From Ascidia mentula (lineage: Eukaryota > Chordata > Ascidiacea > Phlebobranchia > Ascidiidae): a stretch of 64,000 bases of DNA. Below the pieces are notes generated by a model, which did not search any database, was not told the DNA's origin, and saw only the letters and a list, made by a program, of their open reading frames with translations. Positions 1 to 64,000 of this stretch are shown one piece after another (the stretch's first letter is position 1; each line of letters begins with the position of its first letter). The position numbers were made by a program, and so were the translations under genes. The stretch spans positions 12,958,001 to 13,022,000 of the forward strand of contig OX387203.1 in the NCBI GenBank assembly GCA_947561715.1, read 5' to 3'.

Positions 1-480
1 GAAAGGCCTCTGTCCTGCTTTAACAAAAAAAAAACTTGAGAAGTGATGTATGAGGTAGGACAGCAGGACAGATCGACAAAGTCGAGGCAAAAGGCTAAAT
101 ACTGTCTGTAGTACAAAAGTTTTTTACTGCTAAAACTGTTCTTTGAAGACATATATATATACACACGTATTTGAGTTTATTTTTGTTGATAAAATTGTCA
201 ATGGTAAAAGATTATGCACAGAATTTTTGCAATTACAGTACATAATATTGCTTTCTACTTCAAAGGACACAAGTCATACACGACATGACAAATATGACTT
301 ATAGTCTTTGAGATTTTCCAATCGCACCCATGAGCCAATCTCTTAGCGATCATTAGGTTTTTTGACTAAGCAGGACCTTTCGCCTGAAGCTCTATTATAC
401 CTGCTCGATGGTAAATTTGTCAATTAGGCAGGCAGGAAAAGTGTATTACATATGACAAATATTTCAGTATTAGGAACAAC
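1..480. other. No recognised gene
   Basis: AT-rich sequence with a short TA-rich run near 150-170. I see no coding segment or repeat boundary that I can name. Confidence 0.5.
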
Positions 481-492
481 TCACGGGTTTTG

Positions 493-615
493 TCATAACT
501 CTGAGAATAAAGAGACTGGCCCATATTGCTATTAACACTGTCATGTTTAAAAGAAGTTTCGGCAAAAACTTATGCCATCATCAGTTTGAATGACGCGATT
601 GCTGTAGCTCCACCA
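493..615 (+). repeat. Dispersed repeat, copy 1 (possibly Penelope-like terminus)
   Basis: Shares a block with 29004-29068 and 34232-34340: a GAATAAA..GACTGG stretch, then TATTAACA(C/T)TGTCATGTTT. Copies 1 and 3 continue into AACTTATGCCATCATCAG-like sequence and TTTGAATGACGCG. Copy 3 lies next to a Penelope-type RT fragment, so I infer a Penelope-like element terminus. Confidence 0.5.
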
Positions 616-740
616 CTCAGTAGAGCTGGCCAGTATTACATATCACAGTATTGCATATGACAAATATTTCAGTGTTACATATTTCAATGAAATGGTGTTG
701 AAATCCAAAAAGTGCATATGTTGACCCAAAATACTGAAAG

Positions 741-1120
741 TCAATTTATGAAGCTTCTGTGCACACTCCTTAAATGAGGTGTAACTGATTTGCACCACTT
801 ATTGAGAAGGATGTTGCTGAGTATGTCACAATGAGTTGGTTTCATTTTGAACACGTAGTAGTTACTGACGATTTCAAAAATACTGCGGAGTGATTTTCTG
901 CAGACTTTTGGTTTAACTTGTGAAAACATCAAATGACAAAATATAGACCATTGACATGCCATATCATTGGGTATTTGGAGGCCACTTCTGTTTGAATGCT
1001 TCGTATATGAACCATATTTTTCATAATAACTGTAGGTATCATCCAGATTGAAGTCATCGTTTCGAACAATGTATCCAAAAATGTACACCATGGCTTCTTG
1101 GATTTAATCAAATGATACAA
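741..1120 (-). pseudogene. P-element/THAP-like transposase remnant
   Basis: The minus strand encodes a piece with a VYIFGYIVRN segment, followed by a SGLQIPND stretch and a helical tail containing VCRKSLRSIF and SNYYVFKMKP. This order resembles the C-terminal region of P-element/THAP9-type transposases (a GY-R motif, a GL..P motif, then a helical tail). The upstream part continues only after a frame change, near 1100-1230, so the copy is broken. The assignment rests on pattern recall alone and could be another cut-and-paste family. Confidence 0.33.
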
Positions 1121-1709
1121 CCAATTCTTCTGCCTAACTATCGAGCAATTCAATATCTGAAGCAGACCATTTGTAGCTGCACAACAAGTATCTGTGTCCA
1201 ATGGAAAGAGCGAAATATTAACATTCCGCTGCAATGTTTAGCTGACTGTACTAAAAGAACTCGTGCTTCTGCATATTGCGCAAGCTTTGCCAACCTATTG
1301 AAAGCACATAACCTCATCACTGCTCTTCTTGGATCTCTGAACCGGATGTTAACACTAGGGTTCCTCTATTTCCCGGGATCCCGACAAAAAAATGACATTT
1401 TTTTCGTGCGTGATTGCACATCTAATTTAGCAAGTTCCCGTCAAGTAATATCGCCAAGGTTAAACTACATAACGAAAAAAAATAAACATAATCCTTACAA
1501 ATGCGTACCAAAAGAAAACAAAATTATTTACGCGCGCCAGGCAGAGCTATTTTGTATTTCAAACAGGTCTGTAATGTTTTTTTTTGCATTTAGGCAGCAA
1601 AGAAGAAAAAACAAATTGGATAATTAACACAACACAAATACGGAAAATGCTTTTACACTTTTAATTACTTTTAACATAAGATTTAAGAAATGTCAGAACA
1701 TTAATTGAT
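1121..1709. other. No recognised gene
   Basis: A 171-codon plus-strand open frame (1112-1627) crosses this stretch but has no recognisable motif and a repetitive Lys/Asn-rich tail. It probably reflects chance. Some minus-strand transposase sequence may continue to about 1380. Confidence 0.35.
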
Positions 1710-2420
1710 GAATCAGACAAATTGCTTCGGCAAAGCGAAAAAAACTGTTTCGCCATGGTCGTGTGCAAGGTCCGGGTTGTGCAAGAACTTGAGAAGACCT
1801 ACAATAACACCGTATCGGGGTTGCGTTAAGCGATTTTTAACGGATGACAGCACCTCACGGCAAATTTGACTCGGTTCTAATTCCAACTGCGAAAAAATGA
1901 ATCAGCTGTCATCAACGTTGCATACTGCGTGGAAATTTTCTTTAAAGCCTGTTCAACAGGAGACAGACTTTTTGTAACACTTTCCAGCAACTTTAACTCT
2001 GCTGTAGATATCGCAACGTCAATGTTAAAATCAATTATTGCCTTTGCCACCTCGTTCTTTACGCGTTAATATGTATGGATCATGTACAGTAAACTGTTCC
2101 ACCTAGTTTTGCAATCCAAGCTTAATTGAAGTTCGTTGCCAAGCGCTTCCTTCACGTAATTTTGCAGTTTATCATTTTTAAGAAGAGAATGCCGAAACGT
2201 CCTTGCCAGTTTTCGTACTTTCATCTCTTGTCTCTTCCCAGCCCGATACGGTAGACAAATCGTCTGTATCGAAATCTTCCCTTGCGCTGTTTCAATGGGC
2301 GTGCTTTGGGGTGATTTATAGATGACATCACATACAGCAAGATGCAAAGCATGAGCGAAACACTGCTGATGTTGAGCAGGTGCCTTTTAAATGTTGTTAA
2401 GTTAACGTTGGATATTAACA
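1710..2420 (-). pseudogene. hAT-family transposase remnant, central and C-terminal part
   Basis: Read on the minus strand, near 2370-2340 there is CFAHALHLAVCD, the classic hAT signature preceding the RNase-H insertion. Near 2120-2090 there is LDCKTRWNSLLYM, the CxTRWNS signature. Lower coordinates continue with degraded sequence that keeps a LKLLESVTK-like and an EPSQICREVLSSVKNR-like stretch, with several stops and frameshifts. Zinc-finger BED/hAT transposases cut and paste through a DDE RNase-H fold; this copy cannot be functional. The N-terminal side of the same family lies at 3228-3430, separated by about 800 bp of unrelated sequence. Confidence 0.7.
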
Positions 2421-3227
2421 AAATTAATTAACCATTAATAACGGAATCCTATTTAACTTATCAATGTGATTAGTAAATCAAATCTGGATCCAAAAAAACC
2501 AGATTCTATTTGAATAAGTTTTGGTAAATGGAGAAACTGATGATGCCGTTTTAGGCGAAATATATTTTTCTCTAAATAAATCGATCTGAGCTGTTTGAAG
2601 ATCGCTGTGTTTGGATTTTAATACATTATCCTATTTAACTTTTGTGTTTTCTGACCTGATTTCAATTGCAAACCTGATTTAAAGTTACTTTACCATTTAT
2701 TAGATTAAGGATTACATTGGTTGAGTACATCGAATCGAAATTACAAGTTACGAGATCATGAGGAAACTGATTACAAGCAAAGCATAGTTGAATTAGACAG
2801 ATACCGAGACTGAGTTTAAGACTGACTACGATAAAAGTCACCATAAGGAAAAAGTCGGTTCGAAATTACCATGACAAAAGTTATTATCTTATCTGATGGA
2901 CAGCAGCCCATTCTCTTCACAAAACAATTACGACAAAACCAAACGAAAACAATGAGCGGACGATTCGCATTTCAATCTTATGCGAGTACAATGATCAGTA
3001 AAGTGACAAAACCTCAATCAAACAAAACAACGAACATCGCATGAGAATGGCGTGCGAGATTTGCAAAAGCACAATTCTACCATATATCAGAATATGAGGT
3101 CACAGACGAATGCGCTTCCCTATTTACCACATTACAATCCGAATTTGAGAGGTCCCGAACTTTAATGACGTTATTTGTAAATGTCCATGTTACGTATACG
3201 TAACAGTGCCAGTTCCTGCACCGTCTG
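2421..3227. other. Insertion-like spacer inside the hAT remnant
   Basis: About 800 bp of AT-rich DNA separate two parts of one hAT reading. It contains the exact spliced-leader 16-mer (2503-2518) and two copies of the string ATCCTATTTAACTT (near 2448 and 2630). No coding segment recognised. It may be a secondary insertion. Confidence 0.4.
2503..2518 (+). other. Isolated copy of the spliced-leader 16-mer
   Basis: ATTCTATTTGAATAAG, identical to the leader in the SL arrays, followed by TTTTGG rather than the GTAAGC donor. So it is not an SL RNA gene. It could be the 5' end of a retrocopied trans-spliced transcript or part of an LTR. Confidence 0.8.
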
Positions 3228-3430
3228 TTACATTGAAGTCTTCAAGACGAGTATTAACCAGTTGTACCGTCTTTGCCGGGGTAAGCTTCCAATAACCCGA
3301 ACTATTCCAAGGCTCCAGAACTTTTCGTCGTGGGCATTGACATTAATATTTACATAACTTCTGTTTTTTACAGACGTATACTCGTCCAGAGATAAGCTGA
3401 ATCGCTCTGAATTTGCAATCGTTTCTTCTT
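3228..3430 (-). pseudogene. hAT-family transposase remnant, N-terminal side
   Basis: The minus strand reads FSLSLDEYTSVKNRSYVNIN followed by KFWSLGIVRVIGSLP and QLVNTRLEDF after a frame change. The LDE(W/Y)TS..NR.Y.NIN and FW.LG..R..GS.P patterns are typical of the catalytic first Asp region of hAT transposases. The reading breaks at about 3235. It is the likely partner of the fragment at 1710-2420. Confidence 0.6.
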
Positions 3431-3725
3431 TTCTTTGCTGCCAAGATGTGGCAGTCAGGCTTGTTATGGCCGTCCGCCTGGCAGTGGTCGCAATGTGGTG
3501 GTGAAATACCGATATGATGTGCGATCCAAGCTTGAGATCACGTGGTATTGGGTGGTCGTTTAGGACAGACTTTTTCATAACGAAGGCTCTCTTGCCAGCG
3601 CTTATTTTATCCTCGTCGTATAGCCGCCAATCACGTGACACTGGAGCATATTGGCTCAACAGGATCTGGATTTGAGGATTAAAGCCGTTTAAGTTGCTAA
3701 TAGCGAAGTTGACTACTTTGAGGAG
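3431..3725 (-). pseudogene. Divergent LINE ORF1 fragment with CCHC knuckle
   Basis: The minus strand reads SQYAPVSRDWRLYDED and KRAFVMKKSVLNDHPIPRDL. These align in order with the ORF1 of the LINEs in the SL array (FAPVKKGWKVYDEE, KRVIIMKSSVLAQNHIPERL). After a +1 shift near 3510 it gives CDHCQADGHNKPDC, a CX2CX4HX4C zinc knuckle matching CDFCHEMGHVKREC of the array LINEs. Spacing and order are the same, so this is an old relative of that LINE's ORF1, broken by a frameshift and lying next to hAT sequence. Confidence 0.65.
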
Positions 3726-4624
3726 GACTTAAATTGCCTTCCGGTTCAGCCTGGTTTTCGGCTTGCCCCCACGAGAATCCGCCGCATCGTCGGGGTTCAC
3801 TCGTTTGCTGAGGGACAGTATTTCCGCCGCTGTTGTGTTCGAAAAAAACAACAGGAAATGACGTCAAATCTTTTGTGCCGGCGGCGGCGGGCGGTCAAGT
3901 CCGCGATCTTGCACAAGGTGGTTCAATCCACTCTTTCAAAATGAAACTGAAACTGTATCGCTCTTCACCCGCTGTGTCGCACAAAGGCACCAAAACGGTT
4001 CGGTGCAGACTCCGTCAGCCAAGACTTTACGTTTACAACAAAAATTGCCGATTACACTTCGCGATTGTTCGCAGGTGAAAACGGATTGGGATGGTGCTGA
4101 AACGACAGCGGGTTTTGGGATTCGTCGAGTCCCTTTAACGTTTGCTTGTCGTCCCCGTCGCCACCTTGCGAGGGTCACAATTGCGGTTCCCCGCCACTCG
4201 ATCTCGAAAAGACCGGGTGTGCGAAGGTCGGAACGCTCGCGAACTTTACAGCACGGATGCTGGATAAACGGACGGTTGGCGACACGTGTTTCGAGAAACT
4301 CGGAGCGATGGAGGTCACAGCAAGGCGAAGGGAACCATTTGTGAATCTCGCTGCGGTCAGCTGCATTACCCTTGGGGAAAGATTCGAGTTCTCCCACCGC
4401 TTTTTCCACCAAACAATTATTAATGGTTTTCGCTTGTTGGCACAGTACCCCTTGAACCATTTCGTGATCGATAAAGAGCACCAGGCAACGAAATAAACAA
4501 ATTGTCGTCATTATACCGTCTGCATGTAGCGGAGGCAAACCGGTATTTCGTGTGATATAGTGCGGCAACTTTACCCCGCGTCCAATAAGTGGACTTGCCA
4601 TAAAATAAACAAAAAAGGTGACGT
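3726..4624. other. Unresolved segment with open frames
   Basis: The GC content is higher than in the flanks. A 221-codon minus-strand frame (3936-4601) overlaps several plus-strand frames. Part of it (4345-4450) is a diverged duplicate of 4973-5095, which argues that the minus strand carried coding sequence. I cannot name the product. Confidence 0.35.
4345..4450. repeat. Diverged duplication, copy 1
   Basis: Shares CTCGCTG.GGTCA.CTGCATTAC and TCCCACCGCTT...CCA.(C/T)AAACAATTATTA with 4973-5095, with an internal length difference. On the minus strand both encode a VMQLT(A/P)AR stretch and a KAVGE(L/I)E-like stretch. Confidence 0.6.
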
Positions 4625-4870
4625 TCAGAACCTTGGGCGCTTTACCCGCACTTCTTTGGAAATATCAATCTGTCGCAAAGCGTTAAAAAACCGTAACAAA
4701 TCGTCAACGACAAAGGGTTTTTCAAAATCTTGAAAGTTGTTAACGCTCGCGTGCCAGTAACGTTCCTCACCCGAGATACATTGCAGAGAATACCCGAATC
4801 CAGCGTTAATACAAAACGCTTTACTACCGCCGGCCAATATTTCATCGGCAATGTCGTTTACGTGTTCCCA
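4625..4870 (-). CDS. Unrecognised coding-like segment (C-terminal exon or fragment)
   Basis: The minus strand has an uninterrupted frame of about 80 codons ending at TGA 4625. It contains INWEHVNDIADEIL, CINAGFGYSLQCISGEERYW and FVVDDLLRFFNALRQIDIS. The composition looks like a folded globular protein with hydrophobic helices, not a shadow frame. There is no clear start codon, so it is either a last exon or a broken gene. It lies just downstream, on the same strand, of the duplicated segment at 4973-5095. I do not recognise the family; a virus-like or transposon protein is possible. Confidence 0.35.
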   Translation of the reverse strand, partial: WEHVNDIADEILAGGSKAFCINAGFGYSLQCISGEERYWHASVNNFQDFEKPFVVDDLLRFFNALRQIDISKEVRVKRPRF

Positions 4871-4972
4871 GTTGATCGGTAGGCGAAAATTAAAAATACT
4901 CTGTTAAAAAATAATTTTTTCCGTCTTTGAAAGGTGCGTATCGCTCGCCAGTTGACAAACCTTTCCAGCAGT

Positions 4973-5095
4973 CTCGCTGGGGTCAACTGCATTACACTCG
5001 GGGGGAGATTCCCGATGTTGAATTGGTCGAGAGCGTTTTCGATTTCACCCACCGCTTGTCCACTAAACAATTATTAGTTGTTTTGGCCAGCTCTT
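4973..5095. repeat. Diverged duplication, copy 2
   Basis: Counterpart of 4345-4450. On the minus strand it encodes GEIENALDQFNIGN and VMQLTPARLLERFVNW, ending near 4870. Confidence 0.6.
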
Positions 5096-5400
5096 GTCAA
5101 TTACATCCGACAGAAAAACCCACCTACCTTTATGCACCGGTCGGTCTTCGTTCGATTCCGAATGATAAACTTCATTATCCAGTGGTTATTCTCCCATAAA
5201 GCAGCCTTCGGTCACACTACAAGTATCACAACCGGTGTAAACACGATACAAACAATTAGGTTTGCACTTACTTTGAATCACATTTTTGCAATTGGTTTCT
5301 ACCGTTTTCTTCTTCCCGAGCCTTTTCGTCTTCTTGCAGCTGGACCAACCCGCCATTTCTTACACTGCAAAAACAAACCCAGTACATCACTTACACGTAT

Positions 5401-5565
5401 TCATCGTTCAGATGTTATCACACTTAGATCCTGTATTAGGGCATTCGTTCCCCGCTTTTCTTTTCCAAGTTCCATCGCCTTTTCGATTATAGCGCAATAT
5501 TCAAAGATCTCAGAGTCGGTTTCCGTGTTTAGACTCTCAAACCTTGTTTGAACTTCCGAAGACAT
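5401..5565 (-). CDS. Short unrecognised coding-like frame
   Basis: 54 codons from ATG 5565 to TGA 5401, starting MSSEVQTRFESLNTETDSE and continuing EYCAIIEKAMELGKEKRG. The segment is acidic/basic amphipathic and probably helical. The frame stays open upstream to 5898 without recognisable motifs. It is on the same strand as the frames at 4.6-5.1 kb, so they may belong to one degraded element. No family recognised. Confidence 0.3.
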   Translation of the reverse strand: MSSEVQTRFESLNTETDSEIFEYCAIIEKAMELGKEKRGTNALIQDLSVITSER

Positions 5566-5899
5566 TTTGGATGCAACAACTATTTTTCCATTTTCCAACG
5601 TTTCGGTGGTATGTTCACGTAGCGTTGGACGAAAAACAACCGGAAATGTGTCGGAGCTGTAAGGTACGCCACAACACGGAAATATGTAAGTTACTTTACA
5701 ACAAGTACGTAAATTAATCAACAAACCTTTTTCGCCCGGAGTTCGCACATAGATAAATTGAGATGTGTCCAAAAAACCTTCCGCACGTTGGTTTTCATGA
5801 TTAGCAATCCTAATCGTTGTATACGTACAAAATATCCAACGGATAAAACATTTCCTCGCCGCATGCGACCTACCCCGATACAGCAGCTTGCATGCCACT

Positions 5900-6590
5900 C
5901 AACTTGTCGACAGACAAACCAACATCACAATTCTCATAGGTTATGTTATAAACGCACAAACGATTCGTTCACCTTTTTTTTGATCGAATTCGAAACATAG
6001 GTTTGTTCATCGACAGAGCTCATCGCGACACAATCCCAGCTTTCAATTCTACGGAAAAATATAATGGTTAAATAAGGCATTTCTTACTTAATTTTGCACT
6101 TTGACAGCAAACGATCGGTCCTCACCATCTGATCCCACGTTTCGGGTTCGAAGGGCACGCAAGATCTTACAGTTTTGCTTTAGATGACGTTTAAGGTTGT
6201 TCCTTTTGCTAAAACTACGTGACAACAAACAAATGTAATGCAAAACTACGATTACGCAATCAAATATATTCTTTACGCTTACCTTCTATCACAATGCGTT
6301 GACACATTTTCGGCATCACAGTTCACCAAATGTGCATTCTTACAACAGTTTTTATTATCAGCATGTAAAATTTAAGAGCAAATGGAGTTTTAAAGCAACG
6401 ATGGAGGGTGATTAATCACACTGGTGTTGCAGCCCATTAAAAGTGTGTAAATAGGACGTGCTGAGTTCAAACCCCGTTGTAGTAAAAAAATAAAAAATAG
6501 CAATATGATGTTTTATTCTTAGAAGCTTTCCTTTGCTAGAACCACTACCAGCTATGAACACATGATGCGCAAGGAAGCACTGTTCGAAGT
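5900..6590. other. No recognised gene
   Basis: AT-rich. I found no coding motif, tRNA fold or repeat boundary. Confidence 0.45.
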
Positions 6591-6594
6591 CGTA

Positions 6595-7450
6595 TCATTT
6601 CAACTTTTGCATGGAAAACTGGCTGAATGGAATCTTGGGTTCAACTACCAAATTATATGTAACACAAGACATAGCATTACACGCTGCTGCGGCTTGAGCA
6701 GCGCCTTCGTTAACTGCTGTAAACTTTGAACTAGTTTCCTGTCCACTGTAGTCCCTGTCATCATTGCGCCAATTCTCGCGCCAAGATATTTGTACGTGCG
6801 CGTCACGCTTAGGGCTGGATTCAAACGACCGCGTACCAACGTTTAAACTTGTCCTTATCGACAAGCCACCTCGTGCACTTATCTGCGTTTACATTAAGGC
6901 CCGACTTCCTTACGGTGTTCCACTACCGCATCTAATTGGGGTGTGACGACTAGACAATCGCAATGTCGTCTGCGAATGCAAGGTAGGTTCACTCACACGT
7001 CTTCATTCAGTGGAAACCCAAAGTTGGGGTCAAACTCGCACATTGAACAAGGTACCCGGCATTGGATCTCCCTGCCTGACACCTCTGTTAACCGCAACTA
7101 GGATACTTTCTCCACACCCGGACTGTAGCATTGTCGAGGCCTTATGATAAAAGTTATTCACATATCATGGGCTCGGGGAGTCCGAGTCTCCGATCAGCCA
7201 GCAGGACGCTGTGATAGGAGCAATGGGCAGAAATCACACTGCGTGAACACCAGGTGACGGCCATCGCAATGGGTCTTCTTTCCCCGCTAAGCCCGTTTCG
7301 TTACATAGGGACAGCGGAAATCTCGTTAATCCATTCATGCGCGTCACTTATTAGATGATGAGGCATTTGGTTAACGCTTGCACACATGCCAAGTGTCAGG
7401 CGATGATACGGTTTTCTTCATCGAACCCCTCGGTCGGCCTCCAACCACTC
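6595..7450 (-). pseudogene. R2/NeSL-like LINE reverse transcriptase remnant
   Basis: In minus-strand order and across several frames I read GLPEPMI, DNATVRVW, RGVRQGDPMPGTLFN, LAFADDIAIV, GLNVNADKC, KYLGARIG and LLKPQQR. RGVRQGDP and FADD are RT motifs; the YLG.(R/Q)IG plus LKPQQR pair is typical of R2/NeSL/Hero-type LINEs. Stops and frameshifts occur throughout, so it is dead. No restriction-like endonuclease part was seen below 6595. It is unrelated to the APE-type LINEs of the SL array. Confidence 0.55.
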
Positions 7451-9785
7451 CTCCGCTTTTTTTATCTACAATTTAACTAACCTCCCCTCCCAAATCCTAC
7501 GTCGGTATTTCCTAATTTTGGCCTCGAACTCCCTGTGCAGTGAGGCTTTGTCCGCCACAACCGTGGCATCCACCCAAAAGATCTATCACATTTGGTCAAC
7601 ACTTCGTCAGGTTTCCAATGGATTCCCTTGCCCTTAATGTCCATTTAAATTTGCCAGAAGTGGGCAAGTGCACCAAAACAAACGTGTTTTGTACGTTCGA
7701 ATGCTACTTCCATAAACAGCTACAAGGAATTTTGTTATTTAGTCGGTGTTCCAATCTAGTTGGTGGTCAAACGCATCGTTTCCCTGAAAATCATAAGGTG
7801 GCGAGCTTTTTTTCCGAAACGCTCTTGATAGAAGCATAGGCGCCTGCTGCAAGTTCCACGTTTAGGTGACGAAACAGTTTTTCTTCGGTGTACACGCGCA
7901 ACTTCAAAATTATCTCGACTGGCGTGCAACAACGAATCTGCTTTGTCTTGCCATGCTGCAATAATCCAGACATTGCTGACCGGCTAAAGCAGTGCTAATT
8001 TCAGCTGACAAATAGAAAGCCACCATTTTCATTGAGCTTTTCATCCATGAGGGCGGAATGTAATTTGTTACCAAAAGGAGGCATGGAGTAAATGCGTTGC
8101 TGGAAGTGAAGGTGATGTCTTTAGTAAACTTCCTAATCGAACGGCGGTTGGTTGATCCAAGGAAGCTACCACATGAAAATAATTTGTTGTGTCGCTCGAA
8201 ATATTGCGAAGCACAAATTGTGTGCCTCGAAATAAGGACGTTGTTATTGTCGTAGTGCGTGGCTTGTTACGTAACACTGTGAACCCGACTACGTCACAGT
8301 TTGGTTAATTTGTGTGACTTTTGTTCGATTGGATAATAACTCCACTGGCAGTTAGCCAGCCCTGCCAGCTGCTATTAAACATCACGAACAAAGCTGTTTA
8401 AGTCATTCCCTAAGATGCTGAATTGGAAATTGACCGTAAGGAGCTTCTCACACCAGAAAAAAAAACTAACATAGGAAATATATCCTTTCCAAGCACAGAC
8501 ATAGATGTATTGTAGTTGTGGGTTATTATTTTATAAAATCGTGCAAGATTTCTGTTAATAAGTTTTGATACCATGGTGGTCACTTACCACACGCCTGCGC
8601 AGAACTATTTCATTTCTGCTAAAGCGCGCGGCCGCCCTCCGGATTTTTTTAAGACTACACGAATTTTCTGTGTATATTTGTGAACTCTATGCTGCTTTGC
8701 GTTGGTACGATTCTCGTGGCTTACCACACGTTTTTGCACCAATTTGTTGTGGTCGGTAATGCGTAACATTTTTCGTGCCCCGCGTTTTTTTATTCATTTC
8801 GTACCATGTGTTAACATTCCATAAATATTCATGATTGTTCTTTCTCAGGGCCAGTTTTAATTTATATATGCTGTTGCAATATTATTTTTTGGTTGCTATG
8901 TTCGAGTTGTTTATTGTATTTGCAAAAATGCAAGATTTTACCAATTTTTCTTCTTAGGCGCCAAGAAAAATGGGAAAGGTGAGATGTCTTAATATCATTT
9001 GCTGTGAATTGTTTTGTTTGATATGTGATACTTTTCTTAACAACGTGCGTGGAACATTTGGATGATGACAATCACTTCCGCAACATGCGAGTGGCCACAG
9101 AGGTAAAATTAAATGATTTGTGCGAGCCATTTAAGAAGCACGTTGGACGCAATGAGGATTTGTCTTGCTCCGAGAGTGAGTTTAAAGCAAACAGTAAGCG
9201 AAATAGAAGAGATCGACGAGTTCTATTAGCACAAAATGATCCACGTTGGTGCCTCACCTGCATATAATTAAGTACATATTTTCAGTCCTAGAGGAAAGTC
9301 ATTATTGGCACCCGTATTCAAAATGTTTAATTTAGGAAATAGAGAAATATTTAATTTCGGAACGTGGCAACTGAAAGTATAGGAGAGAAGTTTTATTCAG
9401 GAGGTGTTTATAGTTAGAGTCAGAAAAAGTGATAAAACGTATGGCAGTCGATGTGAGCTATATGTACTTAATCTATTCAAATGAAGGCTTAACGCAAGAA
9501 AATCGATGTATATTCAACATATGTCTGAACTTCAAAAAAAAAAAAATTTAAATACATCTAGACAAGAAATGGACACACATACCTTCGGAAGAAGGGACAC
9601 AAGCACATCAAGTTATATATATATTTTTTTTTAAACCTACATACCAGTTTTGTTTTCAACCCGTCTCTTGTATTTGTGTGTGTTGTTTCATATTCTGTCA
9701 CCCAATCCCTCACCGAATATTATTGCAGCGTATGCACGTCAAATAGCCATACAATTCTGTAACAAAAAGTATACAAAACCTAATT
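7451..9785. other. No recognised gene
   Basis: Mostly AT-rich unique-looking sequence. A plus-strand frame at 9025-9267 (80 codons, acidic then Arg-rich) is open but has no motif, start context or splice support, so I leave it unassigned. T-rich and TA-rich runs occur near 9530 and 9620. Confidence 0.4.
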
Positions 9786-9789
9786 AAAA

Positions 9790-9978
9790 ATAAATGCAAT
9801 TACAATGAAATGAATGAACTCATTACTTGGTTAACAAATGTGTCAACTAACGACATACTTATAATTCACTTTAACATAAGAAGCATACAAAAGAATTTCT
9901 ATGCATTGTTTGAAATGCTAAGCAATTTACATAGAACCCCTGAAGTGATTGCTCTAACAGAAACACATACACAAGGAC
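9790..9978 (+). pseudogene. CR1/L2-like LINE endonuclease remnant, part 1
   Basis: Frame 9810-9978 reads ILIIHFNIRSIQKNF and LSNLHRTPEVIALTETHT. These are the first two motifs of an APE endonuclease (N.RS and ETH) as found in CR1/L2 LINEs. The reading is interrupted at 9978 by the BEL element and resumes at 17127. Stops appear in the second part, so the LINE is dead. Confidence 0.7.
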
Positions 9979-10575
9979 TGTTACAGCGAGAATTAACGCT
10001 TCGCTGATTTTACCCTTCACCAGTACAGCGTTCGTATTCATCCGCGCATGCGTCTTTAGGACGACATGCTTGTAGTGTGTAAGGATGAATTTGTACTGTT
10101 AAACCTTTGTTATGTTTACTAATTTGATCCTGATTCTATTTGAATAAGGCATATTAGCGTAAAACGTGTCGATGCTTACTGAATCTGAATTTGGAACGTT
10201 GGTGAAGCCACTAGCCGCAGGCTAGTAAGTACCTGGATCCCACACAGTTGGTATGTTCAGTTATACATACGTTTGAACTTGTGATGTGCCCGACGTGGTT
10301 TGCGAGTCTTTAATCTTGTTAATGTTAACGATTAACTAAGATGCAATTGTTAACTGTGCTGGGAGGCATATCTGCGTTGTGCATTGTTTAATATTGTACT
10401 GTGACGTAGCAATATGCTATTATGAATTTTGTGGTTGCAGAAAACCGCTACGCTCAAATTAAACGAGACGGCCATTCGGACCAGGAGTGGGCTGTTGTGG
10501 TGGAGAATTGGGTGGGCGCGTTTGCTTAGTGGGACGAACGGCGCAGGACCAGGCTGCGCACAAGCGGTCGTAACA
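9979..10575 (+). repeat. 5' LTR of the BEL/Pao element
   Basis: 597 bp, TG...CA ends, matching 16530-17126 base for base as far as I can read. It contains the spliced-leader 16-mer at offset 155-170. Confidence 0.95.
10133..10148 (+). other. Spliced-leader 16-mer inside the 5' LTR
   Basis: ATTCTATTTGAATAAG in the sense orientation of the element, preceded by CCTG and followed by GCATATTAGCG. The SL RNA donor GTAAGC is absent. The position would suit the start of the R region of the LTR. Confidence 0.9.
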
Positions 10576-10646
10576 TTAAAGTTTTCAACTTGGACAACGT
10601 TCCTACTCGGACAACTACGGAGTAACGTTTCGATAGAGGTTGCAAG

Positions 10647-13600
10647 ATGGTTGAATCTCAAAAAACCCTTGACAATTTAGTTCATCGTCTTAACCTGGCA
10701 TATCAAGATGCTGAGAAAATAATGATGGACTCCTCGAATGTGCAAAAGTTAAAGGAGGTTACTTCGGCTATCGACCTTTTGTATGACGAGTGTATTGACA
10801 AACATGCAATACGTTTGGATTCAGTAAAAAAGAAAAGGGACAGAAGGAAAATTAACGTTGCACTTTCAAGTTTACGAAGTGGCAAACAAGAGTTTGACGT
10901 ACGTGTAGATGAATGGATGGAGCAAGTAATGCGTCCAAGGCCAACTGAACGTGACAGCAAGGCATTGTCTGTCAGCGATTTCGGTTCAAAAGGCAAAGCG
11001 AGTTCACGAGTAAGCTCGAGCTCGAGTTGCAGGCGTACTGAAGCTCTTGTAAGAAAAGAGGTTGCGCTTCTGGAAAAGGAGTTTCTGCAGAAGAAGATGG
11101 AAGCCGAGAGTAAGCTTCTTCAGAAAAAGATGGAAGCTGAAAGCAATCTTTTGCAGAAAAAGATGGAAGCAGAAAATGAGATAAAAATTCTTGAAGCTGA
11201 CCATAAATTAAAGGCTGCCACAATGGAAGCTGAAATGTGGGAACGAAAGTCATCATTAGGATCGTGCTTTGATGGATTTTCTCCGCAGAATCGGAACGTT
11301 GAGTTTTCCCCGCCCTCTACACAGGCCAAACCGCCGGAAATAAAAGAGAAAAATCAAGTGTTTGAGTCCGACGATGTCAAGGACAGTAACGACGAGGTGA
11401 AAGTGGTAATGGACAGTCCAACCTCTTCATGCAGTGAACCTAAGTCAAAACCGGATGTGGCGAATCGTGAGCCGGAGGTGAGTGACTTGTACCGTGTTGC
11501 TGCTGTGTTAAAGGCAGGAATGGATCTTCCCAGACCGGAATTGTTGTATTTCGAAGGTGATCCACTAATGTATACGCGTTTCATGATAAGCTTTGACGAA
11601 AATATTGGTCGTCGCGTAGACAATGACAGCGCAAAGCTGAACTACCTGATTCAGTACTGTCGTAAGGAAGCGTATGACATGATCTCCTTTTGTATTGGTC
11701 TGGAACCTACGTATGGTTACAGAAAGGCCCGAGAGTTGCTATACGAACGGTACGGTCGTCCTCTTGTAATCGCACGTGCGTACGTGGAAAAGTTAGGTCA
11801 TTGGCCTTACCTGAGATCGGATGATGCCGACGAATTGTCGGAACTTGCACGAGCCTTAGAGGAGTGTTTGGTGACTCTGACTCATCTGGGATACTTTGCA
11901 GACATCAACAACTTTGAAAATATGTTGAACATAGTAAAGCGGTTGCCGTTCACAATGCAGGGCCGATGGCGTAGACACGCAGCCGGCATTGAAAGAAGTG
12001 GGGAAGAGCCTCGTTTCTGTCACCTTGTTGAGTTTGTTAAGAATGAAGCTTATATTGGGAACACGATGTTTGGTCGTATGTTAGGTCCTCGGAAGGACAG
12101 GGATATGCAGCAGAAGCGTAACAAAGGTCTTCCGACGAAGATAAGAGCATCGACCAACGCAACATCGGTTGCTCCAAGAAACGACAGAAAGTTCGAATCG
12201 AGCACCACTCAGAAATCAGGATGTCCTCTGTGCAGCAAATCGCACGACCTTGCGAATTGTGATTTATTTAAACGAAAAATCTTCGTTGAGCGAAGGAAGT
12301 TTCTTCGTCAAGCTCGGCTGTGTGATAATTGTTTTATGAAAGGCCATATAGCAAGAACTTGTAGTTTGCCAAGTTCTTGTACGATCAGCGGATGTCGCGG
12401 AAAGCATCACAATCTTCTGCACTGGACGGAATGGAAGGCGTCTTCAACTGCGCCCGTATGTGAAGCATCTACGCAGTCTTCAGTGGAGTCATCGTCGAGT
12501 GCAACTGTCAGCTGGACTTGTATGAGCACTCATGCGGAAAGCGTCTATCTTAATATTGTTCCGGTAAAGGTTACGGGCAGTAATGGCAGGGAGCTGGAAA
12601 CGTACGCCTTTTTGGATCAAGGATCGACCACAACCTTGTGTGATGAAAGGCTGATCAAGCAGCTAGACGTCGTGGGGAAGAAGACAACGTACTCCTTGAC
12701 TACAGTAAGTGATAGGTCACAGAAAAGGGAGGGTTTGGCCGTCGATCTGACAGTAGCGTCGATTGATGGAAGGGAATCCGTACAATTGCATGACGTTTTG
12801 AGTGTAAACAGTTTGCCGGTTTCTCCGAACAAAGTCCCAGAAGGATCGCTTTGGCGGTGGCCTCATTTACGCGATGTGGAGTTTCCTGTTTTGCCCCATG
12901 GGGAAGTAATGTTGCTGATTGGAGCCAACGTTCCCGAGGTGTTCTGGATCAACGATGAAAGAAGAGGCGGACGAAAGGAGCCAAGTGCCGTGCGTTCTAT
13001 GCTTGGTTGGTCACTTGTGGGTCCGTGCCATGGTCGTGGTTCAGATGATTCACAGGTATGTGTGAATTTTGTAAACTCACAGGACGAAATGTTGCACCAA
13101 CAAATAAAGTGCATGTGGGAAAGCGACTTCGGTCCTACCGCCCTGTCACCTGGAACAACACTGTCGAAAGAAGACAGGTATGCATTGAAGCAGATGGAAG
13201 GCTCAGTTAAGCACCGTGATGGACATTATCAGCTGCGATTGCCATGGAGGCCAGGTGCTCCAAACCTACCGAATAACCGTTCTATGGCAATAAAGCGTTT
13301 GTCATACTTAAAACGGCGATTGGAAAATAATTCACAGCTGCATGGAAAGTACAAGCAAACGTTGGATACCTACCTGAAGGAGGGATATGCCAGGCGTTTA
13401 AAGAGCGACGACAAGAATCCGGAGGATGGCGCTGTTTGGTACCTGCCGCATCACCCAGTGACACACCCGCAGAAACCGGGAAAGGTGAGGGTTGTTTTTG
13501 ATTGTGCCGCCAGATTTCAAAATACGTCGCTAAACGATCAGCTTTTACAAGGACCAGATTTAATCAATAGCCTTTTTGGGACACTTGTTCGGTTTTGCCA

Positions 13601-16448
13601 GGAACCAGTAGCGTTGGTCGCTGACGTTGAAGCGATGTTTCATCAGGTGAGGGTGGACCAAGCTGATACATCCGTGCTGAGATTCGTTTGGTGGCCTGAA
13701 GGCGATTTTTCGTGCGAACCCGAAGACTACCAAATGCTGGTACATATATTTGGCGCAGCCTCGTCTCCTTGTTGTGCTGGGTTCTGTTTACAAAAAACGG
13801 CTGAAGATAATAAAGGTAATTTTAGTCCCGAAGCGGTCGCAACCGTGAAACGAAATTTCTATGTGGACGATTGTTTGAAATCCGTCGAAACTGAAGTTAA
13901 GGCGATCAAATTGGCTGGCGAGTTGCAGGATCTGTTGCAACTTGGAGGGTTTCGGCTCAGAAAATGGGTAAGCAACAGCGAGGCTGTGTTGTCGTCAATC
14001 CCAGCCGAATATAGATCCGTGCAGTCAATTGTGTTAAATGCTGATGTGAAGAACATGGAACGTGTGCTCGGAGTGCTGTGGAAATATCGCTCTGACATGT
14101 TCGAATTCGACATCAAAGTTAAGAAGAAGCCTGCAACGAGGAGAGGAATACTTTCTATGGTCAGTTCTTTGTTTGACCCTTTAGGATTCGTTGCACCGGT
14201 AATATTGCATGCACGAATGTTGCTGCAAGAACTTTGTAAAGAAAAGTATGACTGGGATCAGGAAGTTCCACCTGATATAGGAAAAAGGTGGAATGCATGG
14301 ACTTCTGAACTTCCACGTCTCTCGTGTATTAAGATTGAAAGGTGTTTCCAGACAACCGCACATGAAGTTGAAAGGCGTGAGCTGCACCACTTTGCAGATG
14401 CGTCTTCCAGTGGATACGGGACAGTCGCGTATTTGCGAACGGTTGATAAGCAGGGCAGTGCGCATTGTGCCTTTGTTGCTGGGAAGGCTCGCCTTGCACC
14501 TTTGAAGACAGTTTCCATACCCAGATTGGAATTGACGGCAGCTACTCTTGCTGTTAGAATGGATCAAGTTTTGAGGCAGGAGCTTGATCTGAGTGTCGAA
14601 CGATCTGTTTTTTGGACCGACTCGACTTCAGTTCTACAAAGCATAAACAATGTGAGTAAACGTTTTTGTACCTTTGTCGCCAACAGATTAGCAAAAATTG
14701 AAGAAGGGTCGGACGCGTCGCAGTGGAGGCATGTTCCTACTGAAAAGAACCCGGCCGATGATGCATCTCGCGGGTCTACTGTCAGGGCCTTTCTCGAAAA
14801 CAAGCGTTGGTTCTCCGGGCCCTTGTTTCTGTACAAAGACGAGAGTCGCTGGCCTGCGAATCCTATAAACGTCCGGGACATGCCCGAAGAATATTTGAAC
14901 CTAAAGCCGAAGAAAACGATGGTTTTGCATGCTACTGAGGAGCGTCATTTGTTTGATGACTTGATTCAGCGCTATTCTTCATGGAAGAAGTTAAAGCAGG
15001 CAGTAGCGTGGCTCCAGCGGTTCGTGGACTATCTTCAATCTCGAAGAGAACCGCAGCCTAAGGGAATGACTGTCGCTGATCTTGCAAGGGCTGAAATCGC
15101 GATTGTCAAATATGTCCAGCGATGGGAATTTTCGGAAGAATTGGATGCACTGTGTAAGTGTGAAGACGTCGGTCGTGGTGAAAGGAAGAAGATTATGAAG
15201 AAACTTCCGTCGAAGGCATTGTACAGACTCAGTCCAGTCTTGATTGATGGCGTTTTGCGAGTGGGTGGTCGTCTGCAAAGGGCGCCAATACCATTCGACT
15301 TGAAGCACCCAATTGTCTTACCAAACGCACATCATATTACTACTTTAATTATACGTGAGTCTCACGTGAATGTTTGTCATGCTGGAATGTCGCACACTTG
15401 GTCAGATATTCGTCAGAAATACTGGATTGTGCGAGGTGGAGTTGCAGTGAGAAGAATCCTTGGAAATTGTGTACTTTGTCGAAAAAGAAATGCATCGGTG
15501 TCGAAGCAGATGATGGCTGACTTGCCTGTTGAGCGCACGATTCCGGGCGAGCCTCCGTTTTCATCTGTTGGAGTGGATTACTTCGGACCTATGCTTGTCA
15601 AACAGGGAAGAAGCGAAGTCAAAAGGTATGGTTGCATCTTCACATGTATGACTGTTCGTGCCGTGCATTTGGAGGTTGCGCACTCGCTATCTACCGACTC
15701 GTTTATTGATGCCTTCAGAAGGTTCATTGGGCGACGTGGGAAGCCCAGACGCGTATTTAGTGATAATGGCACAAATTTTGTGGGTGCGGAGCGCATACTG
15801 CGCGAATCCCTGGAAAAATGGAACCTAAAACACGTCGAGGAACGCCTACGTCAGTGGGGCGTTGACTGGTCATTTAATCCACCCGCCGCCAGCCATATGG
15901 GTGGCGTCTGGGAACGCATGATTCGTTCAGTGCGCAAAATTTTAAACGTCTTGTTGGGACAACAGATGCCTTCCGACGAGACTCTGAGCACGCTGCTCGT
16001 CGAGGTCGAATTCATCTTGAACTCGAGGCCTCTCACCCCTGTTAGTCTTGATCCGGCCGACAGAGAGCCGCTGACGCCGAATCACCTACTGTTGATTGGG
16101 CGACAAGAAACGTCGTCACCAGGAATATTTGTGAAAGAAGACAACTATGTTCGACGACACTGGCGCCAGGTCCAATATTTGGCAGACCAGTTTTGGATCC
16201 GATGGACAAACGAGTACCTACTGACGCTACAGACACGTCAGAAATGGCAATTTCCCGAAAGGAACCTCGAGGTTGATGATCTTGTCCTGTTGGTGGACAC
16301 TTCGGCCCCACGAGGAAAATGGTTAACCGGAAGGATTGTCGAAACGTACCCGGATAAGTTCGGGTTCGTGCGTAGTGCTTTGGTGAAAACACACGCCGGG
16401 TCGTTCAAGCGACCAATCGCGAAGTTGTGCCTGATAATGAAGGCTTGA
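10647..16448 (+). CDS. BEL/Pao gag-pol polyprotein
   Basis: 1,933 codons from ATG 10647. It drives particle assembly, reverse transcription and integration. The N-terminal part has a coiled coil (about 130-200) built on repeats of LLQKKMEAES. A gag region follows (about 290-470, with LLYFEGDPLMYTRFMISF), then two Cys/His clusters (CPLCSKSHDLANC and CDNCFMKGHIARTC, about 530-580). The protease has FLDQGSTTTLC (about 655). Pao-type RT has VADVEAMFHQV (about 990) and FYVDD (about 1070); RNase H has HHFADASSSGYG (about 1247). The integrase has an HHCC zinc site (HVNVCHAG, CVLCRKR; about 1570-1610), a DDE set in VDYFGP, SDNGTNF and VWERM (about 1640, 1704, 1753) and a C-terminal DLVLLVD segment. 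No frameshift or stop seen; it is probably active. Confidence 0.95.
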   Translation: MVESQKTLDNLVHRLNLAYQDAEKIMMDSSNVQKLKEVTSAIDLLYDECIDKHAIRLDSVKKKRDRRKINVALSSLRSGKQEFDVRVDEWMEQVMRPRPTERDSKALSVSDFGSKGKASSRVSSSSSCRRTEALVRKEVALLEKEFLQKKMEAESKLLQKKMEAESNLLQKKMEAENEIKILEADHKLKAATMEAEMWERKSSLGSCFDGFSPQNRNVEFSPPSTQAKPPEIKEKNQVFESDDVKDSNDEVKVVMDSPTSSCSEPKSKPDVANREPEVSDLYRVAAVLKAGMDLPRPELLYFEGDPLMYTRFMISFDENIGRRVDNDSAKLNYLIQYCRKEAYDMISFCIGLEPTYGYRKARELLYERYGRPLVIARAYVEKLGHWPYLRSDDADELSELARALEECLVTLTHLGYFADINNFENMLNIVKRLPFTMQGRWRRHAAGIERSGEEPRFCHLVEFVKNEAYIGNTMFGRMLGPRKDRDMQQKRNKGLPTKIRASTNATSVAPRNDRKFESSTTQKSGCPLCSKSHDLANCDLFKRKIFVERRKFLRQARLCDNCFMKGHIARTCSLPSSCTISGCRGKHHNLLHWTEWKASSTAPVCEASTQSSVESSSSATVSWTCMSTHAESVYLNIVPVKVTGSNGRELETYAFLDQGSTTTLCDERLIKQLDVVGKKTTYSLTTVSDRSQKREGLAVDLTVASIDGRESVQLHDVLSVNSLPVSPNKVPEGSLWRWPHLRDVEFPVLPHGEVMLLIGANVPEVFWINDERRGGRKEPSAVRSMLGWSLVGPCHGRGSDDSQVCVNFVNSQDEMLHQQIKCMWESDFGPTALSPGTTLSKEDRYALKQMEGSVKHRDGHYQLRLPWRPGAPNLPNNRSMAIKRLSYLKRRLENNSQLHGKYKQTLDTYLKEGYARRLKSDDKNPEDGAVWYLPHHPVTHPQKPGKVRVVFDCAARFQNTSLNDQLLQGPDLINSLFGTLVRFCQEPVALVADVEAMFHQVRVDQADTSVLRFVWWPEGDFSCEPEDYQMLVHIFGAASSPCCAGFCLQKTAEDNKGNFSPEAVATVKRNFYVDDCLKSVETEVKAIKLAGELQDLLQLGGFRLRKWVSNSEAVLSSIPAEYRSVQSIVLNADVKNMERVLGVLWKYRSDMFEFDIKVKKKPATRRGILSMVSSLFDPLGFVAPVILHARMLLQELCKEKYDWDQEVPPDIGKRWNAWTSELPRLSCIKIERCFQTTAHEVERRELHHFADASSSGYGTVAYLRTVDKQGSAHCAFVAGKARLAPLKTVSIPRLELTAATLAVRMDQVLRQELDLSVERSVFWTDSTSVLQSINNVSKRFCTFVANRLAKIEEGSDASQWRHVPTEKNPADDASRGSTVRAFLENKRWFSGPLFLYKDESRWPANPINVRDMPEEYLNLKPKKTMVLHATEERHLFDDLIQRYSSWKKLKQAVAWLQRFVDYLQSRREPQPKGMTVADLARAEIAIVKYVQRWEFSEELDALCKCEDVGRGERKKIMKKLPSKALYRLSPVLIDGVLRVGGRLQRAPIPFDLKHPIVLPNAHHITTLIIRESHVNVCHAGMSHTWSDIRQKYWIVRGGVAVRRILGNCVLCRKRNASVSKQMMADLPVERTIPGEPPFSSVGVDYFGPMLVKQGRSEVKRYGCIFTCMTVRAVHLEVAHSLSTDSFIDAFRRFIGRRGKPRRVFSDNGTNFVGAERILRESLEKWNLKHVEERLRQWGVDWSFNPPAASHMGGVWERMIRSVRKILNVLLGQQMPSDETLSTLLVEVEFILNSRPLTPVSLDPADREPLTPNHLLLIGRQETSSPGIFVKEDNYVRRHWRQVQYLADQFWIRWTNEYLLTLQTRQKWQFPERNLEVDDLVLLVDTSAPRGKWLTGRIVETYPDKFGFVRSALVKTHAGSFKRPIAKLCLIMKA

Positions 16449-16529
16449 GTGTTTGTTTGTTCGTTCGTTTTCGTTCTCGCTGTTTGTGTGTTTAGATGTT
16501 CTCATGGGTTCGTACATCGTCGGGGGGTA

Positions 16530-17126
16530 TGTTACAGCGAGAATTAACGCTTCGCTGATTTTACCCTTCACCAGTACAGCGTTCGTATTCATCCGCGCAT
16601 GCGTCTTTAGGACGACATGCTTGTAGTGTGTAAGGATGAATTTGTACTGTTAAACCTTTGTTATGTTTACTAATTTGATCCTGATTCTATTTGAATAAGG
16701 CATATTAGCGTAAAACGTGTCGATGCTTACTGAATCTGAATTTGGAACGTTGGTGAAGCCACTAGCCGCAGGCTAGTAAGTACCTGGATCCCACACAGTT
16801 GGTATGTTCAGTTATACATACGTTTGAACTTGTGATGTGCCCGACGTGGTTTGCGAGTCTTTAATCTTGTTAATGTTAACGATTAACTAAGATGCAATTG
16901 TTAACTGTGCTGGGAGGCATATCTGCGTTGTGCATTGTTTAATATTGTACTGTGACGTAGCAATATGCTATTATGAATTTTGTGGTTGCAGAAAACCGCT
17001 ACGCTCAAATTAAACGAGACGGCCATTCGGACCAGGAGTGGGCTGTTGTGGTGGAGAATTGGGTGGGCGCGTTTGCTTAGTGGGACGAACGGCGCAGGAC
17101 CAGGCTGCGCACAAGCGGTCGTAACA
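16530..17126 (+). repeat. 3' LTR of the BEL/Pao element
   Basis: Second copy of the 597-bp LTR, directly followed by the target duplication AGGAC. Confidence 0.95.
16684..16699 (+). other. Spliced-leader 16-mer inside the 3' LTR
   Basis: Same sequence at the same LTR offset as 10133-10148. Confidence 0.9.
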
Positions 17127-18440
17127 AGGACACTAAATTTGTGGAGAACATTATATACACTCAATGGATAGGACTTCTTTTCAAGCGATGCCATTAACCG
17201 GTGTGGCTGTGTTGTCATATCATAATCACCACTTCACATCTGCTGACTGTGATAACTTGTTGCTAGACATAATTATGAACGAGCAAATCTACAATATTGG
17301 TGTAATTAACCGTTATTCCTCAGCTGACATTCTTGAATTTCAAGAAAGTTTTTCGCAAATATTAGATTCATCAATCTGAACAAACCCTGGATAACAAACG
17401 GAATTTTAACACAAAATATATTTTAAAATGCTAAAAACTCTATGCCACACCTTGAAAAATTAATACAAATTATTTCGAAACACACTAATTTATTAATTTT
17501 ATTTCTCCCGTCGTGATAGTGTAAATACGCTGTAAACATGTGCAGTGAACTGACGAGAACCGAAGGCGGTTATCGAGAAGCTGCCGGGAGAAGGTAGAAG
17601 TATTTACATATTAAAACAACAAACGACACATAAGCATACGCATGAAAAAGAAGAAAGCGCAAGGCAAAAACTTGCGTACACTAGAAAACATGAGAACAGA
17701 AGGCGAAAACAGTTGCGACCCAATCGTGGTGAAAGAAAAATTAAGGCGTGTGAGCAAGTGCCCTAGAAAAATGTAATTAGTTAGTTGATGAGGTGATTTT
17801 GCCGCAAAGCCCAAACAGACCGCGAGGAATGTTTACGAAAAAGCACGTGGCGTTACTTTCTTTCACAGCATGTTTGAACCCGGTGATGCTAAAATTTTTC
17901 ATGGTTTTGGGCAATTTATTCCACACAGCAACAAAGTAATATTTTAATGACTGTTGTGCACGTCAGCACTAAATCACATGATTGCCACAGCAAAGCATAG
18001 TTCAGTGGTAACAATTCCAAATCCACTTGGCAAGTAATTCGTGACCTTGTAAATACAAAACGTAAAAAGTGTAACACTGAATATTGAAGGAAATTCAGTC
18101 ACAGACACCACGCTGATTGCTGAACACTTCAACAGAAAACTATTGGACCAAAAAATTCCTCTTACCGTACCCAATTTACTGTGAATTTATCCGGATGTAT
18201 TAAAAAAGTCCTGACCAATATACATATTACAGGCCCATATCTCTTCTAACTTTCAGCAAGGTATTAGAAAAACTAGTGCATCGAAAGACTTTATGAACAA
18301 AAATTTACATTCGAAGAAACCATTTGACAGATTTTTTTGTTGAACAGTGAAGACAATCTTGTATCATGCTGCACATCGTTAGACTTATCTAAGGCATTTG
18401 ACACAGATGATCACAAAATACTACTCTCATCAACGTAGAA
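17127..18440 (+). pseudogene. CR1/L2-like LINE remnant, part 2 (endonuclease and RT)
   Basis: Continues the LINE interrupted at 9978. LNLWRTLYTLNG is followed by DFFSSDAINRCGCVVIS in other frames. Then IYNIGVINRYSSADILEFQE (17280-17345) matches the APE endonuclease C-terminal half. After a degraded stretch (17400-18150), YRPISLLTFSKVLEKLVHRK (18225-18290) and LDLSKAFDTDDHKILL (18375-18425) are RT motifs. Stops and frame changes show a dead 5'-to-3' remnant. The middle 700 bp carry no readable motif and may include other insertions. Confidence 0.7.
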
Positions 18441-18460
18441 GTTGTTTCGGACCACACTTC

Positions 18461-19300
18461 CTACTCGCGGATCAAAGAACTTCCCGTGTTGCACACAAAA
18501 GCTCGGTTAGGATCGCGCTCCGAATAATAAGACATGTCCCCGCCCGGCCACCACAAGAACCTCAGTGCATCACGGTCTGGTGGAGCTACCAGCACCCCGA
18601 CCAGTGAATTCACTAGATTCGGTCCCTTCATTAATCTGTCATTTAACGACTGACTTTCAAATTTGGCGGCGCAATCGTACACGATGCGAACCTTCTCTTG
18701 TTTCTGATGTGGGAGGTACCATATTCGAGTTTTTGTCACAACTTGATCTTCTTTTTGTCTAAACTTGAATTTTTTCGGCGTACTATTTGTCCAAGAGGAT
18801 CTCGCAAATCGCCTGATCGCTTAGAAGTCGTCGTTTCAGTCCCTTCAAGCAACCTTGAGCCATAGGAAAGTTGTGAGACATAACGTTTCAGCTTTGCTTC
18901 CAAGGAAGAGGAAGTTGATCGTGGTCGTCCACAAACTCAACTGATCATGTCGTAAGCGACGACATCTTCGCTTGAGTACTTCATTCCGAAGTCAGATGCT
19001 TGATTGCTTTTCAACCAGAAGACGAATGATTCCACGTCACACAAGCCAGCATCCAAAGACGGAAACACTTCGCCTTCATCAGTAACAATAATGTCTTCCA
19101 GTGCAGCCATCCCAGCGGCGTCTTCGATTGAGGAGCGAAGCGACTTTCCAGGCACCTATGTGCCATCGCGTCAATCAGCAGCATCACCGACCCTCCATCG
19201 ATCCTCTGCATGTCGACTCCACGCAAGTGCTCGTACCTTTGCAACCTTCCTTTGCTGGCCATCTTGCCTGGTGCTACTGGGATCCTGTCCACCAGCACAA
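18461..19300 (-). pseudogene. Old BEL/Pao pol fragment
   Basis: Minus strand. Near 19298-19150 it reads LVDRIPVAPGK and HLRGVDMQRIDGGSVMLLI, corresponding to the protease-downstream segment of the intact element (LPVSPNKVPEG, HLRDVEFPVLPHGEVMLLI). Near 18730-18540 it reads [21 protein letters not shown] and [20 protein letters not shown], then [16 protein letters not shown], matching the Pao RT start with an internal deletion that removes the first catalytic Asp region. It is a different and older BEL family from the intact copy, in the opposite orientation. Confidence 0.8.
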
Positions 19301-19309
19301 CCTCTGGCA

Positions 19310-19740
19310 GATATAGACTTAGATTGTGCGTAATAGCAAATATTGGCTAGTGGTCTGATATATCGAATGTAACAAGACTGGGTGTGATAACTTTTGCGTA
19401 AATGTGATCTATACATGTGAAGGGGTAGTGTGAGATGCTTTGTCAATTATTGTTGTGCTGTTAAGACTCTGTAACATTAATGTATATTCTTGTGTTTTTC
19501 AAAAAGGTCTATGTTAAAAGTGTTTTTTTTGTTCAGTTTGTGCATGGTGTTTCCCAAATGTGAATTGAAGTGATTGATCGGGTTGGCGGTATATTACTCC
19601 AAATACAATGGTTTTGTTTTTCCAACTCAATCCATATTTTGTAGGTGTCATTTTTACGGTAGACTAGTGGCCTTTTGATGTATAAACCAACGCCACCCGC
19701 ATACGTTAAGGAGTTTTCCCCCAGGGAAGTCGTAGTCATT
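19310..19740 (-). pseudogene. CR1/L2-like LINE endonuclease fragment
   Basis: Minus strand. 19739-19570 reads LTYAGGVGLYIKRPLVYRKN and IWIELEK. 19440-19320 reads HYPFTCIDHIYAK and VTFDISDH.PIFAITHN. These are the GG.G.Y and (S)DH motifs of the APE endonuclease, with the segment between them degraded. It directly abuts the old BEL fragment. Confidence 0.65.
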
Positions 19741-19839
19741 CAGAGTAATATTGGTTGCAGTACTATTTCAGTTCCCTGCACATGTTGGTGATAAGGTTAC
19801 ATCTTGTCCCGCCAATGTATGATGAGCCGCATTATTGGC

Positions 19840-19955
19840 CAGACCTTATTTCCTCTAAAAGGACCGGGAACCAACACGATCCAACGTTGTCTACCACGTC
19901 ACGTGCTCCTGCGGTTCATCATATATTGGCCATACAAGACGTCGACATCAAATAT
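19840..19955 (+). pseudogene. Penelope-like GIY-YIG fragment
   Basis: Plus strand, after one stop: KDREPTRSNVVYHVTCSCG and SSYIGHTRRR. SNVVY.(V)TC.CG..YIG.T.R is the GIY-YIG endonuclease start of Penelope-like elements. Only this module is readable. Confidence 0.65.
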
Positions 19956-20319
19956 TTAAAAAAACGTTTCTTTCAGCTGGATATATTCGGCAAACCGAAC
20001 TTTCCGGTGCTGGCGGTCAATGAAGGATTTTTGTGTCCTTTAGTCAGCATCACCCGCTGAATGATAATGTAAACTACAAAAGTATCTCGACTGACTGACT
20101 GATCATTCTGACTAAAATCATTACTACCACATGTACAAAAAGTACAACACGTCTGCCTTTTGAGAAGAGCTCCCATTTTTCAGAATTCTTGTCTGATAGT
20201 TGCAAATCAAAACCTTTGTCAGGGATTTTAGTTGTTGCATGTAATAACTTTTTTTGTACTTTTGAATACAACAAGGTACTTACAAGACATAACTTCTACA
20301 TCCTAAATTTCCATCTATA

Positions 20320-20575
20320 TTATTTGCAGTGTATATACTGTTGAAAATGCGACAAGGTATACATTGGCGAAACGGTTTGCGCTTTACGTACAAGGTAAGG
20401 AGAAGAACAACGCGATGTCAGAAATCCTAGAAGACTGCACTGTAATGGTTATCGAGTTGTGCACACAAAAAGGAAGTTTCTTCCATCCGTATATCGACAT
20501 TTGATCCACAGTCTCTGCGACACGCCCCCTGATTATCAACGTTGACCAAACAAAACTAAGGGAAATATTCTCCAA
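20320..20575 (+). pseudogene. Second Penelope-like GIY-YIG fragment
   Basis: Plus strand: KCDKVYIGETVCALRTR, then in shifted frames a GEEQRDVRN-like stretch and sequence up to about 20575. The C..C.K.YIGET...LRTR..EH pattern belongs to a Penelope subgroup different from the fragment at 19840-19955. Degraded by stops. Confidence 0.55.
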
Positions 20576-20726
20576 TCATTTCCTGAAATTGCTTTAGCCC
20601 TCCACAACCTCACTGTGTTTGCTGCCTGGGGAATATCTATCTATAGCAACATCTTCTTCCTCTCTATCAACCTCCTTCCATACTGCTCTGATAACATTAT
20701 ATATTTTCTTACATTAAACTGCATTG

Positions 20727-20860
20727 TAAAAGAGTCCATGTAAATTCATTTACGGGTGATGTAAACAGGGCACTAACACCGCAACAACCATTGTGGTAAG
20801 GCATGCGAAACACACTTCTTGCTGGAAATAAAACTAACAGATTCACATGGACTTTAACAA
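20727..20860. repeat. Imperfect inverted repeat (possible small fold-back element)
   Basis: GTCCATGTAAAT near 20735 and ATTCACATGGAC near 20842 form an imperfect inverted pair, with partial matches beyond, about 110 bp apart. No target duplication was identified. Confidence 0.3.
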
Positions 20861-22321
20861 AAAAAAATTCTGTCTTTGACATCACATCACACAAGTATAT
20901 ATTCTTGCCACAAACCTGCTTCACGATCTTCCATCCTATAGTTACGAAACGTGAGGCCAACAACTCTCACAATAACATGGCGTGTGCAATAGTGCTCACA
21001 ATCAACTAACAATCACGTTCCCGCAACCAAATTTCCACAACAGTGGTGGGCGCCATCATGTGTTTGCCGTAGTCCAACGTCCATCTGAAAAAACAACATT
21101 TTGGGTAAAGAATGTTTATATCCGGGAGTTTTCGTCATAGCTTCGTACAGCATTTTCACTGAAGCCTTTTTCGGTTCGTCAATTATTTGGTCACTACAGC
21201 AGCTTTTAGATATCGCAGCTCCACATGAGGCCCAACATTCATTTTCGGTGATACTTACGCTGTCCTGGCTGTGGTGAACGTCTACTTCAACAGTAATTAT
21301 CTGTCCTTTGATTTGCTAAAAATAATTTTTGCAGCTCCGTTAAATTATGTGTTGTTCATAATGTGTTTTTTCTTGCCGGCGTGGTACGCCTTTGTTTGGG
21401 TTCGTGGATTGCAACGATATTTGCCTGTGAATAAAATTTTTCATTTCCAAAAAAACAAACATTAGGAATTTGGAATACACCAAGGACAATATTTATGTAA
21501 TGGAGTGTCATTATACCTCAATTAAGTTGTTGGTGTGTCTTCTGTAACTCTTGAATGAAGTGTCAAAACTTTGTAGCACTTTCTGCAAAACAAATTTAAA
21601 GGTGATGAAACCTGCACCCTACATGGTTTCTGCATCCAAAACAGTTTCCCATCGTTTCTCCCTACATGGTTTCTGCATCCAAAACAGTTTCCCATCGTTT
21701 CTCAAAAAAATTGTCTCACAACTCCACAATAAATATATATGTGCTCTCTATACAAAAATTTGAGTAAATATAATGTTCTGAATTCATTGCACATAACATT
21801 ACCATGTAAATCAAAATACAGAATCATGTTATTGAGCACATGTAGCCTAAAGGGCTACAACAAATCGTTTGAGAGAAATTTGTAGTTTGCTGTGGAAATG
21901 TTACTTACATTAAACCACCAAAAAAAGAACGCTCTAAAATGATGCTTCCTACCTAAGCTTGTTTTTCAGTTTTAGTCTGGCATAATTCGATTGACCAATG
22001 TTTACGAACACATATGTATTATAAACACATGGTAACCGAAAAATCAACTCGTCACACCCAAGCAACATACCGAATTCAAATCTTGACTGACATCTAACCA
22101 GTAACTTTGAGTGGTAATAGTTAGTTGAATAAAAATATGGCTGTTTTTTGGTTCATGTATACAACAATTTGGCAATAAATTGAAAAGTACATTAGCACAA
22201 GTACTGTAATGTTGTATGTGAGTAATTGTTTTCGTTTTGATGAAAGGGCGGATCACTTTCTCAAAAAAGGGTCACGTAATCCTAAAAAGGTGATACTATA
22301 GGAGATGTGTGCATGACTTCA
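20861..22321. other. No recognised gene
   Basis: AT-rich. Apart from the 42-bp direct repeat at 21620-21703 I see only short unconvincing frames, including a hydrophobic 64-codon one at 21271-21465. Confidence 0.4.
21620..21703. repeat. 42-bp tandem direct repeat (two copies)
   Basis: CTACATGGTTTCTGCATCC...CATCGTTTCTC occurs twice head to tail with no visible mismatch. This is a recent local duplication without evident function. Confidence 0.85.
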
Positions 22322-22519
22322 TTAATAACTTAAGGAAATGCGTGTAATTTTCGCTTCATTAGCAAAACAAACTCGCACGTCTATGTCCCTATCACGGGTT
22401 GTGAATCTATATCCGTTTATACTATACGACCTAACCATAGAATCTCCTACATTTCCCGAATATCCGGAAACGGTTATCGCCAATGGCAAAAGTACTAAAA
22501 ATGACAATGTCATAAGCAT
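22322..22519 (-). CDS. Candidate small secreted protein or first exon
   Basis: 65 codons from ATG 22519 to TAA 22322. The N-terminus MLMTLSFLVLLPLAITVSG looks like a cleavable signal peptide. The rest (GDSMVRSYSINGYRFTTRD and a DVRVCFANEAKI stretch) is polar with one Cys. No family recognised. It lies about 80 bp downstream, on the same strand, of the last predicted exon of the microexon gene. The phase does not join, so I treat it as separate. It could be a chance frame. Confidence 0.3.
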   Translation of the reverse strand: MLMTLSFLVLLPLAITVSGYSGNVGDSMVRSYSINGYRFTTRDRDIDVRVCFANEAKITRISLSY

Positions 22520-22596
22520 AGTTCGTTGTTTTTAACTTTAAAGCAATCCGCTTACATTGGTTCGTGGCATCATTTACAACGTAATATAAAACTTAC

Positions 22597-24478
22597 ATTG
22601 CGTCGGTGTCGTTTGGGACAATTATTTGACAACTGAACTGTAAAGTTTCACATGGCTACTGGCGAGGCGTCTGGGTCAAATAAAAAATGCCAACGACCAC
22701 ACATTCAGGATGCCTCCAGGCCTGTGGTTGGAAATCCTGTGTTTTATATTTCTAAAATTTTGCTGACTTGCTGTAAAACTGCCTACTTAATCAACTTACA
22801 AAGAAAGTGAAACGATTTTATTCTTCATTTTGTTATCTGGAAAAAAAACTTTGCTTTCAATATTTCACATACTGTTATATGAAGCTAAATCACGAATACA
22901 AAATAAGTTGCTAGGGGAAGTGCCTGCCTAATGATGTTATGAATGGACTGATTCGTATCTTATTTTTGCTGCAACGACTCCATTAAATTCGCTAGTGCGT
23001 TTTTGGTTCAATGCACTTCCAAAATGCTGTTTTTATAATTGGTGTGAAAAGCATTCTGATTCAACCCAACACATCCCTAGTCCAAAGTCATTCAGAACTC
23101 ACATCGGTGTAATGGTCATCTTCCTGGAAAAAAGGACACAAACCAATAATTCATGAAATTCGGTGCAAAATGCATTTTACTATCTAAACCAGGGACTGTG
23201 TTTAATGCAAAAAAAAAACAGTGCACTTACTCTGTGTGGTTTACCTGGACTGATCTACAAAATAAAGGAATAGTTTCGAAGCAATGAAAGATCATGTATA
23301 AAATTAATACTTGTTAAGAAAAAGCTGACTTTCAGCAAGCTCACTCGTGTTTAAAGTAAGAAATGAAACAGCACACTTACTGTTTGTGGATCTTCAGCAT
23401 TTCTCTACAAAACAAAGGAATAGTTTTAGAAGCAATGAATGGACACGTATAAAATTAATACTTGTTAGGCAAAAGCAGATTTTCAGCTAGCTCACTCGTG
23501 TTTAAAATAATAAATAAAACAGCACACTTACTGTTTGTGGATCTTGTGCATTACTCTACAAAATAAAATAGTTTAGCTATACAGGTCATGTAAATTCTCA
23601 GGAAACAGTTACACGAAAGCTCAAGAAAACAGTGAAATTATTGAAAATAAAAAAGTGAACTTACTACGTTTGTACATTCCTCACATTGCTGTAAAACAAA
23701 AGGCTGTAATATGGGAACCAGTACAGTTTAATAAAAACAAAATACTAAATTCATCAAATTTACTCGAGTTTAGTAAATATGATGAATGCTTACTATGCTT
23801 TGTCTTCGCACATTAGCCTGTCAAACAAATGGGTATGTTAAATATAAAATGATAACATTTTGTAGCCTGTTGGATGCACATGGTGTTTTCTAGTATGTTA
23901 ATATTTGATATGCTAGTGCTTAGTTACATTTCTTGTTAATTTGTGACAAGATCAAGTTTACGAATAATACATTTTACTCCTATTTGTGTTTATTGATGTA
24001 CTTAGGTTATTGCTTACATTCTGGCTGAAAAAGATGTGTCTTGGGACCCATCTGAAAAGGAAAAATACGGATTTGTGTTAAAAGGTTAAAACATTTGTAC
24101 TTACAGTAATTAACTTACACAGCCCTTTTTGGAATTTTGTTCATAAAGTCATGTTTCACCATTAACATTTCTACGTTTTAAAGCCATAAAGGTGTGTGTG
24201 AAATGTAAGACCTTGTCATACCTCTGCAACTTTTGAAATTTCGAATATGGCAGAAATCTAAAATTAAAAAAAAAATAACAATCAATACGAAACGGTAGGC
24301 CATTAGTATTACCTCTTTTCTCGTCTGTTTCTTTGAATCTGTTTAAAAGACCTTTGTTACACATATAATGTTTTGGTGCATTTGCAGAATTAGTACTTTG
24401 CACTTACGTTTTCATTTTTGTTGTTGTACACAACAATGGTATGCACATTATTTTTTTGGATTTTTATTTCCATTTTTC
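22597..24478 (-). CDS. Candidate host gene with tandem 24-nt microexons
   Basis: Predicted exons on the minus strand: 24478-24408, 24257-24222, 23817-23794, 23688-23665, 23555-23532, 23404-23381, 23254-23231, 23123-23103 and 22637-22597. Each begins after AG (TTTGTAG, ACAG or similar) and ends at GTAAG, GTATG or GTGAG. The first exon follows CTTGCAG and has GAAAAATGG, so ATG 24473 lies 6 nt from a likely trans-splice acceptor. All coding exons up to the last are multiples of three and stay in frame without stops. Peptides include MEIKIQKNNVHTIVVYNN, ISAIFEISKVAE, five 8-residue pieces (two of them related: SNAQDPQT, RNAEDPQT) and EDDHYTD. The acidic, polar tail could be cytoplasmic. Function is unknown. 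The 3' end was not found, and other exons may be missed. Confidence 0.5.
23231..23836 (-). repeat. Tandem microexon units, 130-151 bp
   Basis: Five units, each with one 24-nt exon-like core (23231, 23381, 23532, 23665, 23794) and a similar intron. The three at 23.2-23.6 kb are most alike, sharing CTACAAAA(T/C)AAA, TAAAATTAATACTTGTTA and CTCACTCGTGTTTAAA. Confidence 0.75.
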
Positions 24479-25519
24479 CTGCAAGATTGAACAAAATTAA
24501 TATTCACAACCCGCCAATGGTGACAATAAATCAATATACAGTCAACAGTTAGCCACCCACCATTTCTTCCATGGCGTAACATTTAACATTGTTACACAAA
24601 AAAAACACAATTACACTAACAAATTGTGGTGGCCGTTAGATTTTCTGATCAAGCTGTGTCCGGTTTCACTCCTAAAGCTATTTACACGTCACATACTTTC
24701 CACAATCACCGCCCAACTCGCCGCTTTAAAAACCGTCACTGCCACAGCAAGACTTTTAGCAAACATATTTAAACTAACAAACTGCAGAACACGTCACATA
24801 CTTTTCACAATCACCGCATGTTCAGCACACCAAGATTTCCAAAAATGTAGAGAACATTTTTGAAGCAAAATGGCATCTTTGCCAAGTTCAGGCTGTACCT
24901 TCAGCAAAGTTGCATTCATCTTCTAACAGTTTGCAAGCAAGATTTGGCTAATAAAGGATGTTTACCGTTAGAACAATATTTTTAGCTTCTGTCTTTGTTC
25001 TCTCGTTTTTCATTAGCTCAAGGCCATGGCGATATTAATAATATACGAATATGAACGGATTATGAAAAACGTCGATGTGAAATAAACCCAAAGCCGATTT
25101 TCCCATATGTCGGAGCGAATGACCCAAAGTAACATATGCACATGTACGGGGCATAAATGCAATAAACAAACAAAGTTTTGCTGCAGGAGCCTCCCGGTTC
25201 GAAATTGTTTGCTGGGTGGTTGTAAGGTGTTGCGCGTGCACGCTGAGGTTGAATCGTTCTGAACGTCTTCATATCGTTGTGTATCCGACGTCATATTTGG
25301 TCGCATTGTCACCCATTGCGCACTGCATGGCTTCAGGCTCAGTAACCAAGTGTGTGACGTCAGGTGCGACTAGCAGTCTCGTGCTGCTCTTTGGACTCGT
25401 TGTCCGGTACAGTGAAAGAGGTGTGTGCATTGAGTGAATGCGTCGCGACTAGCGCGATAGCCCTGTGATTGCTCACTGAAAACACTATTCTGCATAAATG
25501 TAATTCTCCTGTTGTTTTT
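24479..25519. other. No recognised gene
   Basis: AT-rich 5' flank of the microexon gene. It holds a short direct repeat (CACGTCACATACTTT, near 24688 and 24791). No coding motif seen. Confidence 0.4.
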
Positions 25520-26190
25520 CCTATTGACAAGTTGATCAATCAATGTAAAAGTCAACAAGAGTCGAGCAAAGAAAGTGATTGTAGTGCTCAAATGAAATAA
25601 TATCCTTTAACACAACAAGAGCTGTAAACAGAAGAATTGCCTTCCAGTAGTCTGTTTCCATCAGTGATCTGGGTTGGCGTGAAACCTCCCTTGGTAATTT
25701 ACAATTAAGACTAATGAAGCGTTCTGTTATTCTCTGCAATTGAGATTATGATAACTTGCAAACTTTTGGACCCGATTTCCAGAAACGAATTAAACGACGA
25801 ACTATTCCAAAACACACCATGTGCACATAATCCATGGCAAAATGAGAAATGCACAAAACACCATGTTTCACCAAAGGATATAACTGTTTTTGGTGATCTA
25901 TATACCCAAATATATTAAACATCTTGTCAGTTCTTAAACTGCAAGGATAGCAATCATTGTATACCACACAGTTACGTTTGAACTCTTGCGAACGTAATCG
26001 TGTAAAAACGAGATAATTGTTGCGTGGCGTCATAGGCCCTGGTCGTGTTGATAAATGGAAAGTAGTGACTACCACGCATACATTCTTTCGCTGGATAATG
26101 TTAGAGTTATATTTAATAGAAGTAATTGAATTTACCATAAAAAATAACAGATGGTTGCTTTGATTACACCCGACCGTTAATATTCGCACA
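25520..26190 (-). pseudogene. CACTA/EnSpm-like (tnp2-type) transposase remnant
   Basis: The minus strand reads RPGPMTPRNNYLVFTRLRSQ, then SLRTDKMFNIFGYIDHQKQ, then CISHFAMDYVHMVCFGIVRR. 25739-25560 reads PREVSRQPRSLMETDYWKA and LLFTALVVLKDII. The LRTD, DY(M/V)H(L/M)VC.G(V/I)VRRL and FARKPRSL..(T)D.WKATE-type motifs belong to the animal transposase family related to tnp2/CACTA. The frame changes near 25740 and further down show it is broken. It is distinct from, and beside, the intact element at 26716-33863. Confidence 0.6.
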
Positions 26191-26683
26191 GATTTCTATG
26201 CTACATAGATTTATATGGCAATCGCGTATGTCGACCTGCTTGGGAGACGGCCCTTTAGCATGTACCGACCACACCCAAAAGCTGTCATAGAAATCGTAGT
26301 TAAAACCGTTGGAGGCGATAAGCAGATACAACGATAAAAATATGTAACATCTGCGAAAGGAGCTCCACACTACATTAATTATGCACAAATTTAATAGCGT
26401 CGAACATACAAATGCCACATATTCCCCAAATCAAGGAAACAAATTACACCACACATCAACATACAGTAAAAAAAATCACCACAAAAAAACAATCACTCCT
26501 TCGTGCGGAAAGTGCAATCAACTATATAGGGTATTGTGGCATGCTTGCACTTTAATCGTAGTCAGTCGAATGACGAACAAATGACGCGTGAGAGAGTCGC
26601 AAGAAAAATGCAGCATGCACTGCAATTAACACAACCCGCGACGGTACATCCTTATTGCATATTATGTGGCTGCAGTATGGTTA

Positions 26684-26695
26684 TATTTGAATAAG
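26684..26695 (+). other. Partial spliced-leader match
   Basis: TATTTGAATAAG, the last 12 nt of the leader, followed by AAACTGG, 20 bp outside the left end of the CACTA-like element. May be chance. Confidence 0.3.
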
Positions 26696-26715
26696 AAACT
26701 GGTGATGTTATAGTA

Positions 26716-27005
26716 CACTGTTAGCAAAACTGGGTAACTACTACCCAAAATTATTGGGTACTTTTATGTCTAACAGGGTACATTCGTGGGGATTCCCAAT
26801 ATAAATTTTTAGGTAATTGATACCCAATCCAACTTGGGTAATGTTATTGCTTACCCATTTTCTATTTTTGGGTATCATGGTTTTTCTCCCACATGTTATA
26901 TTGGGTAATTCTGATTTGTACCTCATTTAATATCCTGGGTACATTCGTGGGGATTCCCAACATTGTTGGGTAGAAACATACTTTACCCAAATAAAATAGG
27001 GTTCT
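26716..27005 (+). repeat. Left terminal region with TTGGGTA repeats
   Basis: Starts CACTGTTAGCAAAACTGGGTA. It carries about a dozen TACCCAA/TTGGGTA motifs, several as inverted pairs, plus a repeated GGGTACATTCGTGGGGATTCCC (near 26776 and 26937). These are likely transposase-binding sites. Confidence 0.75.
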
Positions 27006-27086
27006 CCACTGGTTTTGAACCACACAATAAATATACACAAAAGTGTATTCAAAGGAAAGAAATTACATCAAAAGTGGAAATAAAAT

Positions 27087-29716
27087 TCACTGCAAAACTT
27101 CAAACTTTAATTTCATTGCCAACTCTTTTACAGAATCATTGACATTTGTTGGGATACCTAACCAGTAAGTTTGCAGAAACTGTAGTGCCAAATGTACATG
27201 TGGGCAGTACTCATAATTAAACACGTAATAATACGCAAAAAGAGCAGTAAATGCCTCCGATAGGGTTTTAACTTGCATTAAGGGTTGTTTCTCACAAAAC
27301 AGTCGGATTTTTTTGATATCATCTGTGGTGCCCAACACTGCAATGAATGGCTGGTGGCGATCTGAAACTGCCTTAATGAAGTCATCTGTAGTTGTATTTT
27401 CCTACAAAACAAATCATGTCTTAAAATTGAATACAATGAAAAGTAACTTTTTTATTGTCACAACTAATTTGCTGCCAACTTACCGGACATAGATCAAGCA
27501 GGTAGAGCGCTCAGTACAATGCTCCTTTTTAGTGTTAGATCTAAGGATGTTACACAAAACCCATGAACCAAAAATAATCTGTTGATCTGAAAAGAAATTT
27601 TTAGATTAATGTCTGTGTTGGTACTATGATGTCAAATATAATAATAACAGTATTTTTGAACTTCCTCACCAAATGGCATTTGTTGTTCTTCATTGTTTAA
27701 TGGTAGTTTCTGTAATATCCGCTTCACCTGCATAGATTTGGTCCGTTGTTTGGCGTAATTAATAATGTTCATAAAGATCCTTGACTGCAAATAATTCTCC
27801 TTTTCAAAGCGCTGTACCCTTTTAAATTCTTTAACCAACTGAAAGCGAATAAACAAAGGCAATTATAGTGCTGTAGTCCAGTGCTTCCGAACCAGTGGGT
27901 CGCATAGCATTTCTGAATGATACAGTTTTCTATCAGATCACAACATTATTGCATTATCATTATGCAACATTTATGCAACAATGTTTTTTATTCGTTCGGT
28001 CATATCTCATTGTGGGTCGCACAATAAAACTTGCATTAAAAGTTGGTCGCGAACTGAAAAAGGTTGGGAAGCACTACTGTAGTCCATACGAAAATAATGT
28101 ATATACTTTTACAAATAGGATCACATATATATATATGTGTATATATATATATTTATACATAAAAAGTGCACAATACTGATAACTGTCACAAAAATTTAAA
28201 TAAACAAAATATGTATTTGGGAGAGATAATTACCTCAGTATACATAGACAAAGCCGGCCATTCTTGAAACACACTTTTTGGATTTGGATTTGAATAGAAA
28301 AAGTTTCTTCTCATTGCAAATGTCTGATCCATCATATCCGAAATTTTGCGTTGATTCCTTATGTCACATTGCTTTTGAAACTCTTCTTTCAACAACTAGA
28401 ACAAAAATCATTATAGTCACATAAAACCTTTGAAGCAACCATTTTTTAACCGAGCGTGCCCCCTGCTGTAAAGAGTGATCTATGTGAAGCTGTCACACAA
28501 TAACTCAAAAGTTTAATTTCGTAAAATCAAAACGTAGCAAACTTGCTTGTTTATTTTGATTCATCAGATCCACATCCAGTTCCTCCACAAGCATAATTTT
28601 TCGACGTTTTATAATAGATGTTGAAGCTGTCCCGGTTGTGTTGTTTTTAGTTCGTTTAGAAGGGGTAGTGTAATGCTGCAGACGCCTTTGTTGTTTAAGT
28701 TGTGTGTTTAAACTTGGGTTATTTTTCGCAACCAAAATTTCTGAAGCAAATTTTTTTTATATATTTATGTATAGTATATATAAAGTCAAGTGCTACCTTG
28801 GCATCTTCTTCGCTAAGTCCAAGGGTTGCCTTTCCAAGTTGTACAAAGGAAGTTATTGCTGATCTCTTTGTTGGTCTGGTAGGGTACCTGAAAACAAGGC
28901 TCACGATAATTACAACAGGACTACAAATGTATTGTAAATCAAATATCTTCTAGTTTGCCATAATGGTTGCCCACAAACTTAGGAACACAAATCACGGATT
29001 TACTCATAATTCTGAGAATAAAATGACTGGCATATACCGTTATTAACATTGTCATGTTTGAAAAATATCTTCTACCTTTCATACTTTTTCATAACTCGTA
29101 TTAATTCTGATGTGACCTCTCGCTTTCCTTTTTCAGTCAGTATGCCAGTTCGGATAAGTTCTTTGGCATGAAAACCAAAATCACAAAGTTCAATGGGAAA
29201 TACTTTTGGAACAGTCTTAGTTAGATTTGGAAGAACTTCCAAATCATGGTTTGAGGTTGAACTCTCTTCACTGGTGACTGTTTCACATATTGAACTGTCC
29301 AAACTGCTGCTTGAATTTGACATGTGGTCCATGTCAAAGCTATTCGACCTCTCAGAAGTTTTAAGTTCTTGGTAAATTTTTAATAAACTTCCTTTGGGAA
29401 TGTCTGGAAATATTTTGAACAGCATGTCCAGCTGGTCAACTGCTCCAAAGGCCTTACCATCAATTTTGTTGTCTAAAAATGTGCGAAATAGTACAATTTA
29501 TCATTAGGATATATTTTTTTCTTTCTGATCAACATTTAACAGCATAGGTTTTAACTTACACATTAATTATAAAACTAAATAGCAAATTTGTTTTGACTTA
29601 TTTACACATGTTGTCTCACCATAAAATTGTTGACAGACACTTTCCCTTTCTTTATCATCCTCATCTTTTAACGCCAAGGACACAATAGCTACAACATCGT
29701 CAACACTGCGGTTCAT
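27087..29716 (-). CDS. SAM-domain (SAMD3-like) accessory protein of the CACTA-like element
   Basis: Multi-exon minus-strand gene starting at ATG 29716 (MNRSVDDVVAIVSLALKDED). Exon 1 (29716-29620), exon 2 (29472-29076) and exon 3 (28887-28797) join in phase. Exons 1-2 form a SAM domain with DNKIDGKAFGAV and IFPDIPKGSLLKIYQEL. Exon 3 begins RYPTRPTKRSA. Later pieces are near 28735-28505 (basic, KRTKNN and IKRRKIM), 28395-28220 (MMDQTFAMRRNFF, FQEWPAL), 27840-27660, 27590-27485 and 27400-27087, which ends in SEAFTALFAYYYVFNYEY and stop TAA. I recall the same arrangement in fish proteins annotated SAMD3-like. The joins after exon 3 are not resolved in phase. The role in transposition is unknown. 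Confidence 0.65.
29004..29068 (+). repeat. Dispersed repeat, copy 2
   Basis: CTGAGAATAAAATGACTGGC, then TATTAACATTGTCATGTTTG, inside an intron of the SAM-domain gene. Matches copies near 493 and 34232. Confidence 0.6.
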
Positions 29717-29984
29717 TATGACTTCCTGATGTTAAAAAACGTGAAAACGCGCACTATTTCCTTCGCAAACAAACACAAAATATCATTTAACTTTCAAACC
29801 ACGCCGCACCGTGAGCAAAACAAACGCATCCTCTAGACGATTTTTGCCGCGCCGCACTGGGTGTGACGTAATGTTTCGCGCCAATTTTAAAATTTGATTT
29901 TTGAAACTCTTCGCGGCGACTTTTTATGCAGTTGAAAAGCTATAAATAATAAATAAAACAACGCAGAAGTGATACTATGCTTTC

Positions 29985-30205
29985 GCATAGCAAAGCAGGA
30001 TCGCCCCACTGCGCAGGCCCGTTATATTTGGCGATCACAGCTCTAATATTCTGATCATAAGGTTCACAGGCTTCGCAGCCAAGCTTGATCAGCCACTTTC
30101 CCGACAAGTCGGAGCGAGATTTGAAAAATCAAGCTCCCGGTGAGGTTTTAGCTCACGACCCTGGGCTAACGAGGCCCAACGCTCTACCAACTGCGCTACA
30201 GGAGC
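29985..30205 (-). repeat. tRNA-derived SINE
   Basis: On the minus strand a 73-nt tRNA-like head (30205-30133) is followed by a body reading on to about 29985 (CTCCGACTTGTCGGG, AAGTGGCTGATCAAG). The head has a paired acceptor (GCTCCTG with CGGGAGC) and an A-box-like GTAGCGCAGTTGG. The body has no coding capacity. It lies in the intergenic space of the CACTA-like element. Confidence 0.55.
30133..30205 (-). tRNA. tRNA-like head of the SINE (probable pseudo-tRNA)
   Basis: Cloverleaf parts: acceptor 7 bp, D arm GCGC/GCGT-like, anticodon stem TGGGC/GCCCA with loop CTCGTTA (formal anticodon CGT, Thr), T stem GTGAG/CTCAC. The T loop is CTAAAAC instead of TTC-A-A/C, and position 37 is T, so it is probably a SINE promoter and not a working tRNA gene. 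Confidence 0.45.
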
Positions 30206-30383
30206 TCAGTGGCTTTATGGGGTAATGAATAAAAAGGTTCACTATTTTTGAGTATAAATCATTGAAATAAACAATAATTTTACGCTTGCGTTACGCTCAT
30301 CCGAATTTGTAAGAAGGGATTTTTTAGACAAACTGTTCTGTTGGATGCAGGAGTCATGGTAAGGCAGTGACAAGTTAAATAAC

Positions 30384-33300
30384 ATGAGTTGTGTGAACAG
30401 TATTTTGTTCAAGTGCACGTTTTGTGCAAACTATTTTAAAAGTAAAATGGCTTTGAAAAGACATGTGTTTTCTCACCATTGCTACGACAAGTCTTTCAAG
30501 CTAATTTGCAACATAGACGGTTGCTCTATACAGCTAAATGACAAAGTTTCATTGCGACATCACATAAAAAGGTGGCACTGCGGGAAGTCTTGGCATATGC
30601 CGACTTGTTGGTACAGATACTCTTCCAGAAACAGTTCCTGTGATTTAGAAGAATTGTCCTTGCCAAATGACACACCGAAGGAAGAAGAAATGGATTCAGG
30701 TAGTGATTGTAACACTACTTGCAGTGTTGCAACTAGCGGAGATTCTTGTATTGATAAGGACATTGATGTATACAGAAACACAAGGCAAAACTTACACAAC
30801 AGAAAGCAATTAATGGCTCTCTCACTGACCAAACTGAAGGTTGATTGTAATTTGACTGAGTCGGCTCTGCATTTAGTACAAACTTGGACAGAAGGCCTAT
30901 TAGAAGAAAGTATTCAAACTTTGATTGGAGGAATCAAGGCTACGGCATCATTGTCTTCCAGTCAAGAGGAAGTATTTCAACTGGCAATGGGATTAGCCAA
31001 CCCCTTTCATGATATTGTAACTGAATATCAAAGAAGAAAACTTCTTCCCTCGTTGGTTGTAAGTTTGTTTTGCAAACATTGTATTTCTTTAAGCAAAGTA
31101 CTTGTTCAGACTCCTACACGACATATATTATTTGAATGTCCAAAAGATGGTTCAAAACAAGGCATGGAGTACCATTCACTTGAGTATATTTCACTAACTG
31201 CACTTTTAAAAACCTTGCTGGAAAATTCCAGTCTTTATGATTGGGTAAGTACATATGCAATATGTGATTATGTATAATTAGTTCAATGACAAACATCATC
31301 CTTCCTGAATAATTTAAGATCACTAAATCAGAAGAGGACTTGGATGATGAAGATGTCTACAAAAGCTTTTCGCATGGGGAATATGCAAAATCACATTCTC
31401 TTTTTACTGAAGCAGTACCAAATTTACAACTTCAATTTTACTACGATGGGTTTGAGGTTGTCAATCCACTTGGATCCAAAACAGGCACACATAATATGGG
31501 TACATAGCCATTTTTGTTTGTTGTATTGTGCAATCAACCCTGCACTCCTTTTTCCAAGGTGCAATCTATTTTTTGATACTCAACACTCACCCCAAACTTG
31601 CATCAGCTGTAAATAGAATTTTTCTCAGCACACTTTTTTACAGTAAAGATTTAAAGGACCCTCGAATTGGTTGGGTCAAAATTTTGCAGCCACTTAATCG
31701 GGACATACAGCAACTTGAAACAGTAAATAAAATTTCATTAGTTATAGCGTAATTGCAACTTTAACTGAATTTATGTATTTATTTCCCAGGAGGGTGTTCA
31801 TTTCAGTTACAATGGTTCAGAGGTTACTGTTCGAGGGACAGTTGCACAAATTGCTTTAGATAATTTAGCTGCTCACTCCATTTTAGGCTTTACTGAGCGA
31901 TTTTCAGGGTTTAATACATTTGTATCAAGATACTGTACATGTACTGGAAATGACATTCAGACAAAGGTAAAAACCTTTTCTGTGTTGTTTATTAAAATAA
32001 TGCCTTTCACTTCTAAAGCGGTCATATTTGGTAGTATTTTAAGACACTTTCAACTTGTTTAAAACAGAATTCTTACAAGCAATGTCAAATACGTACCCGG
32101 GAAATGTAGTAGCCCAGACAACAGGAAAACCTCATCAGGGAATAGAATTTCGATGTCCACTGTTGTCTCAGTATTTTCACCCAGCAGAAAATTTTGCTGC
32201 TGATGTTCATCATGATATATTTGAGGGAGCAATCCCATACATATTAAAACTGACTTTACAGGTATTTTGATTGTTAGTAATCATAAATACATTTTGACCT
32301 CCAAATTATCAGTTTTTTTCTCTTTAAACAGAATCTGATAATCAAAAAAAAGCTATTTAGTCTTGATTGTCTGAATAACAAAATTGATTGCTTTAAGTAT
32401 GGCATGGACCATAAAAACAAACCATCTCATATTTCTTATGGCAAATTGGTTGATGATAAAAGCAAAAATTTGCGCCAAACTGGTATGGTATTGTGTGTAC
32501 TTTTGTTCAAGCAAATTTATTTTTGACTATATTTCTTTTGTTATTAGCTTCACAATATTGGTGTCTACTTCGATGTTTGCCAATGTTAATTGGAAGCTAC
32601 ATTCCTGATGAAGATGATGCATGGGAGTTATATATAACATTTTGTGGAATTGTTGATATTTGCTGTGCACCATTTATTTCATGCACAACAATAACTGAAC
32701 TGGAAATGGAATTGCGAAGCTTTTTTAGCATGTTTCATGGCAGTTATCCAGAGGCAGCAATTACACCTAAACTGCATTTTTTATTACATTATCCAAGGTT
32801 AATTAAAGAAATTGGTCCTCTAATGCAATTTTCGTGCATGAGATTTGAGGCCAAGCATAAAAGTTTGAAGCAAATAATCACTAGGAGCAACAATTACATT
32901 AATGTTCCACATACAATTGCTGTCCAGCATCAAATAAAATTAGCATCAAATATTATAGAAAATGACTTATTTTCATGCCCTTTCACAATTAAAACGTTTA
33001 CAACTGTAAATTCATATGATGTGTTTGGATCAAGTAGCAGCCCCACTGATGAAACTTACATTAAAAAAACTGATAATCTAAGTTATGATGGTTTAATGTA
33101 CTCGGCACAGTGTGTTGTGTGTGCACATGTTTGTGAAGATGGGGTGCCAGATTTATTGTCGGTAGATGCTGTTTATTTGAGTCAATCATGTGGTGTAATA
33201 CTTGTTGGACACATGCTTTGTGTTAATTATTACAATGAACATTATCATGCATGGTCCGTAGAACACACATCAGTGAAAGCATATGTTCTCCAAAAAAAAT

Positions 33301-33416
33301 TATGTTATCCCCATCCTTTGTGTGTAGTTTCCCCGTTTGGCTTGTTTGAGAAATTTGTTTGTCCAAAATTTAGGTTGGAGTCTTTGAAATATTCTGCATG
33401 TGTGTATTTAAGCTAA
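30384..33416 (+). CDS. CACTA/EnSpm-like (tnp2-type) transposase with N-terminal C2H2 finger
   Basis: Predicted exons: 30384-31244, 31319-31499, 31559-31722, 31790-31966, 32068-32261, 32332-32482 and 32548-33416, about 865 residues. The N-terminus has CTFCANYFKSKMALKRHVFSH (C2H2) and a second Cys/His segment. The core has LQFYYDGFEVVNPLGSKTGTH, TVRGTVAQIALDNLAAHSIL with CTCTG, DVHHDIFEGAIPYIL, IDCFKYGMDHKNKPSH and MRFEAKHKSLKQ. These fit the D/H-rich tnp2-related transposases. Joins are in phase except exon 4 to 5, which is one base short, either a frameshift or a missed splice variant. It would cut and paste the element by binding the TTGGGTA repeats (inference). Confidence 0.7.
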
Positions 33417-33525
33417 TCGGATTGTGTGAAAATAAACAAATGTTTTGGGATCATAGTTATGTTATAAAGTGGCACAGTGGTTGTGTTTTGTGCAATTTTT
33501 TGTTTGAACATGCAATGTTATTTTG

Positions 33526-33863
33526 GGGTTGAAATACCCAAGTCTGTCTGAACAACAGTCATTACCCAACAAAGTACAGATTTTAATTTAGGTACTTGTT
33601 GATCATACCCAATTCGTTTATTTTGGGTACAAAACTCAGTTGCATATTTGGGTATAAAAGCCGACTACCCAAAAAAAAGTTTTCATGGAATTGGGTAGAA
33701 TGTTTTTCTACCCAATCATTGATTGAAATTATTTTGGGTAGACATGCTACCCAATTTCACTTGGGTAGATTTTAAGGATACCCAAAATATTTCTCCATTT
33801 TTTTGGGTAAACAAACACACCACCCAAAACTTTAGAAATTTGTACCCAAAATTTTTAACAGTG
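33526..33863 (-). repeat. Right terminal region with TACCCAA repeats
   Basis: Mirror of the left end. It has numerous TACCCAA/TTGGGTA heptamers and ends ...TTTTTAACAGTG at 33863. Confidence 0.75.
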
Positions 33864-34231
33864 TACATAAGCAAAATCGACTTTTCTAAATACAAATACT
33901 ACATGAAACAGGTGAAACTCGATACAAACAAATTCAGAAGCACAAATTTAGTCGAAATGGCACGAAAAACAAAGTGTCTATCGCCAATCTTCTGCAGACC
34001 AAAATTAGGTCGACGGATATTGGCGAAGACGTGTGCGGGGAAAATGCTCCAGCTGACATCTCGACTTCATTAGTTGTCGCTGCTTTTATTATTTAGTTAG
34101 TTGTCGCTGCCCCTTCCCGAACGGAAGGCGAGAGAAGTCACCCATACTTGGCTTTAGCCTATTGTCACTCCAACGAGGTCGCCCTGCCTGCATACTTTTT
34201 TATATACCCATGTTTTGTCAATTTTTTAAGA
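33864..34231. other. No recognised gene
   Basis: Flank of the CACTA-like element. A plus-strand frame (MARKTKCLSPIFC...) carries over from the element end and has no motif. Confidence 0.4.
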
Positions 34232-34340
34232 AATTTTGGAATAAAAAGACTGGGCCATATTGTTATTAACATTGTCATGTTTGAAAAACGTTTAGGCAAA
34301 AACTTATGCCATCTTCAGTTTGAATGACGCGGTTGGTGCA
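34232..34340 (+). repeat. Dispersed repeat, copy 3, at a Penelope-like remnant
   Basis: TTGGAATAAAAAGACTGGGC, TATTAACATTGTCATGTTTG, then GGCAAAAACTTATGCCATCT and TTTGAATGACGCGG. Read on the minus strand it follows the Penelope RT fragment, as a 3' terminal region would. Confidence 0.55.
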
Positions 34341-34539
34341 GCTCTATCATTATAAGGAGCTGACCTGACCGACGTCACAGATAAGGCTTGCACGGGTGTG
34401 ACGTCATTTTGTTATCGGCCACACACCACTTACGGCGGAAAATGCGCAGAAAGCGGCGCAAAACGCAAAAACACACAATAAACGGCATAAAATGCAAAAA
34501 AAAAAAAACATTATACAGTGGTGCAGAAGTGCCGTCCAC

Positions 34540-35014
34540 ATTGTTTACGTAGCACCGAACGTACACAGTTGACAATGAACTTGAGTGGATACCCATTTTT
34601 ATTCAGCAGGTTTATTATGCACTAGAATTCTTCGTGCATGATTTTGTACGTGCTGCTGATCCTGTAGGCACGGTGAAGGAGTGATCGCACAAGGTTGACC
34701 TTGTAATGCCGTGGCACAAAGCTGGACCATTTACTGCAGAGACAAGTGTTGGTTGGCTTCCTGTAGGTAGTTGTGGTGATGGAATCTCCCACTCGTTCAA
34801 TGAGGACATCGAGAAACGAAATCCGTTGCTCACATTCAACGCTTGTTGTAAACATGATATTACGATGAATATTATTTATAGCAGTAAATATTATTTATGT
34901 TTGAGTAGAAAGCGGCCAAGGCACGTACAAACAGGTCGTCCACGTAACGACACAGAACTAGGGGCGATCGTGTGTTCATTGCGAACTGCGTACGTTCGGT
35001 GCTACGTAAACAAT
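34540..35014. repeat. 41-bp inverted repeat within Penelope-like sequence
   Basis: 34540-34580 and 34974-35014 are near-perfect reverse complements (TACGTTCGGTGCTACGTAAA on the plus strand at the right arm). Such inverted arrangements are common at partial tandem or inverted Penelope insertions. Confidence 0.7.
34622..34870 (-). pseudogene. Penelope-like RT C-terminal fragment
   Basis: The minus strand reads CEQRISFLDVLIERVGDSI, TTTTYRKPTNTCLCSKWSSF and VPRHYKVNLVRSLLHRAYRI. The ISFLDVL......(T)YRKPT and P..YK.NL...LLHRAY motifs are the hallmark C-terminal RT part of Penelope-like elements. The adjoining GIY-YIG is missing in this orientation. Confidence 0.8.
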
Positions 35015-35405
35015 ATCAGGTGGACACCATAAAAACCCACGCAAGAAAGCACCAAGTTCTGTGTGATGAGGTTATCATACCACCGAATTCGAAGGGAACT
35101 ATCACGGTTTGTCGACCACTGCACCAACAAGAAAACTGTCTTGTGTGTCGTGCCTGAGCCATGCAAACTTGCGCAGCAGTTTCCATTTAAAGATCGCCAG
35201 AAGACCTTGCACCTCTCGTCCGTGGTGTGCAAGCTATCCTGTTCATGTGGACAAACATCTCGAAACTTGTACACGCGCATCGCTGAACACAAACGATCGC
35301 CAAAGTCGGAAGTGTGCAAACACCTACTTGACCACCCGTCTCACAAGGTTAAGTTTAGTGAGCCACAAATCCTTGCGTTGGCGAGAGACAGGTATGTACC
35401 GTCTC
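34930..35405 (+). pseudogene. Penelope-like GIY-YIG fragment, inverted relative to the RT
   Basis: Plus strand: VLCVVPEPCKLAQQFP, VVCKLSCSCGQTSRNLYTRI, AEHKRSPKSEVCKHLLDH. This is the linker and GIY-YIG module of a Penelope-like element. The sequence stops at about 35405, where LINE 0 sequence begins abruptly, so this is the breakpoint between unique DNA and the SL/LINE array. Confidence 0.75.
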
Positions 35406-36292
35406 CCTGGCGCCTTCTCGTCGAGCGTTGCGACGAGCGCACCTGCGCCCGCCAACGCCGACTCGCTCTTATCTTTGACTTGCTGCTTTTTCGCGCCTGC
35501 GTCTTTATCTGCGGCTGCAGCCGCTTTTCGCTCTTCTACATGGTTTGCGAAACTTGGGCACTCGCGTTTCACGTGGCCCATTTCATGGCAAAAATCGCAC
35601 TTTTTGGGCTGCCCTTCATACGTCACTTCGATAACTTTTTTGCCCAGACGCAGGCGCTCGGGAATGTGATTTTGGGCCAAAACAGAGTTCTTCATAATAA
35701 TGACCCGCTTGCCGCCATAGACGCTCTCGTCGTCATACACTTTCCACCCCTTTTTGACTGGGGCGTATTTCGACATGTAATTTAGCAATGCCGACATTTT
35801 TATGCGCGGGTGAACTTTAGAAAGAAAAACCCGTATCTCATCATCGCAATGGGCGTTGGCATAGACCGCCTTGCCACTTGCTCTAATACTGGCGGCAAGC
35901 TCTTTAGCTTTTTCTGCGGAACTGCAGTTGAATAGAACTTTGCCATTTGGGTAGGGAATTACGCCCTCCAAAAATCGAATACTGATTTTAAGCTGTTTTA
36001 GCAGCTTATAAAGTTCTGGCTTCTTCAGCCCTGGATTAAAAGGGGCTTCAACATCCAAATTAGGGTCGGTATCGAAAGGATCGACCGCTGGCACATTTCC
36101 GGCCGAAACAACAGGCCGGGAAGCTAACGCTTGCGCGTAATTCATAATTTTCGCTGCCTTTTGTGCGTCTCCAACAAAATCGCACGGGCTGGCCACTGGC
36201 AGCTCACCTCTCCTATCAAACAAATAGCAGCCCTTACAAGGGCTGGGCTGGCTTTGCACAGTGGCCTCAGTTAGTCTAGGACAACAGATCAT
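35406..36292 (-). pseudogene. LINE copy 0 ORF1, truncated
   Basis: Start taken as the ATG equivalent to the other copies (MICC...); a second in-frame ATG (MNYAQALASRPV) may be the real start. It contains the RRM-like region (GVIPYPNGKVLFNC, KVHPRIKMSALLN, FAPVKKGW equivalent) and the CCHC knuckle CDFCHEMGHVKREC. It loses the Thr/Pro/Ala-rich linker and Cys-rich tail at the breakpoint near 35405. Confidence 0.8.
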
Positions 36293-36394
36293 AAAACAGA
36301 AATCTAAGGACGAAAACTTGATACTGCTTGAAATCACTGCTGATAGATAGACTCGAATAAATTGCTATATCGCCGAATAGAGGTCAGAACACGT
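35406..36394 (-). mobile_element. Partial SL-array LINE (copy 0), 3' truncated
   Basis: Has the 5' end and the first two thirds of ORF1, then stops at the Penelope remnant. Its 5' junction with an SL unit (ATGCTTGCC side, 36395) is of the same type as copy A. Because the 3' part is missing, this is not the usual 5' truncation of LINEs; recombination or rearrangement at the array edge is likely. Confidence 0.85.
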
Positions 36395-36418
36395 ATGCTT
36401 GCCTTATTCAAATAGAAT
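36395..36418 (-). ncRNA. SL RNA gene 1, interrupted by LINE 0
   Basis: Exact 16-nt leader (36403-36418), but the donor has changed to GCAAGC, and LINE 0 replaces the hairpin and Sm-like site. Confidence 0.8.
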
Positions 36419-36649
36419 GTCGACTGGTGGGAGAGGGTCGGAGCTTGGCCTGGTGGGCACTTGGAGTGGTTGGGACATCGCAAGCACGTGGAATGGCAAT
36501 TTTCAACACTGAGAGTGCAGCGGTAATTACCACGCTTGCAACGACAGAAAAGTATGTCTGACGCTGGACAGTAATTTGGCATAATGAGCACGAGCCGGCG
36601 TTGTCGACGCGGCAACGACGGCGGGGGGCCTTTGCAAACGATTAAGTAG

Positions 36650-36699
36650 TTAAAAAGTAGCCCGCACAGGGCGTGATGCTTACCTTATTCAAATAGAAT
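36650..36699 (-). ncRNA. SL RNA gene 2, intact
   Basis: Leader 36684-36699, then GTAAGCATCAC, hairpin GCCC-TGTGC-GGGC (one-base loop variant) and TACTTTTTAA as Sm-like site. The roughly 50-nt size and layout match the very short Ciona SL RNA; the exact 3' end is inferred. Confidence 0.88.
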
Positions 36700-37314
36700 G
36701 TCGACTGGTGGGAGAGGGTCGGAGCTTGGCCTGGTGGGCACTTGGAGTGGTTGGGACATCGCAAGCACGTGGAATGGCAATTTTCAACACTGAGAGTGCA
36801 GCGGTAATTACCACGCTTGCAACGACAGAAAAGTATGTCTGCCGCTGGACAGTAATTTGGCATAATGAGCACGAGCCGGCGTCGTCGACGCGGCAACGAC
36901 GGCGGGGGGCCTTTGCAAACGATTAAGTAGTTAAAAAGTAGCCCGATTCTATTTTATTCGGGCGGGCTAACAGCCGCCACCACGAATATCACACAAAATT
37001 GTTAAAGGAAAGGAGGGAAATGGGGAGAAATTCATTAGAAAGAGGGCGGAAAGTAAACAAAAGGGTACAATAATGGCGAGACGAAAAGGCACAATGAAAA
37101 AATACAGTTACAGACGCCTAAGGCGCTGCACGAAAAAATACACAAATAAGGACGACCGGAGATTACGAAAAATTATACAGTTGCAGACGACAAGGACGCT
37201 GCACGAGAAAAAAGGACAATACAATATTGGCGACAACAAAAGTACGGAACAATTTAGAGTGTTGCAGACGACAAATTTTATTTGATGTATGTGTTGGTTG
37301 CCCGGGGGATGGGT

Positions 37315-40300
37315 TTAAATTAAATATTGGACGACGTCGGCCAGGACGCTTTCGAGGTCGGCGTTTGACCTGCTCCGTTGCAAAGTAAGTCGAAAGTTCA
37401 TAGTGTGTTTCAGGGTCCGGGTCAGGTGTTGGGGTACGTTAATTAAAGGGCGGGGGTCGTGTTTAATGCGATTACGAGTCTTCCAAATGGTGTGGGTGAG
37501 GGATGTATTTAATAGAGATACAAGGGTTGAGGAGTATGGATTGTCTGACAGGGGGGTTTTAGGGAAAGTTAAATAAGTGGGGGTGTCAAAATATGTAAAG
37601 GTGTTATTAAGGAGGGAATTTAGGGTGTTTTTAACAAGGGATAAAAGTGGCTGTATAGTGGGGCAGGTATGGAAGAGGTGACTGAAGGTTTCCAGGGGGT
37701 AATTACAAAAAAGGCATTGAGGATCTAAATCGAGGGGGAGATAGGACTTCTGGCATTTCAAGGGGAGGATTTTGTGGACTAGTCTATAATTAAAGGTTTT
37801 GAGTTAATTTGGGAAGATGGGGTGGTGTATTTGTGTCCAGTCTGTATGAGTGAATGGGTGTTGGGAATCGTTTATTATGCGGGTATAAAGGGGTTTTGAT
37901 TTGGGACAAAGGAGGTCTTGTTCAGTGGGTTTGATGGTATTGATGAGGGAAAGAATATATTGGTAGTGAGTGGAGGGTGTTGTAGCGTGGGGGAGGTTAT
38001 TTCTTATTCTAAAACTGTATAAATTTGATAAGGGGAGGCCGAGGTGATATTCCAAGAGGGAGAGTTGAGGAGTTGTTGGGGTGTCCAAGATTCGGTGTTT
38101 ATAATAATTTTTTACAGTAAAGAGAAGGGAGAGATCAGCGTATAGGGGTATATTTGCCGCGCCGTAACCACCAAGGTCACGGCGGGCTGCCAAGATGTTA
38201 ATAGGCAAGGTTGGTAGGTTTGGGCCTCCGACAAAGCTTGCCACAATGCCGTCGACCCGCTCTCGTTGCTGGGGTGGTAAGGGGTAAATTTTAGCAAGGT
38301 ACGAAATTTCGGGAAGAAGGATAGTTTTTGAAAGAATGCATTTCGAATCGAAGGTGAGAAAGGGGTTGCTAATAGATTTGGCGCGGGATTGCAAAGAGGT
38401 AATTACTTGGTGCCAAGCCGCTTTTATTACTGAGGGTGCGCCGATGGGAATATTTAACGGTGTAATTTTATCCGGGTTCCACTTAATTTGATTTAAAAAG
38501 GGGTCGTCTGAGAGAGGGTGGAGGATGGCAATTGCTTCTGTTTTGGCGGGGTTCAGTTTAAGACCGGTGAATTTAGAAAATTTATTAATAAGTGACAGGG
38601 CGTTACAGAGGGACTGCCGATGCGCCACCACGAGGGTGACGTCATCGGCGTAAGCAATTGCCTTGGGAATATTGCGGCATGGCACAGGGGTCGAAATGAT
38701 AGAGGGGGTGTTTTGGAGGGCAACGAGCAACGGGTCTAAAGCAATCAGGAAGAGGTTCAGACTAAGGGGGTCTCCTTGTCTGACACCTCTCCTGATGGGA
38801 AAATCCCTTGTGGCGAAGCCATTGACGAAGACCCGGGAGTGGGCGCTGGAGTGAAGAGCAGAAAGATATTGAGTAAAGAGAGGGGGAAAGCGTTTAAGAT
38901 TTAATTGGGAGAGTAACCATGGGAAGGAAATAGAGTCAAAGGCTTTTTGGAAATCAAGAGAAACGAAAAACGAATTTGAATTAATTTGAGAAGCGTGAGA
39001 GTGTAAATCGCGAAGAAGTGTGGTTGCGTCTGAGGTAGAGGATCCGGGGGTAGCAAATTGATTGTGGGATAAAATTAAAGAAATAAAGGGCTTGATACGG
39101 AGGTTAAGGATTTTATGAAGGATTTTGAGGTCGGTATTAAGTAAAGAAATAGGGCGGTAATTGGTCAAAAGGGTGGGGTCGTTTTTCTTGTGGATAATGG
39201 TTATATGGCCGAGATTAAATTCCAATGGGGTGTAGGCGTTTTGGTAGGAGAAGTTGAGGGCTTGGGTAAGGTCGGACCCGATTAGGTCCCAGCAACGAGT
39301 ATAAAACTCGATGCTGAGCCCATCGGGCCCGGGGGTTTTGTTAGGGGAAAAGAGGGAAAGGGCTTTTTTTACTTCGGACATTGTGATGGGGGCTGAGAGG
39401 GAATCTAGGTACTGATCAGGGATTAATTTGGAAGGAAGTTGGGTAAATTGGTCACTGGGGGGCGGCAAGGGAAGTTGTTGGGATGTGTATAAGTCTGTGT
39501 AAAATTTTCGTGTATGGTCTAATATTTCCTTGGGGGTTGTTAAGGGGAGTCCGTGGGGGTCTTGAAATTCGAGAATGGGGGGTTTTCTGCGGGAAGGGAA
39601 AAGCTGGGCATAAAGGGTTTTGTCTGCTATATTTTTGAATTGGGGATCGGATGAAAGGGATTTGATGAGGGAAGAGCGGGCATTGGAAATGTAGGTATTA
39701 TTTAGGGACTTTTTGAGGGATTGGAAGTGGGCTAAGTTTTGTGGGGTTGGGTAGTCGTTTACTGTTTGGCGCGCTATTTCAAATTGCTGGTGAAGGAGGA
39801 GGGTTTCGGTGCGGTGGAGTTGAGCTAATCGTTTTGAATGGGATTGGAGGAGGGATTTAAATTTAGTTTTAAGGGTAAGCCAGAAGTCCATGGGATTTGG
39901 GTGGAAAGGTCCTAGGGTTTGCCAGAGGGGATAATGTTGGGAGAGATCATGTTGAAAGTCAGGGTCAAGGAGGGTAGATGTGTTATTCTTCCAGGAGCCT
40001 TTGCCCCTGGGAGGAGAGGAAATGATGTTGAGGGTGAGGGTAACTAAGTCGTGGTCGGAGAAGGGGCATGGAGTGAAGGTATGTTGCTTAGAGATCAATG
40101 GAGGGGAAATATAAACTCTGTCTATTCGGGATTGGGTACCAGGGGCGCGACGGGAAAATTGACAAAGGGAGGGATGAAGAGTGCGGAAGGAGTCTTGGAG
40201 GTTAAAGGTGGATAATAAATTAATCAAAGGGGGGCTAGGCCGGCGTGACTGTGCAGGGGGATATTTGTCAAGGGTGGGGTTTAAGACGCAATTAAAATCG

Positions 40301-40767
40301 CCGGCCAAAATTAAGGGGTGGGGTGAAGTTAAATAAGGGTAGAGGGAGTCAAAAAAGTTATTTCGAAGGGTAAAATTCTGGGAACCGGAGGGAGCGTAAA
40401 TATTAACTATATGGAAGGTATGGGTTAGGGTTGAGATGTCGGCCGCAATAATGCGACCGGCAGAGTCAGAAAATGAATTGAGAATTTGAAGTGTGGAGGA
40501 GTTTAGAAGAACTGCGACACCACCTTGGGCATAGCCTGTCGGAGGTGCCGAGTTTAAGAGGATGGGGCCAGAAGTCCATTCGGACTTCCACAGGGATTCG
40601 GTTTGGGGAGTAGAGTGAGTTTCTTGGAGGCAAAAAAGGTCAAAGTTCAAAGAGGAAAGGTACCGGAACAGGGCTCTTCTCTTAGGTGCCTGGCCTAGGC
40701 CGTTAACATTAAGGGTGCAAATTCGTAAAAATGACGCCATTTTATTCATAATAAACAAAATACACAA
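37315..40767 (-). pseudogene. LINE copy A ORF2 (APE endonuclease and RT) with nonsense codon
   Basis: Same layout as the intact ORF2 of copies B and C, but a TAA (FPN-stop, 37804-37806) replaces a Tyr codon about 987 codons in. The downstream C-terminal part with the Cys/His motif (CLFCNYPLETFSHLFHTCP) stays in frame to 37315. The lesion is a single substitution, so this copy died recently. The RT catalytic YADD and all endonuclease motifs lie upstream of the stop. The first ATG is 17 nt after the ORF1 stop; MASFLRIC (40740) may be the functional start. Confidence 0.88.
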
Positions 40768-40784
40768 AAGGGGGGGTGGTTTAT

Positions 40785-42539
40785 TTAATAAAAGGTTGAG
40801 TTAAAGTCATTGGGAATTCTAGCTCTACAGCTGCAGACTACGTGTTCCCCGGGCATTAAATTGTATGTGACGCCACAAGTGCAGCTTATCAGCAGGCGTT
40901 GACACTTTTTATTGGTGCAACGAGATGGGCTAAGGTAAAATTCTTCCGCAGCCCAATTGCCACAGCGACATTTAAAATGTGCTGTGTTACATAAACATTT
41001 GATTTGCTCGCCTGCATATGCTGTGTGACAGCATGACGTCTTCTTCTTGGGCGAAGGTGTTGCACTGTTCTTGCGTTTGCGGGATCTCACTGTATGGAAC
41101 CCTTCGTCATCCCGCTTTGGTTTAGGGGTCGATGACGCCATTGGTTGCGTCACTGGGACGGGAGCGTCACTGGAAACCATTTGTGTTGTAGCGGTATCAG
41201 CCAACACGGGCTGCAGGATACTGCGACGTACCGCCTCTGGTGTCTTGATGTTGTTGACAACATTGGTCGTTGGGGCGCTAGAGGGTGATTGCGCCTCTGA
41301 AGTCTTGTTGTTGTTGCTGGGAGTTGTAGCGGTGTCAGCCAACTCGGGCTGCTGCATACTGTGTTGTACCGCCTCTGGTGTCTTGGTTTCTTCGCCAACA
41401 TTGGGCGTTGGGGCGCTAGAGGTTGTAAACGCCTCTGTAGACTTCGCGCCGCTTCCCGTGACGTCAGCTGTCACGGTTGGCGGCGCATCTTCAGTGGCAA
41501 CAGCTGCCACGTCTTTCTTATTCACAGGTGTGACTTCACGTGTCACACCTGGAGTTGTGACGGCTTTATCTGCCGCTTCTGAAGCCTTCGCATTTTGCGT
41601 CGGGGCGGCCTTATCAGCTGCCTCTGAGGTCTTCGCATTTTGCGTCGGGACGGCCTTATCAGCCGCCTCTGGCGCCTTCTCGTCGAGCGTTGCAACGAGC
41701 GCACCTGCGCCCGCCAACGCCGACTCGCTCTTATCGTTGACTTGCTGCGTTTTCGCGCCTGCGTCTTTGACTGCTTTTCGCTCTTCTATATAGTTTGCGA
41801 AACTAGGGCACTCGCGTTTCACGTGGCCCATTTCGTGGCAAAAATCGCACTTTTTGGGCTGGCCTTCGTATGTCACCTCGATAGTTTTTTTGCCCAGACG
41901 CAGGCGCTCAGGAATATGGTTTTGGGCCAATACAGAGCTCTTCATGATTATGACGCGTTTGCCGCCATATACACCTTCCTCATCATACACTTTCCACCCC
42001 TTTTTGACTGGGGCGAACTTCGTCATGAAATTTAGCAAGGCTGCCATTTTAATTCGCGGGTGAACTTTCGATAGAAATACCCGAATTTCGTCGTCACAAT
42101 GGGCATTAGCGTAAACGGCTTTCCCACTGGCTCTGATGGTGGCAGCGAGCTCTTTGGCCTTTTCTGCTGCAGCGCAGTTAAAAACGACCTTTCCGTTTGG
42201 GTAGGGAATTACGCCCTCCAAAGATCGAATGCTCACTTTAAGCTGTTTTAGCAGCTTATAAAGTTCTGGCTTCTTGAGCCCAGGGTTGAAACGGGCTTCT
42301 ACATCGAGATTAGGGTCGGTTTCGAAAGGATCGACCGCTTGCACATTTCCGGCCGAAACAACAGGCCGGGAAACTAACGCTTGCGCGTAATTCATATTTT
42401 GTGCTGCCTTTTGTGCGTCTCCAACAAAATCGCACGGGCTGGCCACTGGCAGCTCACCTCTCCTTTCAAACAAAAAGCAGCCCTTAGAAGGGCTGGGCTG
42501 GCTTTGCGCAGTGGCCTCAGATAGTCTACAACAGATCAT
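40785..42539 (-). CDS. LINE copy A ORF1 (RNA-binding protein)
   Basis: 584 codons if the first ATG is used; MNYAQAL at 42395 is the alternative start, with a better AAAT-ATG-like context in other copies. From the N-terminus: basic/hydrophobic leader, RRM-like region (about 75-180), FAPVKKGWKVYDEEGVYGG, CCHC knuckle CDFCHEMGHVKREC (about 255), then a long Ala/Thr/Pro linker with repeats of EAADKA(V/A)PTQNAK. This linker is longer than in B and C by one repeat. A Cys-rich C-terminal domain follows (CCHTAYAG, CLCNTAHFKCRCGNW, CTCGV, CSCRARIP). It probably binds the LINE RNA and the target. Confidence 0.88.
   Translation of the reverse strand: MICCRLSEATAQSQPSPSKGCFLFERRGELPVASPCDFVGDAQKAAQNMNYAQALVSRPVVSAGNVQAVDPFETDPNLDVEARFNPGLKKPELYKLLKQLKVSIRSLEGVIPYPNGKVVFNCAAAEKAKELAATIRASGKAVYANAHCDDEIRVFLSKVHPRIKMAALLNFMTKFAPVKKGWKVYDEEGVYGGKRVIIMKSSVLAQNHIPERLRLGKKTIEVTYEGQPKKCDFCHEMGHVKRECPSFANYIEERKAVKDAGAKTQQVNDKSESALAGAGALVATLDEKAPEAADKAVPTQNAKTSEAADKAAPTQNAKASEAADKAVTTPGVTREVTPVNKKDVAAVATEDAPPTVTADVTGSGAKSTEAFTTSSAPTPNVGEETKTPEAVQHSMQQPELADTATTPSNNNKTSEAQSPSSAPTTNVVNNIKTPEAVRRSILQPVLADTATTQMVSSDAPVPVTQPMASSTPKPKRDDEGFHTVRSRKRKNSATPSPKKKTSCCHTAYAGEQIKCLCNTAHFKCRCGNWAAEEFYLSPSRCTNKKCQRLLISCTCGVTYNLMPGEHVVCSCRARIPNDFNSTFY
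42471..42494 (-). promoter_or_regulatory. Hairpin plus U-run in the ORF1 leader of LINE A
   Basis: On the minus strand a palindrome AGCCCTTCTAAGGGCT is followed by GCTTTTTG. The layout mimics the hairpin and Sm-like site of the SL RNA that the LINE displaced. The same element exists in copies 0, B and C; in copy 0 the loop changes but the stem is kept. Function is inferred only. Confidence 0.35.
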
Positions 42540-42642
42540 TAACCAGAAATACTAAGACGAAAACTTGTAAGACTGGCTGAAATCACTGTTTTATATAGAC
42601 TCAAATAATTTGCAATATAGCTGAATAGAGGTCAGAACACGT

Positions 42643-42666
42643 ATGCTTGCCTTATTCAAATAGAAT
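42643..42666 (-). ncRNA. SL RNA gene 3, interrupted by LINE A
   Basis: Leader 42651-42666 intact, donor GCAAGC, then LINE A. Type I promoter region. Confidence 0.8.
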
Positions 42667-42897
42667 GTCGACTGGTGGGAGAGGGGCGGAGGTTGGCCTG
42701 GTGGGCACGTTGAGTGGTTGGGACATCGCAAGCACGTGGAATGGCAATTTTCAACACTGAGAGTGCAGCGGTAATTACCACGCTTGCAACGACAGAAAAG
42801 TATGTCTGCCGCTGGACAGTAATTTGGCATAATGAGCACGAGCCGGCGTCGTCGACGCGGCAACGACGGCGGGGGGCCTTTGCAAACGATTAAGTAG

Positions 42898-42947
42898 TTA
42901 AAAAGTAGCCCGGACAGGGCGTGATGCTTACCTTATTCAAATAGAAT
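42898..42947 (-). ncRNA. SL RNA gene 4, type II
   Basis: Leader 42932-42947, donor, hairpin loop TGTCC and U-run intact. Its upstream region has one extra substitution (CAGC for CGGC). Confidence 0.88.
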
Positions 42948-43175
42948 GTCGACTGGTGGGAGAGGGGCGGAGGTTGGCCTGGTGGGCACGTTGAGTGGTT
43001 GGGACATCGCAAGCACGTGGAATGGCAATTTTCAACACTGAGAGTGCAGCGGTAATTACCACGCTTGCAACGACAGAAAAGTATGCCTGCCGCTGGACAG
43101 CAATACAGCATAATGAGCACGGGCCGACGTCGACGCGGCAACGACGGCGGGGGGCCTTTGCAAACGATTAAGTAG

Positions 43176-43225
43176 TTAAAAAGTAGCCCGGAGAGGGCGT
43201 GATGCTTACCTTATTCAAATAGAAT
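43176..43225 (-). ncRNA. SL RNA gene 5, type I
   Basis: Leader 43210-43225; hairpin loop is TCTCC, otherwise intact. Confidence 0.88.
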
Positions 43226-43456
43226 GTCGACTGGTGGGAGAGGGGCGGAGGTTGGCCTGGTGGGCACGTTGAGTGGTTGGGACATCGCAAGCACGTGGAA
43301 TGGCAATTTTCAACACTGAGAGTGCAGCGGTAATTACCACGCTTGCAACGACAGAAAAGTATGTCTGCCGCTGGACAGTAATTTGGCATAATGAGCACGA
43401 GCCGGCGTCGTCGACGCGGCAACGACGGCGGGGGGCCTTTGCAAACGATTAAGTAG

Positions 43457-43506
43457 TTAAAAAGTAGCCCGGACAGGGCGTGATGCTTACCTTATTCAAA
43501 TAGAAT
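43457..43506 (-). ncRNA. SL RNA gene 6, type I
   Basis: Leader 43491-43506; complete, 281 bp from gene 5. One E-to-K type change in the upstream region. Confidence 0.88.
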
Positions 43507-43737
43507 GTCGACTGGTGGGAGAGGGGCGGAGGTTGGCCTGGTGGGCACGTTGAGTGGTTGGGACATCGCAAGCACGTGGAATGGCAATTTTTAACACTGA
43601 GAGTGCAGCGGTAATTACCACGCTTGCAACGACAGAAAAGTATGTCTGCCGCTGGACAGTAATTTGGCATAATGAGCACGAGCCGGCGTCGTCGACGCGG
43701 CAACGACGGCGGGGGGCCTTTGCAAACGATTAAGTAG

Positions 43738-43787
43738 TTAAAAAGTAGCCCGGACAGGGCGTGATGCTTACCTTATTCAAATAGAAT
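43738..43787 (-). ncRNA. SL RNA gene 7, type II
   Basis: Leader 43772-43787; complete. Confidence 0.88.
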
Positions 43788-44015
43788 GTCGACTGGTGGG
43801 AGAGGGGCGGAGGTTGGCCTGGTGGGCACGTTGAGTGGTTGGGACATCGCAAGCACGTGGAATGGCAATTTTCAACACTGAGAGTGCAGCGGTAATTACC
43901 ACGCTTGCAACGACAGAAAAGTATGCCTGCCGCTGGACAGCAATACGGCATAATGAGCACGGGCCGACGTCGACGCGGCAACGACGGCGGGGGGCCTTTG
44001 CAAACGATTAAGTAG

Positions 44016-44065
44016 TTAAAAAGTAGCCCGGACAGGGCGTGATGCTTACCTTATTCAAATAGAAT
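44016..44065 (-). ncRNA. SL RNA gene 8, type I
   Basis: Leader 44050-44065; complete; first of three I/II dimers in a row that share the GGCACTTTG variant upstream. Confidence 0.88.
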
Positions 44066-44296
44066 GTCGACTGGTGGGAGAGGGGCGGAGGTTGGCCTGG
44101 TGGGCACTTTGAGTGGTTGGGACATCGCAAGCACGTGGAATGGCAATTTTCAACACTGAGAGTGCAGCGGTAATTACCACGCTTGCAACGACAGAAAAGT
44201 ATGTCTGCCGCTGGACAGTAATTTGGCATAATGAGCACGAGCCGGCGTCGTCGACGCGGCAACGACGGCGGGGGGCCTTTGCAAACGATTAAGTAG

Positions 44297-44346
44297 TTAA
44301 AAAGTAGCCCGGACAGGGCGTGATGCTTACCTTATTCAAATAGAAT
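44297..44346 (-). ncRNA. SL RNA gene 9, type II
   Basis: Leader 44331-44346; complete. Confidence 0.88.
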
Positions 44347-44574
44347 GTCGACTGGTGGGAGAGGGGCGGAGGTTGGCCTGGTGGGCACGTTGAGTGGTTG
44401 GGACATCGCAAGCACGTGGAATGGCAATTTTCAACACTGAGAGTGCAGCGGTAATTACCACGCTTGCAACGACAGAAAAGTATGCCTGCCGCTGGACAGC
44501 AATACGGCATAATGAGCACGGGCCGACGTCGACGCGGCAACGACGGCGGGGGGCCTTTGCAAACGATTAAGTAG

Positions 44575-44624
44575 TTAAAAAGTAGCCCGGACAGGGCGTG
44601 ATGCTTACCTTATTCAAATAGAAT
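44575..44624 (-). ncRNA. SL RNA gene 10, type I
   Basis: Leader 44609-44624; complete. Confidence 0.88.
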
Positions 44625-44855
44625 GTCGACTGGTGGGAGAGGGGCGGAGGTTGGCCTGGTGGGCACTTTGAGTGGTTGGGACATCGCAAGCACGTGGAAT
44701 GGCAATTTTCAACACTGAGAGTGCAGCGGTAATTACCACGCTTGCAACGACAGAAAAGTATGTCTGCCGCTGGACAGTAATTTGGCATAATGAGCACGAG
44801 CCGGCGTCGTCGACGCGGCAACGACGGCGGGGGGCCTTTGCAAACGATTAAGTAG

Positions 44856-44905
44856 TTAAAAAGTAGCCCGGACAGGGCGTGATGCTTACCTTATTCAAAT
44901 AGAAT
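44856..44905 (-). ncRNA. SL RNA gene 11, type II
   Basis: Leader 44890-44905; complete. Confidence 0.88.
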
Positions 44906-45133
44906 GTCGACTGGTGGGAGAGGGGCGGAGGTTGGCCTGGTGGGCACGTTGAGTGGTTGGGACATCGCAAGCACGTGGAATGGCAATTTTCAACACTGAG
45001 AGTGCAGCGGTAATTACCACGCTTGCAACGACAGAAAAGTATGCCTGCCGCTGGACAGCAATACGGCATAATGAGCACGGGCCGACGTCGACGCGGCAAC
45101 GACGGCGGGGGGCCTTTGCAAACGATTAAGTAG

Positions 45134-45183
45134 TTAAAAAGTAGCCCGGACAGGGCGTGATGCTTACCTTATTCAAATAGAAT
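45134..45183 (-). ncRNA. SL RNA gene 12, type I
   Basis: Leader 45168-45183; complete. Confidence 0.88.
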
Positions 45184-45414
45184 GTCGACTGGTGGGAGAG
45201 GGGCGGAGGTTGGCCTGGTGGGCACTTTGAGTGGTTGGGACATCGCAAGCACGTGGAATGGCAATTTTCAACACTGAGAGTGCAGCGGTAATTACCACGC
45301 TTGCAACGACAGAAAAGTATGTCTGCCGCTGGACAGTAATTTGGCATAATGAGCACGAGCCGGCGTCGTCGACGCGGCAACGACGGCGGGGGGCCTTTGC
45401 AAACGTTTAAGTAG

Positions 45415-45464
45415 TTAAAAAGTAGCCCGGACAGGGCGTGATGCTTACCTTATTCAAATAGAAT
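45415..45464 (-). ncRNA. SL RNA gene 13, type II
   Basis: Leader 45449-45464; complete; just beyond its 3' end the spacer has AAACG in place of AATCG. Confidence 0.88.
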
Positions 45465-45692
45465 GTCGACTGGTGGGAGAGGGGCGGAGGTTGGCCTGGT
45501 GGGCACGTTGAGTGGTTGGGACATCGCAAGCACGTGGAATGGCAATTTTCAACACTGAGAGTGCAGCGGTAATTACCACGCTTGCAACGACAGAAAAGTA
45601 TGCCTGCCGCTGGACAGCAATACGGCATAATGAGCACGGGCCGACGTCGACGCGGCAACGACGGCGGGGGGCCTTTGCAAACGATTAAGTAG

Positions 45693-45742
45693 TTAAAAAG
45701 TAGCCCGGACAGGGCGTGATGCTTACCTTATTCAAATAGAAT
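45693..45742 (-). ncRNA. SL RNA gene 14, type I
   Basis: Leader 45727-45742; complete; adjacent type I units 14 and 15 break the dimer alternation. Confidence 0.88.
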
Positions 45743-45973
45743 GTCGACTGGTGGGAGAGGGGCGGAGGTTGGCCTGGTGGGCACGTTGAGTGGTTGGGAC
45801 ATCGCAAGCACGTGGAATGGCAATTTTCAACACTGAGAGTGCAGCGGTAATTACCACGCTTGCAACGACAGAAAAGTATGTCTGCCGCTGGACAGTAATT
45901 TGGCATAATGAGCACGAGCCGGCGTCGTCGACGCGGCAACGACGGCGGGGGGCCTTTGCAAACGATTAAGTAG

Positions 45974-46023
45974 TTAAAAAGTAGCCCGGACAGGGCGTGA
46001 TGCTTACCTTATTCAAATAGAAT
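45974..46023 (-). ncRNA. SL RNA gene 15, type I
   Basis: Leader 46008-46023; complete. Confidence 0.88.
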
Positions 46024-46254
46024 GTCGACTGGTGGGAGAGGGGCGGAGGTTGGCCTGGTGGGCACGTTGAGTGGTTGGGACATCGCAAGCACGTGGAATG
46101 GCAATTTTCAACACTGAGAGTGCAGCGGTAATTACCACGCTTGCAACGACAGAAAAGTATGTCTGCCGCTGGACAGTAATTTGGCATAATGAGCACGAGC
46201 CGGCGTCGTCGACGCGGCAACGACGGCGGGGGGCCTTTGCAAACGATTAAGTAG

Positions 46255-46304
46255 TTAAAAAGTAGCCCGGACAGGGCGTGATGCTTACCTTATTCAAATA
46301 GAAT
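46255..46304 (-). ncRNA. SL RNA gene 16, type II
   Basis: Leader 46289-46304; complete; one upstream substitution (CAACCACAG). Confidence 0.88.
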
Positions 46305-46532
46305 GTCGACTGGTGGGAGAGGGGCGGAGGTTGGCCTGGTGGGCACGTTGAGTGGTTGGGACATCGCAAGCACGTGGAATGGCAATTTTCAACACTGAGA
46401 GTGCAGCGGTAATTACCACGCTTGCAACCACAGAAAAGTATGCCTGCCGCTGGACAGCAATACGGCATAATGAGCACGGGCCGACGTCGACGCGGCAACG
46501 ACGGCGGGGGGCCTTTGCAAACGATTAAGTAG

Positions 46533-46582
46533 TTAAAAAGTAGCCCGGACAGGGCGTGATGCTTACCTTATTCAAATAGAAT
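46533..46582 (-). ncRNA. SL RNA gene 17, type I
   Basis: Leader 46567-46582; complete; its promoter region begins right after the 3' end of LINE B, about 245 bp upstream. Confidence 0.88.
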
Positions 46583-47199
46583 GTCGACTGGTGGGAGAGG
46601 GGCGGAGGTTGGCCTGGTGGGCACTTTGAGTGGTTGGGACATCGCAAGCACGTGGAATGGCAATTTTCAACACTGAGAGTGCAGCGGTAATTACCACGCT
46701 TGCAACGACAGAAAAGTATGTCTGCCGCTGGACAGTAATTTGGCATAATGAGCACGAGCCGGCGTCGTCGACGCGGCAACGACGGCGGGGGGCCTTTGCA
46801 AACGTTTAAGTAGTTGAAAAGTAGCCCATTTCTATTTTATTCGGGCGGGCTAACAGCCGCCACCACGAATATCACACAAAATTGTTAAAGGAAAAGAGGG
46901 AAATGGGGAGAAATTCATTAGAAAGAGGGCGGAAAGTAAACAAAAGGGTACAATAATTGGCGAGACGAAAAGGCACAATGAAAAAATACAGTTACAGACG
47001 CTTGGGGCGCTGCACGAAAAAATACACAAATAAGGACGACCGGAATTTGCGAAAAATTATACAGTTGCAGACGACAAGGACGCTGCACGAGAAAAAAAAG
47101 ACAATACACTATTGGGGACGACAAAAGTACGGAATAATTCAGAGTGTTGCAGACGACAAATTTTATATGATGTATGTGTTGGTTGCCCGGGGAATGGAT

Positions 47200-50100
47200 T
47201 TAAATTAAATACTGGACGACGTCGGCCAAGACACCTTCGAGGTCGGCATTTGACCTGCTCCGTTGCAAAGTAAGTCGAAAGTTCATAGTGTGTTTCAGGG
47301 TCCGGATCAGGTGTTGGGGTACGTTAATTAAAGGGCGGGGGTCGTGTTTAATGCGATTCCGAGTCTTCCAAATGGTGTGGGTGAGGGATGTATTTAATAG
47401 AGCTACAAGGGTTGAGGAGTATGGATTGTCTGAGAGGGGGGTTTTAGGGAAAGTTAGGTAACTGGGGGTGTCGAAATATGTAAAGGTGTTATTAAGGAGG
47501 GAATTTAGGGTGTTTTTAACAAGGGATAAAAGTGGCTGTATAGTGGGGCAGGTATGGAAGAGGTGACTGAAGGTTTCCAGGGGGTAATTGCAAAAAAGGC
47601 ATTGGGGATCTAAATCGAGGGGGAGATAGGACTTCTGGCATTTCAAGGGGAGGATTTTGTGGACTAATCTGTAATTAAAGGTTTTTAGGTAATTGGGAAA
47701 GATGGGGTGATGTATTTGTGACCAGTCAGTGTGGAAAAAGGGGGGCTGGGAATCATTAATTAATCGGGTGTAGAGGGGTTTAGATTTAGGGCAGAGTAAT
47801 TCTTGTTCGGAGGGTTTGATAGATGTAATGAGGGAGAGAATGTATTGGTAGTGAGTGGAGGGTGATGTGACGTGGGGGAGGTTGTTTCGTATTCTAAGGC
47901 TGTATAAATTTGATAGGGGGAGGCCGAGGTGGTATTCCAAGAGGGAGAGTTGGGGAGTTGTTGGGGTGTCCAAGATTCGGTGTTTATAATAATTTTTTAC
48001 AGTAAAGAGAAGGGAGAGATCAGCGTAGAGGGGTAGATTTGCCGCGCCGTAACCACCAAGGTCACGGCGGGCTGCCAAGGTGTTAATGGGCAATGTTGGT
48101 AGATTTGGGCCTCCGACAAAGCTTGCCACAATGCCGTCGACCCGCTCTCGTTGCTGGGGTGGTAGGGGGTAAATTTTTGCTAAGTACGAAATTTCGGGTA
48201 AGAGTAAAGTTTTGGAGAGAATGCATTTGGAATCGAAAGTAAGAAAAGGGTTGCTAATAGTTTTGGCGCGGGATTGTAAAGAATTAATTACTTGGTGCCA
48301 GGCCGCTTTAATAACTGGGGGTGCGCCGATGGGAATATTTAACGGGGTAATTTTATTCGGGTTCCATTTAATTTGATTCAAGAGGGGGTCGTCTGAGAGA
48401 GGGTGGAGGATGGCAATTGCTTCTGTTTTATCGGGGTTCAGTTTAAGACCGGTGAATTTAGAAAATTTATTAATAAGTGACAGGGCGTTACACAGGGACT
48501 GCCGATGCGCCACCACGAGGGTGACGTCATCGGCGTAAGCAATTGCCTTAGGGATGTTGCGGCATGGCACAGGAGTGGAAATGATAGAGGGGGTGTTCTG
48601 GAGGGCAACGAGCAACGGGTCTAAAGCAATCAGGAAGAGGTTCAGACTAAGGGGGTCTCCTTGTCTGACTCCTCTCCTGATGGGAAAATCCCTTGTGGCG
48701 AAGCCATTGACGAAAACCCGGGAATTGGCGGAAGAATGAAGAGCAGAAAGGTATCGAGTAAAGAGAGGGGGAAAGCGTTTAAGATTTAATTGGGAGAGTA
48801 ACCATGGGAAGGAAATAGAGTCGAAGGCTTTTTGGAAGTCGAGTGAAACGAAAAACGAATTTGAATTTATTGAAGAAGCGTGAGAATATAAATCGCGAAG
48901 AAGTGTGGTTGCGTCTGAGGTAGAGGATCCGGGGGTAGCAAATTGATTGTGGGAGAGTATTGAAGTGATAAAGGGCTTGATACGTAGGTTCAGGATTTTG
49001 TGGAGGATTTTGAGGTCGGTATTAAGTAATGAGATGGGGCGGTAATTGGTCAAAAGGGTGGGGTCGTTTTTTTTATGGATGATTGTAATATGGCCTAAAT
49101 TGAATTCCAAGGGGGTGTATGCGTTTTGATAGGTGAAGTTGAGGGCTTGGGTAAGGTCGGGCCCGATTAGGTCCCAGCAACGAGTATAAAACTCGATGCT
49201 GAGCCCATCGGGCCCGGGGGTTTTGTTAGGGGAAAAGAGGGAAAGGGCTTGTTTTACTTCGGTCATTGTGATGGGGGCTGATAGGGAATCTAAATACTGA
49301 TCAGGGATTAATTTGGAAGGGAGTTGGGAAAATTGGTCACTAGGGGGAGGTAAGGGAAGTTCTTGTGAAGTGTATAAGTCTGTGTAAAATTTTCGTGTAT
49401 GGTCTAATATTTCCTTGGGGGTTGTTAAGGGGAGTCCGTGGGGGTCTTGAAATTCGAGAATGGGGGGTTTTCTGCGGGAAGGGAAAAGCTGGGCATAAAG
49501 GGTTTTGTCTGCTATATTTTTGAATTGGGGATCGGATGAAAGGGATTTGATGAGGGAAGAGCGGGCATTGGAAATGTAGGTATTATTTAGGGACTTTTTC
49601 AGGGATTGGAAGTGGGCTAAGTTTTGTGGGGTCGGGTAATCATTCACTTTTTGGCGGGAGGATTCGAACTGCTGGTGAAGGAGGAGGGTTTCGGTGCGAT
49701 GGAGTTGGGCTAAACGTTTTGAATGGGATTGGAGGAGGGATTTAAATTTAGTTTTAAGGGTAAGCCAGAAGTCCATGGGATTTGGGTGGATAGGTCCTAG
49801 GGTTTGCCAGAGGGGATAATGTTGGGAGAGATCTATTTGAAAGTCAGGGTCAAGGAGGGTAGATGTGTTATTCTTCCAGGAGCCTTTGCCCCTGGGAGGA
49901 GAGGAAATGATGTTGAGGGTGAGGGTAACTAGATCGTGGTCGGAGAAGGGACATGGAGTAAATGTATGCTGCTTAGGGATTAATGGAGGGGAAATATAAA
50001 CTCTGTCTATTCGGGATTGGGTACCAGGGGCGCGACGGGAAAATTGACAAAGGGAGGGATGAAGAGTGCGGAAGGAGTCTTGGAGGTTAAAGGTGGATAA

Positions 50101-50649
50101 TAAATTAATCAAAGGGGGGCTAGGCCGGCGTGACTGTGCAGGGGGATATTTGTCAAGGGTGGGGTTTAAGACGCAATTAAAATCGCCGGCCAAAATTAAG
50201 GGGTGGGGTGAAGTTAAATAAGGGTAGAGGGAGTCAAAAAAGTTATTTCGAAGGGTAAAATTCTGGGAACCGGAGGGAGCGTAAATATTAACTATATGGA
50301 AGGTATGGGTTAGGGTTGAGATGTCGGCCGCAATAATGCGACCGGCAGAGTCAGAAAATGAATTGAGAATTTGAAGTGTGGAGGAGTTTAGAAGAACTGC
50401 GACACCACCTTGGGCATAGCCTGTCGGAGGTGCCGAGTTTAAGAGGATGGGGCCAGAAGTCCATTCGGACTTCCACAGTGATTCGGTTTGGGGAGTAGAG
50501 TGAGTTTCTTGGAGGCAAAAAAGGTCAAAGTTCAAAGAGGAAAGGTACCGGAACAGGGCTCTTCTCTTAGGTGCCTGGCCTAGGCCGTTAACATTAAGGG
50601 TGCAAATTCGTAAAAAGGACGCCATTTTATTCATAATACACAAATACAC
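47200..50649 (-). CDS. LINE copy B ORF2: APE endonuclease, reverse transcriptase, Cys/His tail
   Basis: 1,149 codons; MASFLRIC at 50625 may be the functional start. Endonuclease (1-240): TLNVNGLG, LQETH, IYAPSG, LAGDFNCVL, SRIDRVYIS and FSDHDLV supply the Asn, Glu, Asp-Asn, Asp and His residues of an apurinic-type nuclease. RT: NKTPGPDGLSIEFY (about 465), NYRPISLLNTDLKILHK, FVSLDFQKAFDSISF, RRGVRQGDPLSLNLF and AYADDVTLVV (about 703). The tail has a CCHC-type motif CLFCNYPLETFSHLFHTCP (about 1020). RT motif wording (GPDG..EFY, RPISLLN.D, RGVRQGDPLS) and the tail suggest the Tx1/L1 group. The endonuclease would nick the SL gene at the hairpin and prime reverse transcription there. Confidence 0.92.
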   Translation of the reverse strand: MYLCIMNKMASFLRICTLNVNGLGQAPKRRALFRYLSSLNFDLFCLQETHSTPQTESLWKSEWTSGPILLNSAPPTGYAQGGVAVLLNSSTLQILNSFSDSAGRIIAADISTLTHTFHIVNIYAPSGSQNFTLRNNFFDSLYPYLTSPHPLILAGDFNCVLNPTLDKYPPAQSRRPSPPLINLLSTFNLQDSFRTLHPSLCQFSRRAPGTQSRIDRVYISPPLIPKQHTFTPCPFSDHDLVTLTLNIISSPPRGKGSWKNNTSTLLDPDFQIDLSQHYPLWQTLGPIHPNPMDFWLTLKTKFKSLLQSHSKRLAQLHRTETLLLHQQFESSRQKVNDYPTPQNLAHFQSLKKSLNNTYISNARSSLIKSLSSDPQFKNIADKTLYAQLFPSRRKPPILEFQDPHGLPLTTPKEILDHTRKFYTDLYTSQELPLPPPSDQFSQLPSKLIPDQYLDSLSAPITMTEVKQALSLFSPNKTPGPDGLSIEFYTRCWDLIGPDLTQALNFTYQNAYTPLEFNLGHITIIHKKNDPTLLTNYRPISLLNTDLKILHKILNLRIKPFITSILSHNQFATPGSSTSDATTLLRDLYSHASSINSNSFFVSLDFQKAFDSISFPWLLSQLNLKRFPPLFTRYLSALHSSANSRVFVNGFATRDFPIRRGVRQGDPLSLNLFLIALDPLLVALQNTPSIISTPVPCRNIPKAIAYADDVTLVVAHRQSLCNALSLINKFSKFTGLKLNPDKTEAIAILHPLSDDPLLNQIKWNPNKITPLNIPIGAPPVIKAAWHQVINSLQSRAKTISNPFLTFDSKCILSKTLLLPEISYLAKIYPLPPQQRERVDGIVASFVGGPNLPTLPINTLAARRDLGGYGAANLPLYADLSLLFTVKNYYKHRILDTPTTPQLSLLEYHLGLPLSNLYSLRIRNNLPHVTSPSTHYQYILSLITSIKPSEQELLCPKSKPLYTRLINDSQPPFFHTDWSQIHHPIFPNYLKTFNYRLVHKILPLKCQKSYLPLDLDPQCLFCNYPLETFSHLFHTCPTIQPLLSLVKNTLNSLLNNTFTYFDTPSYLTFPKTPLSDNPYSSTLVALLNTSLTHTIWKTRNRIKHDPRPLINVPQHLIRTLKHTMNFRLTLQRSRSNADLEGVLADVVQYLI

Positions 50650-50668
50650 AAAAGGGGGGGTGGTTTAT

Positions 50669-52381
50669 TTAATAAAAGGTTGAGTTGAAGTCATTGGGGA
50701 TTCTAGCTCTACAGCTGCAGACTACGTGTTCCCCGGGCATTAAATTATATGTGACGCCACAAGTGCAGCTTATCAGCAGGCGTTGACACTTTTTATTGGT
50801 GCAACGAGATGGGCTAAGGTAAAATTCTTCCGCAGCCCAATTGCCACAGCGACATTTAAAATGTGCTGTGTTGCATAAACATTTGATTTGCTCGCCTGCA
50901 TATGCTGTGTGGCAGCATGACGTCTTCTTCTTGGGCGAAGGTGTTGCACTGTTCTTGCGTTTGCGGGATCTCACTGTATGGAACCCTTCGTCATCCCGCT
51001 TTGGTTTAGGGGTCGATGACGCCATTGGTTGCGTCACTGGGACGGGAGCGTCACTGGAAACCATTTGTGTTGTAGCGGTATCAGCCAACACGGGCTGCAG
51101 GATACTGCGACGTACCGCCTCTGGTGTCTTGATGTTGTTGACAACATTGAACGTTGGGGCGCTAGAGGGTGATTGCGCCTCTGATGTCTTGTTGTTGTTG
51201 TTGCTGGGAGTTGTAGCGGTGTCAGCCAACTCGGGCTGCTGCATACTATGTTGTACCGCCTCTGGTGTCTTGCTTTCTTCGCCAACATTGGGCGTTGGGG
51301 CGCTAGAGGTTGTAAGCACCTCTGTAGACTTCGCGCCGCTTCCCGTGACGTCAGCTGTCACGGTTGGCGGCGCATCTTCAGTGGCAACAGCTGCCACACC
51401 TTGCTTGTTCACAGGTGTGACTTCACGTGTCACACCTGGAGTTGTAACGGCTTTATCTACCGCTTCTGAAGCCTTCGCATTTTGCGTCGGGACGGCCTTA
51501 TCAGCCGCCTCTGGCGCCTTCTCGTCGAGCGTTGCGACGAGCGCACCTGCGCCCGCCAACGCCGACTCGCTCTTATCTTTGACTTGCTGCGTTTTCGCGC
51601 CTGCGTCTTTGACTGCTTTTCGCTCTTCTATATAGTTTGCGAAACTAGGGCACTCGCGTTTCACGTGGCCCATTTCGTGGCAAAAATCGCACTTTTTGGG
51701 CTGGCCTTCGTATGTCACCTCGATAGTTTTTTTGCCCAGACGCAGGCGCTCGGGAATATGGTTTTGGGCCAATACAGAGCTCTTCATGATTATGACGCGT
51801 TTGCCGCCATATACACCTTCCTCATCATACACTTTCCACCCCTTTTTGACTGGGGCGAACTTTGTCATGAAATTTAGCAAGGCTGCCATTTTAATTCGCG
51901 GGTGGACTTTAGATAGAAACACCCGAATTTCGTCGTCACAATGGGCATTAGCGTAAACTGCTTTCCCACTGGCTCTGATGGTGGCAGCGAGCTCTTTGGC
52001 CTTTTCTGCTGCAGCGCAGTTAAAAACGACCTTTCCGTTTGGGTAGGGAATTACGCCCTCCAAAGATCGAATGCTCACTTTAAGCTGTTTTAGCAACTTG
52101 TAAAGCTCTGGCTTCTTGAGCCCTGGATTGAAACGGGCTTCAACATCCAAATTAGGGTCGGTATCGAAAGGATCGACCGCTTGCACATTTCCGGCCGAAA
52201 CAACAGGCCGGGAAGCTAACGCTTGCGCGTAATTCATAATTTTCTCTGCCTTTTGTGCGTCTCCAACAAATTCGCACGGGCTGGCCACTGGCAGCTCACC
52301 TCTCCTTTCAAACAAAAAGCAGCCCTTAGAAGGGCTGGGCTGGCTTTGCGCAGTGGCCTCAGATAGTCTACAACAGATCAT
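50669..52381 (-). CDS. LINE copy B ORF1 (RNA-binding protein)
   Basis: 570 codons from the first ATG; MNYAQALASRPV (52237) is an alternative start. RRM-like region, CCHC knuckle CDFCHEMGHVKREC, Thr/Pro/Ala linker with fewer EAADKA repeats than copy A and a four-Asn run, and the Cys-rich C-terminal domain with at least 12 cysteines. The ORF1 stop and first ORF2 ATG are about 20 nt apart, so ORF2 may be translated by reinitiation. Confidence 0.9.
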   Translation of the reverse strand: MICCRLSEATAQSQPSPSKGCFLFERRGELPVASPCEFVGDAQKAEKIMNYAQALASRPVVSAGNVQAVDPFDTDPNLDVEARFNPGLKKPELYKLLKQLKVSIRSLEGVIPYPNGKVVFNCAAAEKAKELAATIRASGKAVYANAHCDDEIRVFLSKVHPRIKMAALLNFMTKFAPVKKGWKVYDEEGVYGGKRVIIMKSSVLAQNHIPERLRLGKKTIEVTYEGQPKKCDFCHEMGHVKRECPSFANYIEERKAVKDAGAKTQQVKDKSESALAGAGALVATLDEKAPEAADKAVPTQNAKASEAVDKAVTTPGVTREVTPVNKQGVAAVATEDAPPTVTADVTGSGAKSTEVLTTSSAPTPNVGEESKTPEAVQHSMQQPELADTATTPSNNNNKTSEAQSPSSAPTFNVVNNIKTPEAVRRSILQPVLADTATTQMVSSDAPVPVTQPMASSTPKPKRDDEGFHTVRSRKRKNSATPSPKKKTSCCHTAYAGEQIKCLCNTAHFKCRCGNWAAEEFYLSPSRCTNKKCQRLLISCTCGVTYNLMPGEHVVCSCRARIPNDFNSTFY

Positions 52382-52472
52382 TAACCAGAAAAACTAAGAC
52401 GAAAACTTGTAAGACTGGCCGAATTCACTGCTTTATATAGACTCAAATAATTTCCAATATAGTAACTCAGGT

Positions 52473-52498
52473 GTGATGCTTACTTATTCAAATAGAAT
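52473..52498 (-). ncRNA. SL RNA gene 18, interrupted by LINE B
   Basis: Leader 52483-52498, but one G is lost at the leader/donor border (AATAAGTAAGC). LINE B follows after CATCAC. Confidence 0.8.
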
Positions 52499-52726
52499 GT
52501 CGACTGGTGGGAGAGGGGCGGAGGTTGGCCTGGTGGGCACGTTGAGTGGTTGGGACATCGCAAGCACGTGGAATGGCAATTTTCAACACTGAGAGTGCAG
52601 CGGTAATTACCACGCTTGCAACGACAGAAAAGTATGCCTGCCGCTGGACAGCAATACGGCATAATGAGCACGGGCCGACGTCGACGCGGCAACGACGGCG
52701 GGGGGCCTTTGCAAACGATTAAGTAG

Positions 52727-52776
52727 TTAAAAAGTAGCCCGGACAGGGCGTGATGCTTACCTTATTCAAATAGAAT
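52727..52776 (-). ncRNA. SL RNA gene 19, type II
   Basis: Leader 52761-52776; complete. Confidence 0.88.
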
Positions 52777-53004
52777 GTCGACTGGTGGGAGAGGGGCGGA
52801 GGTTGGCCTGGTGGGCACGTTGAGTGGTTGGGACATCGCAAGCACGTGGAATGGCAATTTTCAACACTGAGAGTGCAGCGGTAATTACCACGCTTGCAAC
52901 GACAGAAAAGTATGCCTGCCGCTGGACAGCAATACGGCATAATGAGCACGGGCCGACGTCGACGCGGCAACGACGGCGGGGGGCCTTTGCAAACGATTAA
53001 GTAG

Positions 53005-53054
53005 TTAAAAAGTAGCCCGGACAGGGCGTGATGCTTACCTTATTCAAATAGAAT
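53005..53054 (-). ncRNA. SL RNA gene 20, type I
   Basis: Leader 53039-53054; complete. Confidence 0.88.
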
Positions 53055-53670
53055 GTCGACTGGTGGGAGAGGGGCGGAGGTTGGCCTGGTGGGCACGTTG
53101 AGTGGTTGGGACATCGCAAGCACGTGGAATGGCAATTTTCAACACTGAGAGTGCAGCGGTAATTACCACGCTTGCAACGACAGAAAAGTATGTCTGCCGC
53201 TGGACAGTAATTTGGCATAATGAGCACGAGCCGGCGTCGTCGACGCGGCAACGACGGCGGGGGGCCTTTGCAAACGATTAAGTAGTTAAAAAGTAGCCCA
53301 TTTCTATTTTATTCGGGCGGGCTAACAGCCGCCACCACGAATATCACACAAAATTGTTAAAGGAAAGGAGGGAAATGGGGAGAAATTCATTAGAAAGAGG
53401 GCGGAAAGTAAACAAAAGGGTACAATAATTGGCGAGACGAAAAGGCACAATGAAAAAATACAGTTACAGACGCTTGGGGCGCTGCACGAAAAAATACACA
53501 AATAAGGACGACCGGAATTTGCGAAAAATTATACAGTTGCAGACGACAAGGACGCTGCACGAGAAAAAAAGACAATACACTATTGGGGACGACAAAAGTA
53601 CGGAATAATTCAGAGTGTTGCAGACGACAAATTTTATATGATGTATGTGTTGGTTGCCCGGGGAATGGAT

Positions 53671-56600
53671 TTAAATTAAATACTGGACGACGTCGGCCAA
53701 GACACCTTCGAGGTCGGCATTTGACCTGCTCCGTTGCAAAGTAAGTCGAAAGTTCATAGTGTGTTTCAGGGTCCGGATCAGGTGTTGGGGTACGTTAATT
53801 AAAGGGCGGGGGTCGTGTTTAATGCGATTCCGAGTCTTCCAAATGGTGTGGGTGAGGGATGTATTTAATAGAGCTACAAGGGTTGAGGAGTATGGATTGT
53901 CTGACAGGGGGGTTTTAGGGAAAGTTAGGTAACTGGGGGTGTCGAAATATGTAAAGGTGTTATTAAGGAGGGAATTTAGGGTGTTTTTAACAAGGGATAA
54001 AAGTGGCTGTATAGTGGGGCAGGTATGGAAGAGGTGACTGAAGGTTTCCAGGGGGTAATTGCAAAAAAGGCATTGGGGATCTAAATCGAGGGGGAGATAG
54101 GACTTCTGGCATTTCAAGGGGAGGATTTTGTGGACTAATCTGTAATTAAAGGTTTTTAGGTAATTGGGAAAGATGGGGTGATGTATTTGTGACCAGTCAG
54201 TGTGGAAAAAGGGGGGCTGGGAATCATTAATTAATCGGGTGTAGAGGGGTTTAGATTTAGGGCAGAGTAATTCTTGTTCGGAGGGTTTGATAGATGTAAT
54301 GAGGGAGAGAATGTATTGGTAGTGAGTGGAGGGTGATGTGACGTGGGGGAGGTTGTTTCGTATTCTAAGGCTGTATAAATTTGATAGGGGGAGGCCGAGG
54401 TGGTATTCCAAGAGGGAGAGTTGGGGAGTTGTTGGGGTGTCCAAGATTCGGTGTTTATAATAATTTTTTACAGTAAAGAGAAGGGAGAGATCAGCGTAGA
54501 GGGGTAGATTTGCCGCGCCGTAACCACCAAGGTCACGGCGGGCTGCCAAGGTGTTAATGGGCAATGTTGGTAGATTTGGGCCTCCGACAAAGCTTGCCAC
54601 AATGCCGTCGACCCGCTCTCGTTGCTGGGGTGGTAGGGGGTAAATTTTTGCTAAGTACGAAATTTCGGGTAAGAGTAAAGTTTTGGAGAGAATGCATTTG
54701 GAATCGAAAGTAAGAAAAGGGTTGCTAATAGATTTGGCGCGGGATTGTAAAGAATTAATTACTTGGTGCCAGGCCGCTTTAATAACTGGGGGTGCGCCGA
54801 TGGGAATATTTAACGGGGTAATTTTATTCGGGTTCCATTTAATTTGATTCAAGAGGGGGTCGTCTGAGAGAGGGTGGAGGATGGCAATTGCTTCTGTTTT
54901 ATCGGGGTTCAGTTTAAGACCGGTGAATTTAGAAAATTTATTAATAAGTGACAGGGCGTTACACAGGGACTGCCGATGCGCCACAACGAGGGTGACGTCA
55001 TCGGCGTAAGCAATTGCCTTAGGGATGTTGCGGCATGGCACAGGGGTGGAAATGATAGAGGGGGTGTTCTGGAGGGCAACGAGCAACGGGTCTAAAGCAA
55101 TCAGGAAGAGGTTCAGACTAAGGGGGTCTCCTTGTCTGACTCCTCTCCTGATGGGAAAATCCCTTGTGGCGAAGCCATTGACGAAAACCCGGGAATTGGC
55201 GGAAGAATGAAGAGCAGAAAGATATCGAGTAAAGAGAGGGGGAAAGCGTTTAAGATTTAATTGGGAGAGTAACCATGGGAAGGAAATAGAGTCGAAGGCT
55301 TTTTGGAAGTCGAGTGAAACGAAAAACGAATTTGAATTTATTGAAGAAGCGTGAGAATATAAATCGCGAAGAAGTGTGGTTGCGTCTGAGGTAGAGGATC
55401 CGGGGGTAGCAAATTGATTGTGGGAGAGTATTGAAGTGATAAAGGGCTTGATACGTAGGTTCAGGATTTTGTGGAGGATTTTGAGGTCGGTATTAAGTAA
55501 TGAGATGGGGCGGTAATTGGTCAAAAGGGTGGGGTCGTTTTTTTTATGGATGATTGTAATATGGCCTAAATTGAATTCCAAGGGGGTGTATGCGTTTTGA
55601 TAGGTGAAGTTGAGGGCTTGGGTAAGGTCGGGCCCGATTAGGTCCCAGCAACGAGTATAAAACTCGATGCTGAGCCCATCGGGCCCGGGGGTTTTGTTAG
55701 GGGAAAAGAGGGAAAGGGCTTGTTTTACTTCGGTCATTGTGATGGGGGCTGATAGGGAATCTAAATACTGATCAGGGATTAATTTGGAAGGGAGTTGGGA
55801 AAATTGGTCACTAGGGGGAGGTAAGGGAAGTTCTTGTGAAGTGTATAAGTCTGTGTAAAATTTTCGTGTATGGTCTAATATTTCCTTGGGGGTTGTTAAG
55901 GGGAGTCCGTGGGGGTCTTGAAATTCGAGAATGGGGGGTTTTCTGCGGGAAGGGAAAAGCTGGGCATAAAGGGTTTTGTCTGCTATATTTTTGAAATGGG
56001 GATCGGATGAAAGGGATTTGATGAGGGAAGAGCGGGCATTGGAAATGTAGGTATTATTTAGGGACTTTTTCAGGGATTGGAAGTGGGCTAAGTTTTGTGG
56101 GGTCGGGTAATCATTCACTTTTTGGCGGGAGGATTCGAACTGCTGGTGAAGGAGGAGGGTTTCGGTGCGGTGGAGTTGAGCTAATCGTTTTGAATGGGAT
56201 TGGAGGAGGGATTTAAATTTAGTTTTAAGGGTAAGCCAGAAGTCCATGGGATTTGGGTGGAAAGGTCCTAGGGTTTGCCAGAGGGGATAATGTTGGGAGA
56301 GATCATGTTGAAAGTCAGGGTCTAGGAGGGTGGATGTGTTATTCTTCCAGGAGCCTTTGCCCCTGGGAGGAGAGGAAATGATGTTGAGGGTGAGGGTAAC
56401 TAAGTCGTGGTCGGAGAAGGGGCATGGAGTGAAGGTATGTTGCTTAGGGATCAATGATGGGGAAATATAAACTCTATCTATTCGGGATTGGGTACCAGGG
56501 GCGCGACGGGAGAATTGACAAAGGGAGGGATGAAGAGTGCGGAAGGAGTCTTGGAGGTTAAAGGTGGATAATAAATTAATCAAAGGGGGGCTAGGCCGGC

Positions 56601-57123
56601 GTGATTGTGCAGGGGGATATTTGTCAAGGGTGGGGTTTAAGACGCAATTAAAATCGCCGGCCAAAATTAAGGGGTGGGGTGAAGTTAAATAAGGGTAGAG
56701 GGAGTCAAAAAAGTTATTTCGAAGGGTAAAATTCTGGGAACCGGAGGGAGCGTAAATATTAACTATATGGAAGGTATGGGTTAGGGTTGAGATGTCGGCC
56801 GCAATAATGCGACCGGCAGAGTCAGAAAATGAATTGAGAATTTGAAGTGTGGAGGAGTTTAGAAGAACTGCGACACCACCTTGGGCATAGCCTGTCGGAG
56901 GTGCCGAGTTTAAGAGGATGGGGCCAGAAGTCCATTCGGACTTCCACAGGGATTCGGTTTGGGGAGTAGAGTGAGTTTCTTGGAGGCAAAAAAGGTCAAA
57001 GTTCAAAGAGGAAAGGTACCGGAACAGGGCTCTTCTCTTAGGTGCCTGGCCTAGGCCGTTAACATTAAGGGTGCAAATTCGTAAAAAGGACGCCATTTTA
57101 TTCATAATAATCAAAATACACAA
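53671..57123 (-). CDS. LINE copy C ORF2: APE endonuclease and reverse transcriptase
   Basis: 1,150 codons, nearly identical to copy B, with a handful of substitutions (for example ISPSLIP for ISPPLIP, DPHFKN for DPQFKN). All catalytic motifs are present, including YADD and the CCHC-like tail. Start as in copy B; MASFLRIC is at 57096. Confidence 0.92.
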   Translation of the reverse strand: MCILIIMNKMASFLRICTLNVNGLGQAPKRRALFRYLSSLNFDLFCLQETHSTPQTESLWKSEWTSGPILLNSAPPTGYAQGGVAVLLNSSTLQILNSFSDSAGRIIAADISTLTHTFHIVNIYAPSGSQNFTLRNNFFDSLYPYLTSPHPLILAGDFNCVLNPTLDKYPPAQSRRPSPPLINLLSTFNLQDSFRTLHPSLCQFSRRAPGTQSRIDRVYISPSLIPKQHTFTPCPFSDHDLVTLTLNIISSPPRGKGSWKNNTSTLLDPDFQHDLSQHYPLWQTLGPFHPNPMDFWLTLKTKFKSLLQSHSKRLAQLHRTETLLLHQQFESSRQKVNDYPTPQNLAHFQSLKKSLNNTYISNARSSLIKSLSSDPHFKNIADKTLYAQLFPSRRKPPILEFQDPHGLPLTTPKEILDHTRKFYTDLYTSQELPLPPPSDQFSQLPSKLIPDQYLDSLSAPITMTEVKQALSLFSPNKTPGPDGLSIEFYTRCWDLIGPDLTQALNFTYQNAYTPLEFNLGHITIIHKKNDPTLLTNYRPISLLNTDLKILHKILNLRIKPFITSILSHNQFATPGSSTSDATTLLRDLYSHASSINSNSFFVSLDFQKAFDSISFPWLLSQLNLKRFPPLFTRYLSALHSSANSRVFVNGFATRDFPIRRGVRQGDPLSLNLFLIALDPLLVALQNTPSIISTPVPCRNIPKAIAYADDVTLVVAHRQSLCNALSLINKFSKFTGLKLNPDKTEAIAILHPLSDDPLLNQIKWNPNKITPLNIPIGAPPVIKAAWHQVINSLQSRAKSISNPFLTFDSKCILSKTLLLPEISYLAKIYPLPPQQRERVDGIVASFVGGPNLPTLPINTLAARRDLGGYGAANLPLYADLSLLFTVKNYYKHRILDTPTTPQLSLLEYHLGLPLSNLYSLRIRNNLPHVTSPSTHYQYILSLITSIKPSEQELLCPKSKPLYTRLINDSQPPFFHTDWSQIHHPIFPNYLKTFNYRLVHKILPLKCQKSYLPLDLDPQCLFCNYPLETFSHLFHTCPTIQPLLSLVKNTLNSLLNNTFTYFDTPSYLTFPKTPLSDNPYSSTLVALLNTSLTHTIWKTRNRIKHDPRPLINVPQHLIRTLKHTMNFRLTLQRSRSNADLEGVLADVVQYLI

Positions 57124-57140
57124 AAGGGGGGGTGGTTTAT

Positions 57141-58850
57141 TTAATAAAAGGTTGAGTTAAAGTCATTGGGGATTCTAGCTCTACAGCTGCAGACTACGTG
57201 TTCCCCGGGCATTAAATTATATGTGACGCCACAAGTGCAGCTTATCAGCAGGCGTTGACACTTTTTATTGGTGCAACGAGATGGGCTAAGGTAAAATTCT
57301 TCCGCAGCCCAATTGCCACAGCGACATTTAAAATGTGCTGTGTTGCATAAACATTTGATTTGCTCGCCTGCATATGCTGTGTGGCAGCATGACGTCTTCT
57401 TCTTGGGCGAAGGTGTTGCACTGTTCTTGCGTTTGCGGGATCTCACTGTATGGAACCCTTCGTCATCCCGCTTTGGTTTAGGGGTCGATGACGCCATTGG
57501 TTGCGTCACTGGGACGGGAGCGTCACTGGAAACCATTTGTGTTGTAGCGGTATCAGCCAACACAGGCTGCAGGATACTGCGACGTACCGCCTCTGGTGTC
57601 TTGATGTTGTTGACAACATTGAACGTTGGGGCGCTAGAGGGTGATTGCGCCTCTGATGTCTTGTTGTTGTTGCTGGGAGTTGTAGCGGTGTCAGCCAACT
57701 CGGGCTGCTGCATACTATGTTGTACCGCCTCTGGTGTCTTGGTATCTTCGCCAACATTGGGCGTTGGGGCGCTAGAGGTTGTAAGCACCTCTGTAGACTT
57801 CGCGCCGCTTCCCGTGACGTCAGCTGTCACGGTTGGCGGCGCATCTTCAGTGGCAACAGCTGCCACACCTTGCTTGTTCACAGGTGTGACTTCACGTGTC
57901 ACACCTGGAGTTGTAACGGCTTTATCTACCGCTTCTGAAGCCTTCGCATTTTGCGTCGGGACGGCCTTATCAGCCGCCTCTGGCGCCTTCTCGTCGAGCG
58001 TTGCGACGAGCGCACCTGCGCCCGCCAACGCCGACTCGCTCTTATCTTTGACTTGCTGCGTTTTCGCGCCTGCGTCTTTGACTGCTTTTCGCTCTTCTAT
58101 ATAGTTTGCGAAACTAGGGCACTCGCGTTTCACGTGGCCCATTTCGTGGCAAAAATCGCACTTTTTGGGTTGGCCTTCGTATGTCACCTCGATAGTTTTT
58201 TTGCCCAGACGCAGGCGCTCGGGAATATGGTTTTGGGCCAATACAGAGCTCTTCATGATTATGACGCGTTTGCCGCCATATACACCTTCCTCATCATACA
58301 CTTTCCACCCCTTTTTGACTGGGGCGAACTTTGTCATGAAATTTAGCAAGGCTGCCATTTTAATTCGCGGGTGAACTTTAGATAGAAACACCCGAATTTC
58401 GTCGTCACAATGGGCATTAGCGTAAACTGCTTTCCCACTGGCTCTGATGGTGGCAGCGAGCTCTTTGGCCTTTTCTGCTGCCGCGCAGTTAAAAACGACC
58501 TTTCCGTTTGGATAGGGAATTACGCCCTCCAAAGATCGAATGCTCACTTTAAGCTGTTTTAGCAACTTGTAAAGCTCTGGCTTCTTGAGCCCTGGATTGA
58601 AACGGGCTTCAACATCCAAATTAGGGTCGGTATCGAAAGGATCGACCGCTTGCACATTTCCGGCCGAAACAACAGGCCGGGAAGCTAACGCTTGCGCGTA
58701 ATTCATAATTTTCTCTGCCTTTTGTGCGTCTCCAACAAATTCGCACGGGCTGGCCACTGGCAGCTCACCTCTCCTTTCAAACAAAAAGCAGCCCTTAGAA
58801 GGGCTGGGCTGGCTTTGCGCAGTGGCCTCAGATAGTCTACAACAGATCAT
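57141..58850 (-). CDS. LINE copy C ORF1 (RNA-binding protein)
   Basis: 569 codons; one Asn shorter than copy B in the Asn run of the linker, otherwise almost the same. It has the RRM-like region, CCHC knuckle and Cys-rich tail. It ends 17 nt before the first ORF2 ATG. Confidence 0.9.
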   Translation of the reverse strand: MICCRLSEATAQSQPSPSKGCFLFERRGELPVASPCEFVGDAQKAEKIMNYAQALASRPVVSAGNVQAVDPFDTDPNLDVEARFNPGLKKPELYKLLKQLKVSIRSLEGVIPYPNGKVVFNCAAAEKAKELAATIRASGKAVYANAHCDDEIRVFLSKVHPRIKMAALLNFMTKFAPVKKGWKVYDEEGVYGGKRVIIMKSSVLAQNHIPERLRLGKKTIEVTYEGQPKKCDFCHEMGHVKRECPSFANYIEERKAVKDAGAKTQQVKDKSESALAGAGALVATLDEKAPEAADKAVPTQNAKASEAVDKAVTTPGVTREVTPVNKQGVAAVATEDAPPTVTADVTGSGAKSTEVLTTSSAPTPNVGEDTKTPEAVQHSMQQPELADTATTPSNNNKTSEAQSPSSAPTFNVVNNIKTPEAVRRSILQPVLADTATTQMVSSDAPVPVTQPMASSTPKPKRDDEGFHTVRSRKRKNSATPSPKKKTSCCHTAYAGEQIKCLCNTAHFKCRCGNWAAEEFYLSPSRCTNKKCQRLLISCTCGVTYNLMPGEHVVCSCRARIPNDFNSTFY

Positions 58851-58941
58851 TAACCAGAAAAACTAAGACGAAAACTTGTAAAACTGGCCGAATTCACTGC
58901 TTTATATAGACTTAAATAATTTCCAATAAAGTAACTCAGGT

Positions 58942-58968
58942 GTGATGCTTACTGTGTTCAAATAGAAT
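58942..58968 (-). ncRNA. SL RNA gene 21, interrupted by LINE C and mutated
   Basis: The leader has decayed to ATTCTATTTGAACACA (58953-58968); LINE C replaces the rest. Not functional. Confidence 0.75.
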
Positions 58969-59199
58969 GTCGACTGGTGGGAGAGGGGCGGAGGTTGGCC
59001 TGGTGGGCACGTTGAGTGGTTGGGACATCGCAAGCACGTGGAATGGCAATTTTCAACACTGAGAGTGCAGCGGTAATTACCACGCTTGCAACGACAGAAA
59101 AGTATGTCTGCCGCTGGACAGTAATTTGGCATAATGAGCACGAGCCGGCGTCGTCGACGCGGCAACGACGGCGGGGGGCCTTTGCAAACGATTAAGTAG

Positions 59200-59249
59200 T
59201 TAAAAAGTAGCCCGGACAGGGCGTGATGCTTACCTTATTCAAATAGAAT
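59200..59249 (-). ncRNA. SL RNA gene 22, type I
   Basis: Leader 59234-59249; complete. Confidence 0.88.
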
Positions 59250-59865
59250 GTCGACTGGTGGGAGAGGGGCGGAGGTTGGCCTGGTGGGCACGTTGAGTGG
59301 TTGGGACATCGCAAGCACGTGGAATGGCAATTTTCAACACTGAGAGTGCAGCGGTAATTACCACGCTTGCAACGACAGAAAAGTATGTCTGCCGCTGGAC
59401 AGTAATTTGGCATAATGAGCACGAGCCGGCGTCGTCGACGCGGCAACGACGGCGGGGGGCCTTTGCAAACGATTAAGTAGTTAAAAAGTAGCCCAATTCT
59501 ATTTTATTCGGGCGGGCTAACAGCCGCCACCACGAATATCACACAAAATTGTTAAAGGAAAGGAGGGAAATGGGGAGAAATTCATTAGAAAGAGGGCGGA
59601 TAGTAAACAAAAGGGTACAGTAATGGCGAGACGAAAAGGCACAATGAAAAAATACAGTTACAGACGCCTAAGGCGCTGCACGAAAGAATACACAAATAAG
59701 GACGACCGGAAATTACGAAAAATTATACAGTTGCAGACGACAAGGACGCTGCACGAGAAAAAAAAGACAATACACTATTGGGGACGACAAAAGTACGGAA
59801 TAATTCAGAGTGTTGCAGACGACAAATTTTATATGATGTATGTGTTGGTTGCCCGGGGGATGGGT

Positions 59866-62800
59866 TTAAATTAAATACTGGACGACGTCGGCCAAGACAC
59901 CTTCGAGGTCGGCATTTGACCTGCTCCGTTGTAAAGTGAGTCGAAAGTTCATAGTGTGTTTCAGGGTCCGGATCAGGTGTTGGGGTACGTTAATTAAAGG
60001 GCGGGGGTCGTGTTTAATGCGATTGCGAGTCTTCCAAATGGTGTGGGTGAGGGATGTATTTAACAGAGCTACAAGGGTTGAGGAGTATGGGTTGTCTGAC
60101 AGGGGGGTTTTAGGGAAAGTTAGATAACTGGGGGTGTCGAAATATGTGAAAGTGTTGTTGAGTAGGGAGTTGAGGGTGTTTTTAACAAGGGATAGAATGG
60201 GTTGTATCGCGGGACAGGTATGAAAAAGGTGGCTAAAGGTTTCCAGGGGGTAATTGCAAAGATGGCATTGGGGGTCTAAATCTAGGGGAAGGTAGGACTT
60301 CTGACATTTCAGGGGGAGGATTTTGTGTACTAATCTATAGTTAAAGGTTTTGAGGTAATTGGGAAAGATGGGGTGATGAATTTGGGACCAGTCGGTGTGG
60401 AAAAAGGGGTGCTGGGAATCATTTATTAATCTGGTGTAAAGGGGTTTGGATTTGGGACAAAGCAGTTCTTGTTCAGAGGGACTAAAGGAATTGATCAGGG
60501 AGAGAATATGTTGATAGTGAGTGGAGGGTGTTGTGGCGTGGGGGAGGTTATTTCTTAGTCTGAGGCTGTATAAATTTGATAGGGGGAGGCCGAGATTATA
60601 TTCCAAGAGGGAGAGTTGGGGGGTTGTTGGGGTGTCCAAGATTCGTTGTTTGTAGTAATTTTTGACAGAAAAGAGAATGGATAGGTCAGCATAGAGGGGT
60701 AGATTTGCCGCGCCGTAACCACCAAGGTCACGGCGGGCTGCCAAGATGTTAATAGGCAAGGTTGGTAGGTTTGGGCCTCCGACAAAGCTTGCCACAATGC
60801 CGTCGACCCGCTCTCGTTGCTGGGGTGGTAAGGGGTAAATTTTAGCAAGGTACGAAATTTCGGGAAGAAGGATAGTTTTTGAAAGAATGCATTTCGAATC
60901 GAAGGTGAGAAAGGGGTTGCTAATAGATTTGGCGCGGGATTGTAAAGAGGTAATTACTTGGCGCCAAGCCGCTTTTATTACTGAGGGTGCGCCGATGGGA
61001 ATATTTAACGGTGTAATTTTATCCGGGTTCCACTTAATTTGATTTAAAAAGGGGTCGTCTGAGAGAGGGTGGAGGATGGCAATTGCTTCTGTTTTGGCGG
61101 GGTTCAGTTTAAGACCGGTGAATTTAGAAAATTTATTAATAAGTGACAGGGCGTTACAGAGGGACTGCCGATGCGCCACCACGAGGGTGACGTCATCGGC
61201 GTAAGCAATTGCCTTGGGAATATTGCGGCATGGCACAGGGGTCGAAATGATAGAGGGGGTGTTTTGGAGGGCAACGAGTAACGGGTCTAAAGCAATCAGG
61301 AAGAGGTTCAGACTAAGGGGGTCTCCTTGTCTGACACCTCTCCTGATGGGAAAATCCCTTGTGGCGAAGCCATTGACGAAGACCCGGGAGTGGGCGCTGG
61401 AGTGAAGAGCAGAAAGATATTGAGTAAAGAGAGGGGGAAAGCGTTTAAGATTTAATTGGGAGAGTAACCACGGGAAGGAAATAGAGTCAAATGCTTTTTG
61501 GAAATCAAGAGAAACGAAAAACGAATTTGAATTAATTTGAGAAGCATGAGTGTATAAATCGCGAAGAAGTGTGGTTGCGTCTGAGGTAGAGGATCCGGGG
61601 GTAGCAAATTGATTGTGGAATAAAATTAAGGAAATAAAGGGCTTGATACGGAGGTTAAGGATTTTATGAAGGATTTTGAGGTCGGTATTAAGTAAAGAAA
61701 TAGGGCGGTAATTGGTCAAAAGGGTGGGGTCGTTTTTCTTATGAATAATTGTTATATGGCCGAGATTAAATTCCAATGGGGTATAGGCGTTTTGGTAGGA
61801 GAAGTTAAGGGCTTGGGTAAGGTCGAACCCGATTAGGTCCCAGCAACGAGTATAAAACTCGATGCTGAGCCCATCGGGCCCGGGGGTTTTGTTAGGGGAA
61901 AAGAGGGAAAGGGCTTTTTTTACTTCGGACATTGTGATGGGGGCTGAGAGGGAATCTAGGTACTGATCAGGGATTAATTTGGAAGGAAGTTGGGCAAATT
62001 CGTCACTGGGGGGCGGCAAGGGAAGTTGTTGGGATGTGTATAAGTCTGTGTAAAATTTGCGGGTGTGTTCTAATATTTCCTTGGGGGTTGTTAGGGGGAG
62101 TCCATGGGGGTCTTGAAATTCGAGGATGGGGGGTTTGCGACGTGAAGGGAAAAGCTGGGAATAGAGAGTTTTATCGGCTATGTTTTTGAATTGGGGATCG
62201 GAGGAGAGGGATTTAATAAGTGAGGAGCGGGCATTGGAAAGGTATGTATTATTTAGGGACTTTTTGAGGGATTGGAAATGGGCTAAGTTTTGTGGGGTCG
62301 GGTAATCATTCACTTTTTGGCGGGAGGATTCGAACTGCTGGTGAAGGCGGAGGGTTTCGGTGCGGTGGAGTTGAGCTAAACGTTTTGAATGGGATTGGAG
62401 GAGGGATTTAAATTTAGTTTTAAGGGTAAGCCAGAAGTCCATGGGATTGGGGTGAAAGGGACCTAAGGTTTGCCAGAGGGGATAATGTTGGGAGAGATCT
62501 ATTTGGAAGTCAGGGTCAAGGAGGGTAGATGTGTTATTCTTCCAGGAGCCTTTGCCCCTGGGAGGAGAGGAAATGATGTTGAGGGTGAGGGTAACTAAAT
62601 CATGGTCGGAGAAGGGGCATGGAGTAAAGGTATGTTGCTTAGGGATCAATGGAGGGGAAATATAAACTCTGTCTATTCGGGATTGGGTACCAGGGGCGCG
62701 ACGGGAGAATTGGCAAAGGGAGGGATAAAGAGCACGAAAGGAGTCTTGGAGGTTGAAGGTGGATAATAAATTAATTAAAGGGGGGCTGGGCCGGCGTGAT

Positions 62801-63280
62801 TGAACAGGGGGATATTTATCGAGGGTTGGGTTTAGGACGCAATTAAAATCGCCGGCCAGAATTAAGGGGTGGGGTGAAGTTAAATAAGGGTAGAGGGAGT
62901 CAAAGAAATTATTGCGTAGGGTTATTTTATCAGCTCCAGAGGGGGCGTAAACGTTAACTAAATGGAAGGTATGGGTTAGGGTTGAGATGTCGGCCGCAAT
63001 AATGCGACCGGCAGAGTCAGAAAATGAATTGAGAATTTGAAGTGTGGAGGAGTTTAGAAGAACTGCGACACCACCTTGGGCATAGCCTGTCGGAGGTGCC
63101 GAGTTTAAGAGGATGGGGCCAGAAGTCCATTCGGACTTCCACAGGGATTCGGTTTGGGGAGTAGAGTGAGTTTCTTGGAGGCAAAAAAGGTCAAAGTTCA
63201 AAGAGGAAAGGTACCGGAACAGGGCTCTTCTCTTAGGTGCTAAGGGTGCAAATTTTCAAAAAGGACGCCATTGTATTCAT
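59866..63280 (-). pseudogene. LINE copy D ORF2, start region deleted
   Basis: The frame is open from about 63201 to 59866, but a roughly 20-nt deletion near 63240 shifts the original MASFLKICTL start into a stop. It also removes the NVNGLG motif with the catalytic Asn of the endonuclease. RT motifs and the C-terminal tail are intact. The central RT region resembles copy A (DPFLNQIKWNPD, HSSAHSRVF); the C-terminal part resembles B and C, so this copy is mosaic. Confidence 0.88.
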
Positions 63281-63336
63281 AAAGAAAACACAAAAACAAA
63301 AATGGGTGGCAATAATTGGAGGGTGGCTTATTCAAT

Positions 63337-64000
63337 TCAATAAAATGTTGAATTAAAATCGTTGGGGATTATAACTTTACAATTACAAACTATTTTCTCC
63401 CCGGGCATTAGATTGTACGTGACGCCACAAGTGCAGCTTATCAGCAGGCGTTGACACTTTTTATTTGTGCAACGTGAAGGGCTAAGGTAGGCTTCTTCCG
63501 CAGCCCAATTGCCACAGCGACATTGAAAATGTGCTGTGCCACATAAACATTTCATATCCTTGCCTGCATATGCTGTGTGGCAGCATGATGTCTTCTTTGG
63601 GGGTGAAGGCGTTGCGCTGTTCTTTCGTTTGCGGGATCGTACCGTGGTAAACCCTTCGTTGTCCCGCTTGGTTGGTTTTGGTGTGGATGACGCCATTGGA
63701 TGGTTGGGTGCATCAATTGAAACAATTGACGTTGGGGCGGTGTCAGCCAACACGGGCTGCAGGATACTGCGACGTACCGCCTCTGGTGTCTTGTTTTGTT
63801 TGTCAACATTGGACGGTGGGGCGCTAGATGGTGATTGCGCCTCTGAAGTCTTGTTGTTGTTGGAAGTTGTAGCGGTGTTAGCCAACTCGGGCTGCTGCAT
63901 ACTGTGGTGTCCCGCCTCTGGTGTCTTCTTTTCTTCGCCAACATTGGGCGTTGGGGCGCTAGAGGTTGTAAGCGCCTCTGTAGACTTCGCGCCGCTTCCC
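63337..64000 (-). CDS. LINE copy D ORF1, C-terminal part
   Basis: Last 187 or more codons before the window edge. Linker with SSAPPSNVDKQNKTPEAVRR, then SRKRKNSATPSPPKKTSCCH and the Cys-rich domain (CLCGTAHFQCRCGNW). More divergent than A, B and C are from one another, and its 3' flank before ORF2 also differs. Confidence 0.85.
   Translation of the reverse strand, partial: GSGAKSTEALTTSSAPTPNVGEEKKTPEAGHHSMQQPELANTATTSNNNKTSEAQSPSSAPPSNVDKQNKTPEAVRRSILQPVLADTAPTSIVSIDAPNHPMASSTPKPTKRDNEGFTTVRSRKRKNSATPSPPKKTSCCHTAYAGKDMKCLCGTAHFQCRCGNWAAEEAYLSPSRCTNKKCQRLLISCTCGVTYNLMPGEKIVCNCKVIIPNDFNSTFY

What the first reader, a model, noticed from the sequence alone, without database searches (positions are those of the whole stretch)
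36395..64000. APE-type LINE inserted repeatedly at one site in spliced-leader RNA genes of a tunicate
Every 3' end of copies A-D (36945, 46828, 53300, 59495) joins the SL unit at exactly the same base, before GGGCTACTTTTT, i.e. in the 3' arm of the SL RNA hairpin. All copies have the SL orientation, and the 5' ends stop at GCAT or GCATCAC of an SL unit, so about 9-12 bp of target are missing. SL-gene-specific LINEs known to me (SLACS, CZAR, NeSL-1) use a restriction-like endonuclease. This one has an apurinic-type endonuclease, ORF1 with a CCHC knuckle, and Tx1/L1-like RT wording. Tx1-group elements are known to target snRNA, tRNA and other repeated RNA genes, so an SL RNA target would be a new specificity in chordates.
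Basis: partly seen in the sequence, partly recalled or inferred. Interest (0 to 1): 0.97.

Follow-up and report, generated by a model that had tools for sequence, protein, structure and literature searches.

The report
LINE parasite of sea-squirt SL genes
A sea squirt carries jumping genes that insert at one exact spot inside its spliced-leader RNA genes and that keep the front end of that RNA, with its splice site altered, as their own front end.

Summary
Confirmed and extended. The window fits chromosome 7 of the ascidian Ascidia mentula. Its SL RNA gene array is interrupted by full-length LINEs with an apurinic-type endonuclease and an L1-group RT. Genome-wide, 23 of 27 tails of this type (A) join SL genes, all 23 at the same base (before +37 of the SL RNA). 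They lie in two arrays with different spacers. They are not one insertion multiplied with the array: both arrays and dispersed copies intermix in the tree, and ORF2 dN/dS between copies is 0.08-0.18. Two further lineages (B, poly-A, mostly dispersed; C) hit the same hairpin at +31/+32.

The SL piece at the 5' end belongs to the element: copies far from SL genes, flanked by 12-688 bp target duplications, still begin at or within about three bases of SL +1. No leader read keeps the normal splice donor (0 of 45). Likely mechanism: transcription from the SL promoter, an RNA starting at SL +1, TPRT into the SL hairpin, 5' joining by SL homology. Nine paper searches showed no earlier report. Promoter use and RNA start are inferred, not shown.

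The parts
36945..42666 (-). LINE copy A, full length including the SL-derived 5' leader; ORF2 open for 987 codons only, against 1149-1150 in B and C
46828..52498 (-). LINE copy B, full length; ORF1 570 aa and ORF2 1149 aa open
53300..58968 (-). LINE copy C, full length; ORF1 569 aa and ORF2 1150 aa open; 99.15% identical to B but with a different leader
59495..64000 (-). LINE copy D, runs off the window end (its leader is at G000:C71:13023193-13023220); 90.5-92% identical to A-C
35407..36418 (-). Remnant LINE: 5' leader and part of ORF1 only, about 87% identical to copies A and C; the 3' part is missing at the array edge
36395..36418 (-). SL-derived leader of the remnant, ATTCTATTTGAATAAGGCAAGCAT (donor GT to GC)
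42643..42666 (-). SL-derived leader of copy A, ATTCTATTTGAATAAGGCAAGCAT (donor GT to GC)
52470..52498 (-). SL-derived leader of copy B, AATAAGTAAGC form (read here as a target/element hybrid)
58939..58968 (-). SL-derived leader of copy C, AACACAGTAAGC form
36947..36990 (-). 3' terminal hairpin and tail of copy A (TATTCG...CGAATAAAATAGAA); same element at 46830-46873, 53302-53345, 59497-59540
36419..36944 (-). SL RNA gene array segment, 1 SL gene matching the 24-base pattern
42667..46827 (-). SL RNA gene array segment, 14 SL genes matching the pattern, about 281-bp units
52499..53299 (-). SL RNA gene array segment, 2 SL genes matching the pattern
58969..59494 (-). SL RNA gene array segment, 1 SL gene matching the pattern
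53671..57123 (-). ORF2 of copy C: Exo_endo_phos endonuclease, RVT_1, zf-RVT
57141..58850 (-). ORF1 of copy C: CCHC knuckle below the curated cut-off (E 0.025); cysteine-rich C terminus seen by eye
47200..50649 (-). ORF2 of copy B
50669..52381 (-). ORF1 of copy B (no Pfam family at E 0.001)
40785..42539 (-). ORF1 of copy A
59866..63201 (-). ORF2 of copy D (1111 aa open)

Best explanation
This is a site-specific APE-type LINE of the L1 group that lives in the SL RNA genes of an ascidian. Shown: it has inserted at one base in the loop of the SL RNA terminal hairpin, again and again, in two different arrays; its own 5' end is the first 24-30 bases of the SL RNA, with the splice-donor junction altered; and the same leader sits at the 5' end of dispersed copies. 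Inferred: a copy in the array is transcribed from the SL gene's promoter, so its RNA starts at SL +1. The altered donor keeps the head of this RNA from being spliced away onto other mRNAs. ORF2 nicks the SL hairpin DNA and reverse transcribes from the conserved 3' hairpin of the LINE RNA. The leader at the cDNA's end then pairs with the SL sequence of the target, so the 5' joint falls in register and the new copy again sits exactly behind an SL promoter.
For: Fixed 3' junction: 23 of 27 type-A tails in SL genes, 23 of 23 at +37. Two array types: 281-bp units on C71 and 720-bp units with two SL genes on C1. The leader is element-borne: a query without the leader gave 40 scored hits (of 85 candidates) and 38 of 40 have it; 0 genomic SL units carry the GC donor against 1428 GT. 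The 33 leaders read in SL arrays are all in register behind the array promoter. Dispersed copies with target duplications begin at SL +1 or within about three bases of it: 7 of 11 pairs tested gave duplications, of 12, 20, 39, 77, 164-210, 373 and 688 bp, the last two implied from 327 and 329 aligned bases. 5' homology joining: L078 and L125 keep the target's SLb base (ATTCTGTTTGAA) followed by the element's altered leader; B and C, 99.15% identical, have different leaders. Repeated retrotransposition: arrays and dispersed copies intermix in the tree, with at least 6 changes forced by starred branches; ORF2 dN/dS 0.08-0.18. Altered donor in 45 of 45 leaders, in several forms. 3' hairpin in 16 of 20 distinct tail versions, covering all three lineages. 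Enzymes.
Against: No RNA data were examined, so promoter use, RNA 5' end, cap and splicing are inferred. Specificity is not absolute: 4 of 27 type-A and 18 of 22 type-B tails are elsewhere. In 15 of the 18 C71 type-A joints the base before GGGC is T, where the 18 SL genes of the window all have C; this is unexplained. GC donors and donors such as ACA|GTAAGC can be weakly functional (recalled), so the protective role of the change is a guess. Some array copies are duplicates (L022/L023; L033/L034/L035). L100 and L104 lie in the C1 array span and have no leader. Three of the 11 dispersed pairs gave no duplication and one had no tail in the stretch read.
Confidence: 0.8

Rival explanations
1. One or few insertions were multiplied with the SL units by array amplification, unequal exchange or conversion, so the shared junction is inherited rather than re-made.
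For: Arrays do expand; L022/L023 and L033/L034/L035 share identical or near-identical LINE and 100% identical flank.
Against: Two arrays with different spacers and both array orientations are hit. C71, C1 and dispersed copies intermix in the tree. ORF2 dN/dS 0.08-0.18 between copies A-D of one array, with dS up to 0.31. Near-identical B and C differ in leader. Three lineages hit the same hairpin, types A and C being only 70% identical in ORF2.
Confidence: 0.05
2. The SL at the 5' end comes from ordinary SL trans-splicing of the LINE mRNA before reverse transcription.
For: The species has a Ciona-type SL; in Ciona the SL is spliced to at least 58% of expressed genes (PMC7986045 passage).
Against: Leaders continue 8-14 bases into the SL RNA intron (GCAAGCAT, or GTAAGCATCACACC against GTAAGCATCACGCC), which trans-splicing would remove; leaders are altered in a lineage-specific way.
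Confidence: 0.05
3. The element has its own internal promoter that starts at its first base; the SL-like leader is kept only because it must pair with the target at the 5' joint.
For: Many LINEs have internal promoters (recalled). Dispersed type-B copies outnumber array ones (18 of 22 tails), and the type-B tree is too poorly resolved to say which are the sources.
Against: The 33 array leaders read sit exactly behind an SL promoter. The 4 dispersed type-A copies in the tree each attach to array copies and none to one another, as expected if array copies are the sources.
Confidence: 0.2
4. A non-specific LINE simply accumulates in SL arrays because insertions there are tolerated.
For: Type B is mostly dispersed (18 of 22), so an ancestor may have been unspecific.
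Against: Tolerance would scatter insertions over the 281- or 720-bp units; the SL junctions read are at one base (type A, 23 of 23) or one step (types B and C, 8 of 8).
Confidence: 0.02

Closest known systems
CRE-clade SL elements of trypanosomatids (SLACS, CZAR, CRE1/2)
   Same: Insert at one relative position in SL RNA genes (PMC12278014 passages).
   Different: They carry a restriction-like endonuclease; this one has an apurinic-type endonuclease and lies in the L1 group.
NeSL elements of nematodes (NeSL/Utopia lineage)
   Same: Target spliced-leader genes (PMC4640811 passages).
   Different: RLE class (same passages); not APE, not L1 group.
Tx1-clade target-specific LINEs (Keno in U2, Mutsu in 5S, Dewa at the tRNA-Leu spacer, in zebrafish)
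   Same: APE endonuclease and multicopy small-RNA targets (PMC3706591 and PMC4640811 passages; that all three belong to Tx1 is recalled).
   Different: None of the passages read names an SL RNA target for them; an SL-derived leader is not mentioned there.
R2 in 28S rRNA genes
   Same: Site-specific, uses the target's promoter, and upstream target sequence in its RNA helps the 5' joint (recalled, no call).
   Different: RLE class; R2 is not known to me to carry a diverged target-derived leader to dispersed sites (recalled).
Phallusia mammillata pol-like protein A0A6F9DMX7
   Same: Best protein hit, 63% identity over 99%.
   Different: No genomic context available here, so its target is unknown.

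Membership tests
APE-type LINE | Apurinic-type endonuclease and RT in one ORF | tested here: met
   Exo_endo_phos E 2e-17, RVT_1 E 2e-32; N20, E49, D157, N159, D238, H239 and RT D708-D709 invariant in 13 aligned proteins (their roles recalled)
APE-type LINE | Target-primed copies flanked by target duplications | tested here: met
   7 of 11 dispersed 5'/3' pairs show duplications of 12-688 bp; 3 show none, 1 had no tail in the stretch
L1 group (L1 and Tx1 clades) | RT/EN nearest L1 ORF2p | tested here: met
   8uw3 E 1.5e-65 over 12-897, against 1.6e-20 for 8gh6 and 7.8e-18 for the first chain named R2; among 52 chains within E 1 none is named R1Bm or TRAS endonuclease, but 2v0s 'LR1' and 2v0r 'LTX' are there (recalled as engineered L1 endonucleases)
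L1 clade proper | Groups with mammalian L1 in an RT tree | tested here: not met
   In a 39-row tree chosen from 191 proteins held, Equus L1 lies in a 9-row vertebrate clade (96/85); the window protein lies in a separate 28-row group (98/92)
Tx1 clade | RT groups with named Tx1 elements | not testable with these tools
   No protein labelled Tx1 was among the hits listed (the second lists 120 of 207)
SL-specific RLE LINEs (CRE, NeSL) | Restriction-like endonuclease, no APE | tested here: not met
   APE domain present
Site-specific LINE of SL RNA genes | Copies joined to SL genes at one base | tested here: met
   23 of 27 type-A tails in SL genes, 23 of 23 at +37

The most novel reading that the evidence does not exclude
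The element's RNA is a hijacked SL RNA. It is started and capped as an SL RNA by the SL promoter, and its splice donor has been altered in several ways so that the leader stays on. The mRNA thus looks like a trans-spliced mRNA without trans-splicing, and the same leader steers the 5' end of each new insert back behind an SL promoter. Promoter, leader and 5' joining then all rest on one 24-30-nt piece of host RNA.
Probability: 0.5. Interest if true: 0.9.

Novelty: new variant of a known kind. Interest (0 to 1): 0.8.

Why it matters
The SL-specific LINEs that I know of use a restriction-like endonuclease; here an APE-type, L1-group element hits the SL RNA hairpin in a chordate, so SL genes have been colonised by two different enzyme classes. 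The element-borne, splice-altered SL leader gives a concrete, testable model of how a LINE keeps its promoter and how 5' joints are made. Three lineages in one genome (poly-A and mostly dispersed; without poly-A and in SL genes) allow the step between dispersed and site-specific insertion to be studied. The same leader can be followed in RNA data that already exist for the species.

Tried and rejected
Array amplification of one insertion: rejected. Trans-splicing as source of the leader: rejected because the leader extends into the SL intron. Rfam on one stretch of each array type: no family matched at E 0.1; in the window Rfam found only a tRNA at gathering thresholds. A scan of viral contigs for the protein confirmed no relative. 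A search of the own genome with the whole ORF2 protein did not complete. Placement in Tx1: no labelled reference was obtained. ORF1 gives only sub-threshold matches. A tree of type-B 3' ends (20 of 22 tails, 126-260 bases) has little resolution. No protein structure prediction was run. Rows not counted: 6 of the 33 hits lie outside the 27 tails (L026, L027, L028 and L038 read and diverged or without tail; C1:7604537 and C71:15389221 not read); one broken pair of hits at C71:13944838-13945400 (91%) is left out of the 27; L116, L144 and L145, L137 and L138 held no tail or leader where I had looked for one. Literature: searches listed no report of a LINE in tunicate SL genes; subscription papers and Repbase are not held, so this is weak evidence of absence. 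Papers: passages only of PMC4640811, PMC3706591, PMC4122922, PMC6836712, PMC12278014, PMC7986045, PMC13188248 and PMC11109543; PMC312621 is not held; the others were seen as listings with the start of the abstract.
Full report
Source. The window is G000:C71:12958001-13022000 of a 195.8-Mb, 79-contig assembly. Its COX1 has 5 TGA codons inside and reads through under the ascidian mitochondrial code; it is 90% identical to Phallusia and about 80% to the next ascidians. So the host is very probably A. mentula (family Ascidiidae) and the window lies on its chromosome 7.

The target. On the minus strand, 281-bp units carry ATTCTATTTGAATAAG|GTAAGCATCACGCCCTGTCCGGGCTACTTTTT. The first 16 bases are the known Ciona SL (PMC7986045 passage). 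The window holds 18 SL genes matching 24 bases exactly and the genome 1428 exact matches to 31 bases. A second array type lies on C1: 720-bp units with two SL genes, SLa and a variant SLb (ATTCTG...), and a different spacer. Counting SL +1 as the first A, GCCC (28-31) and GGGC (37-40) pair around a 5-base loop (predicted for three units).

The element. Copies A-D and a remnant lie on the minus strand. ORF2 (1149-1150 aa in B and C) has Exo_endo_phos, RVT_1 and zf-RVT domains. By sequence, solved structures rank L1 ORF2p first (E 1.5e-65) and R2-like chains far behind (1.6e-20 and weaker). In an RT tree of 39 chosen rows the window protein, the type-C protein and Phallusia A0A6F9DMX7 form a supported clade (100/99) outside the clade with mammalian L1. 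That fits Tx1 (recalled), but no labelled Tx1 protein was among the listed hits. ORF1 shows a sub-threshold CCHC knuckle.

3' junctions. A pattern for the tail (up to 2 mismatches) hits 27 places; 17 of these copies match the window's 3' end over about 300 bases at 93-100%, the other 10 only over the last 43-50. 23 of 27 join SL genes, each with two bases between AGAA and GGGC, that is before +37; 4 are elsewhere (C1 5.4 Mb, C52 1.6 Mb, C52 9.7 Mb, C69 17.8 Mb). An RT-region DNA query agrees: 27 full-length hits at 90% or more, of which 22 are copies whose SL junction was read, one (C1:15427179) lies in the array span with its junction unread, and 4 are the dispersed ones; the next full-length hits fall to 77-78% (40 of 156 candidates were scored there, so counts are lower bounds). 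A second lineage, type B, ends in poly-A. 22 tails were found and all 22 flanks were read: 4 in SL genes, on both array types, all at +31/+32; 18 elsewhere. A third, type C (ORF2 70% identical), was read at four 3' ends, all in SL genes at +31/+32, each with one base differing from the unit; there was no genome-wide census of type C.

5' ends. I queried the genome with 343 bases that exclude the SL piece; 40 of 85 candidates were scored and their 5' flanks read. 38 of 40 carry an SL-derived leader; L100 and L104, both in the C1 array span, do not. With 7 more loci found by a leader pattern, 45 of 47 have one. 33 are in SL arrays, and in all 33 the leader sits in register behind the array promoter. 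12 are elsewhere and still carry it: 7 with the full ATTCT start, 3 with the first base different, 1 shorter (C69) and 1 diverged (L105). The leader runs 24 (type A) to about 30 bases (other forms) into the SL RNA, past the splice donor, which excludes trans-splicing as its source.

Target duplications. Of 11 dispersed 5'/3' pairs, 7 show direct repeats: 12, 20, 39, 77, 164-210 (with an indel), 373 and 688 bp, the last two implied from 327 and 329 aligned bases (325 and 318 identical); 3 show none; 1 had no tail in the stretch read. These copies begin at SL +1 or within about three bases of it. Long, variable duplications mean that in a periodic array the in-register 5' joint could be either a replacement of SL +1 to +36 or a duplication of most of a unit; the sequence cannot tell.

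The altered donor. None of 45 leaders keeps AATAAG|GTAAGC. The forms are GGCAAGC, ACACAGTAAGC (with AAACAG variants), AATAAGTAAGC and GAAAAGTAAGC. The GC form joined to the rest of a true SL unit occurs 0 times in the genome. The leader therefore belongs to the element; that the change protects the RNA from splicing is inference.

5' joining by homology. L078 and L125 sit in SLb-type units and keep SLb's G at +6, followed by the element's altered leader. Copies B and C are 99.15% identical, yet B has AATAAG, as in the target, joined to the element's TAAGC, while C has ACACAG. Both point to joints made inside the SL homology, and to B and C being separate insertions.

Repeated insertion. In a tree of the last 1.5 kb of all 27 type-A copies, C71, C1 and dispersed copies intermix (8 changes for the C71 label, at least 6 forced by starred branches). 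ORF2 dN/dS is 0.18 (B-C), 0.08-0.09 (B-D, C-D) and 0.12-0.13 (A-B, A-C, A-D), and 0.16-0.18 against type C, where dS exceeds 1, so divergence built up under selection on working proteins. Array duplication does occur: L022/L023 and L033/L034/L035 have 100% identical flanks.

3' hairpin. The terminal 39-52 bases of all three lineages were folded: 16 of 20 distinct versions form a hairpin with TATTCG/CGAATA-type pairing at its base, though loops and upper stems differ; L028, L038, L117 and L136 fold differently or only partly. It is the natural candidate for recognition by the RT; that is inference.

Against my reading. No RNA evidence was examined. Type B is mostly dispersed. In 15 of 18 C71 type-A joints the base before GGGC is T, where the 18 window units have C; RNA carried over from C1 sources, whose SLa units have T there, could explain it but this was not tested. 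The protective role of the donor change is unproven.

Literature. Passages read name SL targets only for RLE elements (PMC4640811, PMC12278014) and U2, 5S and tRNA-spacer targets for Keno, Mutsu and Dewa (PMC3706591). Searches listed no report of a LINE in tunicate SL genes. Repbase and most subscription papers were not searchable.

Verdict. A real, well-supported new variant: an APE-type, L1-group LINE specific for SL RNA genes, with an element-borne, splice-altered SL leader.

Noticed in passing
L001 (G000:C1:15238151-15241181): The chromosome-1 SL array has 720-bp units with two SL genes; the second (SLb) has ATTCTGTTTGAATAAG as its leader, a possible second SL of the species.
   Followed up: partly
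   Followed up: partly
G000:C71 type-A 3' junctions: 15 of 18 C71 copies have T at the base before GGGC where the units in the window have C; may reflect RNA carried over from chromosome-1 source copies.
   Followed up: no
window 10647-16448: 1933-aa open frame with Pao peptidase A17 and integrase domains and a sub-threshold RT match: looks like a BEL/Pao-type LTR retrotransposon.
   Followed up: no
window 41185-41444, 51069-51324, 57541-57793, 63737-63987: ORF1 holds imperfect tandem repeats of 135-141 bp, and copy A also a 45-bp repeat array (41559-41679).
   Followed up: no
window 35407-36418: Broken LINE copy that has its 5' part but lacks its 3' part at the array edge, the reverse of ordinary 5' truncation; suggests a rearrangement at the array border.
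   Followed up: partly
L100 and L104 (G000:C1 16.018 Mb, 15.215 Mb): 5' ends of LINE copies fused to what looks by eye like LINE ORF2 sequence instead of a leader; possibly nested or recombined copies inside the array.
   Followed up: no
window 30132-30205: tRNA gene on the minus strand.
   Followed up: no
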